Source: Spirosoma luteum DSM 19990 (lineage in GTDB: Bacteria; Bacteroidota; Bacteroidia; Cytophagales; Spirosomataceae). From it: DNA of 64,000 bases. The notes beneath the pieces were generated by a model. The model made no database searches. It was not told the origin of the DNA and was given only the letters and a program-made list of their open reading frames with translations. Within the stretch, counting starts at the first letter, position 1. The number at the start of each line of letters is the position of its first letter. Of the stretch, positions 1 to 64,000 are shown piece by piece. The stretch lies in the NCBI RefSeq assembly GCF_000374065.1, contig NZ_KB893245.1, positions 62,001 through 126,000 of the forward strand. The letters run 5' to 3'. A program made the position numbers and the translations under genes.

Positions 1-645
1 GGGCGTAATGGGGAGGATGTCGCCGTAGCCGACAGTGGTCATTGCGCTTACTCCCCACCACATAGTGGCCGGAATGCTGGTGAATTTGTCGGGTTGAACC
101 GGGTGCTCAACGAAATACATCACGCTGGATAGGATGATGAGCATAAATACTACAAAGGAGAGACTTAGGACGAGTTCCTCCTTTTTTTCTTCTACCACGC
201 GCTGAATCATTCGGAACGCCTGGGAGTAACGGGATATGCGGAATAATCGAAAAATACGAAAGAGCCGCAAAATTCGTACTACACCTAGGTCAGTAGCGAA
301 CAATGAGAAATAAAATGGGAAAATAGCCAGGAAGTCAATGATAGCCGAGGCCGAAACGATGTAGCGCAGCCTTCCTAAAATAGGGTGATGGTATTTTTCA
401 TTCTCCACGCACACCCATACCCGCATCAGGTATTCGATAGAGAAAAAAAGGACGGAGAAAAGCTCGAAGTCAACAAATAGCTGTGCGTACCGCTGATTGT
501 ATTCAGGCACGGTGTGAAGCACAATGGCAATGGCATTCAGGGTAATAATTGTAATGAGTACCAGATTGAAAACCAGGCTTATACCCCGGCGTTTACCGGC
601 GGACGTTTCGAGTACACGGTAAAGAAGCTTACGTAGATGGAGCAT
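1..645 (-). CDS. Voltage-gated potassium channel subunit (3' end cut by window edge)
   Basis: A minus-strand reading frame is open from an ATG at 645 to the window edge, giving 215 residues without a stop. The N-terminal region holds several hydrophobic helices. One helix has arginines spaced every third residue (RILRLFRIFRLFRISR), as in an S4 voltage sensor. Near residues 203-209 is TTVGYGD, the potassium selectivity filter, just after the pore helix (TMWWGVSAM). This is the six-helix one-pore plan of bacterial Kv-type channels, which act as tetramers in the inner membrane. The pore-distal helix S6 and C-terminus lie outside the window. Selectivity for potassium follows from the filter; the gating mode is inferred. 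Confidence 0.9.
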   Translation of the reverse strand, partial: MLHLRKLLYRVLETSAGKRRGISLVFNLVLITIITLNAIAIVLHTVPEYNQRYAQLFVDFELFSVLFFSIEYLMRVWVCVENEKYHHPILGRLRYIVSASAIIDFLAIFPFYFSLFATDLGVVRILRLFRIFRLFRISRYSQAFRMIQRVVEEKKEELVLSLSFVVFMLIILSSVMYFVEHPVQPDKFTSIPATMWWGVSAMTTVGYGDILPITP

Positions 646-719
646 GGCAGATTGGAGTCGTAAGGCGATGGTGCAAGCTACTCACCAAAACCTAAATTTG
701 TCTCACCTATACTGCCTGA

Positions 720-2075
720 TTAAGGTAGAGAAACTGATTCATCGTTTGGCCGAATGCGTCGGTAATACCGTATGGTTAGCCCGGCAATAACTAAGGCAAT
801 GAGGACCATGGCACCGGCAAAGAAGCCAATAATGGGTGCATTGACGAAAAGTAAAGCACGGCCCGCTAAATACGTTCCGCCAATGTCGCACAGGTTAACC
901 AGAGCCATGTAGGTAGTAAACTGAGAGCCCTCTACTCCTTTTCGGCAAATACTCATCAGTACTGGCATGGCTGCGGCACTCACGGCCGGGTCCAGAAAAT
1001 ATAGCGCAACCAGTCCGTTTTGCGCAACCGAGTGTTGGACCCAAAAGCCCGAACCTATATTGAATCCAAGCAGGTAAACAACAGTACATCCCAGAACAAG
1101 GATCAACAGCCGCTGCGCTCCAAACCGATCAGCTAAATAGCCCCCCGCTAGTGCAACCACCGTTGCCAGTAACATGCCGTATGTTCCCGTCAGCACTGAC
1201 ACATCCGTATCCTGCCAGCCAAGTGCATTGATCAGATGGTAGTTGTAAGCCCGTATAAACAGAGAATTGCTGGTATAGGCCAGTAGAATGGCTCCAAAAA
1301 GCAATAGGCTTCGTCGGGTAAACAGGCCACGAAACAGCTCGGTAAACAGCCAACGGAAATCCGGTACGGGTTCAGGCGATTGGTTCTCTTTTACAGAAAC
1401 AAGCTGCCTATGGGGTAGTGACCGCCGGGAGAAGGTGGGCCATAAATTATCGCCGGGCATCTCCCGGATAAAGCCAGTTAACAGAACTCCTGTCAGCAGG
1501 AAGCCCATTTGCGCCAGTGCAGCTTCGTGAAATCCGTACCGACGCAGGATAGTAGCAAATACGGCCGCTCCAATGCCAGTACCAACCAGGTAACCTGCCC
1601 GCATGAACGCATTTACGCGTCCGCGTTCTCCGGCCGGTATGACCGTAATGGCCATCGCGTCTACACTGGCATCCTGAATGGCGGCAAACAGACTCCGCAG
1701 GCAAAATAACCAGGCCAGTGTACTTATTTGGGCAATGGGATTCTTAACCAACAATAGCATCGCAGAGGCTAGTAACGTCATTAACTGCGAGCCTACCACC
1801 CACGGCTTACGTCGGCCCATGGGTGAACCCTGAAAGCGGTCAATAAGGGGCCCCCAGATAAATTGAAAAGCCCAGGGTAAACCGATAATGGCTATAAACG
1901 ACCCGACTACATCTGGTCCAACACCTTCGGCGGTGAAGTAGTTGGCTAATGCTGTCAGATAAAACCCGGACGGAATACCCTGCATGACATACAGGTAGAA
2001 GAAAACGCCATACCGTAAAGGGCGGCTTTGGGTCAGCGTAAGTGGATTATAGGAGGAGGGGAAAACCACAGACAC
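720..2075 (-). CDS. MFS permease, AmpG-like
   Basis: This 451-residue protein has about 12 hydrophobic segments, as in the major facilitator superfamily. The first helices (GIPSGFYLTALANYF, then IIGLPWAFQFIWGPLIDRF) and the loop GRRKPWVVGSQ match the layout of AmpG muropeptide permeases, where a conserved D-R-(F/Y) and GRR follow helix 2. AmpG brings anhydro-muropeptides from the periplasm into the cytoplasm for wall recycling; that substrate is only a family-based suggestion here. No wall-recycling genes lie alongside. It is on the same strand as the potassium channel downstream, 74 bp away, with no obvious terminator between them. A different solute is possible. Confidence 0.8.
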   Translation of the reverse strand: MSVVFPSSYNPLTLTQSRPLRYGVFFYLYVMQGIPSGFYLTALANYFTAEGVGPDVVGSFIAIIGLPWAFQFIWGPLIDRFQGSPMGRRKPWVVGSQLMTLLASAMLLLVKNPIAQISTLAWLFCLRSLFAAIQDASVDAMAITVIPAGERGRVNAFMRAGYLVGTGIGAAVFATILRRYGFHEAALAQMGFLLTGVLLTGFIREMPGDNLWPTFSRRSLPHRQLVSVKENQSPEPVPDFRWLFTELFRGLFTRRSLLLFGAILLAYTSNSLFIRAYNYHLINALGWQDTDVSVLTGTYGMLLATVVALAGGYLADRFGAQRLLILVLGCTVVYLLGFNIGSGFWVQHSVAQNGLVALYFLDPAVSAAAMPVLMSICRKGVEGSQFTTYMALVNLCDIGGTYLAGRALLFVNAPIIGFFAGAMVLIALVIAGLTIRYYRRIRPNDESVSLP

Positions 2076-2431
2076 GCTTTTTATCGTTTATAGTCTATTG
2101 CGGAAAAGTACGTAGTACAAAATGATTAGGAAATATGTTTCGAGCGATTACGAACATATCCCTAAAAAAAACCGTTATCCTATTGCACAAACCGGATAAA
2201 CTCTCTAAAATTGTCCGCGTTTAGCGCAAAACCAATGGCAAAGCTCGTTTACATACCGACTTTCTTCCATACTACGCCATTTCGGTTTAGGTCCGAAAGG
2301 ACTACATCTATTTGTTTGCCTATGTGGTAAACTATTTCCGCCTTTTCTCTCGTTTTATCTTCTCACAACAAATCAGCTCGGATTACGCTGTCTCCGTTTT
2401 TGCGGCTTCACAACCGCCCGAATAAACGACA
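2076..2431. other. Divergent intergenic region
   Basis: This stretch separates the minus-strand MFS gene from the plus-strand GNAT gene and should hold both promoters. I see no TAnnTTTG match at a convincing distance from either start, no RNA gene and no long inverted repeat. No open frame in it looks like a protein. Confidence 0.4.
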
Positions 2432-3142
2432 ATGATCACCCCAGAAATAATTAACGACCAATACATCATTCAGGTCGCCAATGAAAACCACCTTCGGCTG
2501 GCCGAAACGATCTGCCACGAAATGGAAGAAAGCGCCAAAGCCAGAGGAACCGGCATTGCCAAGCGTTCACCCATTTATGTGATGGAAAAGATGGTTGAAG
2601 GCAAAGCCATTATCGCAACGGCCATTACCGGCGAATGGGTTGGTTTCTGTTACGTCGAAACGTGGGACCACGGTAAATTCGTAGCAAACTCCGGCCTGAT
2701 TGTGCATCCCGATTACCGCAAGAGTGGTATTGCCACGCACATCAAAGCGAAAGCGTTCGAGTTGTCCCGGAAGATGTTTCCCACAGCCCGGATTATTGGT
2801 ATTACCACGAGTCTGGCCGTTATGAAAATCAACTCGGATTTGGGCTACCAGCCGGTCACACTTAGTGAGTTACCCGGCGATGAGTCTTTCTGGAAAGGTT
2901 GCCAGACCTGTGCAAACTTCGATATTCTGACTCGCACGGAGCGCAAGCACTGCCTTTGTACCGGTATGCTTTATGATCCTGAGGATCATAAGCAGCAAAC
3001 GAAGGAAGAAAAGTGGAATTTTCTGAAGGAATCAAAATTATACGAACGCTGGATGCGGATAAAAAAACGAATCCTGCTACGGATAAGTCTGGCGGATCGC
3101 TCGCGTTCACGTCGAATGGAACAGGAAATGGAAACGGTGTAA
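2432..3142 (+). CDS. GNAT family N-acetyltransferase
   Basis: The protein has 236 residues. Residues about 1-150 form a GNAT fold: beta strands around GEWVGFCYVETW, then the acetyl-CoA loop in the segment SGLIVHPDYRKSGIATHIKA (R/Q-x-x-G-x-G/A type, here RKSGIA). The second half continues past the usual GNAT end with a Cys-bearing segment (GCQTCANFDILTRTERKHCLC) and a basic C-terminus. The four cysteines could bind a metal, which is unusual for the fold. The substrate is not apparent. It may acetylate a small molecule or a protein; in Bacteroidota, similar stand-alone GNATs are mostly uncharacterised. Confidence 0.8.
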   Translation: MITPEIINDQYIIQVANENHLRLAETICHEMEESAKARGTGIAKRSPIYVMEKMVEGKAIIATAITGEWVGFCYVETWDHGKFVANSGLIVHPDYRKSGIATHIKAKAFELSRKMFPTARIIGITTSLAVMKINSDLGYQPVTLSELPGDESFWKGCQTCANFDILTRTERKHCLCTGMLYDPEDHKQQTKEEKWNFLKESKLYERWMRIKKRILLRISLADRSRSRRMEQEMETV

Positions 3143-3176
3143 GCGTTTTGTTTTCGTAGACCGAAGGCTTTCTGCA

Positions 3177-3238
3177 TTTTCGCCATTGAAAAGGCCCGCT
3201 TCGTTACGTAACGAAGCGGGCCTTTTCAATGGCGAAAA
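3177..3238. terminator. 62-bp perfect palindrome, bidirectional terminator
   Basis: The two 31-bp arms are exactly complementary with no spacer (centre between 3207 and 3208). The outer ends are TTTT and AAAA, so either transcript would form a GC-rich hairpin followed by U residues. It lies between the ends of two converging genes (3142 on plus, 3263 on minus), where one element could stop both. Confidence 0.85.
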
Positions 3239-3262
3239 ATTTAAATAACTCTTGGGAGCGAC

Positions 3263-4615
3263 TCAAAAACCCAAACCAGTTGTAAAACCACGAACAACAG
3301 GATTACCCGGCAATAGGATGCCTGTAGATAACGATCCATTTATTGGGTTAACGGAATGAATTCGGGTCGAGTCATTGGTTCGGAGCAGGGTATAGGCGTG
3401 TCGTATTGGGTCTGGAGGGGATTGATTCAGTGTCTGTTCCACCTTGTCAATTTCACCGTCAACGGGATTTAGTAGAAATGTGTGCCCGGTAGCCATTGTA
3501 AGCCGGATACGGTCTACTGTCGGCGTGAACCTAAAGTCGGTAACCGGTTCTGACAGTTGATTACCTAACGGAGATTTACTAATAGCGGAAGCTATACCAC
3601 TGGCAGTATTTAGCGTATAAAGCCTGCTGGAACTGCTCAGAGCGTACAACTGCCCCGTTGAAGGACGGAAATCGAGACCATTGATCTGCTCGCCTGCCTG
3701 TAAACCCGTAACAGGCTTCGCTACAGGCAGCGGGTTCAGTGGATTAAAAATAAGCAGATTATTATTGCTATCAATAGCGTAAGCAACGGGCTCTGTAGGA
3801 GCCGCCAGCCCAATGATGGCCCCCGGTAGGTTACCTAACTTACGAAGCCGGCCCGTTGCGAGGTTGATTTGCTGAAGCTCAGAAGAACCGTTAAACGTTA
3901 CGGCTACCAGGCCGTTGCCATCGGGTGTAATATCAAAGCCAACTGCACCGGCAATGTCCAGTCCTAGAGCACCAACGTCGGTAAGGTTGCTTTTGCTCTG
4001 TTGCGTTTGTGTATAGAGCCTGTCCGTAGCTGGATCAATGTTATACAGTACTGATGTCAGTACGCCCGCCCGGTTATTCGTATAAGCCAGTTCTGAAACC
4101 ATAATGCCTATATGGCTGCTACTGGTGCTATTTTTAGTAGTTACTAAGCCCGTTTCCGGATTCAGCCAGAAATCCTGTCCATCGGTACTGATTAGCCGAA
4201 TGCGGTCGAAGGCCGGGTTGAAATCAATGCCCACAACACTACCTGTAAGGCCGGGTGAGAAAGGGTTGGTGGTTAGTGGACGCGCTTCGGCCGTGTTGGG
4301 ATTTATTATAAACAGGCGACTCTTGTTGCTCACTCCATAAAGCTGCCCCGTAGCAGGCCGGAAATCAATGGACATGATCCGTTCTCCAACCTCCACGTTC
4401 GTGCCGACTATACGCATCGGTATTATCGGCTCATGGACACCGCCCAGGGTTACCCGCATTAACTGATTGACATCGTTCAGCGCGTAAATAGGGGACTCAG
4501 GTAGTAGATCAGGGTTTGGTGCCAGCCGGTCGTCACAAGCATTCATTATCAGTAGTAAGCTGATAACCAGCACGCTGATAATGGTATGAAGACTTTTTCT
4601 GTAAAAAACGAGCAT
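3263..4615 (-). CDS. DUF4394 repeat lipoprotein
   Basis: The 450-residue protein starts with a hydrophobic export signal ending in LIMNAC, a lipobox with the lipidated cysteine near residue 27. It then holds two copies of a DUF4394 module, each with the signature D-F-R-P-(A/S)-T-G-Q-L-Y (SIDFRPATGQLYGVSNKSRL and GLDFRPSTGQLYALSSSSRL), followed by FNP..DRIRLIS or FTPTVDRIRLTM. The modules look like beta-propeller blades that bind or display on the cell surface; no enzymatic role is known. It follows the Wzi-like gene on the same strand, 121 bp downstream. The function is unknown. Confidence 0.8.
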   Translation of the reverse strand: MLVFYRKSLHTIISVLVISLLLIMNACDDRLAPNPDLLPESPIYALNDVNQLMRVTLGGVHEPIIPMRIVGTNVEVGERIMSIDFRPATGQLYGVSNKSRLFIINPNTAEARPLTTNPFSPGLTGSVVGIDFNPAFDRIRLISTDGQDFWLNPETGLVTTKNSTSSSHIGIMVSELAYTNNRAGVLTSVLYNIDPATDRLYTQTQQSKSNLTDVGALGLDIAGAVGFDITPDGNGLVAVTFNGSSELQQINLATGRLRKLGNLPGAIIGLAAPTEPVAYAIDSNNNLLIFNPLNPLPVAKPVTGLQAGEQINGLDFRPSTGQLYALSSSSRLYTLNTASGIASAISKSPLGNQLSEPVTDFRFTPTVDRIRLTMATGHTFLLNPVDGEIDKVEQTLNQSPPDPIRHAYTLLRTNDSTRIHSVNPINGSLSTGILLPGNPVVRGFTTGLGF

Positions 4616-4736
4616 AGCAAATGTTCCTTGATAGATTAAACTATAGTTACGCTCTTTATACGCGTAGCCACGTTTAATGGATTTAAGGCATTAAAAATAA
4701 TAATTTACGGTGAACAATTGCGTAAGGCTAAACTAT

Positions 4737-6239
4737 TTACCAATTTTTCTTCACGCTGATATAGCTGCCAATGTTATCAGGCATTAACTCACCCCGGTCA
4801 AAGGCTACTGTAGTTGTCAACCAAGATCCTGACCATTTATTAATAGGCCATTGAGCGGTTAAAAGGGTGGATAACTGATGGATTACCGTCGGGTAGGGCT
4901 GTTTATACGAACCGAAATTACGGCTGTATGATAAACGGGTAGTTAACGTAGGGCCGTGTCGAACGGTGCTGATGGTACCCAGATACCAGGCTACCACCCG
5001 ATTATTGGGAAAGAAACCATTGGCACCAAAATCATTCCCTACTGCCGGAGCCAGGTCAGAACGCGGCATGATGAACGGCGTACCAATCGTGCGCCCCCGA
5101 TACGACCACCCCTGGCTATACTGGCTGTTATTGAAATAATTGTCATTGCCCTGATACCGGGCCGTTTGATTGAAGATTGGGCCACTTTGATTGGTGGTGC
5201 TCAGCCATTCGAGTACAACCCGTTCAAACCGGAAGCGGGATTTTATGGGGGAGTTGTTCTGAAGACGTACCCCCGTTAAGCCATCCGGTATATTTTGCAG
5301 GGCCAGCCCCGAAGCATCCTCGTACATGTGCTGGTGATAGAGCAGCCAGTTATGCCGTTTTCCCAGCCATTCCATTGCTACATCGTAGTTGCCAACGTGA
5401 TTACCGACACGATTGGTACCATCAAACGTTGTAAACCGGTCATTTTCCAAGGCATCCGGATAGCGGCCGGTTAGCAGGGATAAATAGTCCTGAAAAGAGG
5501 TCGGCAAACTACCATCTACAGCCAAATCTGGCCGACCAAGCAGGTAATCGGCTCTGCCACCCCACTGCACCTGATGGTTTAAGCCAGCGTAAAAACGAAA
5601 TCGCCAATTGGGTTTTCCAATCCGCCCGTATAGGTACTTCTGGTGAAGATAGCTTCCCTGTATATAGGAGTTGGCAAACCAGCCATGGGCGTACCCCAAC
5701 CGAAAAGACAACAGTTTTTTGGTAAAGCCAATCGGTACGTAATCGGGTGTTTGCAATGCTATTTTTGGAAACGGCATGGCGTTTCCCGACCAGGCAACAA
5801 AACCGGCTGTCAGCAGGGTGTCCCCCAGCCCGGCTACTTCGCGCCGGTTGCCACCGTAGAGTTCCAGAACGCCAAAACGAATTTTTACGTAAGCATCCGG
5901 CACTAATAGGGCCGGGTTGTCAGGAGTAGGCATTGGGCCAATATTGGCGACCGTATATAATCCAAAGCCCCAGTCGAAACGTGATTTTCGTTTCGGCATT
6001 GAATCGGATCGATTCTGGTAAGCGCGCTGTATTCCTGCTCGTATCGTTCCGAAAGAACCCTGCAACGGAATGGTATTATACTGATTGACCCGTAGCCAGA
6101 AAGGGTTTTGCGGGGCTGAGGTTGCTAACCCACCTATTTCGAGGGAGTAATGAATCAGTTTGGTTGGTGGAACTGATTGAGCCCAGCCGGCCGCTACGGA
6201 GAAGACAACGAGACTTAGGATAAGGAAATGTTTCCACAT
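4737..6239 (-). CDS. Capsule assembly Wzi-family outer-membrane protein
   Basis: The 500-residue protein has a signal peptide (residues 1-20, ending VAAGWAQ) and then a beta-barrel-like sequence with many alternating aromatic and polar residues. The N-terminus carries the segment GGLATSAPQNPFWLRVNQYN, typical of the Bacteroidota Wzi-like family (PF14052). In Escherichia coli, Wzi is an outer-membrane lectin that anchors group 1 capsule to the surface. The polysaccharide locus from 48,673 in this window could make its ligand, but they are 42 kb apart and the link is only inferred. Its C-terminus (YISVKKNW) is a beta strand ending in Trp, compatible with BAM insertion. Confidence 0.8.
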   Translation of the reverse strand: MWKHFLILSLVVFSVAAGWAQSVPPTKLIHYSLEIGGLATSAPQNPFWLRVNQYNTIPLQGSFGTIRAGIQRAYQNRSDSMPKRKSRFDWGFGLYTVANIGPMPTPDNPALLVPDAYVKIRFGVLELYGGNRREVAGLGDTLLTAGFVAWSGNAMPFPKIALQTPDYVPIGFTKKLLSFRLGYAHGWFANSYIQGSYLHQKYLYGRIGKPNWRFRFYAGLNHQVQWGGRADYLLGRPDLAVDGSLPTSFQDYLSLLTGRYPDALENDRFTTFDGTNRVGNHVGNYDVAMEWLGKRHNWLLYHQHMYEDASGLALQNIPDGLTGVRLQNNSPIKSRFRFERVVLEWLSTTNQSGPIFNQTARYQGNDNYFNNSQYSQGWSYRGRTIGTPFIMPRSDLAPAVGNDFGANGFFPNNRVVAWYLGTISTVRHGPTLTTRLSYSRNFGSYKQPYPTVIHQLSTLLTAQWPINKWSGSWLTTTVAFDRGELMPDNIGSYISVKKNW

Positions 6240-6377
6240 AAGCCTGACAGGATATAGCGTAGATAATTATTTGTAAACATACAACGTGCTGATTGATTAA
6301 AGAGACTAACTAAAATGTAAGTATCTGAAAACATCTTACCTCGTTTTGGGATTAACAACTGGAAATGTGTTGTACGA

Positions 6378-7196
6378 ATGGAGATACCTTTTACTACGCT
6401 TAACAATAATGTCCAAATGCCCTTGCTTGGCATTGGTGTTTACGCCCCAAAACAGACCAACGAGGTACAGCAGGCCGTAGAATGGGCACTCGAATCAGGT
6501 TGTCGATTGATAGATACCGCTTCTGCCTATGGCAACGAGCGTGAAGTAGGCGATGCTATTCGGGAGAGCGGCCTCTCCCGGAGTGATGTTTTTATTACAA
6601 CTAAAGTCTGGAACGATGATCAGGGCTACACCCGAACCCTGCGGGCATTCAACCGAAGCTTGGAACGCCTGCGTCTGGATGTGGTGGACCTGTACTTAAT
6701 TCACTGGCCCATTAAAGAACATCGACACGAAACCTGGCGGGCGCTCGAAAAGATTTATATGGATGGCCGCGCCCGAGCCATAGGAATTTCAAACCACTAT
6801 CCGGGCCATCTGGATGAATTGTTGACCGAAGCGGTTATTACACCCGCCGTTAATCAGATAGAATTTAGCCCCTACTGTTTTCTTCCCCAAGTCCTGGATT
6901 ATTGTCATCAGAAAAAGATTCAGCCGGAGGGCTACGCTCCTCTGGTGCGGGGGCAAAAAGCGGATGATCCAAAGCTGGTTGCATTAGCTCATAAATACGA
7001 AAAATCGACGTATCAACTTTTGATCCGGTGGTCGTTGCAACATGGAGTAGTCACTATACCAAAATCAGTAAAGCGCGAACGGATACAGGAAAATTTTGAT
7101 GTATTGACTTTCACGATTACAGATGAGGACATGGCCTTGATGGATACCTTCTATGACAATACCCGCATTGCCGATGATCCGCGAACTATTGAATAA
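6378..7196 (+). CDS. Aldo/keto reductase
   Basis: The 272-residue NADPH-dependent oxidoreductase is a TIM barrel of the AKR superfamily. The catalytic tetrad is visible: Asp46 (in LIDTASAYGN), Tyr51, Lys76 (TTKVW) and His109 (LIHWP). The NADPH-binding end contains IPKSVKRERIQENF, the usual K-S-x-x-x-x-R-(I)-x-E-N motif. The length is normal for 2,5-diketo-gluconate reductase-like members, which reduce small aldehydes and ketones in the cytosol; the physiological substrate cannot be read from sequence. It converges on the Nif3-like gene with only 6 bp between the stop codons and no terminator between them. Confidence 0.9.
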   Translation: MEIPFTTLNNNVQMPLLGIGVYAPKQTNEVQQAVEWALESGCRLIDTASAYGNEREVGDAIRESGLSRSDVFITTKVWNDDQGYTRTLRAFNRSLERLRLDVVDLYLIHWPIKEHRHETWRALEKIYMDGRARAIGISNHYPGHLDELLTEAVITPAVNQIEFSPYCFLPQVLDYCHQKKIQPEGYAPLVRGQKADDPKLVALAHKYEKSTYQLLIRWSLQHGVVTIPKSVKRERIQENFDVLTFTITDEDMALMDTFYDNTRIADDPRTIE

Positions 7197-7202
7197 ACAT
7201 TT

Positions 7203-8000
7203 TTACAACTTAATGGCTACTACTGGTTCATGTACAGCGCACTTAACCGGTAGGTGTTCTTCAATTAGTTCAGCCAGCATCCGTATACCCCTTTCTTCAC
7301 TTCGGCGATGCCCGGCGGCAATAACGGCCATACCCGTGTCGTCAACTGCCTGCTGACCTGCTTTACGATAGGCCCCCGTCAAATAAAGATGCGCCCCTTT
7401 CTCGTCGGCCTCCCGAACGAGCGCATCAGTCATGGCCCCTACCACTGCCACGCGGTAACTGTCTGGTTGCCAACCGCCAGAGCCATACCCCGCTTCGGCT
7501 CGGTCGTACCCATCAAAAATTGTTTTAATTCTGTCGAGTAAGAGGTCAAACTCCTGGGGGTTGATATCGATAAGCATACCAATAGGTCGGGGAGGCAGGG
7601 TTTTGCCAGAACCATCGGCCGACTTCTTATAGCCAATGGGCTGTAGATTGCCAGTAGCCCCTAACTGATCGGCCAAACGGCGGTTATATCCCATTGTTAG
7701 CGCTTCGTCGAAGGGTAGATGATGGGAAAGGATACCTAAATCGGGGGGCAAGCTGGGGAGATCAATTTTCCAGGGGCGATGCAGCCAAAGGGCATCAATC
7801 TGCGTTTCGTTTACCCAGTCATACAATTGGGGAAATGGCTCCAGGGCTAACCCAACCCGCTTTACAGGTCGTTTTGATGGATAGTAAATACCGCCTTGCT
7901 CTGTTTCGGGAAATTTTTCAACTGATAGCTCCTTCTGCAGAAAATCCGCCAGGCCGTTTATAAAGAAAGTGGACGTATGCATATTTTTTAAACCACTCAC
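7203..8000 (-). CDS. Nif3-like dinuclear metal centre protein
   Basis: The 265-residue protein has the Nif3 (YbgI/DUF34) family features: a central LSHHLPFDEAL segment with paired histidines as metal ligands, and a C-terminal GHRRSEERGIRMLAE that matches the family motif G-H-x-x-S/T-E. Family members form toroidal hexamers with two metal ions per subunit, and their cellular role is poorly settled despite the label GTP cyclohydrolase 1 type 2. The start could be the ATG at 8000 or the in-frame ATG six codons later (7982); neither has a clear ribosome site. A 103-residue open frame in another phase overlaps its 5' end and is judged spurious. Confidence 0.75.
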   Translation of the reverse strand: MSGLKNMHTSTFFINGLADFLQKELSVEKFPETEQGGIYYPSKRPVKRVGLALEPFPQLYDWVNETQIDALWLHRPWKIDLPSLPPDLGILSHHLPFDEALTMGYNRRLADQLGATGNLQPIGYKKSADGSGKTLPPRPIGMLIDINPQEFDLLLDRIKTIFDGYDRAEAGYGSGGWQPDSYRVAVVGAMTDALVREADEKGAHLYLTGAYRKAGQQAVDDTGMAVIAAGHRRSEERGIRMLAELIEEHLPVKCAVHEPVVAIKL

Positions 8001-8313
8001 CTACTGGATAGTTTACCATAATAAGTGCTGCTTTTAGGTTAACAGCGCTTGTTTTAGGGCCAATGTACCCTTTTTTATAAACCGGTTGCTCAAAAAAGGT
8101 GGATTTATACGACGTTAACCAGTAAGTTTGTGCGCTAAATGAACGCGCGCCGGCGGTTCCAAAATGCCCATGAAGTTCCTCGCTTAAGAAACCTCCTAAG
8201 GTTTTATGTTTTTCCTCAAGTGTCCACAAACTCCTGGTTTGTCTGGCATACTACTTTTCTCCTTTCTACATACGAGCCAGTAGCCATCGGTTACTGTACA
8301 TTTATAGCATAAA
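8001..8313. other. Divergent intergenic region
   Basis: This 313-bp stretch separates the Nif3-like gene (minus) from the MATE gene (plus). A near match to the -7 box (TACATTTA) lies shortly before the MATE start, but its last base differs from the consensus. Apart from that I see no clear promoter, hairpin or RNA gene. Confidence 0.35.
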
Positions 8314-9699
8314 ATGACCAGATTTTTTCGGTTATTCCTGACTGCTTTGCGCGGTTCAGAATCCAATTTTACTTCGGGCAGTATCAACCGGGCTATTTTT
8401 CTGTTATCCGTTCCAATGATTCTGGAAATGGTTATGGAGTCATTGTTCGCCGTTGTGGATGTCTTTTTTGTGGCAAAAATTAGCACCGAAGCCATCGCTA
8501 CGGTTGGGCTTACGGAGTCTGTATTAACCCTGGTCTATTCCATCGCCATTGGGTTGAGTACGGCGGCTACTGTACTTGTAGCCCGTCGCATAGGTGAGCA
8601 AAATCAGCAGGGAGCCGCCAGGGTAGCAGGACAGGTGATTCTTGTCTCGGTTGTTCTTGCTGTTGTCATGGGCATACCGGGATTTTTATTTGCCGATACT
8701 ATTCTGCGATTTATGGGGGGTAATGAGCAACTGATTGCCAACGGGGTGGGGTTTACCCGGATGATTTTCATCAGTTCGCCGGCCATCATACTACTGTATA
8801 CGCTCAGCGGCTGTCTGCGTGGTGCGGGTGATGCTTCTATGGCCATGCGGTCGTTATGGCTGGCTAACGGGGTCAACATCCTGCTCTGTCCAGTATTTAT
8901 TTTCGGCTTGGGGCCCTTCCCCGAAATGGGTGTGCTGGGTTCGGCGGTAGCTACAACAACGGGTCGAACAATTGGTGTTATTTATCAATTGATTGCCCTG
9001 TCGCGCCGGAAAGGAACGATTCAGTTGCTACAAACAGACATGGTACCCGATGTTGGTATTATCCGGAATCTGCTTGGTCTGGCCGTTGGGGGTGCCAGTC
9101 AGTTTTTGGTCGGCTCCGCCAGCTGGATTTTCCTGACCCGACTGCTCGCCACGTTTGGTAGCGATGTAGTAGCCGGATACACGATTGCTATTCGGATTAT
9201 CGTGTTTACCATTTTACCATCGTGGGGTATGGCTAATGCTGCCGCAACGCTGGTGGGTCAGAATTTAGGCGCTGGCCATCCCGACCGGGCCGAAACGTCG
9301 GCCTGGCGGGCTGCCTTCTGCAACATGATTTTTCTGGCGACTGTTGGCATTGGCTTTTTTCTGGGAGCTACGCAGATTGTTGGTCTGTTCGACAACAATC
9401 CGCGCGTTGTTGATGTGGCAGTGCAGGGCTTACGAATATTTTGTCTGGGCTATCTTTTCATGGCCTATGGTATGGTGCTTAGTCAATCGCTCAACGGAGC
9501 GGGCGACACCCGAACGCCAACAATCATCAATATTATATGCTTTTGGGTGGTAGAAATACCACTTGCTTACACGTTGGCACATGTTTTCCATTGGGGGCCT
9601 CCCGGCGTATTCTGGTCCGTAGCAACGAGCGAAATCTTGATGGCGATACTATCTATTCTTGCGTTCCGTCGGGGCCGCTGGAAAACCGTTCAGGTATGA
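8314..9699 (+). CDS. MATE family efflux transporter
   Basis: The 461-residue membrane protein has 12 hydrophobic helices in two related halves. The N-half opening SVPMILEMVMESLFAVVDVFFVAKIS, followed by VGLTESV and GLSTAATVLVARRIGEQ, is the MATE signature region; the second half repeats it (ASQFLVGSASWIFLTRLL, then GMANAAATLVGQNLGAG). Such proteins export cationic drugs or metabolites from the cytoplasm using a sodium or proton gradient. The substrate is unknown. About 130 bp downstream begins hflX, in the same direction and with no obvious terminator between them. Confidence 0.9.
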   Translation: MTRFFRLFLTALRGSESNFTSGSINRAIFLLSVPMILEMVMESLFAVVDVFFVAKISTEAIATVGLTESVLTLVYSIAIGLSTAATVLVARRIGEQNQQGAARVAGQVILVSVVLAVVMGIPGFLFADTILRFMGGNEQLIANGVGFTRMIFISSPAIILLYTLSGCLRGAGDASMAMRSLWLANGVNILLCPVFIFGLGPFPEMGVLGSAVATTTGRTIGVIYQLIALSRRKGTIQLLQTDMVPDVGIIRNLLGLAVGGASQFLVGSASWIFLTRLLATFGSDVVAGYTIAIRIIVFTILPSWGMANAAATLVGQNLGAGHPDRAETSAWRAAFCNMIFLATVGIGFFLGATQIVGLFDNNPRVVDVAVQGLRIFCLGYLFMAYGMVLSQSLNGAGDTRTPTIINIICFWVVEIPLAYTLAHVFHWGPPGVFWSVATSEILMAILSILAFRRGRWKTVQV

Positions 9700-9831
9700 G
9701 ACAAACAGGCTGAAGCTACGCTTCCCGTACCGAAACTTTTACCCCCAGCCCCTCGTTATTTATCTCATGGGGTGTTGATTACCGTTTGCAATAAATTGAA
9801 ATCCAACACTTCCTTATCCCTGAATCTATTT

Positions 9832-11109
9832 ATGATCGATAACACTAAGCCACCCGAAACAGCCGTACTCGTTGCCCTGATTACGCAGAAGCAAACCGCC
9901 GACCAGACGAAGGAATATCTGGACGAACTGGCGTTTCTGGCCGAAACATCGGGGGTGACGACTGTTCAGGCGTTTACGCAAAAAATGGACCGGCCTGATA
10001 CGCGCACATTTGTGGGCAAAGGCAAACTGGAAGAAATACAGACGTTTATTCTTGATAATCCCGTTGACTCCGTCATTTTTGATGATGACCTGACACCTGC
10101 GCAGGTGCGGAACCTTGAAGATAGCTTTAAGGATGTCAAAGTGCTGGACCGAAGCCTGCTTATCCTGAATATTTTTTCGATGCGGGCGCAAACGGCCCAA
10201 TCGCGTGTGCAGGTTGAGTTAGCGCAATACCAATACATGTACCCCCGACTGACCCGGATGTGGAGTCACTTGACCAGCCAGAAAGGGGGGGTAGGTATGC
10301 GCGGACCTGGTGAGAAAGAACTCGAAACTGACCGGCGGATCGTGAAAGACCGGATTTCGTTTCTGAAGGAAAAACTCGCCAAAATCGACAAGCAAAGCCA
10401 GACCCGCCGGAAAGAACGGGACCGCCTGGTACGCGTCGCCCTTGTGGGGTATACCAACGTAGGCAAATCGACACTGATGCGGACGATGGCTAAAACCGAC
10501 GTTTTTGCCGAAAATAAACTCTTCGCCACGGTCGATTCAACAGTGCGAAAGGTAACGCTGGGTAATATCCCCTTCCTGCTGACAGATACCGTCGGGTTCA
10601 TTCGAAAGTTACCAACGATGTTGATCGAGTCGTTTAAATCTACCCTTGACGAAGTACGGGAAGCTGATATTCTGGTTCACGTGGTAGATGTATCGCATCC
10701 TAACTTTGAGGAGCAGATTGAAGTCGTCAACTCAACACTGGCCGATATCAAAGCCGCCGATAAGCCGATGGTGCTGGTATTCAACAAGATGGACCGATTT
10801 GTTCCGAAAGAAGAATGGACAGATCAGACTAATTCAAGTGATGATGAGGATTTCGCCGACATGCAGGAGGATGTGATTGTTCCGGTAGCTGTACGAAAGC
10901 AAACCGCGTTGGCTTATTTGAAGAAGACTTATCTTACCAAAAAAGCTGACTATGTGACCTTTATCTCTGCCGAAACCGGCGAGAATGTCAGTGAACTGCG
11001 GGAGTTGCTATATGATCTGGTGAAAGAGAGACATTACCAGATTTATCCAAACTGGGTTCACGTCCCCCTTTCTGAATCGGCAGAGTACGGCGATGGTTTG
11101 GCGAGTTAG
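9832..11109 (+). CDS. hflX: Ribosome-splitting GTPase HflX
   Basis: HflX is a GTPase that binds the 50S subunit and splits stalled ribosomes under stress. The ATG at 9832 is chosen because the 20 codons before it, from a GTG at 9772, do not match the family. The N-terminal domain includes TFVGKGKLEEI and GPGEKELETDRR, the Gly-rich HflX signature. The G domain follows: G1 GYTNVGKST (about residues 206-214), G3 DTVGFIRKLP (about 251) and G4 NKMD (about 318). A short acidic insert (SSDDEDFADMQED) follows G4 and may be lineage specific. Predicted length is 425 residues, normal for the family. It ends just before a terminator and the tRNA-Arg gene. Confidence 0.93.
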   Translation: MIDNTKPPETAVLVALITQKQTADQTKEYLDELAFLAETSGVTTVQAFTQKMDRPDTRTFVGKGKLEEIQTFILDNPVDSVIFDDDLTPAQVRNLEDSFKDVKVLDRSLLILNIFSMRAQTAQSRVQVELAQYQYMYPRLTRMWSHLTSQKGGVGMRGPGEKELETDRRIVKDRISFLKEKLAKIDKQSQTRRKERDRLVRVALVGYTNVGKSTLMRTMAKTDVFAENKLFATVDSTVRKVTLGNIPFLLTDTVGFIRKLPTMLIESFKSTLDEVREADILVHVVDVSHPNFEEQIEVVNSTLADIKAADKPMVLVFNKMDRFVPKEEWTDQTNSSDDEDFADMQEDVIVPVAVRKQTALAYLKKTYLTKKADYVTFISAETGENVSELRELLYDLVKERHYQIYPNWVHVPLSESAEYGDGLAS

Positions 11110-11139
11110 CAGATTTTCGGCAATTTTGTATTCTGGAGC

Positions 11140-11168
11140 GAGCGGCCATTAGTGACCGCTCCTTTTTT
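11140..11168 (+). terminator. Terminator after hflX
   Basis: A GAGCGG/CCGCTC stem with a 10-nt loop is followed by six T residues (11163-11168). The T-run touches the first base of the tRNA-Arg gene, so hflX transcription is closed off right before the tRNA. Confidence 0.7.
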
Positions 11169-11240
11169 GGTCCCGTAGTTCAACGGATAGAATAAGCGTT
11201 TCCTAAACGCTTGATATGGGTTCGATTCCCGTCGGGACTA
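11169..11240 (+). tRNA. tRNA-Arg (anticodon CCT)
   Basis: The sequence folds as a full cloverleaf. The acceptor stem pairs GGTCCCG with CGGGACT, with one G-U closing pair. The D arm is GTTC/GAAT. The anticodon stem is AGCGT/ACGCT with loop TTCCTAA, giving anticodon CCT at 11202-11204. The T arm is ATGGG/CCCGT with loop TTCGATT. It decodes AGG arginine codons. CCA is not encoded. Its 3' end is the left attachment site of the integrated element; the gene remains intact after insertion. Confidence 0.93.
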
Positions 11241-11241
11241 C
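11227..11241 (+). repeat. attL core, 15-bp direct repeat
   Basis: The core TCCCGTCGGGACTAC covers the 3' side of the T arm, the acceptor strand and the discriminator of tRNA-Arg. The same 15 bases recur at 26708-26722. Insertion into the tRNA 3' end with regeneration of the gene is usual for tyrosine recombinases. Confidence 0.85.
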
Positions 11242-11245
11242 ATGT

Positions 11246-11291
11246 AAATAAGGTTAAATATCTGTAAATAAGATAGTTAACCTTATTTTTT
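11246..11291 (+). terminator. Element-encoded terminator after tRNA-Arg
   Basis: An AT-rich 12-bp stem (AAATAAGGTTAA with TTAACCTTATTT) is followed by further T residues. It lies just inside the left end of the element and would end transcription coming from the tRNA. The chromosome's own terminator now sits beyond the right end (26724-26758). Confidence 0.65.
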
Positions 11292-11296
11292 ATTGC

Positions 11297-11319
11297 TTTG
11301 TTGACTGCTTTGTTGACGG
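11297..11319 (+). repeat. Left arm repeats, candidate integrase sites
   Basis: Two direct copies, TTTGTTGACTG (11297-11307) and TTTGTTGACGG (11309-11319), are spaced 12 bp apart. The same motif with the same 12-bp spacing and orientation recurs near the right end at 26568-26590. Sharing by both ends and nearness to the att core suggest arm-type binding sites for the integrase or excisionase. Confidence 0.6.
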
Positions 11320-11331
11320 ATTAGTATAATT

Positions 11332-11940
11332 TCACCTGAAATTGTCTTGAAAGTATTCGTCAAAACTTTTTGGTGTCCGTCCTTTAGATATATCATACGC
11401 TCGTTCTAATATCAGAGCTTTTCTCATTTTTGGGGTTGGTTTACCCCGATAATGCTTCTTAGCATATCGCTTATACACTTGATCATAAACACCATCTAAT
11501 TTGAGTTCTGGGCCGAACGTCTTATCTATCCATCGGTAATGTTTGGAATGAGTTTGACTTTCATACAAAGTACCTGTATGGGCTTTACGAGATGCAAAGT
11601 ATTTGTCGGTCAGGTACAATGTCCGGCAACGTTCGCCAGTTAGCGGACAGACAAAGTACCAGACCTTTCCCTTACCTAAGTTACTTGGTATCTGCACCAA
11701 ATCGACCCGGTAGTTTATTTGCTCAGTCTTGTTGAATGTATAGTGCAACTCAATATAACCGCCTTCTCCAAACAGGTTAACTGCTATATCAACTGTACCC
11801 GTTGTCTCTCCTCTACGGGTCCAATTTATCGAACCAGAACAACGGGCTTGATTAATCATAAAACCAAGCCTTTTTAGGTCGGCCAAAGTCAATTTCTTTA
11901 GTTCATCATATTTATAGGAAAAATCTGAAATTCTGCCCAT
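11332..11940 (-). CDS. Hypothetical protein with degenerate zinc-ribbon-like segment
   Basis: This 202-residue protein is not firmly recognised. The central part (WYFVCPLTGERCRTLYLTD, then a segment ending GTLYESQTHSKHYR) resembles a common prophage-associated family whose usual form has two CxxC-type pairs and a C-R-H-C-x-G-L-x-Y-x-S-Q block. Here most of those cysteines are missing (CPLTGERC keeps two; SRKAHTGTLYES has none), so metal binding may be lost. It is the leftmost gene of the element, in AT-rich DNA, a usual place for cargo. The function is unknown. Confidence 0.6.
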   Translation of the reverse strand: MGRISDFSYKYDELKKLTLADLKRLGFMINQARCSGSINWTRRGETTGTVDIAVNLFGEGGYIELHYTFNKTEQINYRVDLVQIPSNLGKGKVWYFVCPLTGERCRTLYLTDKYFASRKAHTGTLYESQTHSKHYRWIDKTFGPELKLDGVYDQVYKRYAKKHYRGKPTPKMRKALILERAYDISKGRTPKSFDEYFQDNFR

Positions 11941-12013
11941 AATAAAAGTATAGAAAATAGTTTATTGATATACAAATTAGGTGCAAATTGAAATAGTATT
12001 TAAAGATTAGTAA

Positions 12014-13069
12014 TTATTTGCTATCAATTTGTATTTCTTCATTTAATATTTTTCTGAATCTGATTAGAAAATACAGCAGATTCAGTATTAATATAATTGA
12101 GGAAATACTCGCTAATTTTAGTACTAATATATCTTCGAGTTTAAATGATGTTAGAAGCAAGGGAAGTAGAACTCCCGAAATAATAGTCAAAAGTAAAATA
12201 GTCAGAGAGAAATCTAAGTAATTCGGTAAACCAAGTGTATTATAATAAGTTAATTTATATAATCTAGGAATGATATATCCGTCAAATTCGCTTCCTATTT
12301 CTCCAAGAAGAACTCTGTCAAATTGTTTTTCGCCATATTTCTTTGGATTTATTTTCTTACAAAGTTGAAGTATTGCTTCTTTGTCATTATGGCTAATAGC
12401 TGCGAACTTAAAACAGTCTGCATATTCTGCCCATTTATAATCTAGATGCGTCCAAAGCACATTAGCACAATTAGTGACTGTCCATTTTTCTAGTATTTCT
12501 AATGGATAGATATAATTATGATCGTAGCTATCATATAACTCAGACTGCCAATGATTTCGACTGCCTTCAAGTAAGCTTTTTATTCCAAGATATAGACCTG
12601 CTCCACAAATTTGAGTTTCCTGAAAATATGCCTGTTTTAATTCTTCAATGTTTTCCTCATATTCATAATACTGTAACTTGATAACAAAGTAATCTAATTT
12701 CTTATACTTGTTATCAAGTTTCATCTTCATTACGCTGTTCCAGAACTCGTGTGAGTTTTTTAGTGTAAGTGCTATTCTTCTGAAATCCGTCAACTTATTT
12801 GAAAGCTCTGTTATTTCCTTAAGTCTTTCAAGTCTTTCTTGTCTAATCTGAATAACTTTTGAAACAATAAAGGTTATAAGTATAGCAGAAAAAATTGCAG
12901 AAAACTGAATTATGTTATTAAGGAGTTGATTAGCTTCTTCCCTCTTGTTTAGGGGATGGGTTTCAAACAATTTCCATAGAATAGAGAACGCTATTATCAA
13001 TATAAAAACTATTCTTTTATCGCTTGTCTTCCAGAATCGATTAAATGAATTTGAAAATTGTTGAACCAT
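12014..13069 (-). CDS. Membrane protein of unknown function, element cargo
   Basis: This 351-residue protein has two hydrophobic helices near the N-terminus (about residues 20-36 and 52-70) and two near the C-terminus (about 284-305 and 318-340). They enclose a charged, helix-rich central domain of about 200 residues. I recognise no domain. The coding sequence is strongly AT-rich compared with the neighbouring R-M genes, which points to separate acquisition. Its place next to a restriction gene at the cargo end of the element makes a defence role (for instance an abortive-infection membrane effector) conceivable, but nothing in the sequence shows it. Confidence 0.6.
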   Translation of the reverse strand: MVQQFSNSFNRFWKTSDKRIVFILIIAFSILWKLFETHPLNKREEANQLLNNIIQFSAIFSAILITFIVSKVIQIRQERLERLKEITELSNKLTDFRRIALTLKNSHEFWNSVMKMKLDNKYKKLDYFVIKLQYYEYEENIEELKQAYFQETQICGAGLYLGIKSLLEGSRNHWQSELYDSYDHNYIYPLEILEKWTVTNCANVLWTHLDYKWAEYADCFKFAAISHNDKEAILQLCKKINPKKYGEKQFDRVLLGEIGSEFDGYIIPRLYKLTYYNTLGLPNYLDFSLTILLLTIISGVLLPLLLTSFKLEDILVLKLASISSIILILNLLYFLIRFRKILNEEIQIDSK

Positions 13070-13152
13070 GTTATAAACTTCAACGATTTGTGTATTGATA
13101 ATTAAAAATATGGCCCTATTCTTAAACCTACATTCTTAGAGAAGATGAGGTT

Positions 13153-15819
13153 TTAATCTTCTCTATCTGCTTTGGCAACTAGCCCTTTTAAACTATCAAC
13201 GTGCCAAAATTGAACGCCGTTGCTTTCAAACTCGGCAAAGTGAGCCTTACCACAATCTATCTTCAGTTTTTCAATTTCCCGTAGTAATTGCGTGTCCAAT
13301 GTTGATTTGGTTTCAGCTACGAAGTAGATACGCTGGCTACCTTCAAACAATACAGCCCAATCGGGTACGTAGTTGCCTATTGGTGTGGGAATTTTAAAAC
13401 CCCTCGGTAGTTTGAAATAGAATTTTACGTTTTCGTCGGCTTCACATTCGCGGGCAAATCTGGTTTCAACGTCACTATCAATGGGTACATAGTTGAATAG
13501 TGTTTTCTGCTCTCTGCTAACTTTGAATAAATTGCTGAGGTATGTTTCTATCTCTTCATCCTGAAACAGTTGCATAGCGTATTCCTGACCCTGTATTTGC
13601 TCATACTTAATGCCGTTGACCATTAGTCGGTTTAGTGTTCGCTGAATACAGGATACCACGTTATCCAAGAATTGCTGAGGATTGTTTGTAATCTCAGCCA
13701 ACCGCTCTGAACCTTTCAGTATTTCAAAGATGGTTTGTCTTGTTAGGTCAACTTTACCCTGAATGTAAGCGTAAACGTCTGGTACGGGCTGAGCATTAGG
13801 CCGAATCTTTTCCTGCTTACGACCCATCAACTGAGTAGTCAAACCCCGTCCCTCTTCCATGCTTACTAAAGCCGTTTCAGAAACGATCTGAGGTCTAACC
13901 GTTGGCGGCATTTTGCGTACCTCTTCAATAGCTCGTTTGGTTAGTTCGCTAGTGTCGTATGAAACCCGGTAACGGGTCCGGTTCTTGATCTTATCCCATA
14001 ACTCAAAAAATTCCGGGTAGTTGTCCGGTATCAGTTGTTTGCTGAGTTTGATTTGGGCCTTTTCGTTGGCATTTCTGATCTTGCCTTTGAATGATTCGCC
14101 TGTATCCTCCTCAATCTCTTTTTGTAGGGTATTAGCAAAATCCTGGTACGTTTCGTTTGCGATGACGGTCAAAACGTTAATAGTCTTATCCTGAACCCTT
14201 GCGCCCTCACTGTCAACACAGAGCCGCAAACCCCTGCCTATTTCCTGCCGTTTTTTGAGTTCAGACCGACTTTCGTTCAGGGTACAAATCTGAAACACGT
14301 TCGGGTTATCCCATCCTTCCCGTAAGGCACTATGCGAAAAGATAAAGCGTAACGGCTCCTCACTACTTAACAGCCGTTCTTTATCCTTCATTATCAGGTT
14401 ATATGTATCATCGTCGGCTTTAGTGGCTCCGTTCGTGTCCTTTGCCCGGCCTTTATCAGTTGAAAAGTACCCGTTATGTACGTCGGACACGTTGAACGGA
14501 ATAACGCCCTGGTTAATTGGCCGGGCCGCTATCTCCATATAGAGTTCTTCAAACCAGTTGGCAAACTTACCAGGTAAGATGTTACCCCCGGTATCGTAGC
14601 CCCGGTAGTTGGCTACCCGGTCAATGAAGAACAGAGACAGTACTTTAATGCCCTTTTTGGATAACCGGCGTTCTTTCTCAAAATGTCGTTCGATGGTCCG
14701 CTTTACCATGAACTTTAGTACATCGTCGTTTAGTCCCCCTTGCGATTGGCCAACGTTAAGAACCAACCCGTTTGAAAACTCTAAACAATCCTCAGCAGCA
14801 TTGATGCTATTGATTATAAAGCCATCCTGATACATAGCCCGGCCATTGGATAGGGCGAACAGATCAGAGCCAACCTCAGCCGCTACGGTCTTTGGTTTTG
14901 CGCCTGTAGCATCGTTAACGTAGATTGTTAGTTTGGCCTTAATATTCCGCTTTGCGGCCTGTATGCTGTCCAACTGGATAAAGGCCGAATTATAATCCCG
15001 CTCAGCCTGTATGCCATCTATTTCAATCTGTTTAACTAAGCCCAACTCATACGCCTTTACGGGCGAAAGTCGGTAAATCAGATTATAATAATTCTTGTGC
15101 GTGGCCGAATACCGTAGGGTTTTCATTGGGTTTAAATCGGCAATCGCTTTAACCCGAACCGCTGTTTCCATGTTTTGCGGTTCGTCAATAATCACAATAG
15201 GGTTAGTACTGGTAACATATTCGATTGGCCGAATACCCGTTTCCCGCAACTGATTGATAACATTATCGTCGCGAGTGAAGCTGTCGATATTTAGAACCAG
15301 AATTTGCAGACTGTTGGCCGTTGCAAAACTCCGCAAGGCTGACAGTTTTTTGCTGTCATAAACGGAGTAATCTAAAGCCGGGTTATTGTACAGGTTTTGA
15401 AAATGCTGTTGAGTAATGGTCAGGTTCTTTAGTGTTCCTTCCCGTATGGCCACACTCGGAACTACAATAACAAACTTTTTGAAGCCATACCGCTGGTTAA
15501 GTTCATAGATGGTCCGTAAGTAGGTGTAGGTCTTGCCCGTTCCGGTTTCCATTTCAACTGTAAAGTGTCGACCATACCAATCGTTACCGTTTGCTAACTG
15601 GTTGCTGTCCTGAACAGCTTTGAGGTTGATTTGCAGTTGATCGTCGGTTAAAATCAGGTTGTTGGCTACTCCGTTTTGAGTAAGGATTAAGCCGCTTCCA
15701 AAGTCAGAAAACGTCACTTCAAAGTCGCTTTGGTGTAAAGGTTGGCCCTGAAACAGACTGACAACGGAATTGATAGCCGTTCGCTGGTACTGCTGATTGC
15801 TGTCAAACTGTAATCTCAT
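13153..15819 (-). CDS. res: Type III restriction enzyme, Res subunit
   Basis: The 888-residue protein has a helicase core followed by a nuclease. Motifs in order are Walker A ETGTGKT (residues 91-97), motif II DEPQ (212-215), motif III SAT (238-240), the segment REGWDNPNVFQICTL and motif VI QEIGRGLRLC. Near the C-terminus is PDWAVLF followed by FVAETK, a PD-(D/E)xK nuclease site. DEPQ and this arrangement are typical of type III Res proteins, which translocate or switch on DNA with Mod and cut near the recognition site. Its partner mod is on the same strand at 17245-19194, but two plus-strand genes lie between them, so res needs its own promoter, which is visible at 15879-15886. Confidence 0.92.
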   Translation of the reverse strand: MRLQFDSNQQYQRTAINSVVSLFQGQPLHQSDFEVTFSDFGSGLILTQNGVANNLILTDDQLQINLKAVQDSNQLANGNDWYGRHFTVEMETGTGKTYTYLRTIYELNQRYGFKKFVIVVPSVAIREGTLKNLTITQQHFQNLYNNPALDYSVYDSKKLSALRSFATANSLQILVLNIDSFTRDDNVINQLRETGIRPIEYVTSTNPIVIIDEPQNMETAVRVKAIADLNPMKTLRYSATHKNYYNLIYRLSPVKAYELGLVKQIEIDGIQAERDYNSAFIQLDSIQAAKRNIKAKLTIYVNDATGAKPKTVAAEVGSDLFALSNGRAMYQDGFIINSINAAEDCLEFSNGLVLNVGQSQGGLNDDVLKFMVKRTIERHFEKERRLSKKGIKVLSLFFIDRVANYRGYDTGGNILPGKFANWFEELYMEIAARPINQGVIPFNVSDVHNGYFSTDKGRAKDTNGATKADDDTYNLIMKDKERLLSSEEPLRFIFSHSALREGWDNPNVFQICTLNESRSELKKRQEIGRGLRLCVDSEGARVQDKTINVLTVIANETYQDFANTLQKEIEEDTGESFKGKIRNANEKAQIKLSKQLIPDNYPEFFELWDKIKNRTRYRVSYDTSELTKRAIEEVRKMPPTVRPQIVSETALVSMEEGRGLTTQLMGRKQEKIRPNAQPVPDVYAYIQGKVDLTRQTIFEILKGSERLAEITNNPQQFLDNVVSCIQRTLNRLMVNGIKYEQIQGQEYAMQLFQDEEIETYLSNLFKVSREQKTLFNYVPIDSDVETRFARECEADENVKFYFKLPRGFKIPTPIGNYVPDWAVLFEGSQRIYFVAETKSTLDTQLLREIEKLKIDCGKAHFAEFESNGVQFWHVDSLKGLVAKADRED

Positions 15820-15878
15820 AAGACTACTATATCAGTATAGATTTGAATTTGTAAGGCATGATATTTGTTGTTTCTGAA

Positions 15879-15886
15879 CAAAAGTA
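15879..15886 (-). promoter_or_regulatory. -7 promoter element for res
   Basis: TACTTTTG, read on the minus strand, matches the Bacteroidota TAnnTTTG box and lies 60 bp before the res start. The identical octamer serves the divergent gene on the other strand. Confidence 0.5.
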
Positions 15887-15953
15887 GGACAGTGTATAGT
15901 AATACCATACCGGGTAGTTAGAATCCCTCCCCTCAATGCTTCTGATTACTTTG

Positions 15954-15961
15954 TACTTTTG
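15954..15961 (+). promoter_or_regulatory. -7 promoter element for the TA-like pair
   Basis: TACTTTTG on the plus strand matches TAnnTTTG and lies 20 bp before the ATG at 15982, leaving a leader of about a dozen bases. I see no convincing -33 TTTG. Confidence 0.5.
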
Positions 15962-15981
15962 CCTAAAACTGGTAAGTTTTA

Positions 15982-16965
15982 ATGCTCGAAGCACTTAAAG
16001 ACATCGCATTTAGGTTTCAGATCGACCCAACCGCTACTGTTGGACACGCGGCCCGTATATCCTCTGTTATCAGTGTATTACAGGCTTTTAACCAATCTTA
16101 TCTGAGTTTCCTAGAAGTTGAATTTTTCAAAAACGAAGCTTTTGAAAAAGCTTACCAGACAAATCCCAAAGTTTTAGATTCACTTAAAGCTGACCTTGAA
16201 TTGCTGATTGTTGATCTGAAATTCGGTAGCTTTGAAGCAGCCGCAGCCCCCAACCTACTTGATGCAACATTATTTAATGAATCCGTAAACGGTTGGAAAA
16301 AGAAGACATTTCAAGACTATAAAGAAGACGTTTTGTATGCCAACTACTTTGATATAGCTTATGTACGTCGAACGGTTGACCGTTTTACGGATGAAGAAAG
16401 GTCTAAAATCTACAAACCGCTTTTTGCCGTAGTTGGTCCTGATCGACCTTATCGGGTAAACATTCTTGACAAGCAAGGGAAAACTCGTAAAGTGCTATCT
16501 CAGCCTAAAGGATATACAGATTTCTATGTTCCTAAGTTGGAACGTATTTCTCCCCCAGAAGATGAACTCCATACAGTTCAGTTCGTAGCTCAGGTACGTA
16601 AAAGCGATGATTATGAAAACTATCCACTTAATAAACGTAACATTAAACAAGTGTTGTTCGCTGAACGGTTAGAACACAATACATATCCATTCAAACCAAA
16701 GGTTATTGTGTTTGAGGATACAACCTACATTCTGTCTGAGCCGTTAGTTTGTGAGGTTAATTATGACGATGAAAGCTATATCATCCGTAACGAACGGTTA
16801 GACCTTACCGTTTGGGGGGACAGCCGGGATGAAGCCGAAACAGCTTTTTCGTTTGCTTTCGATTCACTATACCAAAACTTTGCTGAGGAGTCGGATGAAC
16901 TTCTTTCCGACGATGCAAAAAGCCTTAAATCTGATTTGTCTTCGTTAGTAAAGATTAAGAAATGA
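15982..16965 (+). CDS. Hypothetical protein, possible antitoxin partner
   Basis: This 327-residue protein has no named domain that I can identify. Its C-terminus (ERLDLTVWGDSRDEAETAFSF and the following acidic helix) weakly recalls the G-D-(S/T)-x-x-E-A pattern of HicB-type antitoxins, preceded by strands (TTYILSEPLVCEVNYDDESY). Its stop overlaps the start of the next gene in ATGA (16962-16965), so the two are probably translationally coupled. It sits on the opposite strand between type III mod and res, an uncommon place. It could be the antitoxin of a large HicAB-like pair or an R-M accessory protein. Both ideas are inference. Confidence 0.6.
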   Translation: MLEALKDIAFRFQIDPTATVGHAARISSVISVLQAFNQSYLSFLEVEFFKNEAFEKAYQTNPKVLDSLKADLELLIVDLKFGSFEAAAAPNLLDATLFNESVNGWKKKTFQDYKEDVLYANYFDIAYVRRTVDRFTDEERSKIYKPLFAVVGPDRPYRVNILDKQGKTRKVLSQPKGYTDFYVPKLERISPPEDELHTVQFVAQVRKSDDYENYPLNKRNIKQVLFAERLEHNTYPFKPKVIVFEDTTYILSEPLVCEVNYDDESYIIRNERLDLTVWGDSRDEAETAFSFAFDSLYQNFAEESDELLSDDAKSLKSDLSSLVKIKK

Positions 16966-17252
16966 AGCCCCGAAAAACCAAAGATTTACAGCAAGTCCTG
17001 GAAAAGAAAGGCTTTATGCTGAACCCGGCCAAAGATCACCATCAATTCTATTCGTTGTTCATTGACGGTAAAAAGCAGGTTGTTTATACCTACCTCAGTC
17101 ACGGCGGGAAAGAATACGGCAAAACCCTAATGGGTTCAGTGAAAAAGCAGTTGAAATTTACCGACATCCAAAAGGCCGAAGATTTCTTTGATTGCCCTAT
17201 GTCGGCAGAAAAATACGTTGAAATGCTACGGGAAGACGGCCATATCAAATAA
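16962..17252 (+). CDS. HicA-like small protein (putative toxin)
   Basis: This 96-residue protein resembles HicA/YcfA mRNA interferases of the dsRBD-like fold: LQQVLEKKGFMLNPAKDHHQFY corresponds to the usual helix, GF turn and S/D-H-H block, followed by strands and the segment THLSHGGKEYG-like YLSHGGKEYGKTLMGSVKKQ, which parallels the H-x-G-K-E-(L/Y) and I/V-KKQ part of the family. HicA cleaves RNA via a conserved histidine. It is coupled to the upstream gene by an ATGA overlap and its 3' end overlaps the mod stop by 8 bp, tail to tail. It is longer than a canonical HicA (about 60-80 residues), with an acidic helical tail. A non-toxic RNA-binding role is possible. Confidence 0.55.
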   Translation: MKPRKTKDLQQVLEKKGFMLNPAKDHHQFYSLFIDGKKQVVYTYLSHGGKEYGKTLMGSVKKQLKFTDIQKAEDFFDCPMSAEKYVEMLREDGHIK

Positions 17253-19194
17253 CAGCAAATTCAATCCCGGCTTCCCGCAATTGTAAGCGGGTGTTGCTCA
17301 GTAGTTCGTTATCCTGGTTGAATAGTTTATCTAACGTAATAAGACGCTGAGGTTGCCGGGCGGTTAGGGCTTCAATCAGTTCGCGGCTAATGCCCTCTAA
17401 AGCCATGTATGTAGTGCCGTTGTTGACCCGGTACACTGGAACCCCGGCCAACTCTTCCCGCTCGACTGGAACCGTAAGTGAATACCCGGCCTTGAGGAGT
17501 AATTCAGTAAACAGGGCTTCGGTCTGGTAATCGTCCGTTAGGGGATGCTGAAAAACGCCTAACTGTTCCAGAATATCAGCCGGGTTTGATAGGTCCGAAC
17601 GCCAAACTTTAAAATGAGTTTGGGTTAACTTATAAGCCCGAAACCCTAACGGCTCCGATTCTTGAAATTGCAGTTGTCCGTTCTTCTTTTGGGTTTGCTT
17701 CTCAATTACTTTACGGATTCTTGCCCGGCTTATATCCGCAATGGTTCTATACCCGGCTTTATAGGCTTCGGTATCAGAATCAAGTAGTTCAGGTAGTTGA
17801 ACATTTATAAAACGTCTATTGCTTTTATTATCTTCATTAAGTTGTTCTACTGCTTGTGCTGTAGAACCTGAACCCGCAAAAAAATCAAGAATTATATCTT
17901 TATCATCAGTAGCGTATGCTATAAGAGATTTTACAAGTTCAACAGGTTTAGGATTATTAAATAATTTTTGAGAACCGGTAAAAAGTCTTTTAATGTCGTA
18001 AGAGCCTAAACGACCATCCAATACTATAACGCTTCTCAATGTATCTTCAAAATCACTTAGGTATTTCTTTATTTTGATGATTCTGTTCTCATCTTCTCCA
18101 TAAAGGATAATACCAGCAGCATCCATATCTTCGTAAGTAGTTTTAGGGAATCTATAACCATTGGCTGGTTTCCTCATCGGCCGCTTTGTATAAGGGTGGA
18201 AAATGTCAAAATCATAGCCTCCTGGTTTAGGATTATGTACACTTTCCGAACCTGTATAGACTCCGTCTTTGTCTACAAGTTTGTAACGACTTATACTATA
18301 AAATACGCTTTCATTATCCGAAATTAACTCACGTATTCTCTTCTCAATCTCCTTTACAGGAAGGTCTTGACTTTTGCATTTAGTATAAAAATCCTCCAAT
18401 ACTGTCTTTGCATCTGAAACGTTACTTTTCCAAGATTCAGGAAGTAAATTCTTCTGTTTAGCATAAACTAATATGTATTCATGCTCAATATTTATTAATG
18501 TTGGATTGTTATCTGTTACGTTCTTCCAAATAATTTGACCGACAAAGTTTTCAACTCCGAAGATTTCATCCAACATTATTTTCAAGTTGACTTGTTCATT
18601 ATCATCAATCGAAACGAAAATTACTCCGTCATTCCGTAGCAAATTCCTGGATAGATATAGGCGTGGGAACATCATTGAAAGCCAAACGCTGTGGAACTGT
18701 CCGCTTTCCTTAGTGTTCTTTCTCCATAAATCTTGCTTATTCAAAAAGCCCTCTTCGTCAGTAATACCAGTACGTTTTTTGTAAATGTCCTGACGTTCGC
18801 TGTAATCATCGGGGTAAACAAAGCTATCGTTCCCTGTATTATATGGCGGGTCGATATAGATCATTTTTACCTTGCCGTAATAGCTTTTCTGCAGAACGCG
18901 TAGGACTTCTAAGTTTTCTCCCTCAATAAAGACGTTTTCCGACGTATCGAAATTGATACTATTAGCTCGGTCAGGTGTAAGCGTAGCAGTCGTTTGTTTT
19001 TGTATTTCGCGGTGAGCGTCGTACTTCCCGGCCCACGTCAGGCCGTAGTGTTCCTGAGCTGGCGGGGAAACCTGTTCGCCTAAAATAGTTTTTAGGGCAT
19101 CGAAATCAATTTTATCTTCTCGGAAAACTTCGGGGAAAAGTTGCCGTAGCTGGCTGAGTTTGTCTTGGGCAATGTTGAGCGAAAGACCGTCCAT
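17245..19194 (-). CDS. mod: Type III DNA methyltransferase, Mod subunit
   Basis: The 649-residue protein is a beta-class adenine methyltransferase. Motif IV DPPYNTGND starts at residue 115, and motif I LDFFAGSGSTAQAV follows near residue 435. This order (IV before I) with a variable target-recognition region between them (about 170-400) defines the beta class and type III Mod. It methylates one adenine in an asymmetric site and gives the Res complex its specificity. The recognition region is AT-rich relative to the ends of the gene, consistent with exchange of specificity domains. The 3' end overlaps the plus-strand HicA-like gene by 8 bp. No simple-sequence tract suggestive of phase variation is visible. 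Confidence 0.92.
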   Translation of the reverse strand: MDGLSLNIAQDKLSQLRQLFPEVFREDKIDFDALKTILGEQVSPPAQEHYGLTWAGKYDAHREIQKQTTATLTPDRANSINFDTSENVFIEGENLEVLRVLQKSYYGKVKMIYIDPPYNTGNDSFVYPDDYSERQDIYKKRTGITDEEGFLNKQDLWRKNTKESGQFHSVWLSMMFPRLYLSRNLLRNDGVIFVSIDDNEQVNLKIMLDEIFGVENFVGQIIWKNVTDNNPTLINIEHEYILVYAKQKNLLPESWKSNVSDAKTVLEDFYTKCKSQDLPVKEIEKRIRELISDNESVFYSISRYKLVDKDGVYTGSESVHNPKPGGYDFDIFHPYTKRPMRKPANGYRFPKTTYEDMDAAGIILYGEDENRIIKIKKYLSDFEDTLRSVIVLDGRLGSYDIKRLFTGSQKLFNNPKPVELVKSLIAYATDDKDIILDFFAGSGSTAQAVEQLNEDNKSNRRFINVQLPELLDSDTEAYKAGYRTIADISRARIRKVIEKQTQKKNGQLQFQESEPLGFRAYKLTQTHFKVWRSDLSNPADILEQLGVFQHPLTDDYQTEALFTELLLKAGYSLTVPVEREELAGVPVYRVNNGTTYMALEGISRELIEALTARQPQRLITLDKLFNQDNELLSNTRLQLREAGIEFAVI

Positions 19195-19235
19195 AAAGAA
19201 ATTTTAAGGCAAAATGGGCCGCAAGATACACCGTA

Positions 19236-19243
19236 CAAACCTA
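19236..19243 (-). promoter_or_regulatory. -7 promoter element for mod
   Basis: TAGGTTTG on the minus strand matches TAnnTTTG and lies about 42 bp before the mod start at 19194. It suggests that mod is transcribed from its own promoter as well as by read-through from the terminase region. Confidence 0.45.
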
Positions 19244-19279
19244 AATCTTTAGAGAAGAAAGGTAAAAGCCGGGCTGTTT

Positions 19280-19603
19280 CTACCTGCCATAAGCCGCAAT
19301 TGGCTTACCCTCAGTCCTATCTAATACCTCTCGAATTGCCGTGATATTGCCCCCAACAGCCTTACAGAGTAATATAACGGCAATAGCGGCAAAAAGGCTG
19401 TCTTTTGTTTCTGTAGAAAACGTTTCCTGCTCAACTGTACCGTCTGGGTTAGTCAGATCGACTGTAACGGCTATACTCTGGGCTTTGCCGTATTTCTGTA
19501 ACAGATCGGATACAGGACGGCGGGGCCGTCCGTTGAAATTTCCTGTCTGTCCTGGCTTGAACTGCGTTGCTTTGTTGCCTGATTCCCCTTTCTCAAATGG
19601 CAT
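19280..19603 (-). CDS. DUF5681 protein
   Basis: This 107-residue protein contains FKPGQTGNFNGRPRRPVSD near the N-terminus (about residues 16-34), the F-x-P-G-x-(S/T)-G-N-x-x-G-R-P hallmark of DUF5681. Such proteins are small, basic at the N-terminus and commonly encoded beside phage terminase genes; their function is not known, though DNA binding is plausible. It follows the terminase small subunit by 22 bp. A second, diverged member of the same family lies on the other side of that gene. Confidence 0.75.
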   Translation of the reverse strand: MPFEKGESGNKATQFKPGQTGNFNGRPRRPVSDLLQKYGKAQSIAVTVDLTNPDGTVEQETFSTETKDSLFAAIAVILLCKAVGGNITAIREVLDRTEGKPIAAYGR

Positions 19604-19625
19604 CGGTATTCCTGTTTTATTCCTG

Positions 19626-20171
19626 TTAAAAGCGCACTTCCTGACCGTCTGGTAATTTGTAAACTACTACGTTTGCGGTTTGCGGCTTTTGATTATTTAG
19701 AGTGGGCTGGTATCGCATATGTAATTGCAGAATCTTCCAAATCGCGTCTAAAGCGTCATACAGTTCTATTTCAGTGTAAACTGTTTCAACCGGTCCTTCC
19801 TTCGTGTGCCGTATCGTTCGGCGTTGCTTGACCTTTTTCAATACGTGTAAATTTTCCTGAGCGTCGGGCGTGTTGAGGTCAATACGAACGGATTTGGTCA
19901 GCGGGTCCACTACCAAAAAATTAGCAAACGTACCTCTTCCTATAAGACTAAGCCGGTAAGCTGCTTCCTGGGGTGTCATTATCGATTCGGCCAATCGTTG
20001 CTCAATAGCGGCCGCAATGTTAAGTTTTGTTAAGTTCTGTCGGCCAATGATACGGGCGTTCGCGTGAGCGTAACCTGCTACCCTGGCTGCTTTGGTTGCA
20101 TTCAGGCAATCACAAAACACCTCAACAAACTTGCGTTGACGGGCGGTTAAGGGCTGATTAGCTGGTGTCAT
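19626..20171 (-). CDS. Phage-type terminase small subunit
   Basis: The 181-residue protein opens with LTARQRKFVEVFCDCLNATKAARVAGY, the N-terminal helix-turn-helix of the Terminase_2 family (PF03592), followed by helices including the segment AAAIEQRL. TerS proteins recognise the pac or cos site and load the large subunit for DNA packaging. No large terminase, portal or capsid gene is present in the element, so if this protein works it must use a large subunit from elsewhere, as satellites do with a helper phage. It is tightly packed between two DUF5681 genes (22 bp and 5 bp gaps), a probable operon. Confidence 0.8.
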   Translation of the reverse strand: MTPANQPLTARQRKFVEVFCDCLNATKAARVAGYAHANARIIGRQNLTKLNIAAAIEQRLAESIMTPQEAAYRLSLIGRGTFANFLVVDPLTKSVRIDLNTPDAQENLHVLKKVKQRRTIRHTKEGPVETVYTEIELYDALDAIWKILQLHMRYQPTLNNQKPQTANVVVYKLPDGQEVRF

Positions 20172-20176
20172 TTCTG

Positions 20177-20449
20177 TTATTGTTTACCGTAAGCAGAATC
20201 CATAATAGCCCTGTAAGCGGCCGTATTTCCTTTAATGGCTTTTGCTATAATGGCCAATGTTATTAGGTCTTCTATACTCAATGTCATTCGTTCTCCTGTT
20301 AGCTGATTGTCAGCCTTAGTTGTTATGCCCAAACACTGACGTACCATTTTGGCCTTACCCCGACTTCCCTTAGGCCGTCCATTGGGATTGCCGCTTTCAC
20401 CTTTCTGGAAGCGGGTTTCTATCCCGTCTAAATAAATATCGTCTCGCAT
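20177..20449 (-). CDS. DUF5681 protein, second copy
   Basis: This 90-residue protein has FQKGESGNPNGRPKGSRGKA (about residues 14-33), a near-consensus DUF5681 motif, followed by a short helical region. It shares only this motif with the copy at 19280-19603, so the two are old paralogues or independent arrivals. It lies 5 bp before the terminase small-subunit gene in the same direction, which ties it to packaging, though no activity is established for the family. Confidence 0.7.
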   Translation of the reverse strand: MRDDIYLDGIETRFQKGESGNPNGRPKGSRGKAKMVRQCLGITTKADNQLTGERMTLSIEDLITLAIIAKAIKGNTAAYRAIMDSAYGKQ

Positions 20450-20480
20450 AGTCTGTAACGAATAGCCTGTTAATAGCCTG

Positions 20481-21695
20481 TTATTGATTCGATAGCCGGA
20501 AAGGTTGGCCGGTTTTGGGATTCACTAAGTCAAGCTGATTTATCAAATCTTGTAAAACCGGGTTACGCTGGTTCATCCGTTGCAAGGTTTGCTCAGTAAG
20601 CGTTAGCGGCAAGGGTGTAACGGTTCGGATACTGTTTACACTTACGGCCGGACTGCTAAGGGACTGAACCGGAACAGCCACCGGGTTGTAATCCCAAAAC
20701 AGTGGATAACCGGAATCAGTCAACGCCCAACCCGCTAATGGGTCACGATTACGAATCAGGTAATCAGCTAAATCATATCCTTTCTTCCGGTCGGCATCGG
20801 TAGCCCGTTTCTCCAACACGTCCGAAACTGTAAGCCGCTGACCAACAACGGGCCGTAGTTCCTCAACCTTTTGGCTCCACTTATCAAAACCGTTTAAGTC
20901 AGGAAACAGCGTAACAGATCGTCCTGCTACGGGTAGTAGCTTTTCTGTTGATAGATTGCTCAAACTACCACAAGCTAACCAAATGTATTTTGGTAGATAA
21001 ACCGTTGCAAGAATGGCTGTCTTTTCGCTTTCAACAATGGCCACCGGGCGGTTATCGGGCTGGTTCCTCAACTGATGCAACCCAAACAAACATTGGCTTA
21101 ACTCAAACTCAGCTAACCGGCCCTGTTTAGTTAAAACACTATGCACCCAATGAATGTGACTGAAAGGCTGTTTAACCCGCTTCAACGTTAGCGAATTATA
21201 CAGCATAATCTTACCCGTCCTGATATTGCCGCTCTTATCGACCTGCCAAAATACGGTTGCCCCTGGCCAGTGTTTTGACGTACCGATATAGAACCGGCTA
21301 ATTAGGTCGTTTGTAATCTCGGTATCGAATAATCCGTATAGGCCGTTGATAAATTCGTTTTGGTCGTACTGATTCAGACTTTGCCGGAACAGGCTGAACG
21401 GAATATACGACGGTTGCGGAACCGGGCGGGCGGGTTTAGGCGACTGGTAAACCGTTTGGGTTCTCGTGCCTGTTGCATCGTTTACCCATAGTTTGTTATC
21501 CTCAAAATATTGGCGGGGCGTGTAGTGGTAGCCGCAATCAGATTCCCGATTACAGCGGCCTACATGGTCCGGTAATAGTTCGCCCGTTTCCGCATCCAGA
21601 TACCGACTCAGTTGCTTCGGCTTTTCGCAAGCCGGGCAAGTGTAACGGGTATTCATTCCTTTGTAGGGTTGCAGGGTATAGCGGTGCTGGTTCAT
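20481..21695 (-). CDS. DUF6371 zinc-finger/TOPRIM primase-like protein
   Basis: The 404-residue protein starts with a putative zinc site (Cys20, Cys23, Cys48, Cys54: CPAC and CNRESDC). The middle region has the TOPRIM elements VAIVESEKTA, with the catalytic-type glutamate, and SVTLFPDLNGFDKW, with the D-x-N/D acidic block. The layout of zinc finger followed by TOPRIM is that of DnaG-like primases, here in the DUF6371 form found in Bacteroidota mobile elements. It would start replication of the excised element, together with the DUF3987 protein encoded just upstream. A direct demonstration of priming for this family is not known to me. Confidence 0.75.
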   Translation of the reverse strand: MNQHRYTLQPYKGMNTRYTCPACEKPKQLSRYLDAETGELLPDHVGRCNRESDCGYHYTPRQYFEDNKLWVNDATGTRTQTVYQSPKPARPVPQPSYIPFSLFRQSLNQYDQNEFINGLYGLFDTEITNDLISRFYIGTSKHWPGATVFWQVDKSGNIRTGKIMLYNSLTLKRVKQPFSHIHWVHSVLTKQGRLAEFELSQCLFGLHQLRNQPDNRPVAIVESEKTAILATVYLPKYIWLACGSLSNLSTEKLLPVAGRSVTLFPDLNGFDKWSQKVEELRPVVGQRLTVSDVLEKRATDADRKKGYDLADYLIRNRDPLAGWALTDSGYPLFWDYNPVAVPVQSLSSPAVSVNSIRTVTPLPLTLTEQTLQRMNQRNPVLQDLINQLDLVNPKTGQPFRLSNQ

Positions 21696-21711
21696 TGTAT
21701 GTTTAGAAAGC

Positions 21712-21742
21712 CCCCGTTTCCATTTGGAAACCGGAAACGGGG
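21712..21742 (-). other. Intercistronic hairpin before DUF6371 gene
   Basis: A perfect 10-bp stem, CCCCGTTTCC/GGAAACGGGG, with an 11-nt loop lies between the DUF3987 and DUF6371 genes, 17 bp before the latter's start. There is no strong T-run, so it is more likely an RNA processing or attenuation structure than a terminator. Confidence 0.5.
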
Positions 21743-21752
21743 AAACCTAACC

Positions 21753-23255
21753 TCATGCGTTTAGCCATTTCCAAATAGTCCCTTTCCTTTTTGCATCGCC
21801 CAATACCTCAGCCGCTATCTCAGCATAGTTTTTACCCTGGCTGTACAATTGCCGGGCCTTTTCTAGCTGTTCAGATTTTGTTGAAAACTTGTTAGTATCC
21901 TGGCTTTTCTTTGGCTTAGGTAGCTGATTGTAAAGCCGCAAAACATGGCGTTTCAACATTTCTACAATTTGCAGAGCGTTATCAAAGTCCAAATCTGAAC
22001 AGATCAATACGTCGGTAATTTCCCCTGTATCAAAGGCTCTGAGCGTGGTAAATAGCATAGTAATACGAAAGGCAATTAGACCCAACCGATTGACGGAACC
22101 GTCTAAATCTTCGCTGACAAACTCGCGTATTTCGTCTTTCCAGTGTTGAAATAGTCGAATAAACCGGCCTTCCTGATCGGGCGTTAACTGAATGGTTAGC
22201 GGCTCCGCAAGGTTTATCAAGTGGTCGTATATTTCGGCAAGTTGTTCGCCTATCTTCCCAAAATGAGCCGGGTAAGCACTCTTACACGAATCGAATACGT
22301 TTTTAAAATTCGGGTTCGGTGTCAGGTTGTAGAACAGGAACCTACTGAATAAACCGTTCTCAGCGGTTGGCATCAGATTTAGTAGTTGGTCGAACGTACT
22401 GCTAAGGACAACCGACATTTCTGGATTTTCAATCTCACAGTATTCTTTGCCGGTTCTTCGGTAGTAGGTTATTGATTCGTGGTGAAACGCTTTTCGTAGT
22501 CCGTCGCTGTAATTGCCATAATCCTGCTTTACAGAATCGGCCAACGTGTCGCCCTCAGTCTCAAAAATGATTCCTCGGCCCTCATTATTATTAAGTAGTT
22601 CAAAGGCTCCAGTCCGGCTGTTATTGGCCGGAATGAAAAGGACCGTTAACGGCGGTTCAGCGGGTTCGGTTGGCTCTTCAACCAGACCTTTTTTATCGGC
22701 TTGAAATGCCTTCAGATCTTTCCTGTACCGGGCAAGGTCTGCTTTGTACTCAGTCAGTACTTGCTGATACTGTTCTTTTTTTCGTCGGTGTACAACAGCC
22801 CCCAACAAGTACGAAAGGCTTAAAGCTCCTTTGCCGGAGCCATACCGGGCTAAGACATAGCAGTACAGATTAGTACTGTAATACCGGGTATCATAGAAAC
22901 CTCGGACGTTGGGTAACAAACCACTAACGACGCCCAATGCACCCACCAAGAAAACTTCTTTCTCGATACGGTCAGTAAGGATTGAACAACCATTTTTTAG
23001 TGTGTCGGGTAAATTGTTAAAAATAGCCTGGGTAAAGTATTCGGTTTCCGGCGTTTCCGTTTCTGTTTGGAAACTACCTTTCGGCGGAACGTCTGAACCT
23101 TCGGGCGGTCGGGGTTCTGCTTCCTGTTGTAAATCTTCAATAGGAATAACCGTTTCGGGCTGGCTGGCTGTCCATGTATTAAAGTCGAACACGGGGCCAA
23201 TATCGGGGGTACCTTTCAGCGTCGTATATTTGCGCTGTGAAGCATCGTTTGTCAT
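21753..23255 (-). CDS. DUF3987 helicase/primase-like protein
   Basis: The 500-residue protein matches the DUF3987 family of mobile-element replication proteins. A P-loop ARYGSGKGA (GSGKG at residues 139-143) is followed by an acidic strand GRGIIFETEGDTL that may serve as Walker B. It continues with SVVLSSTFDQLLNLMP and a segment around GLFSRFLFYNL, both typical of the family. The C-terminal 40 residues (EKARQLYSQGKNYAEIAAEVLG...GTIWKWL) form a resolvase-like helix-turn-helix. A charged coiled-coil-like stretch separates the P-loop and Walker B parts. It probably acts with the TOPRIM protein downstream in replication of the excised element. The N-terminal 60 residues look disordered. Confidence 0.75.
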   Translation of the reverse strand: MTNDASQRKYTTLKGTPDIGPVFDFNTWTASQPETVIPIEDLQQEAEPRPPEGSDVPPKGSFQTETETPETEYFTQAIFNNLPDTLKNGCSILTDRIEKEVFLVGALGVVSGLLPNVRGFYDTRYYSTNLYCYVLARYGSGKGALSLSYLLGAVVHRRKKEQYQQVLTEYKADLARYRKDLKAFQADKKGLVEEPTEPAEPPLTVLFIPANNSRTGAFELLNNNEGRGIIFETEGDTLADSVKQDYGNYSDGLRKAFHHESITYYRRTGKEYCEIENPEMSVVLSSTFDQLLNLMPTAENGLFSRFLFYNLTPNPNFKNVFDSCKSAYPAHFGKIGEQLAEIYDHLINLAEPLTIQLTPDQEGRFIRLFQHWKDEIREFVSEDLDGSVNRLGLIAFRITMLFTTLRAFDTGEITDVLICSDLDFDNALQIVEMLKRHVLRLYNQLPKPKKSQDTNKFSTKSEQLEKARQLYSQGKNYAEIAAEVLGDAKRKGTIWKWLNA

Positions 23256-23284
23256 AGCCTTGCTTTGATTAGAGGTTCTTTCAG

Positions 23285-23314
23285 AAACCGGGCTTGTGGG
23301 GATAAGCCCGGTTT
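23285..23314 (-). other. Intercistronic hairpin between HTH and DUF3987 genes
   Basis: An 11-bp perfect stem, AAACCGGGCTT/AAGCCCGGTTT, with an 8-nt loop sits in the 79-bp gap. On the minus strand it is not followed by a T-run. It could limit read-through from the regulator into the replication genes. Confidence 0.45.
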
Positions 23315-23334
23315 TGCTTTAGGTACGGTCGGGT

Positions 23335-23637
23335 CTAAGCCCGTTGGTACTTTACAGAGTTGATCTCAGTCAAAGCGGCTTCAACATCTTCGGGGCGGTA
23401 TAGCACACGACGGCCTACCCGATAGCCGCGAATAATTCCGCGTCGGGTGTAATCATCCAGCGTAGGTAGACTAATGTTTAACTTCTTGGCCGTCTTCTGA
23501 CGGGTAGATAAGTTCTCAGCGTTGACTGCTGAGGTCGGCGGAGTAGACGGGCGGGCCGTAAAGAATTGCTCCAGTTCTTGCCGGAACAGTTGCCGAACTT
23601 CGGGAATTGATAGTTGGGTGAAAACAACGTTTTCCAT
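23335..23637 (-). CDS. Helix-turn-helix excisionase-like protein
   Basis: In this 100-residue protein, residues about 44-92 form a winged helix-turn-helix of the MerR/HTH_17 type (LSTRQKTAKKLNISLPTL, then TRRGIIRGYRVGRRVLY), with a final helix PEDVEAAL. This form is widespread in Bacteroidota integrative elements, next to replication genes, and is usually called excisionase or AlpA-like. In satellites AlpA-type proteins control integrase and excision. An inverted repeat at 23641-23668 just before its start could be its own operator. Confidence 0.75.
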   Translation of the reverse strand: MENVVFTQLSIPEVRQLFRQELEQFFTARPSTPPTSAVNAENLSTRQKTAKKLNISLPTLDDYTRRGIIRGYRVGRRVLYRPEDVEAALTEINSVKYQRA

Positions 23638-23640
23638 TTG

Positions 23641-23668
23641 CTCAACGTTTTTTTGTGATTTCGTTGAG
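23641..23668. promoter_or_regulatory. Inverted repeat before HTH gene, candidate operator
   Basis: CTCAACG (23641-23647) and CGTTGAG (23662-23668) are perfect 7-bp inverted arms separated by 14 bp, beginning 4 bp upstream of the HTH gene's ATG. The spacing would place the arms on about the same helix face for a dimer. Whether the HTH protein binds it is inference. Confidence 0.4.
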
Positions 23669-23727
23669 ACAAATATTTGCTCTTTTTCAGGCTATGGGGG
23701 TACTTTACGGAGTACTCTATATTTTGC

Positions 23728-25278
23728 TTATTGCTTGTTAAGCCTTTCCATTTTAGCCGTTTCTATCTCATTATCAATCATTTTAACGGCTTCGTTTAAT
23801 TGCGCTTTTTTGAAGCGTAGTTTAACTATTTCCAAGTCCTCTATCAAACCTTTATCCTGTTTGAAGTTAGGAACCTGCTTGAATTTCTGATATAAGTCAG
23901 AGTTGTTAACGGTAGTAAGTTCTTTACCAGTCAGCAAGTGAGCAACTTTAGCCGCTTGCGAAACGTCCATGTTCTTTCTTGGTTCGAGTCCGAAGAGTTT
24001 GAGCGTATAGTAAATGAGTAAGACCGTCTGAGAGTTGTTCAGACCGCTAAGTATACCGCTACTGTCGGTTGCCTTCGCTTCAGGTTCTACCGGTATAAAG
24101 TCAAGTAGTCGGTTAGCTATTGAGTTATGCGCCCGTTCGATAGCTTGTTGATGCGTACATTGGCCCGGCGGATGCTGGCAGTTCTTGATATGCTCAGTTA
24201 GTACATATTTTAAACCCTCCGCTATGCGAGATAAGAAAGTGTACGCCTGTTCTTTGCTTAACTCCTTAACCTGATCGTCTATCAGGTTATAGTCACTTTT
24301 TGAAGTGTATCCCCTGGAAAGAGTCCGTATGGTTTTCGTAATAATGGGATCGTATGCGGGCGGTAATGGATTGTTCATAATTGAGTTAGGTAAGGTTCCT
24401 GTATTACTGAGGTATTTCCTTACCTCTTCTAAATATCTCAGATATTGCACAATTTGGCATTGCTCCAACCGAACCAGGGCGAAAGTTAAGCTACTGAAAC
24501 CGTTGAAAATATCAAACGGCTTACCTGAAACCAAGTTTCTAAATTCTTCAACGCCTACTCTTTCGTGAGTTGATATTCCTTTAAGGCCTGACACTGCATC
24601 TATATTTAAATCAGGCCTTTCATACGTTTGCCTAATTCGCTCAATCTCTCGTGCTAGCACTTCTTGTGGGTAGATAGCGAACCTAAGTTGATTGTTTATT
24701 TGTCTTGCCAGATAGTTGTAAGATTTTTTGTAGTATGAGCTGTCCTCATTATAAAAATAGGTTTCGTTCAGATTGTCAACTACGTGAATATTCCATACTT
24801 CCTTTTCTTGCCCATTTTTTGGTAACGTTGAAGCCCTAAACTCTTCGGGTGCATCCTCATACGGAACGTAACTATAAGGACCAGAACCTTCACCGAAGTA
24901 TTTATAGCCATGATACACTCGTTCAACAAAGTTGGGTATCGCGTCAAGTTCTTTTTGCAGAGCGACATATTTTCTTGCTCGGAATTGATTGAAAATCTGT
25001 TCTTTTTCGGAGGAGTATCTTTCGCCCTTCTCTCGGCAACCACTACACCCACAGTATATCGAGAATAGTACCTTCCTGTCTGCTTTGGTTACACATAGGT
25101 AGTAGTTGCGGAACAAGTTGAAACTCTTATCAAATACCTCAATTTGTTCTTCAAAACTCTGTTTTGATAGTACCTCTTGTTTGAATGACTCAATATCAAA
25201 GTCTTTGATCACTTCGGGCCAAAGATTTGATATTTCTTTCGACTCAGTTAGTTCTGTCATATGACTACTAAGCGGCAT
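23728..25278 (-). CDS. Hypothetical element protein downstream of integrase
   Basis: This 516-residue protein is not recognised. It contains a cysteine cluster near residues 75-80 (CGCSGC) and a second one near residue 365 (CQHPPGQC), which might hold metal. The C-terminal quarter is helical (NSQTVLLIYYTLKLFGLEPR, then AAKVAHLLTGK and a charged helix). The gene follows int directly: its ATG at 25278 overlaps the int stop by 11 bp, while an alternative ATG at 25260 would leave a 7-bp gap. Either way it is probably in one transcript with int. Similar large helical proteins lie beside integrases in other Bacteroidota elements, without known roles. Confidence 0.6.
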   Translation of the reverse strand: MPLSSHMTELTESKEISNLWPEVIKDFDIESFKQEVLSKQSFEEQIEVFDKSFNLFRNYYLCVTKADRKVLFSIYCGCSGCREKGERYSSEKEQIFNQFRARKYVALQKELDAIPNFVERVYHGYKYFGEGSGPYSYVPYEDAPEEFRASTLPKNGQEKEVWNIHVVDNLNETYFYNEDSSYYKKSYNYLARQINNQLRFAIYPQEVLAREIERIRQTYERPDLNIDAVSGLKGISTHERVGVEEFRNLVSGKPFDIFNGFSSLTFALVRLEQCQIVQYLRYLEEVRKYLSNTGTLPNSIMNNPLPPAYDPIITKTIRTLSRGYTSKSDYNLIDDQVKELSKEQAYTFLSRIAEGLKYVLTEHIKNCQHPPGQCTHQQAIERAHNSIANRLLDFIPVEPEAKATDSSGILSGLNNSQTVLLIYYTLKLFGLEPRKNMDVSQAAKVAHLLTGKELTTVNNSDLYQKFKQVPNFKQDKGLIEDLEIVKLRFKKAQLNEAVKMIDNEIETAKMERLNKQ

Positions 25279-26533
25279 TAAGGCTTAATTCCTCTCGCTG
25301 TTCCCAGTGTGTTTTAAGTAGCTTGGCGTGTTGCTTAGAATCTACTTTAATGTAGCTGAGAAAGGCTCTTTCAGTTCGGTGGCCTGTTATTGCCCGAATC
25401 GTGATGGTTGGAACGCCCTGCAAATAAAGATTGGTAGCGAAACTACGCCGTTGAGTGTGGGTACTGACCAATTCCCATTTCTCGAAGACCTCAGAAACCC
25501 GCTCATTACCGCGTTTTCGGTTAATGATAACCGGGCTGTTCAATTCTGCGGCCTTAGCGATCTCTTTCAAGTACTCGTTTGCTTTTTGGTTACTAAGCAC
25601 TCTGGGTAATTGCCCTTTGTACTTTTCAATGATTGATTCAACGACGGGGTGAAGAGGTATGTACACATCATCATAGACCTTCTGAGTACGAATCTTGATA
25701 TAGCTATTGCCTTCTTCTTTTACAAAGTGTTCAGAACGTAGTTCCGCTAAATCGGAGTACCGTAAACCAACCCAACAACCTACGACGAACATATCACGTA
25801 CCCTTTCCAGACGTGAGTTTTTGGTTAAGTCGAGTTCATATAGTCGGCTGATCTCTTCTTCGGTTAAATAGATACTGTCCGTATCATCAACTAAGGTTCG
25901 GAATGATTTTTTCTTGAAGGTGAGGTTTTGGTGTAGGTCTTTCTCAGCGGCATCATTCAAAACAACCTTTAATGTCTTGATGTATTTACCCACTGAGTTA
26001 TTAAAGAGACTACAATCAGTAATCAGGTAGTTTGTAAAGTCATGATAGAAGTCTAAATCTATAGTATCAAAATCAACCCGCTTCTTACGGGCTTTCGCAT
26101 AGTTGTTGAGGTGGTTAAGCGTTGTCTGCTTTACTTTCAGTGTATTCAGCTTCTGTACGCTCCTGTTGGTTTCGATATGCTTGGTGAAGAACCCAAGCAA
26201 CGAAATAGCTTCGTTTTTCTCTTTTGGAAACAGAATGGATAAGAGCCTTTCCCGTACCTGTTCAACAGTCGGTCGTTTAATCCCACTTTCAACCAGGCTA
26301 TCAACGGAGTCCTTGCCAGCCCGTTCGATCTCGTCAAACCGGTCGTTGAAAGCTCTGTAATAGGGGAATTGCTTGGTTTCTCTCACTCGCTGGCTATTTG
26401 GATTCCAGTAAAGCGGATGAACTTTCTTTTCGGTTGGGTAGACCAACCGTTGATTATGGAAACGAACAATAAGATGTACTTTTGTTTCCTCGTCTGCGTC
26501 GGGGTCACGCAGAACAAATGATGTGGTTGCCAT
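25268..26533 (-). CDS. int: Tyrosine recombinase/integrase
   Basis: The 421-residue protein has the three-part plan of Bacteroidota phage-like integrases: an N-terminal arm-binding region (about 1-105), a SAM-like core-binding domain (about 108-210) and a catalytic domain. Catalytic residues are visible: Arg258 (GLRYSDL), His359 and Arg362 (HTQRRSFATNL), His385 (GHRTERAF) and the nucleophile Tyr394. It would insert the element at the tRNA-Arg 3' end. It lies 175 bp from the right att core, transcribed away from it. Its probable promoter lies against the arm-like repeats, suggesting self-repression. Confidence 0.93.
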   Translation of the reverse strand: MATTSFVLRDPDADEETKVHLIVRFHNQRLVYPTEKKVHPLYWNPNSQRVRETKQFPYYRAFNDRFDEIERAGKDSVDSLVESGIKRPTVEQVRERLLSILFPKEKNEAISLLGFFTKHIETNRSVQKLNTLKVKQTTLNHLNNYAKARKKRVDFDTIDLDFYHDFTNYLITDCSLFNNSVGKYIKTLKVVLNDAAEKDLHQNLTFKKKSFRTLVDDTDSIYLTEEEISRLYELDLTKNSRLERVRDMFVVGCWVGLRYSDLAELRSEHFVKEEGNSYIKIRTQKVYDDVYIPLHPVVESIIEKYKGQLPRVLSNQKANEYLKEIAKAAELNSPVIINRKRGNERVSEVFEKWELVSTHTQRRSFATNLYLQGVPTITIRAITGHRTERAFLSYIKVDSKQHAKLLKTHWEQREELSLNAA

Positions 26534-26556
26534 ACCTATATTGATTTGAGGTATAA

Positions 26557-26564
26557 CAAATATA
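26557..26564 (-). promoter_or_regulatory. -7 promoter element for int
   Basis: TATATTTG on the minus strand matches TAnnTTTG, 23 bp before the int start at 26533. The region where -33 contacts would fall is occupied by the repeats at 26568-26590. Confidence 0.45.
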
Positions 26565-26567
26565 ATA

Positions 26568-26590
26568 TATGTTGACGGATTTGTTGACGG
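26568..26590 (+). repeat. Right arm repeats, candidate integrase sites
   Basis: TATGTTGACGG (26568-26578) and TTTGTTGACGG (26580-26590) are direct copies 12 bp apart. They share sequence, spacing and orientation with the pair near the left end (11297-11319). They lie between int and attR and abut the int promoter. Confidence 0.6.
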
Positions 26591-26707
26591 TATTTTCTTA
26601 CTTACCTTTGTTTTACTTTGCCTACTTTCCTTGTATTTTTTGCGTAACTACCTGATAGATAGTATTAATGAAGATAGATGGTATAAGGAAAGGAAAAAAG
26701 GTGTTAG

Positions 26708-26722
26708 TCCCGTCGGGACTAC
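26708..26722 (+). repeat. attR core, 15-bp direct repeat
   Basis: TCCCGTCGGGACTAC is identical to the tRNA-Arg 3' end at 11227-11241. Here the flanks extend it into a 17-nt inverted repeat with one central base (TAGTCCCG-T-CGGGACTA, 26705-26721), the sort of symmetry seen in tyrosine-recombinase crossover cores. Confidence 0.85.
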
Positions 26723-26723
26723 T

Positions 26724-26758
26724 AAAATCCCACTTACGCGTTGTAGGCGGGATTTTTT
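26724..26758 (+). terminator. Displaced tRNA-Arg terminator
   Basis: AAAATCCC and GGGATTTT form an 8-bp stem followed by further T residues. It lies two bases past attR, so before insertion it would have followed the tRNA-Arg gene directly. This supports the assigned element boundary. Confidence 0.65.
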
Positions 26759-27253
26759 GTGTTTAGAGTACAAGCTGATAACGGGCCGCTTTATCCCACA
26801 ACCATTATTTGGTTATCTTAATGTATTGAGCCAATCAAACGCTTTTAAGGATGCTAAAAAATAAATTTTGATAAAAATAGTGACCTTGTGGTAACGATAT
26901 CGTATTCTCGTGCTACATAGTAGAAACGACTGGAGTACCTACTTGACTCAGTTAAAAGAGAAAGTGGTTCTTTCGGTTGTTTTTATCCGTATGCTATAGT
27001 ACAAACACTGTACAATCTTTACCAAAATTGACTTATACGTTAGATTTAACCAAACGTATTTTCTACCCGTTTGGACAACAGCTATGCAGAAACAATGCCT
27101 TAAGAACGAGCTGATTAAATAGGTAACGACTAATACGGAACCTTGCATTTCTAACGCCTGAATTGTTTTTTTTTATATGCACTGGAAATTTTCACAGGTT
27201 GGCAAGGTTTTGGCAACTATTAATTTGAAATAATTACGACAACTACAAACGCA
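26759..27253. other. Intergenic region right of the element
   Basis: This is AT-rich chromosomal DNA between attR and a small plus-strand gene. I see no convincing gene; short open frames here have no family features. A short repeated phrase (TTGGCAAGG and TTGGCAACT near 27199-27220) precedes the next gene. Confidence 0.35.
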
Positions 27254-27583
27254 ATGATTAATCCTGTTTTCAGCCAAACGGAGCTATTAAAAGAGTATGT
27301 AAAGACGCTTGCTACATCTAAGTGTGTGTTACCCGGAGTTAGTCCCCGACAATGGGGAAAAGAGTTCAGCAAGTCTGAACTGGATTCTATTTATTCATGC
27401 CTGAAGTTTTTAATCAAGACGGCCAATCCCACTGTGGGGCAGGTTTTGGTTGATGATTTTCGTGAAATAGGAAAGCCGAGCATGTATCTGCATTGGTTTG
27501 TATTCCGGCACTGGCAGGAAATTATTCAGCTGCTGGTGACACACCCAACCTTGTCCAGTCGGCATCAATTGTCAGTACATTAA
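27254..27583 (+). CDS. Small hypothetical protein
   Basis: This 109-residue protein is not recognised. It is rich in hydrophobic and aromatic residues in the second half (MYLHWFVFRHWQEIIQLLV) but has no clear transmembrane helix or signal peptide. The start at 27254 is the first ATG of the frame. It lies just outside the right end of the element. It may be a genuine lineage-specific gene or a decayed remnant; only its length and the absence of a competing frame support it. Confidence 0.4.
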   Translation: MINPVFSQTELLKEYVKTLATSKCVLPGVSPRQWGKEFSKSELDSIYSCLKFLIKTANPTVGQVLVDDFREIGKPSMYLHWFVFRHWQEIIQLLVTHPTLSSRHQLSVH

Positions 27584-27700
27584 GTTATAAGTCGTCATTA
27601 CGTTGTATCAAAAAAGGATTATTATTTGATTATTTATACTGTTTGGCCCAAGGAATAGAATACAGGAAGCAGCATCACCTTTAGGTGATGTCTAGATCGT

Positions 27701-27779
27701 TTGCACCCTACAGCTCATCTCTGCTCCATTACTAGCAGAACAGAGATGAGCTGTAGGGTACCCCTTTTTAAGGGTGCAA
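27701..27779 (+). other. Nested, competing hairpins in a gene-free stretch
   Basis: A perfect 19-bp stem (27705-27723 with 27741-27759) encloses a 17-nt loop. An outer 9-bp pair, TTGCACCCT (27701-27709) with AGGGTGCAA (27771-27779), shares ACCCT with the first stem, so the two exclude each other. A small third hairpin, CCCTT/AAGGG (27762-27774), competes in turn. A further 7-bp hairpin, CATCACC/GGTGATG, lies just upstream (27674-27691). This may be a terminator of the small gene before it or a structured RNA. Confidence 0.5.
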
Positions 27780-28093
27780 TAGGCAGACCTGCTCTTTTCC
27801 TGATAGCAGCTTGCCGAGCTACCTATATGGTTAGCTTTCCGCTTATACCGTTGCGGTTATGATTGAATAGCCCTTCGGTGCGATAGAACCGTAGTTCAAC
27901 GTGACTTTTCAGGTTCCAACCAGAAGAACAGCAGATTATCCTCCTACGGCAATACTAGCCAAAAAATCAGGAGCGCAAGCAGTTATCCGGCCCGCATTCA
28001 CCTCCTTCGGCTTCTCATACCTTCTACTTTATTAATGTACGGTTAGCGTTAAAACTGTATCCTCTAATTACACAATCCATTCATCGATTTTTA
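27780..28093. other. Intergenic region before the GMC operon
   Basis: Between the hairpin cluster and the promoter of the dehydrogenase operon I see no gene, no long repeat and no RNA signature. Base composition is similar to the flanking core genes. Confidence 0.35.
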
Positions 28094-28101
28094 TACATTT
28101 G
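28094..28101 (+). promoter_or_regulatory. -7 promoter element of the GMC operon
   Basis: TACATTTG matches TAnnTTTG and lies 46 bp before the ATG at 28148. No clear TTTG is found at -33. Confidence 0.5.
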
Positions 28102-28147
28102 TATTCTTTATATCGTTCTACATAAAAGCATAATCCGCTCTACGCAT

Positions 28148-28801
28148 ATGAATAGAAGAGATGCCCTAATGCGGGTAGCCACAATAGCCGGGGCAGGCAT
28201 GGCATTACCAGGCGTAATGTCGGCCGCGCTAGCCGATAAACTAGAAAACTCCGCTGCCCAGCGAGCCCTAACAGGTAAACCACTTTTCTTTACGGCCGAT
28301 CAGGATGTTACGGTTGCCGAACTAGCCGATACGATCATTCCCACAACGAATACGCCCGGTGCTAAAGCGGCTAAGGTGAACGAAGTGATTGATATTATCC
28401 TGAAAGATTGCTATAAAGAAGAGGATCAGCAACGTTTTCTGAACGGCCTCGTTCAGACGAATAAACTCAGTCAGGATGCTTATGGGAAAGCATTTGTGGC
28501 GCTTGATCCGGCACAGCGAATCGAAATTATGAAGAAGCTGGAGGCCGATGATAAGCAGCTCCGATCCCAGATGACAACGGCTAAAGCGGTGGCTAAAGTA
28601 GAAAATTCCCAGGCTGACCTACAGATGCCCGATGCCAAAAAACGCTATACGCCTTTCTTCTCTATGTTGAAAGACTTGACGCTAACGGGCTATTTTACGT
28701 CCGAAATCGGCGCTACGCAGGCATTGGAATACGTTGCCGTTCCGGGTCGTTATGATGGATGTGTTCCGCTAAAACCCGGCCAAAAAGCGTGGGCCATTTA
28801 A
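28148..28801 (+). CDS. Gluconate 2-dehydrogenase subunit 3 family protein, Tat-exported
   Basis: This 217-residue protein begins MNRRDALMRVATIAGAGMAL, a twin-arginine export signal with cleavage predicted after the hydrophobic stretch. The mature part fits the gluconate 2-dehydrogenase subunit 3 family (DVTVAELADTIIPTTNTPGAKAAKV, with the conserved I-P-x-T-x-x-P-G-A block, and DCYKEEDQQRFLNGL). Such small subunits pair with a GMC flavoprotein and are needed for its export and stability. The partner is encoded 88 bp downstream. No cytochrome subunit is visible nearby, so electrons must pass to some other carrier. Confidence 0.85.
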   Translation: MNRRDALMRVATIAGAGMALPGVMSAALADKLENSAAQRALTGKPLFFTADQDVTVAELADTIIPTTNTPGAKAAKVNEVIDIILKDCYKEEDQQRFLNGLVQTNKLSQDAYGKAFVALDPAQRIEIMKKLEADDKQLRSQMTTAKAVAKVENSQADLQMPDAKKRYTPFFSMLKDLTLTGYFTSEIGATQALEYVAVPGRYDGCVPLKPGQKAWAI

Positions 28802-28811
28802 AGTTAGTATC

Positions 28812-28874
28812 AGGAGCGAGGAGTGAGCATACTCCGCCGACAAGAAAGCGGTTACCTGCTCACCCATCGCTCCT
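28812..28874 (+). other. Intra-operon hairpin
   Basis: AGGAGCGA-GGA-GTGAGCA (28812-28829) pairs with TGCTCAC-CCA-TCGCTCCT (28857-28874), giving 8-bp and 7-bp stems with a 3 by 3 internal loop and a 27-nt apical loop. It lies between the two dehydrogenase genes without a T-run, and ends 15 bp before the next ATG. It could tune relative expression of the subunits. Confidence 0.5.
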
Positions 28875-28889
28875 CATTCCTTAAAAAAC

Positions 28890-30608
28890 ATGAATCTTAC
28901 TATAGACGCAAAGAAAGATATGACCTACGATGCTATCGTCGTTGGGTCGGGTATTTCGGGTGGCTGGGCCGCTAAGGAACTTACCCAAAAAGGTTTGAGA
29001 GTACTAATGCTGGAGCGGGGGCGCGATGTGAAACACATTGAAGGGTATCCCACAGCAACCAATAACCCCTGGGAGTTTCCGCACCGGGGTCGGATTACCA
29101 CGATGGCGGCCGAAGAGTATTGGGCCAACATGCGTACTGGATATACTGCCAATGAAGAGTGGCGGCATTTCTTTGAGAACGACAAAGAACACCCGTATCT
29201 GGAAAAACGAAAAGTTGACTGGATTCGCGGATACCACGTGGGTGGACGCTCATTGATGTGGGGACGGCAAAGCTACCGCTTGAACAAAGAAGATTTTATG
29301 GCGAATGCCAAAGAAGGCATTGGTGTCGACTGGCCCATTCGTTACGAAGACCTTGCTCCCTGGTATACGTACGTTGAAACCTTCGCCGGTATTTCGGGCA
29401 GCAAGGATGGATTAGATGTGCTGCCTGATGGTAATTATCTGCCACCTATGCAGATGAACTGCCTGGAGAAGGAAGCAAAAAAACGGATTGAGAAGGCATT
29501 CCCCGCCCGCACAATCACAATGGGCCGTACGGCTCACCTAACTCAGCCCAAACAAATGCACTACGATCTGGGTCGGGCCGCTTGCCAGTTCAGGAATCAG
29601 TGTATGCGAGGCTGTCCATACGGTGCTTATTTCAGCACCCAGTCGGCCACGATGCCAGCGGCTGTTAAAACAGGCCGTTTAACGTTGCGCCCTGACTCAA
29701 TTGTATCGGAAGTACTGTTCGATGAGAAAAAGAGTAAGGCTACCGGTGTTCGGGTCATTGATCAGAATACCAAAGAGGTTCGGGAGTATTTTGCCAAAAT
29801 TATCTTCCTGAATGCGTCGGCATTTGCCAGTACCTCTATCCTGATGAATTCCAAGTCAAGCCGGTTCCCCAATGGAATGGGGAATGAATCGGATCAACTG
29901 GGTCGTAATATAATGGACCACCACCTGGCTGTTGGTGCTGCCGGAACCTTCGAGGGAATGGATGATCAGTACTATTACGGTCGTCGGGCCAATGGCGTAT
30001 ATGTGCCTCGCTACCGTAACTGGGCAGGCGACAAACGCGACTACGTGCGTGGATTCGGCTATCAGGGCGGTGCTGCCCGTGGCGGCTGGAACCGGGGTAA
30101 TGGACAGGAAGGATTTGGTGCCGATTTCAAAGAAAGCCTGACTACTCCTGGCCCCTGGACGATGAGTTTGGGTGGATTTGGCGAAATGATTGCCAATCCA
30201 GATAACCGGATGACCCTCTCGCCCGACAAAAAGGATAAGTGGGGTTTGCCATTAATTGTGTTCGATGCCGCCTATGGAGAAAACGAACGCAAAATGCGAA
30301 TCGACATGATGAACGATGCCGCTGAGATGCTCGAAGCAGCTGGATTAAAGAACGTGACGGCTTACAATGATGAGTCGAAACATCCGGGTATTGGTATTCA
30401 CGAAATGGGAACCGCCCGCATGGGAAAAGACCCCAAAACGTCAGTGTTGAATGCACACAATCAGCTTCATAGTGTTAAGAATGTTTTCAATACAGATGGA
30501 GCCGCCATGACGTCGGCCTCCTGCGTGAATCCATCGCTTACATACATGGCCCTTACAGCCAGAGCAGCTGATTTCGCGGTCAAAGAAATGAAGAAAGGTA
30601 ATCTGTAA
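28890..30608 (+). CDS. GMC family flavin oxidoreductase
   Basis: This 572-residue protein has an N-terminal FAD dinucleotide fold, VVGSGISGGWAAKEL (Gly19, Gly21, Gly24), with Glu42 at the end of strand 2. It also has RNQCMRGCPYGA, a Cys-rich element characteristic of the gluconate/sorbitol-dehydrogenase branch, and the C-terminal GMC region (HEMGTARMG, and CVNPSLTYMALTARAADFAV). It oxidises a sugar or sugar alcohol using FAD. It lacks a signal peptide of its own, so it is probably carried through the Tat pathway bound to the upstream subunit 3. The substrate is unknown. A second possible start at 28920 (MTYDAIVVG) would also keep the fold. Confidence 0.88.
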   Translation: MNLTIDAKKDMTYDAIVVGSGISGGWAAKELTQKGLRVLMLERGRDVKHIEGYPTATNNPWEFPHRGRITTMAAEEYWANMRTGYTANEEWRHFFENDKEHPYLEKRKVDWIRGYHVGGRSLMWGRQSYRLNKEDFMANAKEGIGVDWPIRYEDLAPWYTYVETFAGISGSKDGLDVLPDGNYLPPMQMNCLEKEAKKRIEKAFPARTITMGRTAHLTQPKQMHYDLGRAACQFRNQCMRGCPYGAYFSTQSATMPAAVKTGRLTLRPDSIVSEVLFDEKKSKATGVRVIDQNTKEVREYFAKIIFLNASAFASTSILMNSKSSRFPNGMGNESDQLGRNIMDHHLAVGAAGTFEGMDDQYYYGRRANGVYVPRYRNWAGDKRDYVRGFGYQGGAARGGWNRGNGQEGFGADFKESLTTPGPWTMSLGGFGEMIANPDNRMTLSPDKKDKWGLPLIVFDAAYGENERKMRIDMMNDAAEMLEAAGLKNVTAYNDESKHPGIGIHEMGTARMGKDPKTSVLNAHNQLHSVKNVFNTDGAAMTSASCVNPSLTYMALTARAADFAVKEMKKGNL

Positions 30609-30627
30609 TAATTGATAATCAGCCTGG

Positions 30628-30666
30628 AACGGACTGGTAGCTTAGCGTTGCCAGTCCGTTTTTATT
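30628..30666 (+). terminator. Terminator of the GMC operon
   Basis: A perfect 10-bp stem, AACGGACTGG/CCAGTCCGTT, with a 13-nt loop is followed by a T-rich tail. Confidence 0.8.
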
Positions 30667-30738
30667 TATGAAAAAATAAACACTCTTTACTTAGTTGAGT
30701 TATTAAGTAGATTAAACAATTGAAACAAAAACTCAACC

Positions 30739-31272
30739 ATGAAAAAAGTAATGATTATGGGCTGTATGCTGGTAGCTGGCATAGCTCTTAGTGCAAATGC
30801 ACAGACGACGAATACAACCACGAACACGGGGTCGACGGGTACAACGGGTACGTACTCAAATGGACAGACAGGAGCGGGTACTGGGATGAACACGGGAGTC
30901 AATCAACCTGCAACAGGTGCCAACAAAGCAACTGTACCGACGAATACAAACACGTATCAGAATCAGCCACCGGTAGTTAACGGTACCGGAAATACTACCA
31001 CTGGCACAGGTGCTGGTACAATGAACAATGCAGGTGTCAATGATCCGATGAGAAACACAGGCACTACGGGTACAACGACTAATTCAACATACGGCACAGG
31101 AACGGGATCAATGACAAACGGGTCTACAACCCCATCCACAACGGTGAACCCTATGAATACCACAGACCGGGTAAACAATGGCACAACTGGTAATGGAAGC
31201 CGTAGGGTAAAAAGCCGGAAATCGGATTCGGGAACGATGAAAAACGATACATCAAATCCCCGTAAAAATTAA
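30739..31272 (+). CDS. Secreted Thr/Asn/Gly-rich low-complexity protein
   Basis: This 177-residue protein has a signal peptide (MKKVMIMGCMLVAGIALSANAQ) and then an almost wholly Thr, Asn, Gly and Ser composition with TGTTGT-type runs, ending in a basic tail (RRVKSRKS ... NPRKN). No globular domain is visible; the region is probably disordered. The codons vary among repeats, so this is a conserved composition rather than a recent tandem expansion. Related low-complexity exported proteins are common in this group and have no assigned role. It is a single-gene transcript with terminators on both sides. Confidence 0.6.
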   Translation: MKKVMIMGCMLVAGIALSANAQTTNTTTNTGSTGTTGTYSNGQTGAGTGMNTGVNQPATGANKATVPTNTNTYQNQPPVVNGTGNTTTGTGAGTMNNAGVNDPMRNTGTTGTTTNSTYGTGTGSMTNGSTTPSTTVNPMNTTDRVNNGTTGNGSRRVKSRKSDSGTMKNDTSNPRKN

Positions 31273-31293
31273 ACGAATCGTGTAAGGTTAGTG

Positions 31294-31334
31294 AAGCGGG
31301 TCGATAACTTTGTAAGTTATCGACCCGCTTTTTT
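31294..31334 (+). terminator. Terminator with U-tract touching the next start codon
   Basis: AAGCGGGTCGATAACTT and its complement form a 17-bp perfect stem with a 3-nt loop, followed by TTTT to 31334. The next gene's ATG begins at 31335. Confidence 0.85.
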
Positions 31335-32768
31335 ATGTCAGAAGAGATTCCTCTGGTTGCAATGAGTACGCTGACCGTCCGTAGAAGCGGCTGCCTGGTA
31401 CTGGATGATATATCATTTCAATTGAACAAAGGCGAATGCTGGATGGTAGTTGGCGCTACGGGTAGTGGCAAAACCACCTTTCTACAGGCCCTGGCTGGCC
31501 AGTTTTCCGCCGGGCCCGGTGCCTTATACCGCCGGGTTGCTACCGAGTTTGTTTCGTTCAAAGAAGAATCGAGTCAGTTTTCCTATAGTGGGTATTTCTA
31601 CCAGCAACGGTACCAGGCCACTATGGCCGATAACCCCGAGGGGACCGACGCCGGGTACAAATCGATTCCCACCCTGCGCGATTTTCTACAATTGACGGAT
31701 ACCCCGGAAAATCAGTCACTCATTGAGCGATTGGGACTGACGCCATTGCTGAATCGTTCATTTCTCAAATTATCAAATGGGCAGACCCGCAAGGCTCGTA
31801 TTGGAAAAGCACTTTTACGCCATCCCAGTGTACTCTTATTAGACAATCCCTTCGTTGGTCTGGATGCTACTTTCAGGGCTGAGCTGACCACCTGGCTCGG
31901 CGAACTAACCAATCAGGGAGTAACACTTGTGCTGGTTAAGGAACCGGATGATATCCCACCTTTTATAACCCATGTTGCAGTACTTGAAAAAGGTCGTATC
32001 AAATGGGCAGGAGCTAAAGAACAGTATCAGGCAGCGGCTGTCGGTGAATCCAAAGCCGTGTTGCCTCTGTTGCAAACATCTCCGCAACCAGCCGATTTTC
32101 TGGAAGCGTTTTGCCTGCGGAATGTAACCGTACGTTACGGAGACACGGTTATACTTAATGCGGTTAACTGGGTAGTTCGGGCCGGTGAGCGATGGGCGTT
32201 GATAGGACCTAATGGGGCTGGGAAATCGGTATTATTGAGTTTACTTTATGGTGACCACCCTCAGGCTTACGCCAATGATGTCAGCGTATTTGATCATCGG
32301 CGTGGTAAATCGGGTGAGAGCATTTGGGATGTTAAGCGCAGAATAGGCTTCATTTCGCCCGAATTACACCTTTATTTTCCCCCGTCTTTGTCGGTTCGGC
32401 AGGTAGCACTCACTGGCCTGACGGACACGCTCACACCGCCGAACCGCATAACGGCCGAAACGGAAAGCGACTTACATAATTTGCTGGCTTACTTTGGGTT
32501 GGCCCAATTCGCAGAGCGATCATTTGGTACATTATCGGCAGGCGAACAGCGATTGATCTTATTTGTCCGGGCTATACTAAAAAATCCCCCTGTATTACTG
32601 TTGGATGAACCCTTCCAGGCTATCGACGCTGCCCATGTTCAGCTAGCCCGTAACCTGCTGGATAGTTTTACGGATAAAACCATCCTGTTCGTGACGCATA
32701 ACCGGCTAGAATTGCCAGACACTATAAGTCAACTGTTTGCCATTCAGGTAGATACATCCATTAGGTAG
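31335..32768 (+). CDS. Double-NBD ABC ATPase, ModF/PhrA-like
   Basis: This 477-residue cytosolic protein has two ATP-binding cassettes. The first has Walker A GATGSGKTT, the signature region LKLSNGQTRKARIGKALL and Walker B LLLDNPF, in which the usual Glu is Asn. The second has GPNGAGKSV, LSAGEQRLILFVRAIL and LLLDEPF. The segment GDHPQAYANDVSVFDHRRGKSGESIWD is characteristic of ModF-like tandem ATPases. It has no membrane domain. ModF was linked to molybdate uptake, but its role is unsettled, and no molybdate transporter is seen here. The ATG at 31335 abuts a terminator; an in-frame ATG at 31362 is a credible alternative start. Confidence 0.82.
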   Translation: MSEEIPLVAMSTLTVRRSGCLVLDDISFQLNKGECWMVVGATGSGKTTFLQALAGQFSAGPGALYRRVATEFVSFKEESSQFSYSGYFYQQRYQATMADNPEGTDAGYKSIPTLRDFLQLTDTPENQSLIERLGLTPLLNRSFLKLSNGQTRKARIGKALLRHPSVLLLDNPFVGLDATFRAELTTWLGELTNQGVTLVLVKEPDDIPPFITHVAVLEKGRIKWAGAKEQYQAAAVGESKAVLPLLQTSPQPADFLEAFCLRNVTVRYGDTVILNAVNWVVRAGERWALIGPNGAGKSVLLSLLYGDHPQAYANDVSVFDHRRGKSGESIWDVKRRIGFISPELHLYFPPSLSVRQVALTGLTDTLTPPNRITAETESDLHNLLAYFGLAQFAERSFGTLSAGEQRLILFVRAILKNPPVLLLDEPFQAIDAAHVQLARNLLDSFTDKTILFVTHNRLELPDTISQLFAIQVDTSIR

Positions 32769-33019
32769 AGGTTCGTACGCTTTAGTTGAAATTGTACACA
32801 GAATAGATGAATCTGACGGTCTACTGCTGCCAGTGACCTGCCATTGTTGGCATGGTTTGTGATGAATGGCGATGCTTTCCTAGGGAAGGACCCATTTCGT
32901 TAATTTTTTGCGAAATACAGGAAGATACGTCAATAAAGGAGCCGATAAGTAGATGTTATTCGATAGATAGGGGACTTGGCATGGAATTCGACCTACTGCG
33001 CCATAAGCAACCTGTATTA

Positions 33020-35164
33020 ATGAGGAAACAACTACAAGGCAAATTTACTGGCCTGTTTGTGTGGGTATTGATGAGGTTCATGACGGTCACAAACGTAGTT
33101 GCTGGTTCTAACTCCGTTTCCGATACGTGCCAGCACCCCGAACCGCCCATAATTACGGGGTCGGCCAGGGCTATTTGCCGCAATGAACTGGTAACCCTAA
33201 CTGCATCGGGCTGTGCCGGTACGGTTATCTGGTCTAACGGGGATACCGGAAATGTGCTAACGGAAAAACCGCAGCTGACGACAAAATATACGGCTATCTG
33301 CCGTGCAAAACAAGGTTGCATCAGCTGCTTTGCCGAAGTATGGAAGGTAACTGTCAGTACACCAGCCGCCCCCCTGGTAACACCTTCTTCAAGACTTGTT
33401 TGCCCGTATGAAAACGTTACCCTAACCGCGTCGAACTGCGCCGGCACTGTTCACTGGCTAAGTCCTGACGGAGACGATAAAATCAGTGGACTCATCTGGC
33501 AGGGCAGACTCCGGCAAACCACCACGTTTCAGGCTACATGCGAGCAGAACAGCTGTATTAGTAATCCGTCAGTAATTGTATCGATACAAGTCGCTGTACC
33601 TGCAACGCCTATAATTGCGGCTGATAAACGTGAACTATGTGTGGGGCAGTCGGTGCAGCTCACCGCGTCGGGGTGCATTGGTTCCGTTTTATGGACGGAC
33701 GGCGGCAAAGGAGCAGTTCGTATAGTAATGCCTGATCGAACAACAACTTTTCGGGCTATCTGCCAGATGGGTTCCTGCAAGAGTGATTCTTCCGCCCAAC
33801 TGACCGTTTTAGTCCGGAAAGCGGAATCACAGCCCGGTTTGTTAACCACAGTAACCAATGGTTGCCCCTTTCAAACAGCCGATTTGTCCAGGGCGATTCC
33901 TGAAGGCAGTAATGCCCGCTCCTACGCATTCCGGACAGAGCCTTTATTAAACAGTACCATCGTTGAGTCGCCAGGGGCTGTTCTGGCTGGTACGTATTAT
34001 ATTTTTGGCCGGAATCAGGACGGATGTTACACCACGCCTGCATCTGTAAGCGTAACCATTACGCCTTGCCTCAATGCTATCCCACCCTGCCTGAGTAATC
34101 CGGCTACGGTTGCTATTACGCTCGATTCGTTCGACTGGTCAAAAGGGGACGTTAGGTTGATTGCACAACTGAGGGGTGCTACCAGTCAACCTGCCTGGCA
34201 AAGTGATGGGGGAGGAGTATTTACGAACACCGGGCTACAGGCTCATTACTGGCTATCAGAAACAGACCGGCAGCAGAGGTCAATTACTTTTACGCTATCC
34301 GTTCCTGACCCCGATGGCGGTGGCCCCTGTGCCGGTGCTTCGGCGCAACGGATTATTGTGGCGCCATCTCCGGAAATTGTTGGATTGAGCATGAATATTG
34401 CAGAGCCTACCTGGGTGGCTGAAGGAACCAGTCATTTTGTTGACCTTACCTATCAGCTAACGGCAGTCAACATGGGTACGCATCAACTAACCAACATAAA
34501 AATAGGTGATGATTTAACTGCTGCCTTTTCAGGTACTGGGGCACTAATTAAAACAGTAACCATTCGGTCAGATAACAGTCTAAAGATTAGTGAGACTTAC
34601 ACCGGACGCGGAACCGATACAACCCTTATTGACGGAGGTAACCTGCCAGTTGGAGGTCAGGCGCAGGCCTGGATTACGGTTCGGCTGGATGTGAGTCAGG
34701 CCAGCATGCTGACGTTCAGCAACAAAGCTATCATTCAGGCGATAGATGCAACCGGAAGGCTATGCCTCGATCGTTCGACTAGCGGAACAAATGCGGATCC
34801 AGACAACAACGGGAATCCTGGTGATAATGACGAACCCACCAGTGTAACCTTACAATCATCACGGCTGGAAGCAAACGAGACCGTTTTTGTTCCGGAGGGA
34901 TTTTCGCCGAATGGCGATGGTGTAAACGACCTTTTTGTTATTCAGCATGTGCCGGTTGGTGTACGAGTACAACTGGGAATTTATAACCGTTGGGGTAATC
35001 TGGTTTATCAGCATGAAGACTATAAAAATGATTGGGATGGGAGGGCAAATCAAGGCATCAGAACGCCTGATACTGGTCAAACCCTACCCGATGGGACATA
35101 TTATTATCAGGTAAGGCTGAGCGATGGACGGGAATTTGTTCGGTTCCTAACGCTGGCACGATGA
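33020..35164 (+). CDS. Ig-like repeat protein with type IX (type B) sorting domain
   Basis: From the ATG at 33020 the protein has about 714 residues. This start is chosen because a hydrophobic signal-like segment (LFVWVLMRFMTVTNVVA) follows it; the longer frame from 32852 puts 56 unrelated residues ahead of the signal. At least three Ig-like repeats of about 85 residues carry LTASGCAGTVIW-type motifs with paired cysteines. A DUF11-like stretch follows. The last 90 residues (FVPEGFSPNGDGVNDLFVI ... YNRWGNLVYQ ... PDGTYYYQVRL) form the CHU_C/gliding-motility C-terminal domain, the type B signal for the type IX secretion system. It is probably a surface adhesin; its ligand is unknown. Confidence 0.85.
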   Translation: MRKQLQGKFTGLFVWVLMRFMTVTNVVAGSNSVSDTCQHPEPPIITGSARAICRNELVTLTASGCAGTVIWSNGDTGNVLTEKPQLTTKYTAICRAKQGCISCFAEVWKVTVSTPAAPLVTPSSRLVCPYENVTLTASNCAGTVHWLSPDGDDKISGLIWQGRLRQTTTFQATCEQNSCISNPSVIVSIQVAVPATPIIAADKRELCVGQSVQLTASGCIGSVLWTDGGKGAVRIVMPDRTTTFRAICQMGSCKSDSSAQLTVLVRKAESQPGLLTTVTNGCPFQTADLSRAIPEGSNARSYAFRTEPLLNSTIVESPGAVLAGTYYIFGRNQDGCYTTPASVSVTITPCLNAIPPCLSNPATVAITLDSFDWSKGDVRLIAQLRGATSQPAWQSDGGGVFTNTGLQAHYWLSETDRQQRSITFTLSVPDPDGGGPCAGASAQRIIVAPSPEIVGLSMNIAEPTWVAEGTSHFVDLTYQLTAVNMGTHQLTNIKIGDDLTAAFSGTGALIKTVTIRSDNSLKISETYTGRGTDTTLIDGGNLPVGGQAQAWITVRLDVSQASMLTFSNKAIIQAIDATGRLCLDRSTSGTNADPDNNGNPGDNDEPTSVTLQSSRLEANETVFVPEGFSPNGDGVNDLFVIQHVPVGVRVQLGIYNRWGNLVYQHEDYKNDWDGRANQGIRTPDTGQTLPDGTYYYQVRLSDGREFVRFLTLAR

Positions 35165-35246
35165 AAATTCAGCAATGATTACAGGTCAAATTCGTTTGCC
35201 GAATAAGGGGAAACAGTTGGCCGTGTCGGGCAAGAAAGACACACTA

Positions 35247-37688
35247 ATGGGGAAAAATTGGATAACGTCAATTTTATGGGTACTGCTCTGTTTGAGCGGA
35301 TTTGCTGGCTGGGCGCAAACGGATTCCCTGTTGCAACAAGCCGACCGTTTACTGAATTACAAAGCGTATGGCCGGGCAATAGAAGCGTATTCTCAAATCC
35401 TCGGCGAAGAGGGTACTTCATTGACACCTGCTCAAAAAGCGACGGCTCAAAGCCGGATTGCCTACGCCTATCAGCAGGTTGGCGACGGTGTGAAAGCCGA
35501 GCGGTACTACCGGGAAGCTATCGCTACCAACCCTGACGAAAATTCACAGCAGGCATTACAATTTGCGAAAATACTGGCAGGTAACGGCAAATTCGATGAA
35601 GCAGAAAAACAGTATCAACACTACCTGCAACTGAAAGCCAAACAGCCCACCCGTGAGCCGTTGACTCCGCCCGTTGGCGCTGCCAGGCCGGGCATCCAGA
35701 AAGAGGCCACAAGGTATCGACTGGAATACCTGGCCCTAAATACAGCGGCCGAGGAGTTTAGCCCGGCGTATTATCAGGATGGACTTGTATATGTAGCCGG
35801 GAAAAAGGGTGGCTCATCCATCGAAACATCGGGCAGTGGGGGTGGCTCGGGTTATCTGGACCTTTTTTACATTCCTAATCGGAATAACCTGAAAGTAGCC
35901 AGTATTATCAATGCTGATGGCAGTATCAGTAAACCATCAAACGAACAAAGCAAAACCGCTTACTCCCTGGGACGCGATAATTACAGCCGATCAACTGCCA
36001 ATGACTCACCAACGGCACCAAATTTTACGGAAGGAGTCAATATTTCTCAGGGATTAGGCTATAGTGCCACCCCCATCAATGTGTCACAGCGATTTAATAA
36101 AACGCTTAATACAAAATACCACGAAGGACCGGCTACGTTTTCGCACGACGGTACACAGGTTATTTTTACCCGTAATAATTATAACAATGGGAAGGTCAGT
36201 CAGAGTACAGAAGGGGTAAACAAACTCAAACTCTATACAGCTATTCAGGAAAACGGTGAGTGGTCGAATATTGTCGAATTACCCTTCAACAGTGATGAGT
36301 ACTCGGTTGGGCACCCCGCATTAAACCACACAGATGATTTGCTGTACTTTTCATCGGATATGCCGGGTGGATACGGCGGCACGGATCTATACGTCAGCCG
36401 TTTTCAGAATGGGCAATGGAGTCGCCCGGTTAATCTGGGCGGCACAATCAATACGAAGGGAAATGAACTGTTCCCCTTCGTGGATGATGCCGGGAACCTG
36501 TATTTCTCGGGAGATGGGGATAAAGGCCTGGGTGGGCTGGATATATTTTTTGCCCGGGTGACGGACGGAGTAACGGTGCAGTCCGTTGAGCACCTCGACG
36601 CGCCGATTAACTCACCACAAGACGATTTTGGCCTTATTACCGATGCCAGTCAGCGGAGAGGGTACTTCAGCAGTAACCGGCGTGACGGCAGTGATGATAT
36701 ATACCGGTTTGTGCGGGAGAGTTCGCTTTACGGATGCCGAAACCTGGCTATTCGCATCTATGATACGACTACCGAACAGCCTTTGGACAGTGTTAATGTG
36801 CTCATCAAAGCGCGGGGCGATGGTAGCCCGGATCGAACGCTAACCAGTGATCAGAACGGATTTGTGAACATTTGTCTGGAAGGGGATAATTCCTTTACCT
36901 TTCAGGCCAGCCGGGACGGGTATATCAATAGTACGGTTGGCTTCACCACGCGTTCTGTTACAGATAACCAGCCTAGTCGGCTTGAGATTGGGTTGATAAA
37001 ACCTACTGTTGTGGTTGATACGATTGCCGAAACGAGTATGCCGACGGCACTGGTTCATTCTCGTGTGGGGGGGGTAGTGGTGGGCGGAGTCGATCAACGC
37101 CCCATTGCTGGCGTGGTTGTCCGGCTCCGGAATGAATGCGATAAAACGCACCAGGAATACGTCACAAAGGCAGACGGCCGGTATGTATTCGACATAATAG
37201 AGGGATGCGATTATACGCTGGTAGCCTCAAAAGATGCCTTTGGTACGAATACGAATAAAATTAAGCGGCTCGCGAAAAAAACGACCCCAAAAGAACTCTC
37301 GGCAGACTTACGAATGCTCAGCGTGGGCGATGTGGTTACCATCGACAATATCTATTACGACCTCGACCAGTCCAGTCTGCGGTCCGATGCCTCCCGGGAA
37401 CTGGATAAAGTAGTAGCAACCATGCGTAAATACCCAGGGCTGGTGATCGAAATACGGTCGCATACTGATAGCCGGGGCGATGCAGAACACAACCGGATTT
37501 TATCCGCCCAAAGAGCCAGATCGGTTGCCGATTATCTGGTATCGAAAGGCATCAACCGCCGACGTATGGCAACGCTTGGCATGGGTGAATCACAACTAGT
37601 CAATAACTGTACCGATGGTGTTATCTGTACGGATGCAGAACACCAGCGTAACCGCCGGACGGAATTTAAAGTCGTGTCGATAAAGTAA
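35247..37688 (+). CDS. TPR/beta-propeller/OmpA protein, PorE-like
   Basis: The start at 35247 gives a clean signal peptide (MGKNWITSILWVLLCLSGFAGWAQ); the 24 codons before it do not fit. About 813 residues follow this order: TPR-like helices (about 25-130), a PD40/WD40-like propeller (about 200-490, with DDLLYFSSDMPGGYGGTDLY and YFSSNRRDGSDDIY), a carboxypeptidase-regulatory-like beta sandwich (about 590-690) and an OmpA peptidoglycan-binding domain at the C-terminus (IEIRSHTDSRGDAEHNRILS). This is the plan of PorE, a component of the type IX machinery. It follows the type IX cargo gene by 82 bp. Related OmpA proteins also serve as general wall anchors, so the role is probable rather than sure. 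Confidence 0.8.
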   Translation: MGKNWITSILWVLLCLSGFAGWAQTDSLLQQADRLLNYKAYGRAIEAYSQILGEEGTSLTPAQKATAQSRIAYAYQQVGDGVKAERYYREAIATNPDENSQQALQFAKILAGNGKFDEAEKQYQHYLQLKAKQPTREPLTPPVGAARPGIQKEATRYRLEYLALNTAAEEFSPAYYQDGLVYVAGKKGGSSIETSGSGGGSGYLDLFYIPNRNNLKVASIINADGSISKPSNEQSKTAYSLGRDNYSRSTANDSPTAPNFTEGVNISQGLGYSATPINVSQRFNKTLNTKYHEGPATFSHDGTQVIFTRNNYNNGKVSQSTEGVNKLKLYTAIQENGEWSNIVELPFNSDEYSVGHPALNHTDDLLYFSSDMPGGYGGTDLYVSRFQNGQWSRPVNLGGTINTKGNELFPFVDDAGNLYFSGDGDKGLGGLDIFFARVTDGVTVQSVEHLDAPINSPQDDFGLITDASQRRGYFSSNRRDGSDDIYRFVRESSLYGCRNLAIRIYDTTTEQPLDSVNVLIKARGDGSPDRTLTSDQNGFVNICLEGDNSFTFQASRDGYINSTVGFTTRSVTDNQPSRLEIGLIKPTVVVDTIAETSMPTALVHSRVGGVVVGGVDQRPIAGVVVRLRNECDKTHQEYVTKADGRYVFDIIEGCDYTLVASKDAFGTNTNKIKRLAKKTTPKELSADLRMLSVGDVVTIDNIYYDLDQSSLRSDASRELDKVVATMRKYPGLVIEIRSHTDSRGDAEHNRILSAQRARSVADYLVSKGINRRRMATLGMGESQLVNNCTDGVICTDAEHQRNRRTEFKVVSIK

Positions 37689-37762
37689 GCAGTAAGTATG
37701 ATGAGTAATTTGTACTTGTTTTTTCTTACTTTCAATCACGCTTACTTTTTCATTTATCTGTT

Positions 37763-38569
37763 GTGCTCGCTTTCCCTTCCTGCAAAATAAACATTGGTCT
37801 GCGTATCATTGAAAAGCGGCCTGATGGCTTTCACAATTTACAATCCTGCTTTTACCCGGTTGCCTGGGGCGATGTACTGGAAGTAATTCCGTCTCGTGAG
37901 TTCCGCTTCAGTTGCAGTGGTTTATCCATTCCGGGAAACAGCCAGGGTAACCTTTGCGTCCGGGCGTACGAGTTGTTAAAAGCCGATTTTGAGCTACCAC
38001 CGGTACAAATTCACTTGCACAAAATTGTCCCTATTGGAGCTGGCCTGGGTGGAGGGTCGGCCGATGCCGCATTCACCCTAAAATTGGTAAACGAACAATT
38101 CGAATTAGCCCTGGATAGCGAATCGCTGGAAGATTACGCCAGACAGTTAGGGAGTGACTGCGCTTTTTTCGTTCAGAACCGCCCGCTGTACTGCCTGGAG
38201 AAAGGCGATGTATTTTCTTCTGTCCAGGTCGATCTGACAGGCTATTATATACTACTCGTTTACCCTAATCTGGCCATCTCCACTGCCGAAGCCTATGCTG
38301 GCGTTCGCCCTCGTGTGCCAGATGTATCGTTATTCGACCAGCTACAAATGCCCATCGATGCGTGGCGGGAAAACATACACAATGATTTTGAAAATAGCCT
38401 TTTCCCGACACATCCAGTCCTTCCCCAAATTAAGCAGCAACTCTACGATGCGGGAGCCGTTTATGCCAGTATGAGTGGTTCTGGCTCAACGGTGTACGGA
38501 ATTTTCAATGCCCCTGTCGTTGTCCCAAACCAATTTGTTAACTACCGCGTTTGGAAAGGTAGACTGTAA
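37763..38569 (+). CDS. ispE: 4-diphosphocytidyl-2-C-methyl-D-erythritol kinase
   Basis: IspE phosphorylates CDP-methylerythritol in the MEP route to isoprenoids. This 268-residue GHMP kinase has the N-terminal SCKINIGLRIIEKRPDGFH, the ATP-binding PIGAGLGGGSADAA (near residue 92) and the C-terminal YASMSGSGSTVYGIF. The start is a GTG at 37763: no in-frame ATG or TTG exists close upstream and the N-terminus matches the family exactly from this codon. A GTG start is uncommon in these genomes. The 3' end lies 22 bp before the oxidase subunit gene. Confidence 0.92.
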   Translation: MLAFPSCKINIGLRIIEKRPDGFHNLQSCFYPVAWGDVLEVIPSREFRFSCSGLSIPGNSQGNLCVRAYELLKADFELPPVQIHLHKIVPIGAGLGGGSADAAFTLKLVNEQFELALDSESLEDYARQLGSDCAFFVQNRPLYCLEKGDVFSSVQVDLTGYYILLVYPNLAISTAEAYAGVRPRVPDVSLFDQLQMPIDAWRENIHNDFENSLFPTHPVLPQIKQQLYDAGAVYASMSGSGSTVYGIFNAPVVVPNQFVNYRVWKGRL

Positions 38570-38591
38570 AATCGGGATCGAAAGAGCATAT

Positions 38592-39200
38592 ATGAGCAAC
38601 TTCATGACCAAACGGCGGGAGCCGTTCCACTTCATGGTGTGGCTGGGCATTGCCAGCAGTCTGATGCTCTTTACTATGTTGCTGGTCACGTATGTTGTTC
38701 GGCGTACCGGATCAGGCTGGACGGATGAGAAACTGCCTTTAGTGTTCTTGATCAGCACGGTTGTTATTATGCTGAGTAGCCTAACACTCCGGAATGCAAC
38801 GCTAGCCTTCCGGCATGAACGCTTCGAAAATTATCGGACCAATTTAGCCACGACGCTTGGCCTGGGTGTTCTTTTCATGCTCTTACAAAGCTGGGGGTGG
38901 CGTCAGATGATTCTGGCCGGTGTAGCAATGAAGGATAACCCGTCGAGTGCGTTTGTTTATATTATATCGGGTATTCACCTGCTCCATATATTGATCGGTA
39001 TTATTTTTCTGGGCATTGTGCTTGCCGAAGCCCTACGTCGCCGACCTTACGTTGACTCCTTTGTGTACAGCGTGAACCCGCCGAATCGCTTAAAACTTAA
39101 GCTAATCAGTCTGTATTGGCACTTCGTTGATATCCTTTGGATTGGTTTATTTCTTTTTCTGCTGGTACATCACGGTATCAACCTGTCTATATCAATGTGA
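38592..39200 (+). CDS. Cytochrome c oxidase subunit III family protein
   Basis: The start at 38592 (MSNFMTKRREPFHFM) gives 203 residues; the frame opens earlier but those codons lie inside ispE. There are five hydrophobic helices, with SGIHLLHILIGIIFLG and YWHFVDILWIGLFLFL, both standard landmarks of haem-copper oxidase subunit III (H-x-x-H and W-H-F-V-D). The protein is short, as in the five-helix form found in many Bacteroidota. Subunit III supports the oxidase core in the inner membrane but binds no haem. No subunit I or II is encoded in the window, so it is an orphan copy here. Confidence 0.85.
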   Translation: MSNFMTKRREPFHFMVWLGIASSLMLFTMLLVTYVVRRTGSGWTDEKLPLVFLISTVVIMLSSLTLRNATLAFRHERFENYRTNLATTLGLGVLFMLLQSWGWRQMILAGVAMKDNPSSAFVYIISGIHLLHILIGIIFLGIVLAEALRRRPYVDSFVYSVNPPNRLKLKLISLYWHFVDILWIGLFLFLLVHHGINLSISM

Positions 39201-39386
39201 CCAGGGAACCTACCTCGTTTTGGAACAGAAAAAATTGATTATTGGGTGAGCAGCAAGTTAAAGAAACTTGTGGATTACCTCGTCCAAGAGTCAACTACGC
39301 CCAGAAAGATTGAGCCCCTTAAACGCACTCACCGCTTTATAGCGTTATTTGTGTAAAAAAACCGAAAAATTACGGATCTGAATTTC

Positions 39387-41360
39387 ATGAAAAGAAACAT
39401 TTTATGGGTTGGCTTATGGATAGCAAGCCTGCCTTTATTTGCTCAAAATTTACCAGTACCACCATCGCCCGGCTCGAAATATGACCCTCTTGCCTTATTT
39501 CATCCTTTATTTAACATGCAGCCCGGCAATGACTACCGAACGGGTAGTGGCGCACCTGGTCCCCGGTACTGGCAAAATCGTTCTGATTACCAGATTAACG
39601 TGACCCTCGACGAGCAACAGAATACTATTACCGGCGAAGTGATTATTACCTACAAGAACAATTCGCCAGAAGTCTTGCCTTATCTGTGGCTTCAACTGGA
39701 CCAGAATGCATTTAGCGACACATCGAGAGCGGCAAAAACAACGCCCGTTGCGGGTGGACGATTCGGGAATCTGGGCTTTGCTGGTGGGTTAACCATTGCC
39801 AGTGTTCAGGTTGAACAGGATAAAGGTAAGTTTAACGCGATTCCCTTCGAAATAGCGGACACCCGATTGCAGGTGCGCCTGGCTACCCCCGTAAAGCCCG
39901 GTGGCGACGTAGTAAAAATTAAAGTAGCCTATTCATTTAAAATTCCGGAATACGGTTCTGACCGTATGGGACAACTCCAGCGGAGAGATGGCATCATCTA
40001 CGAAATTGCCCAGTGGTATCCACGCATGTGCGTTTACGATGATATTGAAGGCTGGAATGTGTTGCCTTACCTGGGTGCAGGTGAGTTTTACCTGGACTAC
40101 GGAGACTATGAATACAGTGTCACGGTTCCCTGGAATCATATTGTTGTGGGTTCGGGAGAGTTACTGAATCCCGCAGATGTGCTAACCGCGGACCAGATAA
40201 AACGTCTGGAGCAAGCTAACAACAGCGATAAGACGATTATTATACGGGGTAAAGATGAAGTGACCAATGCAGGCACACGTCCGAAAAAATCCGGTACCCT
40301 GACCTGGAAATTCCGTTGCCAGAATACCCGCGATGTCGCCTGGGCTTCATCCAAAGGCTTCGTGTGGGATGCCGCCAGAATGAACTTGCCCAGTGGCAAA
40401 CGAGCACTTGCTCAGTCCGTGTACCCGGCCGAAAGCGCTACGAATGATTCCTGGAACCGCTCGACGGAATACGTGAAAGGAGCTATTGAGTTCTACTCAA
40501 AATACCTGTATGAGTACAGCTACCCGGTAGCAACCAATGTAGCCGGTATTGTGGGGGGAATGGAGTACCCAGGTATCATTTTCTGCGACCATAAAGACAA
40601 GAAGGATGCACTATGGGGCGTGACTGACCATGAATTTGGCCATAACTGGTTCCCTATGATTGTGGGAAACAACGAGCGCAAGTTCCCGTGGATGGATGAG
40701 GGGTTTAACACGTTCATCAACACCTTGTCGACGGCTAACTTCAACAATGGTGAGTACGAACGGTCGCGGGGAACGATGCAGGAAATAGCCCCGGCTCTGT
40801 TCTCGCCGGAAGAGCCTATTATGACCATTCCGGATGTGCAGCCGCCCAGAGCATTGGGAATTCTGGCTTATTACAAACCCGGTATGGGCCTTAAACTCCT
40901 GCGGGAGGTAATTCTTGGCCCCAAACGTTTCGACTTTGCCTTTAAGAGCTATGTAGATCGCTGGGCGTTTAAACACCCGACCCCTTATGATTTCTTCCGA
41001 AGCATAGAAGATGGCGCTGGTGAAGATTTAGGCTGGTTTTGGCGGGGGTATTTCTACGAAACCTGGAAACTGGATCAGGGTATTGGGGGGGTGAAATACG
41101 TGGATGGAGCAGCGGACAAAGGTTCGCTTATTACTATCGAAAACCTCGATCGAATGGCAATGCCCGTCACGGTTGAGGTAATGGAAACCAACGGCAGAAA
41201 AGCGCGTGTAAATCTGCCGGTCGAAATCTGGCAGCGGGGTGGCTCCTGGACATTCAGGTATAACTCCACTTCGCCCCTGAAAACGGTGGTTATTGATCCC
41301 GATCAGAAACTGCCGGACGTAAACAGTAAAAATAACCTGTGGCGGGGTGATGCCCAGTAA
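39387..41360 (+). CDS. M1 family metallopeptidase
   Basis: This 657-residue protein has a signal peptide (residues 1-20, ending LPLFAQ). The zinc site is complete: HEFGH at 415-419 and Glu438 in WMDEGFNTF, exactly 18 residues after the second histidine, as in gluzincins. Upstream, VGGMEYPG (about residue 390) matches the M1 G-x-M-E-N exopeptidase loop, though here the Asn is Tyr, which could alter N-terminal amine recognition. The N-terminal beta domain is typical. It is exported, probably a periplasmic or surface aminopeptidase. It is transcribed alone, with a bidirectional terminator at its end. Confidence 0.88.
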
Positions 41361-41375
41361 AATGTAGTAAGCTGA

Positions 41376-41429
41376 AAGTGGGGGATTTATGAGTGGCGAG
41401 GGCCCTCGCCACTCATAAATCCCCCACTT
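41376..41429. terminator. 54-bp perfect palindrome, bidirectional terminator
   Basis: Two 27-bp arms are exactly complementary with no spacer (centre between 41402 and 41403). It fills the gap between the converging metallopeptidase and ketoacyl-synthase genes. TTATTTTAT follows on the plus strand. It is the second such zero-spacer palindrome in the window. Confidence 0.85.
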
Positions 41430-41432
41430 ATT

Positions 41433-42371
41433 TTATACTTCTACCAGCATGGCACCAAAGGAGTAGCCACCCCCAAATACGGTGACAACGATGCGCTCGC
41501 CTTTCTTAAACGTATCCCACTGTTCTGACAGGGCGATACCACACCCGGCGCAACCCGTGTTTCCGTATCGCTGAATGTTGGAAATAAGTTTCTCTTCCGG
41601 CAGCCCAAGCGTATTCATCACGTTGCGTGAAATTCTCAAATTGGCCTGATGGGGTAAAATATAATCCACATCCGCGAGCGTTAGATTACACTTTTCGATT
41701 ACCTGTAGGCTCGCTTTAGGCATGTACTGACAGGCATTGATAAACACATCTCGGCCGTGTGGCATCGTAACACCGCCATCAGCCGGTTTCATCATTACGC
41801 CGGTCGTTGCCTTAGGCGTATGAGCGGCCCCACCCGTCATAAGGGCTTTAATGGTGAAGTCCCCTTCACTTTGCCGTTCCTTTGTAATCAGTAAGGCCGC
41901 GGCTCCGTCCCCCCACAAATGCCCCGAAATAGTATCCTGTTCATTGTAGTAGAGCGTATTGTGTTCCGATACAATGACTATGGCTCTAATGGCTTTATTG
42001 AGCGCAAAATACCCTTCCACTACCTCAATTGCGTTCAGCAGTGAGGAGCAGGCTGTTGATATAGAAACAACCGGGATATCGGCAATACCCAGAAAATGCT
42101 GGGCTTCGTGCGCTAAAGAAACAATGGTATCGTAAGGAGTGTACGTACCGCCAACAATTAAGTCAACCGTTGATAAGTCCGTTTTTTCCATGAGCCGTTT
42201 CACAACCTCAACGGTCATCGTATTTGTGTTCTCTCCCGGAGCGGCTTTACGTCGCTCCACAATTCCGGTACGTTCAACAATCCAGTCGCTGGACAGGCCA
42301 TTGAGCTGTGTAAAATGGTCATTGCCAACTACCTCCGTTGGTAGGTAATGGCTTACTGCATGTATGTACAT
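41433..42371 (-). CDS. 3-oxoacyl-ACP synthase III family protein
   Basis: This 312-residue thiolase-fold enzyme has the full KAS III triad: Cys108 (STACSS), His241 (PHQANLRI) and Asn271 (GNTGCAG). The length is normal. KAS III condenses an acyl-CoA with malonyl-ACP at the start of fatty-acid synthesis. Bacteroidota carry several paralogues, some used for specialised lipids, so I do not assign fabH. No other fatty-acid gene is adjacent. The glycosyltransferase gene downstream is on the same strand, and the gap (42372-42512, upstream of this gene) shows no clear -7 box. Confidence 0.87.
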   Translation of the reverse strand: MYIHAVSHYLPTEVVGNDHFTQLNGLSSDWIVERTGIVERRKAAPGENTNTMTVEVVKRLMEKTDLSTVDLIVGGTYTPYDTIVSLAHEAQHFLGIADIPVVSISTACSSLLNAIEVVEGYFALNKAIRAIVIVSEHNTLYYNEQDTISGHLWGDGAAALLITKERQSEGDFTIKALMTGGAAHTPKATTGVMMKPADGGVTMPHGRDVFINACQYMPKASLQVIEKCNLTLADVDYILPHQANLRISRNVMNTLGLPEEKLISNIQRYGNTGCAGCGIALSEQWDTFKKGERIVVTVFGGGYSFGAMLVEV

Positions 42372-42512
42372 CAGTCGCTGATAGTAGAGCTAACACATAA
42401 ATAGCTCGATTAAAGGGTTAAAGTTAAATCCTTCCGTGAAAACGTGGTATTCCACATTAGAACAATACTATAAACTAGTAGATGTTTCTTGTTTTAGTAC
42501 TAATGTAACTCC

Positions 42513-43640
42513 TCATTCGGCTTCGCGAAGGATCTGTTCGTAGAAATTAATCAACTTATTGGCCTCACTTGTCCAGTTATAAAATTGCTCGACTGCTTGT
42601 CGGCCCCGTTGGCCCATAGAGCGTGCTTCGCCAACATGCTCGATTAAATAGATAAGCTTCTCTGCCACCTGAGCCGGTTCATAAGGCGACACACAGAACC
42701 CACAATTATGTTGTTCGACAACTGCCCGATAAAGTGGAAAGTTCGATGTGATAACCGGCAAACCCAGTGCCATATATTCGAATAACTTAGTTGGGTACGA
42801 ATCTTCGTAGTCACCAACGGGTTTGAGCAGGGCTAACCCTGCCGTTGCACCGGTTGCGTAAGGGAACGCAATTCGCTGGTCTGTATAATCGTAAAAGTGG
42901 AGATTTTTCCGAACGGTACTAAAGCCGGGAAGGTCGATCAAATCAGCTTCTGTAAATAACCGTTTACCAAATAAGTACATCGTAAACGCTGGATAGAGAG
43001 CCTTGATTTGTTCCAGTGCGCAAACAAGGGTATCAAAGGCCCGCTCGAAACTTAGCCAGCCTATGTAGAAAAATGAGGGTTGATCTGTATTGGGTTGGTA
43101 AGGCTTCCGAAAAGATTCTACAAAGCTCAGCAACGGATAATTATAGATTACGCAGAAGGGCTTGTTTAATGAAAGATAAGTGGTCAGGTAGCTATGTTCA
43201 GTAAAAATCAGGTAGAAATGACGCCGGGCAAGCCGATCAAATAGCTGGAAGGCTTTGGTCAGTAGAAAACCGTTGTTGAGTGTTTTGAGGTGCATTTTTT
43301 TGTGCAAGTTCTCCTGCACCTCATAAATGATTTGTGCACCAAAAATGTGGAATACATAAGCGAAAGGTAAAAATTCGGGTACGTATACATGCACCACTTT
43401 CGGGCGTAACCACAGGCACCGTAGTACAATGAACGGGCAGGTTAATAACGTTCGCCAAATCACCCGCCGGAAGTAAGGCAAGCTAATGAAGTGAATGGCG
43501 GGCGCAATGGCCGGATTGCTGTGGGGAATGGCACAAAAAACGTCATAGAGCTCGGTCAACGTCTGGCATTGCTTTAATACCACGCGGGGGTCTTGGGGCT
43601 GGTGTGCGGTACTAATGTGCAATACACGCGCTTTTTTCAT
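42513..43640 (-). CDS. Glycosyltransferase family 4 (GT-B)
   Basis: This 375-residue enzyme has a GT-B fold. The donor-binding half contains SYPTKLFEYMALGLPVITSN, the GT4 motif with the conserved E-x-x-x-x-G-x-P pattern, followed by VEQHNCGFCVSPYEPAQVAEKLIYL. The N-terminal half has the acceptor-side Rossmann fold (RVLHISTAHQPQDPRVVLKQC). It transfers a sugar from a nucleotide donor in the cytoplasm; donor and acceptor are unknown. It sits 5 kb before the exopolysaccharide locus, on the other strand, and may or may not contribute. Confidence 0.85.
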   Translation of the reverse strand: MKKARVLHISTAHQPQDPRVVLKQCQTLTELYDVFCAIPHSNPAIAPAIHFISLPYFRRVIWRTLLTCPFIVLRCLWLRPKVVHVYVPEFLPFAYVFHIFGAQIIYEVQENLHKKMHLKTLNNGFLLTKAFQLFDRLARRHFYLIFTEHSYLTTYLSLNKPFCVIYNYPLLSFVESFRKPYQPNTDQPSFFYIGWLSFERAFDTLVCALEQIKALYPAFTMYLFGKRLFTEADLIDLPGFSTVRKNLHFYDYTDQRIAFPYATGATAGLALLKPVGDYEDSYPTKLFEYMALGLPVITSNFPLYRAVVEQHNCGFCVSPYEPAQVAEKLIYLIEHVGEARSMGQRGRQAVEQFYNWTSEANKLINFYEQILREAE

Positions 43641-43690
43641 AGAAACACAGCCGTCAGCGCTGCAAAAGTGAGCAAAAAGTGACTAATGAA

Positions 43691-44782
43691 TCACTTGATG
43701 ACCCCAAAGCTACGCAGTTCTGCGTCAATCTTTTGATTCCATCGTTCCTGAACTGCCTGATTGAGGCTATGATTTGTCTCGTTATCGTACTGGGTTTGCA
43801 TCCGGTTCATCTCCCGAAACGACTCGATAAACTGGTACTGAGTAATACTATTATAATCTTCCAGTGTGAGGCTATCGGGGTTAATTTTTCGTTTAAATCG
43901 TTCAACAATAATCTTGACGATATCGAAGTGGCGTTGTTCGTGATTCAGGGCGTAAGCATTGCGGGCATCAGGCTGCCCCCAGGAGGAGGTTTTGAGCATA
44001 TAGGCTTTTGCCGTCAGGTTCAGTTGAATAACACCATTCTTTACACTGCTTTTCCCCTCATAGGCAAAGCTGGTAAATACTTCGGCCGCGTAGTGGCTAC
44101 CCCGGCGCGGTTTGGCCTGGAAGTCAGCCCAGATTAGTTTACGGGCCGGGTTGTAATGAACGGTATCGTCATTAGTGATTCGGGTATCATCAATGAATGT
44201 AACATTCAGGCTCTTGGCCAACTTTTCGTTTTTCCCGCTTTCGCGGTTCATGTAATCGTTCAAATTACGCAGTGAAGCAACCAATGACTGACGAATGACT
44301 TGTTCAACCACTGCCATCTGGCCCAGCGGACGAGTGTAACTGGCACTCCCCTGATATTCAGTTAATGGACTGCTCGTTTCATCGCTAACGTGATTTTTGC
44401 CGAGTAACACAAATGACACCATGAAGGTGAATTGACCATTTATACGGTTGCCACTTGCAGTTTCCCGAACCTGGCATTTGTTGATTCGCATAGCAACGGG
44501 TCGTAGTTCCTGGTTTTGTTTCAGCCCCTGATTGATAAAATAGCGAAAGCTGTTGGCTGCTCCTCCTTCCAGGTCAACGGGTTGGGGGGATTTACCAGGC
44601 AGTAGTGCTAACCGGGCTACCGGACCCGATTCTTGCCGCTGGTCCAACACGGTAGCAATGTAAAACTCTTTGGGAGTGAATGGTAAGGACTCAGAACGAA
44701 GCCGAATGGAGGTGCCTGGCTGCTGAAAAGAGAGAAATGGCAGACCCGCTAAAAGGGAAAAGAAGAGAATACAAAGACGCAT
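43691..44782 (-). CDS. Secreted DUF922-like protein with HExxH
   Basis: This 363-residue protein has a signal peptide (MRLCILFFSLLAGLPFLSFQ). The C-terminal domain (about 205-330) contains LIWADFQAKPRRGSHYAAEV and HEQRH (281-285) followed by FDIVK, which resembles the DUF922 family of putative zinc peptidases. HExxH alone does not prove catalysis; a third ligand is not obvious. The N-terminal region is beta-rich without a recognised domain. It lies 50 bp upstream of the GT4 gene on the same strand, so they may share a transcript. Confidence 0.65.
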   Translation of the reverse strand: MRLCILFFSLLAGLPFLSFQQPGTSIRLRSESLPFTPKEFYIATVLDQRQESGPVARLALLPGKSPQPVDLEGGAANSFRYFINQGLKQNQELRPVAMRINKCQVRETASGNRINGQFTFMVSFVLLGKNHVSDETSSPLTEYQGSASYTRPLGQMAVVEQVIRQSLVASLRNLNDYMNRESGKNEKLAKSLNVTFIDDTRITNDDTVHYNPARKLIWADFQAKPRRGSHYAAEVFTSFAYEGKSSVKNGVIQLNLTAKAYMLKTSSWGQPDARNAYALNHEQRHFDIVKIIVERFKRKINPDSLTLEDYNSITQYQFIESFREMNRMQTQYDNETNHSLNQAVQERWNQKIDAELRSFGVIK

Positions 44783-45034
44783 TAAGCCAACAACCCTATG
44801 GTTCGATCATATACGTTTAATAACGAAACAGTCAGATTAATCGTACGAAACGTCAGGGTTTCTGTCGGACTGGCGAGCCGTGCTTCTGGTCCATAGGCCC
44901 CCTTCGTTTTTGCGCAAAAACTCAATGTCGCTGGTCTGAGAATCAAAACACCACCGGCTTGTTCTCCATGTATTCTTTCGATGTAAGAGTTTTTTCGGTT
45001 TACGGGCTTTACGCTACTATAAATCCCAAAAATT
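44783..45034. other. Intergenic region between secA end and the DUF922-like gene
   Basis: With the terminator that follows, the whole gap is 313 bp. The first 250 bases show no gene or RNA signature and no -7 box with good spacing to the minus-strand start at 44782. Confidence 0.35.
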
Positions 45035-45074
45035 AGCCCTCCGTTTCATATCTTAACAATAGAACCGGAGGGCT
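45035..45074 (-). terminator. Terminator of secA
   Basis: On the minus strand a 9-bp stem, AGCCCTCCG/CGGAGGGCT, with a 22-nt loop is followed by AATTTTTGGG. It lies 22 bp past the secA stop. Confidence 0.75.
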
Positions 45075-45095
45075 ATAAATCAATAGTTCAGCAGA

Positions 45096-48000
45096 CTACT
45101 CAATTATCATAGCCTTGCCGCTAACGATGTCATTTTCAACGGTTTTGAATTTAACATCCCGTTTTACAGAACCATCGGGATACTGCACGTTGACACGGGC
45201 GTTCCGGTCCAGTTTAGCTACGCGAAGCGGGGCCTGGCGCTGAACGGGCATGGGCGGTACTCCGGCTCCCATGGCGTCGTTTTCAGCCATACGGCGGGCG
45301 TACTCTTCAGGACCGGTGGCCAGGTGATCATCATCAAAGTCTTCTACGTTTGTATGTAACTTTGGTTGTGGCTGTGGCCGTCGCTGTACCGGGGCCTGCC
45401 GAATTTCGGGTGCCGATTCCTCCTGTGCGGGAATGTCGGCTTTGGTCAGGAAACTGATGGTATCGAAGTTAACCTTAATCAGGAAGCGTTTGAACAGTTC
45501 CACCGATTCAAACTTATAGACCAGCAACGGGTCCTTCTGCTCAAAAACGGCGTTTTGCACCGACTGCTTCAGATCGTCCATTTCGCGGAGGTGTTCTTTC
45601 CACTCCTGATCGATCACCGACAGGGTAACTGCCTTCTCCATTTCCGTAACGATATCCCGCGCCCCTGAGTTGACCGCCTTTTGCAGATCCGTTACGACAG
45701 TTAACTCATGGATACCATCGGAGAAGGGGACCACGATATTTTTAATCTGGTGACCCTGCTCATTCAGTACCTGCGTTAAAATAGGCAGAGCCTTGTCGGC
45801 AATGGCGTGGTTTTTTGCCTGGTAGTTTGCTTCTGCTTCTTCATACAACCGCTGTGTCTGCTCAGGGCGCTTCAGCCGACCGAACTCTTCTGTCGGCAAT
45901 GACGCCGAAAGACCAAGCGTTGTTAAAAGCTGAAGTTTCACCTCTTCGTAGTTTCCCTCTGCGTTATTGACGGCTTCCTCAACCACATCATACATGGTGT
46001 TGGCAATATCAAGCGGCAGACGGTCCCCAAACAGCGCGTTTCGACGGCGTTTGTAGATGGCCTCACGCTGGTAGTTCATCACGTCATCGTACTCAAGCAA
46101 CCGCTTTCGAATGCCGAAGTTATTTTCTTCTACCTTCTTCTGAGCCCGTTCAATCGACTTGGTAATCATGGAGTGCTGAATTACCTCGCCCTCTTCCAGC
46201 CCCATACGGTCCATCACTTTGGCAATCCGTTCCGAACCAAACAAACGCATCAGGCTGTCTTCGAGTGATACAAAGAACTGCGTGGTACCCGGATCGCCCT
46301 GACGACCGGAACGACCCCGCAACTGCCGGTCGACCCGACGGGATTCATGCCGCTCGGTGCCAATAATAGCAAGACCACCGGCCGCTTTCGATTCGGGTGT
46401 TAACTTAATGTCGGTACCCCGCCCGGCCATGTTCGTCGCAATGGTAACCGTACCCGGGAAACCGGCTGAAGCCACAATCTCGGCTTCCCGCTGGTGATAC
46501 TTGGCGTTCAGAACCTGGTGCTGAATTTTGCGCATCGTCAGCATCCGGCTCAGCAACTCAGAGTTTTCTACCGACGTTGTACCCACCAGCACAGGACGGC
46601 CTTTTTCCACCAGGCTGGTAATCTCATCGGCTACGGCGTTGTATTTTTCGCGCACCGAACGATATACTTTGTCTTCTTCATCAGCGCGGCTGATGGGTCG
46701 GTTGGTTGGAATGACAACCACATCCATTTTATAAATCTGCCAGAACTCGGACGCTTCTGTTTCGGCCGTACCCGTCATACCCGCCCGTTTGTGGTACATC
46801 CGGAAATAATTCTGGAGGGTAACCGTAGCGTACGTTTGAGTAGCATCTTCGACCTTCACATTCTCTTTTGCCTCAACGGCCTGGTGCAACCCATCCGACC
46901 ACCGACGTCCTTCCATAATCCGGCCCGTTTGCTCATCGACGATTTTCACCTTACCGTCCATGATCACATATTCGGTATCCTTCTCAAAGAGACAGTAGGC
47001 TTTCAATAATTGGTTGACCGTGTTTATCCGTTGCGTTTTGACCGCATAGTCGCGAATAATTCCTTCTTTGTTAATTATTTTATCCTGTTCAGACGTTTCC
47101 GGGTCTTTATCAATCGCATTGAGGTCAATGGACAAGTCGGGCAGAATAAAGAAGTTAGGGTCTTCGCCGGAGCCAGTTATGTAATCAATTCCTTTCTCCG
47201 TCAGGTCAATGCTGTTGTGCCGTTCATCAATCGTAAAATACAGGGGAGCATCGGCTTCCGGCATCAACTTCTGGTTTTCGGCCAGATAAATCGACTCCGT
47301 CCGCTGAAGCAGGGCTTTATTTCCTGTTTCACTCAGGTACTTAATCAGCGGTTTGTGCTTAGGCAAACCCCGATAAGCCCGGAAAAGCGACAATCCTCCT
47401 TCTTTTTCATCGCCAGCAGCCACCTTTCGCTTGGCATCGTTCAGGAAATCATACACCAATTTACGCTGGACTTCCACCAGACGCGATACCCGGGGCTTTA
47501 ACTCAATATACTCCTGCTCATCGCCACGGGGAACCGGACCGCTGATAATTAACGGAGTACGGGCATCATCAATCAGCACAGAATCGACTTCATCCACCAT
47601 TGCGTAATGATGTTTACGCTGCACCAGTTCGCCCGTTTCGCGGGCCATGTTATCGCGCAGATAATCGAACCCGAATTCGTTATTGGTACCGTACGTAATA
47701 TCGGCCAGGTACGCCAACTTACGCTGCTCTGAATTAGGCTGGTGTTTATCAATGCAGTCAACCCGCATACCATGAAACTCGAATAGTGGGGCCATCCATT
47801 CGGAGTCACGCTTGGCCAGATAATCATTGACCGTTACAATATGCACACCCCGTCCAGCCAAACCGTTCAAAAATGCCGGGAAGGTAGCAACTAGGGTTTT
47901 ACCCTCTCCAGTAGCCATCTCGGCAATCTTTCCTTCGTGGAGTACGACACCGCCAATGATCTGTACATCATAATGCACCATATCCCACTTGATGGGTGAT

Positions 48001-48485
48001 CCGGCAGCATCCCACTGATTAGCCCAGTGGGCTTTTTCGCCATCGATGACCACGTTTTTCTTGCGGCTGGAAATCTCTAGGTCAAAGTCCGTAGCGGTTA
48101 CAGTTAGCTGCTCATTTTCGGTAAAGCGCCGGGCCGTTTCCTTCACAACGGCGAAGGCACGTGGCAGAATATTAAGCAGAACGCGTTCCAATTCAATATT
48201 TCGGTCCGCTTCGAGCTTATCAATTTTATTAAAAAGTCGCTCCTTTTCATTAACGTCCCCATCGGGATCACTGGCCAATTCGTTCAGCTCGGTTAGCTGA
48301 TTATCAATATCAGCTAATTCAGTAGCAATGTGGGCTTTTAGGTCGGCTGATATCTGACGCAGTGCATCGTTCGAGAGGTCTTTTAACTGGGCAAATTCGG
48401 TGTTCACCTTTTCGACATAGGGAATCAGGTCCTTCAGATCCCTCTGTGATTTAGTGCCGAAAAGTTTAGCTATTAGATTAATCAT
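45096..48485 (-). CDS. secA: Preprotein translocase ATPase SecA
   Basis: SecA drives unfolded preproteins through SecYEG with ATP. The 1129-residue protein has Walker A MATGEGKTL, the DEVDSVLIDDARTPLIISGP segment (motif II), a long helical scaffold and NBD2 with TNMAGRGTDIKL and RQLRGRSGRQGDPG. It is longer than the proteobacterial form (about 900) because of extra segments in the preprotein-binding region and a charged, Pro/Gln-rich linker near 1020-1060. The C-terminus has no cysteines, so the usual SEC-C zinc finger that contacts SecB is absent and is replaced by a short beta-like tail (VNVQYPDGSVKRDVKFKTVE). Confidence 0.96.
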   Translation of the reverse strand: MINLIAKLFGTKSQRDLKDLIPYVEKVNTEFAQLKDLSNDALRQISADLKAHIATELADIDNQLTELNELASDPDGDVNEKERLFNKIDKLEADRNIELERVLLNILPRAFAVVKETARRFTENEQLTVTATDFDLEISSRKKNVVIDGEKAHWANQWDAAGSPIKWDMVHYDVQIIGGVVLHEGKIAEMATGEGKTLVATFPAFLNGLAGRGVHIVTVNDYLAKRDSEWMAPLFEFHGMRVDCIDKHQPNSEQRKLAYLADITYGTNNEFGFDYLRDNMARETGELVQRKHHYAMVDEVDSVLIDDARTPLIISGPVPRGDEQEYIELKPRVSRLVEVQRKLVYDFLNDAKRKVAAGDEKEGGLSLFRAYRGLPKHKPLIKYLSETGNKALLQRTESIYLAENQKLMPEADAPLYFTIDERHNSIDLTEKGIDYITGSGEDPNFFILPDLSIDLNAIDKDPETSEQDKIINKEGIIRDYAVKTQRINTVNQLLKAYCLFEKDTEYVIMDGKVKIVDEQTGRIMEGRRWSDGLHQAVEAKENVKVEDATQTYATVTLQNYFRMYHKRAGMTGTAETEASEFWQIYKMDVVVIPTNRPISRADEEDKVYRSVREKYNAVADEITSLVEKGRPVLVGTTSVENSELLSRMLTMRKIQHQVLNAKYHQREAEIVASAGFPGTVTIATNMAGRGTDIKLTPESKAAGGLAIIGTERHESRRVDRQLRGRSGRQGDPGTTQFFVSLEDSLMRLFGSERIAKVMDRMGLEEGEVIQHSMITKSIERAQKKVEENNFGIRKRLLEYDDVMNYQREAIYKRRRNALFGDRLPLDIANTMYDVVEEAVNNAEGNYEEVKLQLLTTLGLSASLPTEEFGRLKRPEQTQRLYEEAEANYQAKNHAIADKALPILTQVLNEQGHQIKNIVVPFSDGIHELTVVTDLQKAVNSGARDIVTEMEKAVTLSVIDQEWKEHLREMDDLKQSVQNAVFEQKDPLLVYKFESVELFKRFLIKVNFDTISFLTKADIPAQEESAPEIRQAPVQRRPQPQPKLHTNVEDFDDDHLATGPEEYARRMAENDAMGAGVPPMPVQRQAPLRVAKLDRNARVNVQYPDGSVKRDVKFKTVENDIVSGKAMIIE

Positions 48486-48538
48486 ATTTCTGAAGTCATT
48501 AGCCGGTTTATACCAGCTATCTACCTGTTTTTTGCTTA

Positions 48539-48546
48539 CAAATTTA
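48539..48546 (-). promoter_or_regulatory. -7 promoter element for secA
   Basis: TAAATTTG on the minus strand matches TAnnTTTG, 53 bp before the secA start. A GTTG lies 19 bp further upstream (48566-48569) and may be the -33 contact. Confidence 0.55.
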
Positions 48547-48632
48547 GTGCATTACCCCGGTACTACAACGTAGGCCCTGAGCTGATGGGTACTCCCTTGC
48601 TAAATGAGGACAAACTTTTAAAAAGAATCTAT

Positions 48633-48640
48633 TACTTTTG
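48633..48640 (+). promoter_or_regulatory. -7 promoter element of the polysaccharide locus
   Basis: TACTTTTG matches TAnnTTTG and is 32 bp before the ATG at 48673. It would start the exporter operon, divergently from secA. Confidence 0.5.
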
Positions 48641-48672
48641 CAGTTCAATTTTTGGCCCAATTGCCAGCGTTC

Positions 48673-51069
48673 ATGTGTATTAAGGACAAATTGTCACGTT
48701 CTATTCGTTCTTTCCGATCCTATCCAGTTGTTCTCCTGCTATTAATACTGACAGGGTCATATCAGGTATCGGCTCAGGCACCCCGATCAAGGGTCGATCA
48801 ATTGAGTGACGAGGACGTAGAGAATTTTTACCGCCGGGCCGAAGCCAGCGGCTTAAACGAAATGCAGATTGAGCAGGCGGCTATGTCGCAGGGATATACG
48901 CTCGATGATATTGCCAAGATGCGAAAACGAATAACTAATATTCGTACAAAAACGTCCCGCCCCTCTAGCCAGACATCTATAAATAATACAACCGGGCGGG
49001 TGTTGCCTCCTGATCTCTCTCGCCGGGCGGACTCCCTACCCAGTATTGCAGCGAAAGATACAAGCCGTAGATTACGCGTATTCGGGGCTTCTTTGTTTGA
49101 AAACGCGAACCTTTCGTTTGAACCTAATCTCCGGATTGCAACGCCCCGCAATTATATAGTGGGACCGGATGACGAGATCAGGATTGAAATTTCTGGTGCC
49201 TCAACGGGTGAGTTTCAATTGAAAGTAAGCCCGGATGGTACGGTGAAACTCCCCGACCTGGCTCCTGTTTTTGTGAGTGGCTTGACATTCGATCAGGCAG
49301 AACAACGTATTATTTCCCGATTGCGGCAGGGGGGATATCAGGGGTTGAGTACAAGTGGCGGTAATACTACTGCCAGTGCCAGTCTGACAAATATTCGCAG
49401 TATTCGGGTTACGCTGGTCGGAGAAGTCGTTCGGCCGGGTACCTACACCATTTCCTCCCTGGGATCGGCTTTCAATGCGCTCTACCTGGCAGGCGGCCCC
49501 AATCCAGAAACGGGTTCATTCCGGAAAATCAATGTAATACGGGGGAACCGGGTCGTTCGTACCATTGACTTATACGATTTCATCCTCCGTGCCGATCAGC
49601 GCGACAACATTCGGTTACAGGATCAGGATGTTATCCAGGTAGCTGATTATGTAGCGCATGTTGAGATGACCGGGCAGGTACGTCGCCCAGCCATATTTGA
49701 AGTACTGCCGGGAGAAACGCTGAAAACAGTGCTAGGCTTTGCGGGCGGCTTTGCCGACGAAGCATATCGGGCTAGCATCACCCTTCGGCGAAACACCAGT
49801 CGGGAAAGACAGATAGTTACCATAACCGAGGAGCAGATCGCAAATTTTGTACCACAGCGGGGCGACAGGTATGAAGTGGGTAAGATCCTGGAACGGTATG
49901 AGAACCGGATTCAGGTAGCCGGTGCTGTCATGCGTCCCGGCGATTACTCGCTTGAACCCGGTTTGGAAACGGTAAAGCAACTGGTTGCGCGGGCGGAGGG
50001 GTTACGCAAGGATGCCTTCACAAATCGGGCCTCCATTACGCGTGAACGCCCAGACATGGATCGGGAAAACCTGTCGTTTGATCTGGGTAAACTGATGCGG
50101 GGTGAGATCGCTGATATTCCGCTGATGCGGCAGGACAGCCTGACTGTGTTATCCATCCGGGACCTTCGGGAGAACTATTATATAACGATTGAGGGAGCCG
50201 TCAACCGGCCTGATACTATTCCGTTTATTACCAATATGAGCGTAGCGGATTTGGTCGCTCAGGCGGGTGGTTTTCGGGAGGGAGCCAAACCAAACCTGAT
50301 CGAGGTAGCCCGGCGCATTCGGCAGGACTCTGGCGGTATTAATACGACGCGGGTAGAAATGTATCGGTTTGCCGTTAACCGGGATCTGCAAATTTCTGAA
50401 TCTGGAGCTGGTAGCGTATTCCGACTTCAGCCATTTGATATCGTATACGTTCGAACGTCCGTTAATTACGAATCACAGCAACAGATATATGTATACGGTG
50501 AAGTTATGCAGCCAGGGAATTATGCTATAATCAGCCGCGAAGAACGTATAAGTGATCTTATCAAACGGGCGGGTGGATTAAAACCAAGCGCGTACATGGC
50601 AGGGGCTCAGTTCAGGCGTAAGGGCATATTAATTGGCAACGATCTTCGTAATCTGCTTACTGATTCAAGTATGGAATCGAATTTATTGGTACAAAATGGT
50701 GATACGCTTTTTGTGCCACGCCGGTCTGAAACAGTTAGTATTGAAGGAGCTGTACTGAATCCTTCTTCGGTTAGCTACAAAGCGGATTATGATTTTGAAG
50801 ACTACATCGGCGAAGGTGGTGGATTTACGGACAACGCCCGTTCCGGTAAGGCCTACGTTATTTATCCAAACGGCCGTAAGGCACGCACAAAGCCCTTCTT
50901 GTCGCGCAACTCCCTGTTTAAAACATCACGTCCCGAAATTGAACCTGGGTCAACAATCGTGGTTCCTTTCAAGCCTCAGGACAATAACAAAATAAGTGCA
51001 GCAGAACGGCTGGGTATTCTTTCTTTATTAGCAACAGTATCTATTGCACTTGTTAATATTCTTCGCTAA
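48673..51069 (+). CDS. Wza-like polysaccharide exporter with multiple SLBB domains
   Basis: The start at 48673 gives MCIKDKLSRSIRSFRSYPVVLLLLILTGSYQVSAQA, a signal peptide; the TTG at 48652 is rejected. The poly-export domain (YIVGPDDEIRIEISGASTGEF, about residue 160) is followed by six SLBB-type beta-grasp repeats, each with the pattern G-x-V-x-x-P-x-x-(Y/F) and ending AGG(F/L/P). The C-terminus has one hydrophobic helix (LGILSLLATVSIALVNIL). About 798 residues is roughly twice the E. coli Wza, because of the extra SLBBs. It forms an outer-membrane channel for polymer. It is followed by a chain-length gene, as in Wzy-dependent pathways. Confidence 0.88.
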   Translation: MCIKDKLSRSIRSFRSYPVVLLLLILTGSYQVSAQAPRSRVDQLSDEDVENFYRRAEASGLNEMQIEQAAMSQGYTLDDIAKMRKRITNIRTKTSRPSSQTSINNTTGRVLPPDLSRRADSLPSIAAKDTSRRLRVFGASLFENANLSFEPNLRIATPRNYIVGPDDEIRIEISGASTGEFQLKVSPDGTVKLPDLAPVFVSGLTFDQAEQRIISRLRQGGYQGLSTSGGNTTASASLTNIRSIRVTLVGEVVRPGTYTISSLGSAFNALYLAGGPNPETGSFRKINVIRGNRVVRTIDLYDFILRADQRDNIRLQDQDVIQVADYVAHVEMTGQVRRPAIFEVLPGETLKTVLGFAGGFADEAYRASITLRRNTSRERQIVTITEEQIANFVPQRGDRYEVGKILERYENRIQVAGAVMRPGDYSLEPGLETVKQLVARAEGLRKDAFTNRASITRERPDMDRENLSFDLGKLMRGEIADIPLMRQDSLTVLSIRDLRENYYITIEGAVNRPDTIPFITNMSVADLVAQAGGFREGAKPNLIEVARRIRQDSGGINTTRVEMYRFAVNRDLQISESGAGSVFRLQPFDIVYVRTSVNYESQQQIYVYGEVMQPGNYAIISREERISDLIKRAGGLKPSAYMAGAQFRRKGILIGNDLRNLLTDSSMESNLLVQNGDTLFVPRRSETVSIEGAVLNPSSVSYKADYDFEDYIGEGGGFTDNARSGKAYVIYPNGRKARTKPFLSRNSLFKTSRPEIEPGSTIVVPFKPQDNNKISAAERLGILSLLATVSIALVNILR

Positions 51070-51090
51070 ACATCTATTTGTCAGATAAGT

Positions 51091-52191
51091 ATGGATGATG
51101 CGAAAACAATAAAGAGACTGGGTATAGAAGACGAAGAGATTGAAATTCGATTGACTGACATTGTTCAGTTCTTCAAGAAAAGCCAACGGCACATATTTTT
51201 AGGTGTGCTGATTGGGCTGTTGATTGGTGGTCTGTATGCCTTTTCAAAACAGAGTATGTACACAGCTCAGGTGACGGTAATGCCTGAAGTGCAATCGAAA
51301 GGAGCAGGAAGTCTGGGTAGCCTTGGATCGCTTGCTGGCTTGGCTGGTATCAGTTTAGATAACTTGGGTGGACAAGATGCTATTCGTCCTGATTTGTACC
51401 CAAATGTTCTACAAAGCGTTCCCTTTGCCTTGGATCTTTTGGAACAACCAGTTTATTCCCAAAAACTACAGACTAAAGTTAAGCTGTATGAATTTACAAG
51501 ACAAGTGTCTGCTACGGATCTATTTGGTAGCATAAGCAGTTTGTTTTCCAGTAAAAATGTGGAAATAAGTCAGGATAAGAAGTCAGATCCGAAAAACTTT
51601 AGCAAGGCCATTCAAGTAACGAAAGAACAGGATGAATTGATAAAAGGAGTTCAAGAAAGTGTTTCGGCTACTTACGATAAGAAAACGGGAATAATAACGA
51701 TTGTAGCTATTGAGCCCGATCCTGTTGTGGCTGCTACAGTTGCTCGTCTGTCACTAGAGTATCTAACCAACTATATAACTACGTATCGTACTGAAAAAGC
51801 ACGTAAACAGGTTGATTTTCTAGTACAACAAGTGAGTGAAGCTAAAGCTAAGTACCAGGCTGCAGAATACGCACTTTCTGCGTACCGGGACCGAAACAGA
51901 AACTTATTTCTGGAATCGGCTAAAATAGGTGAACAACGGCTTCAGGCTGACTATCTACTGACGCAATCAGTAAACAACGAACTGTCAAAGCAGTTGGAAC
52001 AAGCTAAGATTAAAGTGCAGGAAGAAACCCCCATTTTTAAGACACTAGAACCTCCTATAGTTCCGTTGCGAAAGAGTGGACCTAAAAGGATGCTCATTAT
52101 ACTTGGGTTTGGTGTTGCAGGTGCTTTTTTTAGTATGGTAATAGTATTGGTACGACTCATATCACGCCAGCATCCCAATCCTGCTGCATGA
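51091..52191 (+). CDS. Wzz/GNVR chain-length determinant protein
   Basis: This 366-residue protein has two membrane helices (about 35-55, IFLGVLIGLLIGGLYAF, and about 331-353) around a large periplasmic part with coiled-coil-prone helices (about 245-300). This is the polysaccharide co-polymerase plan. Its N-terminal Wzz motif lies before the first helix. A Gly/Leu-rich segment (GAGSLGSLGSLAGLAG) follows the first helix. There is no kinase domain and no separate Wzc gene nearby. It should set polymer length with the Wzy-like protein at 58467-59756. Its stop overlaps the next start in ATGA. Confidence 0.85.
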   Translation: MDDAKTIKRLGIEDEEIEIRLTDIVQFFKKSQRHIFLGVLIGLLIGGLYAFSKQSMYTAQVTVMPEVQSKGAGSLGSLGSLAGLAGISLDNLGGQDAIRPDLYPNVLQSVPFALDLLEQPVYSQKLQTKVKLYEFTRQVSATDLFGSISSLFSSKNVEISQDKKSDPKNFSKAIQVTKEQDELIKGVQESVSATYDKKTGIITIVAIEPDPVVAATVARLSLEYLTNYITTYRTEKARKQVDFLVQQVSEAKAKYQAAEYALSAYRDRNRNLFLESAKIGEQRLQADYLLTQSVNNELSKQLEQAKIKVQEETPIFKTLEPPIVPLRKSGPKRMLIILGFGVAGAFFSMVIVLVRLISRQHPNPAA

Positions 52192-53153
52192 AAAGAGCAT
52201 TAATTTGTGGAGTTTCTGGTCAGGATGGAGCCTATCTTGCCAAATTACTGCTCGAGAAAGGGTATGATGTATATGGCGGTTCGCGTGATGCTCAGATGTC
52301 CTCTTTTGGCAATTTAAGCCGGTTAAGCATTCGGAAAGATGTGGAAGTTGTTTCACTAAGTATTAGTGATTTCAGAAGCGTACTTCAGACAATACTGAAA
52401 ATTAAGCCAGATGAAGTGTATAACCTTGCCGGACAAAGCTCAGTGGGGTTATCATTCGAACAACCTGTTGAAACACTGGAAAGTATTAGCGTTGGTACGC
52501 TCAATTTACTGGAAGCAATTCGGTTTAGTAATCTGCCCATAAAGTTTTATAGCGCAGGCTCTAGTGAATGCTTTGGTGACACTGGTAGTGTGGCTGCCGA
52601 TGAAATGACGCCCTTCCGCCCCCGGAGTCCGTATGGGGTAGCTAAAGCAGCCGCTTTCTGGCAGGTAGCCAACTACCGTGAAGCGTATCAGCTACACGCC
52701 AGCACAGGCATTCTGTTTAACCACGAATCACCCTTACGGCCTGAGCGGTTTGTTACTCAAAAAATAGTCTCGGCTGCCTGCCGTATCGCTGCCGGGAGTA
52801 ATGAGATGTTAACTCTAGGAAATATTGACATTGCCCGCGATTGGGGCTGGGCACCCGATTACGTAGAAGCAATGTGGTTAATGCTTCAGCAAGAACAGGC
52901 CAGTGATTACGTAATTGCTACGGGGCAGACGAACAAACTCCGCGATTTTATCCAAGTTGTATTTCAGACAGTTGGGTTGAATTGGGAAGAACATACCAAC
53001 GTCGATTCATCGTTTTTTCGGCCGACTGACATAGCCGTAGGTTATGCTAATCCTGCCAAAGCGTTTAACTTACTAAGTTGGCAGGCTCATTATAAAATGG
53101 AGGAAGTTGGAGAGATGATGGTAAAAAGTTTTTTGAAAACCAAATCAAGGTAA
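52188..53153 (+). CDS. gmd: GDP-mannose 4,6-dehydratase
   Basis: GMD converts GDP-mannose to GDP-4-keto-6-deoxymannose, the precursor of GDP-fucose, rhamnose and perosamine. The 321-residue SDR enzyme has GVSGQDGAYL (GxxGxxG, residues 8-14), SSECFG (Ser125, Ser126, Glu127) and Tyr149-x-x-x-Lys153 (YGVAK). The segment FNHESPLRPERFVTQKI is typical of GMD. It is slightly shorter than most, with a trimmed C-terminus. No fucose synthetase or aminotransferase lies next to it, so the product may be completed elsewhere. It overlaps the genes on both sides by a few bases, an operon sign. Confidence 0.88.
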   Translation: MKRALICGVSGQDGAYLAKLLLEKGYDVYGGSRDAQMSSFGNLSRLSIRKDVEVVSLSISDFRSVLQTILKIKPDEVYNLAGQSSVGLSFEQPVETLESISVGTLNLLEAIRFSNLPIKFYSAGSSECFGDTGSVAADEMTPFRPRSPYGVAKAAAFWQVANYREAYQLHASTGILFNHESPLRPERFVTQKIVSAACRIAAGSNEMLTLGNIDIARDWGWAPDYVEAMWLMLQQEQASDYVIATGQTNKLRDFIQVVFQTVGLNWEEHTNVDSSFFRPTDIAVGYANPAKAFNLLSWQAHYKMEEVGEMMVKSFLKTKSR

Positions 53154-53887
53154 TGATCAAACAGTATTCTCCAGACACGGTAGTAGCGAAACCTATTTGG
53201 CCAAAAAGAATTTTTTGGCGAATAGCAGAGAAATTCAAGTTAGAAAGAGTAGTCAATCTGTTTATTAATAAAGACAGCTATCTTGTTGATCAGGGCTGGT
53301 TTTTGAGCATTAGAACGGGAAAATCAGTTGGGGGGCAAGGACAGCCAATCCCTTGGCTAACGTATCCATTCATTAACTTCATTGAACCACGGCTGAAAAA
53401 AAGCATGACAATGTATGAGTTTGGTTGCGGAAATTCAACGCTGTGGTTTGCAGAACGGGTAGGTAGTGTGCAATCGGTCGAGCACGATAAAGAATGGTAT
53501 GAAGCAATAGCCCCAAAATTACCCTCGAATGTGAAACTTACTCTCGAAGAAATTGTCAGTGACGAAACCTACTCGTCCATTACTTTTATGGCTGTTTCCG
53601 ATGAGACTTCCTATTCTTCGGTAGTCTCGCATACAGGTCAATTGTACGACATTATTTTGGTAGATGGGGTATACCGAGCCAACTCGATTGCGCATTCAGT
53701 CCATTCCCTTAAAGAAGGTGGCGTTATTATATTAGATAATGTAGATTACGTAGAGTCGCAGGAATGCAAAAATTACATGGAAAAAGATGGCTTTAAAAGA
53801 CTGGATTTTTGGGGAATGTGCCCTATAGTTCATCACGACTCTTGTACTGCAATCTTTTACAAGGAAAATAATTGCCTGAATATATAG
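53153..53887 (+). CDS. Class I SAM-dependent methyltransferase
   Basis: This 244-residue protein has motif I MYEFGCGNSTLWFAERVG, an acidic strand end SVEHD and the motif around YDIILVDGVYR, then GGVIILDNVDYV. This is the Rossmann-like class I fold of small-molecule methyltransferases found in sugar-modification loci. Its start codon shares one base with the gmd stop (TAATG), so it is translationally coupled. It may methylate the glycan made here; the acceptor is unknown. An inverted repeat at 53928-53980 follows. Confidence 0.75.
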   Translation: MIKQYSPDTVVAKPIWPKRIFWRIAEKFKLERVVNLFINKDSYLVDQGWFLSIRTGKSVGGQGQPIPWLTYPFINFIEPRLKKSMTMYEFGCGNSTLWFAERVGSVQSVEHDKEWYEAIAPKLPSNVKLTLEEIVSDETYSSITFMAVSDETSYSSVVSHTGQLYDIILVDGVYRANSIAHSVHSLKEGGVIILDNVDYVESQECKNYMEKDGFKRLDFWGMCPIVHHDSCTAIFYKENNCLNI

Positions 53888-53927
53888 AAGGGTAATAACT
53901 GTTATTCAACATATTTACTTTGACCTG

Positions 53928-53980
53928 AGCAATCTTAGGTTTGAAAATTGCAGGCCTAAATTTTCAAACCTAAGATTGCT
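53928..53980. other. 22-bp perfect inverted repeat between methyltransferase and flippase genes
   Basis: Arms 53928-53949 and 53959-53980 are exactly complementary around a 9-nt loop. There is no T-run on either side, so it is not a standard terminator. The left arm contains TAGGTTTG (53936-53943), a match to the -7 box, and by symmetry the same octamer occurs on the other strand (53965-53972). Confidence 0.55.
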
Positions 53981-54094
53981 TATGTTGGCATTTGCCAAGT
54001 GCAGTATTTTAAGTTATATCGATAGTTAGCGTGACCTGTAAATTAATTATTTACTCGCTTTCCCGTTAACGTTTGAACTAACTCAGGTTGGGAT

Positions 54095-55594
54095 ATGTGG
54101 AAGAATAGTTTTTATAATACAGTGGGTGGAATACTAAAATTGATTTTAGGCCTACTGAGCGTGCCCATTTTAACAAAGACACTTGGCCTTGAAATGTATG
54201 GATTATATATTTCAACTAATGCTATACTAAATATTGCTCTATTCGCGGAATGGAGCATTGCCGCTACAATTACTGTATTTTTATCCAAAGAGATACGACC
54301 AATTTCTTCGCCGGCAATTGCAGAAGTGAAATATAGTGTGTTTACAAATGCAGCCATTTTTGCTCTTTTTCTGGCTGTTACTGCGGGCTTTATTATGGGT
54401 TTCAATGCTGAATGGATTGCTCAACTTTTTGAAAATCTCACGACGAAAGAGCGACTATTACTTAAAAATGCCCTACAGGTTAGCAGTGTGATAGTGGTTT
54501 CCCGGCTTATACACCAGTTTTTCTTAGGAATTCTTCAAGCAAACAGCAAGTATGGACTTTTAAACATAATTTCTACTACTTATACCATTATCAGTGTTGC
54601 CACCGCCTTAGTCTTAGGTGCTTTAACTGGAGATATTATTTTAATTCAGATATTTCAGAGTGTTTTTGCCATCTTAATGATTGGTGTATATTATAGAAGT
54701 TGCCAGAGATCTGGTTTATTCTCTATTCGTTATTTTACAAGGCCTGATTTAGTCCAATTTAAAGAGTTTACTGCTTATGGTACCCGTTTATGGATGCTGG
54801 CGATTGGTACGTCTTTTTTTTCACAAGGAGACCGGCTAATTATACTACGTTTATTCGGTACCGAATTGTCGGGTATCTACTCGGCTATTACGACGCTATG
54901 TAACCAAATAAACGTTATTTCAGCTATGCCTGTACAACCTTTGCTACCGCTAATGAGTGAAAGTTACGAGAAAATGGCAGAAGGTAACGCGGAAAAAATG
55001 CGGTCTTTTTTCATAAGATCTTTTACTGTTATCGTTTGTATTATTGTCCCTGCGGGCGCAGGAGTTATATTTTTTTCAACCCAAATTTCTCAAATACTTT
55101 TTAGCGATAGACGGATAGTAGATGCATCTACTATCCGTCTATCGCTCATTATAACTGCCTTTGCCTATGCACTTTACTCGTTTAACGCAGTGGGATATTT
55201 TACTTTGCTAGGCATCAAAAAAGAAAAATTTACTACTCAAATTGTATTAGTATCTGGATTCACAGCGCTTAGCTTAATTTATTATTTATCGACTAAATTT
55301 GGTATTATCGGTGCTTGTTTAGGAAATCTTGGTTATAGTATTACACTTTTATTAAATTATAAAGCGTCAAGCAAATTGAATATACCGAAATATAGCCTTT
55401 TCAAAGAAGAAAGTCTGGTTCTTATGGCTGGCTTGTTGCTATCTTTTATATGCGTAATTTATGATAATTTATTTATAAGTATAGGACTATATATGATTTT
55501 ACTTATTATTACTTTTTTGTCTTTGAAAAAACGACTAAACATATCTATTCTCTCAATAGATGGCAAAATGAATTCAATTTTTAAACGCTTTTAA
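54095..55594 (+). CDS. Wzx-type oligosaccharide flippase
   Basis: This 499-residue membrane protein has about 14 hydrophobic helices, beginning NTVGGILKLILGLLSVPILTKTLGLEMYGLY, the standard opening of the MVF/PST flippases (Wzx). It flips lipid-linked repeat units to the periplasm. The gene is AT-rich compared with the upstream export genes. It contains a perfect 44-bp palindrome at 55103-55146 within the coding region. Its last 21 bp overlap the 3' end of a minus-strand glycosyltransferase gene. Confidence 0.87.
   Translation: MWKNSFYNTVGGILKLILGLLSVPILTKTLGLEMYGLYISTNAILNIALFAEWSIAATITVFLSKEIRPISSPAIAEVKYSVFTNAAIFALFLAVTAGFIMGFNAEWIAQLFENLTTKERLLLKNALQVSSVIVVSRLIHQFFLGILQANSKYGLLNIISTTYTIISVATALVLGALTGDIILIQIFQSVFAILMIGVYYRSCQRSGLFSIRYFTRPDLVQFKEFTAYGTRLWMLAIGTSFFSQGDRLIILRLFGTELSGIYSAITTLCNQINVISAMPVQPLLPLMSESYEKMAEGNAEKMRSFFIRSFTVIVCIIVPAGAGVIFFSTQISQILFSDRRIVDASTIRLSLIITAFAYALYSFNAVGYFTLLGIKKEKFTTQIVLVSGFTALSLIYYLSTKFGIIGACLGNLGYSITLLLNYKASSKLNIPKYSLFKEESLVLMAGLLLSFICVIYDNLFISIGLYMILLIITFLSLKKRLNISILSIDGKMNSIFKRF
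55103..55146. repeat. 44-bp perfect palindrome inside the flippase gene
   Basis: Two 22-bp arms with no spacer, centred between 55124 and 55125, are encoded within the flippase. The frame runs through it without interruption, giving the segment FSDRRIVDASTIRLSL. Confidence 0.85.
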
Positions 55595-56395
55595 GGACTG
55601 TTCTATAAAAACTCTTACTTTGTCAATATTCTTCAGCAAATTTCCTTTTATGGAACTAACTAAACCGTTTTTTATTTTAGCCTGATATGTTTCATTAATG
55701 GCTTGGTATAACCTAGTGCTACTAACTCCTCCTGAGCGCATTCTGACGGTTGTTTTATCAACGAAGGAAGCAATCAACTGATCTTTGGGGCGCATAAGTA
55801 ATTCATAGTCCCCACATATTTTATAATGAGGATCAAAAACTCCATACTTGTCAAATAAAATTTTGGCATGAAAGCAGCCAACGTGCCATGTAATCATATT
55901 CTTTTTAAATAGGTCCCACTGCCACAAAGCACCTACCGTGCGAATGTATGAAAGGTCGTCATGAACTAATTCAATGCGAGAAGAAACATACTCTAACTGC
56001 TTACGATTCGGATGCTGACAAATATGATTCATATACACTTCTATCGTTTCTGGATATAGAATATCATCAGCACCAACGAACGCAATCCAATTGCCTTTAG
56101 CCACCGCCAGCCCTTTGTTCCAGGCATCGTAAATACCCATATCGGGCTCGCTAACCCAGTAAGCCAGCTGATCCTGATATTGCATAATGATGTCAACAGT
56201 ACCGTCGGACGAGCCACCATCAATAATGATGTACTCAAAGCTGGAGTATGTCTGTGATAAGATGCTAAGAATGCAGTCGTTTAAGTAAAGATGTGCGTTA
56301 TACACCGCTGTAATGACACTTACTTGAGGTCTGTTATCTGGTGTTGAAGATTTGGACATACTGATACTGGTTGGCTTCTTCATGTATATAGCCAA
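55574..56395 (-). CDS. Family 2 glycosyltransferase, opposite strand
   Basis: This 273-residue GT-A enzyme has VSVITAVYNAHLYLNDCILSIL, DGGSSDGTVDII and WIAFVGADD (the D-x-D equivalent). It is the only minus-strand gene in the polysaccharide locus. It overlaps the end of the flippase gene tail to tail by 21 bp and therefore needs its own promoter. Between it and the next plus-strand glycosyltransferase lie about 280 bp with two hairpins. It shares the GT2 pattern (D-A-G/M-G-I-Y-D-A-x-N-K-G) with the gene at 56679, suggesting related functions. Confidence 0.85.
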   Translation of the reverse strand: MAIYMKKPTSISMSKSSTPDNRPQVSVITAVYNAHLYLNDCILSILSQTYSSFEYIIIDGGSSDGTVDIIMQYQDQLAYWVSEPDMGIYDAWNKGLAVAKGNWIAFVGADDILYPETIEVYMNHICQHPNRKQLEYVSSRIELVHDDLSYIRTVGALWQWDLFKKNMITWHVGCFHAKILFDKYGVFDPHYKICGDYELLMRPKDQLIASFVDKTTVRMRSGGVSSTRLYQAINETYQAKIKNGLVSSIKGNLLKNIDKVRVFIEQSLKAFKN

Positions 56396-56530
56396 GTTTT
56401 ATAATTAAATTTGAAATATAAATTATCCTTGTTAAGGCTTAAAATCTTGCTAGGTTGGACCGCTGTTGCGATGTCACTTTATAAAGAAGAGAACCTCCCT
56501 ACTCTATTGATAACTATATAAGAGTGATAT

Positions 56531-56565
56531 CTTTGCCTCCTAAATGGTTATATGAGGAGGCAAAG
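56531..56565. other. Hairpin in divergent intergenic region
   Basis: An 11-bp perfect stem, CTTTGCCTCCT/AGGAGGCAAAG, with a 13-nt loop lies between the two divergent glycosyltransferase genes. There is no T-run. Confidence 0.45.
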
Positions 56566-56652
56566 ACCCGTATCTACAAAGGTTTCTTGCGGAATTGAAC
56601 TACAACGGCGTACTATTTCAGGCTGTAACATTTTTTAGAAATCTCTAATGTG

Positions 56653-56685
56653 AGAACATGTATTTTTTGTAAAAATACATGTTCT
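56653..56685 (+). other. Hairpin that contains the start codon
   Basis: A 15-bp perfect stem, AGAACATGTATTTTT/AAAAATACATGTTCT, with a 3-nt loop. The first ATG of the following glycosyltransferase (56679-56681) lies in its right arm. Confidence 0.5.
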
Positions 56686-57566
56686 ATTCTATATTGTCAG
56701 AAAAGCTATTTAGATTGTATAGTATGCCTGAAAGTCAATCATTAGAATTTCAAACTAACAGAAATCTGGAACTTTTGCCACATACCGTCGGAAAAGAAAC
56801 AGCAGGCTCTGAACCTGAACCTATTTTGTCTATTGTAATACCAGTATATAATGGAGTCCAGTTTATTGAAGCAGCTATTCAGAGTGTTATCAATCAATGC
56901 TATAAAGTTGAATTAATTATTATCGATGGAGGTAGTACTGATGGTTCTCTAGACGTAATAAAACGGTATGCCAACTGGATTACCTACGCTATTAGTGAAC
57001 CAGATGCAGGTATTTACGATGCAATGAATAAAGGTATTGACAAGGCAACAGGTAAATGGGTATTCTTTCTGGGAGCAGATGACGTTTTACAACCTGGTGT
57101 CCTGAAAGAGGTAGCTCCATACCTTTCTAAGGATAAAGTCTTAATTTTTGGAGATGTATTATTTGAAAATGGCTTGAGATTTCCTTCCTTCTTCAGTGCA
57201 AGAACAGTTTTTCAGAATACGATTCATCACCAAGGTGCATTTTATCGGTATTCGTTGTTCGATGGGTTTCGGTACAATACTAATCTTCGGATATTATCAG
57301 ACTATGAATTAAACCTAATTATATACCAACATAAACTACCTGTTCAAAAAGTACCTCTAATAATCGCTTGTTGTAGAGAAGGTGGAGCCAGTAGCCAGAT
57401 ACAATTATCAATCAGTGAAACAAATTATATACGATCATTATATCTGCCAAATAAGACATTAAATTGGGCCCTTGCTAAACTATTAAAAACATATTACGCT
57501 CAAAAAAGATTACGCTCATGGTTGATTGGCCTTTTTTATAAAAAAATTAAAAATAACTATGCATGA
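56679..57566 (+). CDS. Family 2 glycosyltransferase
   Basis: This 295-residue GT-A enzyme has LSIVIPVYNGVQFIEAAIQSV, DGGSTDGSLDVI and WVFFLGADDVL. The motif SEPDAGIYDAMNKGIDKATG is typical of Bacteroidota GT2s of polysaccharide loci. The start is uncertain: the ATG at 56679 is inside a hairpin arm, whereas the in-frame ATG at 56724 (MPESQSLEF) lies after it. The first 50 residues do not belong to the catalytic fold either way. Its stop overlaps the start of the next gene by 8 bp. Confidence 0.83.
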   Translation: MFYSILSEKLFRLYSMPESQSLEFQTNRNLELLPHTVGKETAGSEPEPILSIVIPVYNGVQFIEAAIQSVINQCYKVELIIIDGGSTDGSLDVIKRYANWITYAISEPDAGIYDAMNKGIDKATGKWVFFLGADDVLQPGVLKEVAPYLSKDKVLIFGDVLFENGLRFPSFFSARTVFQNTIHHQGAFYRYSLFDGFRYNTNLRILSDYELNLIIYQHKLPVQKVPLIIACCREGGASSQIQLSISETNYIRSLYLPNKTLNWALAKLLKTYYAQKRLRSWLIGLFYKKIKNNYA

Positions 57567-58452
57567 CATTGAACAGGATCTAGTTGGAGAGTTTCTTCAA
57601 AATACCCTGATCGTTATCGTATTGTATAACTTTAATCTTTACGACTCTATTACGTACAAATGCTTAGAAGAAGCATTTGTACGTAAGTCAAAACAGAAAA
57701 TTGATTTATTTATTTATGATAACAGCCCTGTTGCTGATATTCATTTAGGAGAATTTACCAGCAACAGCAAATTCAATTTGTTATATCTTCACGATCCAAG
57801 CAATCCAGGGGTCAGCAGAGCATATAATAGAGCAGCAGATTGGGCCAAAAGTAAAGATAAAAAACTATTACTTGTCTTGGATCAAGACACTAAGTTGCCA
57901 GCCGAAGGATTAGTGTGTTATGCACAAGCTGTAACATCTTTCCCTGAATTTCCATTATACGCTCCACAAGTATACAGCGGGGGGATACTATACTCCCCCT
58001 GTCGATATGTTTTTCAGAAGGGATCTAATCTTAAAGGTATCGACCCTGGTGTTCACCAAACTAGATATCGTAGTGTGATCAATAGTGGTCTATTAATTAA
58101 CTTGTTTGCTTTTCATAAAGTTGGTGGTTATGATGATGAAGTCCAACTCTATTTTAGTGATCATGTATTTTTTGACAGAATCAAAAAATATTTCCCCAGA
58201 TTTGTAGTAATAAAATGCCGCTTAGAACATCAACTTTCCAGTGTAGATTATAATGATTTATCAACTGCCTTAATCCGATTTGCATACTACAGCAGAGGAG
58301 CAAGGCAGGCTAGCCATAATAATAACTATCAATATGCAAAGCATAGTATTATGGTGGGTTTGCGCAGTTTAGCAATGAGTTATAGGTTTCGATCACTGCA
58401 ATTTTTGAGTGTGTTTAAAGAGAATTTTCTAATAAATTCTGATAAAGCCTAA
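57559..58452 (+). CDS. Family 2 glycosyltransferase, rhamnosyltransferase-like
   Basis: The ATG at 57559 gives about 297 residues; the frame opens earlier but inside the previous gene. The segment PGVSRAYNRAADWAKSKDKKL, followed by LVLDQDTKLP, has the layout of RfbF/WbbL-type rhamnosyltransferases (D-Q-D instead of D-x-D). YFSDHVFFDRI in the second half is also consistent with that group. Rhamnose as donor is a family-based guess. Its start overlaps the previous stop, so translation is probably coupled. Confidence 0.78.
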   Translation: MHDIEQDLVGEFLQNTLIVIVLYNFNLYDSITYKCLEEAFVRKSKQKIDLFIYDNSPVADIHLGEFTSNSKFNLLYLHDPSNPGVSRAYNRAADWAKSKDKKLLLVLDQDTKLPAEGLVCYAQAVTSFPEFPLYAPQVYSGGILYSPCRYVFQKGSNLKGIDPGVHQTRYRSVINSGLLINLFAFHKVGGYDDEVQLYFSDHVFFDRIKKYFPRFVVIKCRLEHQLSSVDYNDLSTALIRFAYYSRGARQASHNNNYQYAKHSIMVGLRSLAMSYRFRSLQFLSVFKENFLINSDKA

Positions 58453-58466
58453 TTTAAAATTTTTTC

Positions 58467-59756
58467 ATGCAACTAGATTACGATATAATTCCTGAGGTTT
58501 TATTATGGGCTACCATTTTTTTTATAATACTGTACGTATTATACCGACGGTATATATATTCTTTTATTGATCCACTTTTTATTTTTGTTTTTACTACTGC
58601 CTTCGCAAGTGTACTGGTCATCAACGTTCTAGAAGATACGTCTGCAGTGGTGAGCTTTTTTGTGTGTCAGCTTTTCTTATTTTTAGGCTTTGATAGTGTT
58701 CAGCGATTTTCAACACTATCTCCAGCCAGTGACGATAGTGATATTAAGTTTGGAAGTACATCTACGTTAGAAATGACGGTGTACATTTTATTTTTCATGT
58801 ACGTCATAGGGAACATAGTACTATTTTTCACAAAAGGATTTGCATTATTAAGCGATAACCCAAGTGATTCCAAAGTGGCAGATTTTCGCGGTGGTTTCGG
58901 TATAATTAGAAAAATAAACTGGTCTGCTGGTAGCTTTGTTACAACAGGTCTACTCTATTTATACTTGAAAAGTAAACGAAAAAAATATCTTTTTTTATTG
59001 CTGATTGTAATTATTTTTACTGCAGTTGAAGGTTCAAAAGGTTCTCTTTTAAAAGTTTTAGCTGCCTTTGCATTCTTAGCATATCACCCTATTTTCAGAG
59101 GAAGAGCGGAAATTTTTATTTTATTTAAGCGATACATTCCGATAGGAACTTTAGCGTTAATAACTATATTCTCTGTTGTTTTGCTTAAAGAAAATCAGCA
59201 AACAGACCAAGCTATGTTTGCTTTAGCACGTCGTTTCCTGTACAGTGCCGATTCAATATTATATTATTATACGCCTGTTAATATAAACTATTTTTCCCGT
59301 TATAATTTCATGGACTATCCAGCTTATTTGGCGAACCCTGTGTTAGGTTTTTTTAGGATCGCCCCTTATAAAGAAGTATTTGGGAATATCATGGTTGAAA
59401 ATGCGCTCCCGGATTTTGCCAAAGCTGACGTGATAGTAGGACCAAATATTCCTTTTTACATAGAAGGACAGATATTTTTTGGCTATTATGGCGCTTTCAT
59501 TCATAGCTTTCTCATTGGGGCCTCATATTCATTAATCAGATTATTGTTTTTTTCACTCAAAAGTGGTTCCAGTTTTTTTTTTATATTCCTCTGTACCTTG
59601 TCTCAAATAGCAGGGAATATAATTACTGATACATCATTATTTGTAACCATGCTTTCTGATACGTGTGTCTTTGTATTACCCGTTTATATTTTGACTAATT
59701 TTATCCTTCACAGCAAAGTCACGATTAAGCATGTAAGCTTTTCAAGAATGATATAA
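58467..59756 (+). CDS. Wzy-like oligosaccharide repeat-unit polymerase
   Basis: This 429-residue protein has about 11-12 hydrophobic helices and one larger external loop (about residues 250-340, with FARYNFMDYP-like SRYNFMDYPAYLANP and FFRIAPYKEVFG). This is the form of O-antigen/EPS polymerases, which share little sequence. Its place after the flippase and among glycosyltransferases supports the call. It joins flipped repeat units in the periplasm, with length set by the Wzz-like protein. No other candidate polymerase is present in the window. Confidence 0.75.
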   Translation: MQLDYDIIPEVLLWATIFFIILYVLYRRYIYSFIDPLFIFVFTTAFASVLVINVLEDTSAVVSFFVCQLFLFLGFDSVQRFSTLSPASDDSDIKFGSTSTLEMTVYILFFMYVIGNIVLFFTKGFALLSDNPSDSKVADFRGGFGIIRKINWSAGSFVTTGLLYLYLKSKRKKYLFLLLIVIIFTAVEGSKGSLLKVLAAFAFLAYHPIFRGRAEIFILFKRYIPIGTLALITIFSVVLLKENQQTDQAMFALARRFLYSADSILYYYTPVNINYFSRYNFMDYPAYLANPVLGFFRIAPYKEVFGNIMVENALPDFAKADVIVGPNIPFYIEGQIFFGYYGAFIHSFLIGASYSLIRLLFFSLKSGSSFFFIFLCTLSQIAGNIITDTSLFVTMLSDTCVFVLPVYILTNFILHSKVTIKHVSFSRMI

Positions 59757-59788
59757 GCTTTAGTAATAGTAAATGACAATCTAATTAT

Positions 59789-60490
59789 ATGATTAGTGTA
59801 TGTATTGCCACTTATAACGGCGAACGTTACGTAACGAAACAGTTGCTCTCTATACTGGCGCAGTTGAGTGAATATGATGAAGTTATTATATCAGATGATA
59901 GGTCAACGGATAATACAGTAGCTGTCATCAAAGAAATAAAAGACAGACGCATATCAGTAACAGTAAATGAATATCGTTCCGGTCCAGTCGGAAACTTTGA
60001 AAAAGCGCTAAAAAGAGCAAAAGGAGAGTACATTTTCTTAGCTGACCAAGATGATATTTGGTTACCAGGCAAAGTAAATTCTGTCTTACCTCTGTTACAT
60101 AATTATGACTTAGTATTGACTGATTGTATAGTTATAAACGAAAATAATGAACTTATAATGCCTTCTTTTTTTGAGTTTCGAAAGAGCCAACCAGGCTTTT
60201 GGCGAAATCTATATAGGAACTCGTATATGGGATGCTGTATGGCTTTCAAGCGTACAATTCTAACATATACGCTGCCCTTCCCTGATGAAGTGCATATGCA
60301 TGATTGGTGGATAGGTTTACTTGTTGAAGTTAATGGGTCAGTATACTTCCATAATCAACCACTCATCAATTATGTTAGGCATGGGAGCAATGCATCACCA
60401 ACAGGTGAAAGCGGATATGGAGCGTTGAGACGATTAAGGAATAGATACTACCTCTTAACTAATCTGTTGTGGCGTTCGATTTCTCTGTAA
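59789..60490 (+). CDS. Family 2 glycosyltransferase, short form
   Basis: This 233-residue GT-A enzyme has ISVCIATYNGERYVTKQLLSIL, SDDRSTDNTVAVI and FLADQDDIWLPGK, the D-Q-D-D-x-W signature common among rhamnosyl- or glucosyl-transferases of O-antigen loci. It is compact, with only a short C-terminal extension (GALRRLRNRYYLLTNLL). The gene is AT-rich like its neighbours and precedes the next glycosyltransferase by 4 bp. The acceptor is unknown. Confidence 0.83.
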   Translation: MISVCIATYNGERYVTKQLLSILAQLSEYDEVIISDDRSTDNTVAVIKEIKDRRISVTVNEYRSGPVGNFEKALKRAKGEYIFLADQDDIWLPGKVNSVLPLLHNYDLVLTDCIVINENNELIMPSFFEFRKSQPGFWRNLYRNSYMGCCMAFKRTILTYTLPFPDEVHMHDWWIGLLVEVNGSVYFHNQPLINYVRHGSNASPTGESGYGALRRLRNRYYLLTNLLWRSISL

Positions 60491-60494
60491 TGAC

Positions 60495-61418
60495 ATGTAT
60501 ATTGAAACTATGGTTACTGTAATAATACCTACTTATAATGCTGAAAGGTATCTAAGAACTTTGCTTCTCAAGCTTAGCGAGCAGACATTACCACATCGAC
60601 TAATTATAATTGATTCAGATTCTTCAGACAGCACAAAAGAGATAGTAATTGACCATAAAGTAGAATTGATTCAAATTGAAAAAGCATCGTTTAACCATGG
60701 TTCTACGCGTAACCTTGGAGCTAAACTGGCTAATTCTGAAATAATAGTGTTTATGACTCAAGACGCTCTTCCTGCATCCTCAAACACCCTAGAGTGCCTG
60801 GTTGATGCACTGTCAAGCCGGGAAGATATCGCCTTGGCATATGGTAGACAATTACCTTACCCTAATACGAAAATATTTGAGCGTTTCGCCAGGATGACTA
60901 ATTATCCTGAAATAAGCGTAGTGAAAAATAAAAACTTAATACCAGAAATGGGTATAAAAACCTGTTCCTGTTCTAATTCATTCGCTGCTTACAAGAAGAA
61001 CGCTTTACTGGCGGTGGGTGGATTTCCGTCAAACACTGTATTAGGTGAAGATGTGTCAGTGGCTGCTCGTTTGATATTAACGGGGAAGTCAATAGCTTAT
61101 GCAGCAGAGGCCGAAGTATTTCATTCACATGACTACACTGTAGGCGAAGAATTTAAGAGGTACTTTGATATAGGGGCATTTCATCGTGAAGAGCGAGAAA
61201 TACTGAGCAACTTTTCCAAAGCCGAATCTGAAGGGTTTAGGTATGTACTTCAAGAATGGAGTTATTTGCGGCAGAATGATCAGCTCATATCTATCCCCAT
61301 GCAGTTGTTACGTACATTTGCTAAGTATACAGGTTACAAGCTTGGGATTTGGCAAAAGTACATACCAAATTATCTAAAACGCAAAATTAGCATGCATAGC
61401 TCTTTTTGGATGTTATGA
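60495..61418 (+). CDS. Family 2 glycosyltransferase, rhamnosyltransferase-like
   Basis: This 307-residue GT-A enzyme has VTVIIPTYNAERYLRTLL, DSDSSDSTKEI, then FNHGSTRNLGAKLA and VFMTQDALP. The F-N-H-G-x-T-R-N and M-T-Q-D-A motifs mark the rhamnosyltransferase group of GT2. The start at 60495 or the ATG five codons later (60510) both fit. Its 3' end overlaps the frame of the acyltransferase. Together with the D-Q-D type enzymes and gmd it suggests a deoxyhexose-rich polymer. Confidence 0.82.
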   Translation: MYIETMVTVIIPTYNAERYLRTLLLKLSEQTLPHRLIIIDSDSSDSTKEIVIDHKVELIQIEKASFNHGSTRNLGAKLANSEIIVFMTQDALPASSNTLECLVDALSSREDIALAYGRQLPYPNTKIFERFARMTNYPEISVVKNKNLIPEMGIKTCSCSNSFAAYKKNALLAVGGFPSNTVLGEDVSVAARLILTGKSIAYAAEAEVFHSHDYTVGEEFKRYFDIGAFHREEREILSNFSKAESEGFRYVLQEWSYLRQNDQLISIPMQLLRTFAKYTGYKLGIWQKYIPNYLKRKISMHSSFWML

Positions 61419-62440
61419 CCATAATGAATAAGAATAGTTTTGATTTTTTACGCTTCTTTTTTGCCTACATAGTAGTTATATGTCATATAGCGGACTTATC
61501 TCAAGACCAGAATTTTGCTCGATATAGGAATTATATTGATTCATATGTTGCGTTAACTGGATTTTTTATAATTAGTGGCTTTCTCATAGGGAAAAGCTAT
61601 AATGCATCTAAGAGTGTACTCAACTATTTTGAAAAAAGGGCTAGGAGGCTTCTCCCTGGTTATTTTGCGTCCATTATATTGGCTGCTATGTTACTTTCTT
61701 TTTTTAGCAGTTATACATTTATACAGTATTTTACAGATATACAGGTTTTTAAGTATTTATTCTGGAATTCAATATTTTTGAACTTTGTACAACCTTGTTT
61801 ACCAGGACTATTTGTAACAAATAGAGAATGTGCAGTGAATGGTGCTTTGTGGACTATAAAAGTAGAGGTATTGTTTTATGCATTAGTACCTGTTATTTAT
61901 AATTACTTAAACAAGATTGAGAAAAAATACTTTGTTTTAATTCCAGTGTATATTTTATCGGTGATCTATAAAACTTATTTGGGTAATTCTGATAGTGAAA
62001 TGTTGGTTCTACTTAGTCGTCAAACGCCTGGATTTTTAAGTTATTTTGTTTGTGGATTTTCATTCTACTATTATTATGATTTCTATATTCAACATAAAGG
62101 TAAACTATTCCTTATTGCACTTCCTATTTTTCTGATTGAGTATCATTTCGGTATAGAACTGTTAAGGCCAATTTCCCAATCTATCATTGTATTTTTTATC
62201 GCATACAGCTTGCCGAAGTTTAATAATTTCGGCAAATACGGAGATTTTTCATATGGCACATACATATTTCATTTTTCGTTAATTCAGCTATTTGTACAAT
62301 ACGGGCTTTTTGATTTGTACAACCCCTTCCTAATGGCAGGATTAGTAATATTATTGGTAGGTGCAATGGCTATCTTCTCTTGGAACTTCGTCGAAAAACC
62401 ATTTCTGATAAGAAAACCAAAACCTATGAACGCATGGTAA
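61406..62440 (+). CDS. Acyltransferase family 3 membrane protein
   Basis: This protein of up to 344 residues has about ten membrane helices. The opening NSFDFLRFFFAYIVVICHIADL carries the R-F-x(n)-H pattern of the acyltransferase 3 family, followed by GFFIISGFLIGKSY and, near residue 60, EKRARRLLPGYF. These enzymes add acetyl or other acyl groups to surface glycans across the inner membrane. The start is uncertain: the frame opens at 61406 inside the previous gene, and the ATG at 61415 or 61424 (MNKNSFDF) is more likely. It is the last gene of the AT-rich block. Confidence 0.85.
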   Translation: MDVMTIMNKNSFDFLRFFFAYIVVICHIADLSQDQNFARYRNYIDSYVALTGFFIISGFLIGKSYNASKSVLNYFEKRARRLLPGYFASIILAAMLLSFFSSYTFIQYFTDIQVFKYLFWNSIFLNFVQPCLPGLFVTNRECAVNGALWTIKVEVLFYALVPVIYNYLNKIEKKYFVLIPVYILSVIYKTYLGNSDSEMLVLLSRQTPGFLSYFVCGFSFYYYYDFYIQHKGKLFLIALPIFLIEYHFGIELLRPISQSIIVFFIAYSLPKFNNFGKYGDFSYGTYIFHFSLIQLFVQYGLFDLYNPFLMAGLVILLVGAMAIFSWNFVEKPFLIRKPKPMNAW

Positions 62441-62840
62441 TTGTTATATCAGTCTAATTATCTAGTGCAGAGCTGCTTTTAATAGTCAATATGCTTTAAT
62501 TTGATTAAGGCAGTAAGTAACTAACAGCGGATTTACACTCAGACAGGACTGTCTAATAAAAAATGTATTCGCTGAGGATTGACCTATCTGCCTTAGGCTG
62601 TCTAACAGGGAATAGTAAATGATTTTGGACGTAAAAATGGAGGATTTTTATTGTCAATTCAGTAAGTTACTTGTATATATGCATATTTGCTGAATTTGTT
62701 ATTGATCCGTGAGTAAGTCTGTAAATTTCATAACTGATTGGTGTGGCTTTAGAGACCATTCGGCAACTTCTATCAAGCAACAACTTTACGAACTAATTCA
62801 CGCATCAATATATCGTAACGACTTTAGGATAATCAAACTT
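62441..62840. other. Intergenic region before the pectate-lyase-like gene
   Basis: These 400 bp hold no gene I can support. A short GACAG/CTGTC hairpin near 62540-62552, followed by AATAAAAAA, may end the polysaccharide operon. No TAnnTTTG match with good spacing precedes the next start. Confidence 0.35.
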
Positions 62841-64000
62841 ATGCGCAATATACTGCTTGTCTTTTCTTTTCTTTTTCCTATTCTAGTAAGTTGTGGTCAG
62901 GGAGGAAAGACACCTGCCGTTTCTGATAAAGTAAGATCCAAGATTCAGGAGCCTTCGTCTGGGCAGTCGTTACCAGCCAATGTAGTGGGACTTTCTGAAA
63001 AGTTAGCTATTCAGGAACAATCAATTAACAAACGAACTGGTTTTTTTTCAGTCACAGGATTGCGTAGTTATTCGGCTAATGTAGCAACCGCGTTGCCAGT
63101 TATCAATACAAGCGATTTTGGTGGGGGCTTATTCGTGCTTGACCCAATGGATGCTAGTACTGCTGATAATACGGGTATGTGCTTAGTAACACGTTCAGGA
63201 CTACGGTACAAACGACAAATAACTGGGGCAGGTATTAGTGTAAAATGGTTTGGAGCTAAAGGAGACGGAGCTAATAACGACCGACCTTCTATTCAGTTAG
63301 CGGTTGATTATGCCCGTTCAATTGCCGTACCGAATGGATCAACCGTACGAACCGAGGTTCTGTTTCCTTTTGGCACTTACCGAATCAATGGCCAGCCCGT
63401 CAACGTGACTAATGCCAATGGGGTATACTTAAGAGGTAGTGCGGGACGGGGCTTTAATGTACAGATAAACGGTAACACGGGGGGGGCCATTTTTGACTTT
63501 ACTGGCGCTACCCTGTCAGGATGCGAAGGCTTCACATTCCTTTCGGCTGCCAATGAAAGTGCCCCTTCGACTATTGGCGTATTATTTGCCCTTTCACAAG
63601 ATACGAAGGGTAACCGTATTGGTGGTTTAAACTGTACCCTCAATAATTGTTACTTTCAGATGAGCCATTTACCAACAGCAAATGGCGGCTTAGGCAGCAT
63701 AGCGGTTGTCAATATCCGATCTGAAGAGTTCGGCGTTAGCAATGTATACACCTCATCAACGGTAGGTTTTTTGTACACCAGTAAAAATAATCTTTCAGAT
63801 TTGGGCGTATCTTATTCTGTACAAAGTCAGTTCACTGCTATCGCTACCGGCATTGGCAGCATGGGTGTCATCGACATGCAGAACATCAGTATCCAGACCC
63901 AGACTAAAACTCAGCCCGGCCTGATTCTGCTTGGTACTAACTCGGTGCGCTTTCACGGTTATATTTCCCGTAATAATGAAAAAGGTAAAGGGGAGGAATA
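62841..64000 (+). CDS. Pectate-lyase-like beta-helix lipoprotein (3' end cut by window edge)
   Basis: A frame opens at ATG 62841 and runs to the window edge, giving 386 complete codons. The N-terminus (MRNILLVFSFLFPILVSCGQ) is a lipoprotein signal with lipobox LVSC. At about residues 133-150 is VKWFGAKGDGANNDRPSIQLAV, the W-F-G-A-K-G-D-G-x-x-x-D motif that starts Pectate_lyase_3/GH55-type right-handed beta-helices, and the rest has repeated short strands with Asn/Gly turns. It may be a surface-anchored glycan lyase or hydrolase acting on the polymer made upstream, as seen in other EPS loci, or a structural beta-helix. The catalytic part is not complete here. Confidence 0.8.
   Translation, partial: MRNILLVFSFLFPILVSCGQGGKTPAVSDKVRSKIQEPSSGQSLPANVVGLSEKLAIQEQSINKRTGFFSVTGLRSYSANVATALPVINTSDFGGGLFVLDPMDASTADNTGMCLVTRSGLRYKRQITGAGISVKWFGAKGDGANNDRPSIQLAVDYARSIAVPNGSTVRTEVLFPFGTYRINGQPVNVTNANGVYLRGSAGRGFNVQINGNTGGAIFDFTGATLSGCEGFTFLSAANESAPSTIGVLFALSQDTKGNRIGGLNCTLNNCYFQMSHLPTANGGLGSIAVVNIRSEEFGVSNVYTSSTVGFLYTSKNNLSDLGVSYSVQSQFTAIATGIGSMGVIDMQNISIQTQTKTQPGLILLGTNSVRFHGYISRNNEKGKGEE

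What the first reader, a model, noticed from the sequence alone, without database searches (positions are those of the whole stretch)
11227..26722. A tRNA-Arg element with integrase, primase and terminase small subunit but no virion genes: candidate Bacteroidota phage satellite
The sequence shows exact 15-bp att repeats, a complete tyrosine recombinase, an HTH excisionase-like gene, two replication proteins (DUF3987; zinc-finger/TOPRIM) and a TerS flanked by two DUF5681 genes. It shows no large terminase, portal, capsid, tail, relaxase or conjugation gene. PICIs and P4-like satellites of other phyla have this content and use TerS to divert a helper phage's packaging. Satellites are little described in Bacteroidota. 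That this one is mobilised by a phage is inference.
Basis: partly seen in the sequence, partly recalled or inferred. Interest (0 to 1): 0.8.

Follow-up and report, generated by a model that had tools for sequence, protein, structure and literature searches.

The report
Spirosoma island resembling a phage satellite
A 15.5-kb piece of mobile DNA in a Spirosoma bacterium looks like a parasite of bacterial viruses that carries its own antiviral enzymes; distant kin share its chassis but seem to travel in different ways.

Summary
In detail: 11227-26722 is a discrete element in tRNA-Arg with exact 15-bp att repeats, Int, HTH_17, DUF3987, DUF6371, DUF5681, TerS and a second DUF5681; no TerL, portal, capsid, tail or relaxase was recognised. 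Four relatives (G208, G198, Fibrisoma, Larkinella) show that TerS is NOT core: intact only here, a pseudogene in one, absent in three. Int, HTH, DUF3987, DUF6371 and the first DUF5681 stay under purifying selection. DUF5681 lies directly upstream of TerL in five phages or prophages (not in every place examined), so it may itself be a small-terminase-type protein. Int-x-HTH_17-DUF3987 with defence cargo is the order of PICMI satellites. But the same chassis carries relaxase in other Bacteroidota, so it does not prove phage transfer. Elsewhere it occurs with TerS plus a tape-measure gene and no TerL found, and one circular 8.7-kb metagenome contig holds the chassis with TerS. Best reading: a phage-satellite-like element with defence cargo and an exchangeable transfer module (0.55). 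Mobilisation by a phage is untested; no shared packaging site was found.

The parts
11169..11241 (+). tRNA-Arg (anticodon cct), attachment gene; its last 15 bases are one att repeat
   Evidence: ARAGORN, Rfam
11227..11241 (+). att repeat, tRNA side (15 bp exact)
   Evidence: the same 15 bp bounds the elements of G208 and G198
11297..11319 (+). repeats TTTGTTGAC (two) inside the tRNA-side end; arm-type integrase sites by inference
   Evidence: similar repeats at both ends in G208 and Fibrisoma, and at the int end (the only end covered) in G198
11332..11940 (-). c202, conserved end gene of unknown function; AF2 pLDDT 85.6, no fold match
   Evidence: (17 of 80 chassis loci)
12014..13069 (-). 351-aa protein without a convincing family, probably membrane-bound (read from sequence)
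13153..15819 (-). Res subunit of type III restriction-modification
   Evidence: PADLOC 8.9e-292; Walker A, DEP and PD..ExK patterns
15982..16965 (+). 327-aa unknown protein, possible partner of the HicA-like gene
   Evidence: no family; overlaps next gene by 4 nt
16962..17252 (+). HicA-like protein (below Pfam cut-off)
   Evidence: PF07927 2.8e-4, 21.4 bits against 27
17245..19194 (-). Mod subunit of type III restriction-modification; middle part replaced relative to G208
   Evidence: PADLOC 6.6e-176; per-region identity
19280..19603 (-). second DUF5681 protein (107 aa)
   Evidence: PF18932 1.8e-9; 37-39% to DUF5681 next to TerL in two prophages
19626..20171 (-). TerS (Terminase_2)
   Evidence: 6.6e-17; PHROG terminase small subunit; solved TerS hits; nested among prophage TerS
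20177..20449 (-). first DUF5681 protein (90 aa), present in 5 of 5 members
   Evidence: PF18932 5e-15; dN/dS 0.10-0.13 in the 3 of 4 pairs that could be computed
20481..21695 (-). DUF6371 with zinc ribbon, replication protein (inferred)
   Evidence: 1.8e-59
21753..23255 (-). DUF3987 protein, primase-type
   Evidence: 9.9e-61; phrog DNA primase 1.4e-6
23335..23637 (-). HTH_17 protein, excisionase/AlpA-like
   Evidence: PF12728 1.8e-8; phrog excisionase 7.7e-7
23728..25278 (-). x516, gene directly after int (overlaps it by 11 nt); C-terminal part shared at 28-30% with 200-203 aa proteins of three relatives
25268..26533 (-). tyrosine recombinase (integrase)
   Evidence: PF00589 5.5e-10, SAM_5 1.9e-15
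26570..26590 (+). matching repeats at the int end
26708..26722 (+). att repeat, int side (15 bp exact)

Best explanation
A phage-satellite-like integrative element. Shown by sequence: it sits between exact att repeats in tRNA-Arg with its own integrase, has an HTH_17 excisionase-like gene and replication-type genes, carries small-terminase-type genes without recognised TerL or virion genes, and brings a type III R-M system. Inferred: a helper phage triggers HTH_17; Int with x516 excises the island; DUF3987/DUF6371 replicate it; DUF5681, helped here by a TerS taken from a local phage, hands the DNA to the helper's TerL and prohead; the R-M cargo protects the host against other phages. Relatives have other R-M-like cargo and have lost or never had TerS, so packaging there would rest on DUF5681 or on helper promiscuity.
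For: Discrete, mobile unit: same 15-bp att in two other elements of the genus, a 16-bp att in tRNA-Asp of Fibrisoma, and an empty site in G211 whose flank matches. Sizes 15.5, 14.4, 16.2 and 14.9 kb. Core under purifying selection. DUF5681 directly upstream of TerL in 5 phages/prophages: Leptospira LE4, G208 prophage (Pfam for both), G113 prophage (TerL by profile), IMG/VR L316 and L277 (home-made profiles only). No relaxase or TerL inside the elements of the six hosts by genome search (PF03237 not run on G195). Three of four PICMI model genes, with defence cargo. Int-HTH-replication elements with TerS and a tape-measure gene but no TerL found recur. A circular chassis+TerS contig, L262. A Terminase_3 TerL in 3 of 6 hosts, the window's included; with Terminase_6N, 4 of 6.
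Against: TerS is intact in only 1 of 5 members. The chassis is not diagnostic: 10 of 80 loci carry a relaxase, and phage-like contigs share DUF6371 (TerL in 35 of 82 viral-side loci). DUF5681 is not always next to TerL: of 5 non-element places opened in the order search, 2 had TerL beside it and 3 had none found (G000 C35, G276, G111), and in phage Sf13 the short match lies away from TerL. No near relative of TerS or DUF3987 in IMG/VR. No packaging site shared with prophages beyond a DUF5681 coding match. DUF5681 model poor (pLDDT 58.5). The element's DUF5681 proteins lack the C-terminal stretch of the phage ones. In G115 neither TerL family was found.
Confidence: 0.55

Rival explanations
1. 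A non-autonomous defence island: Int, HTH and replication genes move it at low rate by transformation or generalised transduction; DUF5681 and TerS act as regulators, or as decoys that block an infecting phage's packaging, rather than to package the island.
For: TerS is broken or absent in relatives while R-M-like cargo is present in all five; element DUF5681 proteins lack the phage C-terminal stretch; relatives carry further defence-type families such as Shedu and AAA_21.
Against: DUF5681a is kept in 5 of 5 at dN/dS 0.10-0.13 directly after the replication genes, and chassis circles occur in metagenomes.
Confidence: 0.2
2. An element mobilised by conjugation in trans: descended from, or parallel to, the chassis elements with MobC and relaxase, now using an oriT read by another element's relaxase.
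For: Same chassis with relaxase in 10 and MobC in 9 of 80 loci, several followed by type I R-M-like genes; relaxases elsewhere in 4 of 6 host genomes.
Against: No relaxase inside any of the elements; small-terminase-type genes occupy the position that MobC/relaxase hold in the others.
Confidence: 0.13
3. Remnant of a prophage that lost its virion genes and gained R-M genes.
For: IMG/VR L316 has DUF6371, DUF5681, TerL, portal in the same order.
Against: Clean ends, conserved core and similar size in four elements at two tRNA sites with no virion gene recognised; purifying selection.
Confidence: 0.07

Closest known systems
PICMI satellites of Vibrionaceae (PMC10803314, passages read)
   Same: int, a gene overlapping or touching int, HTH_17/AlpA, DUF3987 primase, defence genes; no capsid genes
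   Different: tRNA site instead of fis; no Fis gene; larger (14-16 kb); has DUF6371 and DUF5681 (and TerS here); other phylum; helper unknown
PICIs/SaPIs (PMC6092414, passages read, part of the abstract among them)
   Same: specific att site, Int, excision-type gene, replication genes, TerS without TerL in the window's member
   Different: no capsid-size gene recognised; TerS not conserved; induction and packaging untested
PLEs and cf-PICIs with their own tape-measure genes (PMC12987554, passages and a figure legend read)
   Same: kin with a related chassis carry a tape-measure gene, most of those listed with TerS
   Different: the window's element has none; no capsid gene was recognised in those kin by the scans made (only the 25 commonest families were shown)
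Mobilisable elements on the same chassis with MobC and relaxase, mostly Bacteroidales (this work; NBU-type comparison recalled)
   Same: Int, HTH, DUF3987, DUF6371 order and, in several, R-M-like cargo
   Different: the MobC/relaxase position holds DUF5681/TerS here

Membership tests
PICMI (SatelliteFinder model quoted in PMC10803314) | Integrase PF00589 (or two other families) | tested here: met
   5.5e-10
PICMI (SatelliteFinder model quoted in PMC10803314) | AlpA PF05930 or PF12728 | tested here: met
   PF12728 1.8e-8
PICMI (SatelliteFinder model quoted in PMC10803314) | Primase, DUF3987 PF13148 (the model also names DUF5906) | tested here: met
   PF13148 9.9e-61; DUF5906 not seen
PICMI (SatelliteFinder model quoted in PMC10803314) | Fis gene / fis integration site | tested here: not met
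   no Fis family among 14 proteins; site is tRNA-Arg
PICI | specific attachment site and own integrase | tested here: met
PICI | small terminase or phage pac/cos for specific packaging | tested here: inconclusive
   TerS present here, broken or absent in kin; DUF5681 kept; no shared pac/cos found
PICI | phage-dependent induction and packaging in particles | not testable with these tools
   needs experiment
PICI | phage-interference gene | tested here: inconclusive
   type III R-M is defence cargo; no capsid-remodelling family found
Integrative mobilisable element | relaxase or MobC | tested here: not met
   14 proteins; 18 proteins of relatives
Prophage | TerL, portal, capsid | tested here: not met
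   TerL

The most novel reading that the evidence does not exclude
One chassis, Int-x-HTH-replication gene-DUF6371, spread across Bacteroidota, is a general 'hitcher' whose transfer module is exchangeable: MobC and relaxase for conjugation, mostly in Bacteroidales; DUF5681 and/or TerS, sometimes with a tape-measure gene, for phage packaging in Spirosoma and its kin. The window's element is the packaging version, with DUF5681 as an unrecognised small-terminase family and TerS captured anew from local phages.
Probability: 0.35. Interest if true: 0.8.

Novelty: new variant of a known kind. Interest (0 to 1): 0.6.

Why it matters
In the library searches made (listings, with passages of two of the listed papers read) no described Bacteroidota phage satellite was seen. 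If the reading is true, a major phylum has satellites that spread restriction-modification genes, DUF5681 gains a function, and a chassis that changes between conjugative and phage transfer can be tested directly.

Tried and rejected
DUF5681 fold: AF2 model too poor to search. c202: good model but nothing at E <= 0.001 in PDB or BFVD, so its function stays open. Close relatives of TerS and DUF3987 in IMG/VR: none.

Shared packaging DNA between the element and seven stretches around prophage genes: 102 weak matches, 3 with E below 1, against 76 and 3 for the same stretches reversed; the one clear match (E 1e-5) is in the DUF5681 coding region.

A separate 'satellite TerS' clade: not supported. 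TerL-less TerS are mixed among phage TerS (11 changes; 86 to 91 of 500 shuffles as low; quick tree). That labelling used a 4-kb rule and a home-made TerL profile; L042 (portal 2 kb away) and L313 (TerL 9 kb away) are probably phages. The broken TerS of G208 was not in the tree.

Left out of the 1-of-5 TerS count: G195, whose 3.6-kb contig ends shortly after DUF6371. TerL absence in kin rests on two Pfam families and one profile. Of 16 DUF5681 places in the order search, 4 are in the elements (two of them in the window), 5 more were opened, and 7 were not. Of 305 phage records matching DUF5681 at E <= 1, two contexts were opened.
Full report
What is there. The element runs from the last 15 bases of tRNA-Arg(cct) (11227) to an identical copy ending at 26722. 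The 15-mer occurs nowhere else in the window; chance expectation is 6e-5. The core genes lie on the minus strand, from int at the right: Int, x516 (starts 11 nt inside int), HTH_17, DUF3987, DUF6371, DUF5681, TerS, second DUF5681. Motifs expected of working Mod and Res are in place (the motifs are recalled). None of the 14 proteins matched TerL, portal, capsid, tail or relaxase families in Pfam, nor did the 10 given to PHROGs.

Host and occurrence. G208 and G195 are in the window's genus group, so the window's genome is a Spirosoma in that grouping (inference). DUF6371 above 70% identity occurs in 6 of 222 family genomes, the window's included. Empty site: all 36 genus genomes matched the hflX-tRNA region; of the 30 loci looked at, G211 has the tRNA followed at once by a terminator like that at window 26723 onward.

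Near relatives. G208 (L032) and G198 (L092) use the same 15-bp att; Fibrisoma (L094) sits in tRNA-Asp with a 16-bp att. Lengths are 15,496 (window), 14,399, 16,239 and 14,851 bp. Larkinella (L095) has another integrase and a distant DUF3987 but the same DUF6371-DUF5681 pair; its ends were not found. dN/dS against the window: Int 0.04-0.08, HTH 0.11-0.16, DUF3987 0.07-0.08, DUF6371 0.07-0.12, DUF5681a 0.10-0.13 (one pair not computable; synonymous sites near saturation in the farther pairs). TerS is intact only in the window; in G208 the same frame holds 9 stops in the aligned part; in G198 the slot holds another gene and a broken piece of the second DUF5681; in Fibrisoma and Larkinella no TerS was found. 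Cargo differs: type III R-M in the window and G208; genes that read as type I R-M-like in G198, Fibrisoma and Larkinella (names from sequence and from clusters, not from a family search). Pfam on 18 further proteins of the relatives gave Shedu, AAA_21, DUF4365, DUF5655 and cyclase domains and no TerL, portal, capsid or relaxase. Between window and G208, Res is 90% identical, Mod 74% or more at both ends but 24-40% over residues 201-450: the target-recognition region seems swapped (inference).

DUF5681. It lies directly upstream of TerL in Leptospira phage LE4 (annotated TerL), in a G208 prophage (L246, both by Pfam), in a G113 prophage (L247, TerL by profile, portal by Pfam), and in IMG/VR contigs L316 and L277 (home-made profiles). 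That is the usual place of the small terminase (recalled). Against: in G000 contig C35, G276 and G111 no TerL was found beside it, and in phage Sf13 a short match lies elsewhere. The elements' versions (90 and 107 aa) stop where the phage proteins go on (105-158 aa). Whether this means packaging, decoy or regulation cannot be told; the predicted model was unusable.

Chassis. Pfam confirmed MobC/NikA and relaxase on L220. The gene before DUF6371 varies: DUF3987 in 25 of 80, clusters g3 and g8 or an AAA_25-like gene in others. On the viral side (80 IMG/VR loci, the best of 81, plus 2 fecal records) TerL was found in 35, TerS in 13, DUF5681 in 3, relaxase in 2 of 82: DUF6371 is shared with real phages. 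Of 26 IMG/VR contigs held whole, 7 have direct terminal repeats of 114-127 bp, a sign of circular molecules. One, L262 (8.8 kb, 8.7 kb without the repeat), has Int, the g3 gene, DUF6371 and TerS; no TerL was found by profile, and the DUF6371 frame crosses the contig ends.

TerS neighbours. TerS relatives occur in 24 of 222 family genomes, the window's included. Of the 30 non-own matches, all fetched, 20 lie in a 20-kb stretch with the TerL cluster (cluster named by Pfam on one member). Fifteen TerS were labelled TerL-less, the window's included; nine of them have a tape-measure gene near: seven by profile (the profiles were built from clusters that hold most of these genes, and were named by Pfam on L035, L056 and L057; L033 is below the Pfam cut-off), L037 by PHROG and L177 by Pfam. 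Not all of these have DUF6371. Pfam TerL searches placed no TerL inside the eight family loci or L177 and L182. TerL-less TerS do not form one group, which fits repeated capture from local phages. PLE11 builds chimeric tails with its own tape measure, and cf-PICIs carry such genes (PMC12987554, passages).

Against a satellite. TerS is dispensable in kin; relaxase versions of the chassis exist; no near relative was found in IMG/VR; no shared packaging site. Terminase_3 is found in 3 of 6 hosts and Terminase_6N in 3 of the 5 searched, 4 of 6 hosts in all. The window genome's TerL region (contig C35) has only a weak portal match, below its cut-off, and no TMP_3 gene was found in that genome.

Comparison. 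The PICMI model asks for integrase, AlpA (PF12728 allowed), a DUF3987-type primase and Fis; the window meets three and fails Fis. In PICMI115 the gene overlapping int is needed for excision, and overlaps of 1, 4 or 13 nt occur in the family; x516 overlaps int by 11 nt. Among 53 other Int-x-HTH loci 7 overlap and 39 are within 40 nt, overlaps included (starts chosen by a simple ORF rule). So the layout works like a PICMI or PICI, but it is not a member of PICMI, and PICI membership is untested. Literature: searches are search listings; passages were read of PMC11389934, PMC10803314, PMC6092414, PMC10924106, PMC12987554, PMC11364771 and PMC13376191. No Bacteroidota satellite was seen there.

Noticed in passing
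L177 and L182 (Xanthocytophaga flavus); L033, L035, L037, L056, L057, L059, L060, L272: Elements with TerS and (except L182) a tape-measure gene but no TerL found; most have Int, HTH and replication genes in the stretch. Possible tail-altering satellites.
   Followed up: partly
L199, L213-L215, L217, L219-L221, L223, L224: Version of the chassis with relaxase (10) and MobC (9 of these) after DUF6371, mostly in Bacteroidales, several followed by type I R-M-like genes.
   Followed up: partly
L253, L254, L255, L256, L262, L269, L303: IMG/VR contigs with DUF6371 and 114-127-bp direct terminal repeats, probably circular molecules.
   Followed up: partly
G000:C35:273574-274218 (L243, L334) and C35:286283-286519 (L240): TerL (Terminase_3) with a weak portal-like neighbour in the window's own genome, and a further DUF5681 gene near the contig end; possible helper prophage.
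   Followed up: partly
window 23728-25278 and the slot between Int and HTH in 53 loci: In these loci a gene of very variable length (162-740 aa) sits between Int and HTH; function unknown.
   Followed up: partly
window 15982-17252: 327-aa gene plus HicA-like gene between Mod and Res on the opposite strand; possible toxin-antitoxin pair.
   Followed up: no
window 17245-19194 against L032 10366-12336: Middle part of Mod replaced while Res is 90% identical: probable specificity swap.
   Followed up: yes
L034 3446-5086: Stretch beside a TerS-bearing element of a same-genus genome (G200) holds a gene with a delta-endotoxin N-terminal domain (PF03945 1.2e-23); described only.
   Followed up: no
window 48652-62440: Exopolysaccharide-type locus (export, chain-length, flippase and glycosyltransferase-like ORFs, read from sequence) with GC down to 33%.
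   Followed up: no
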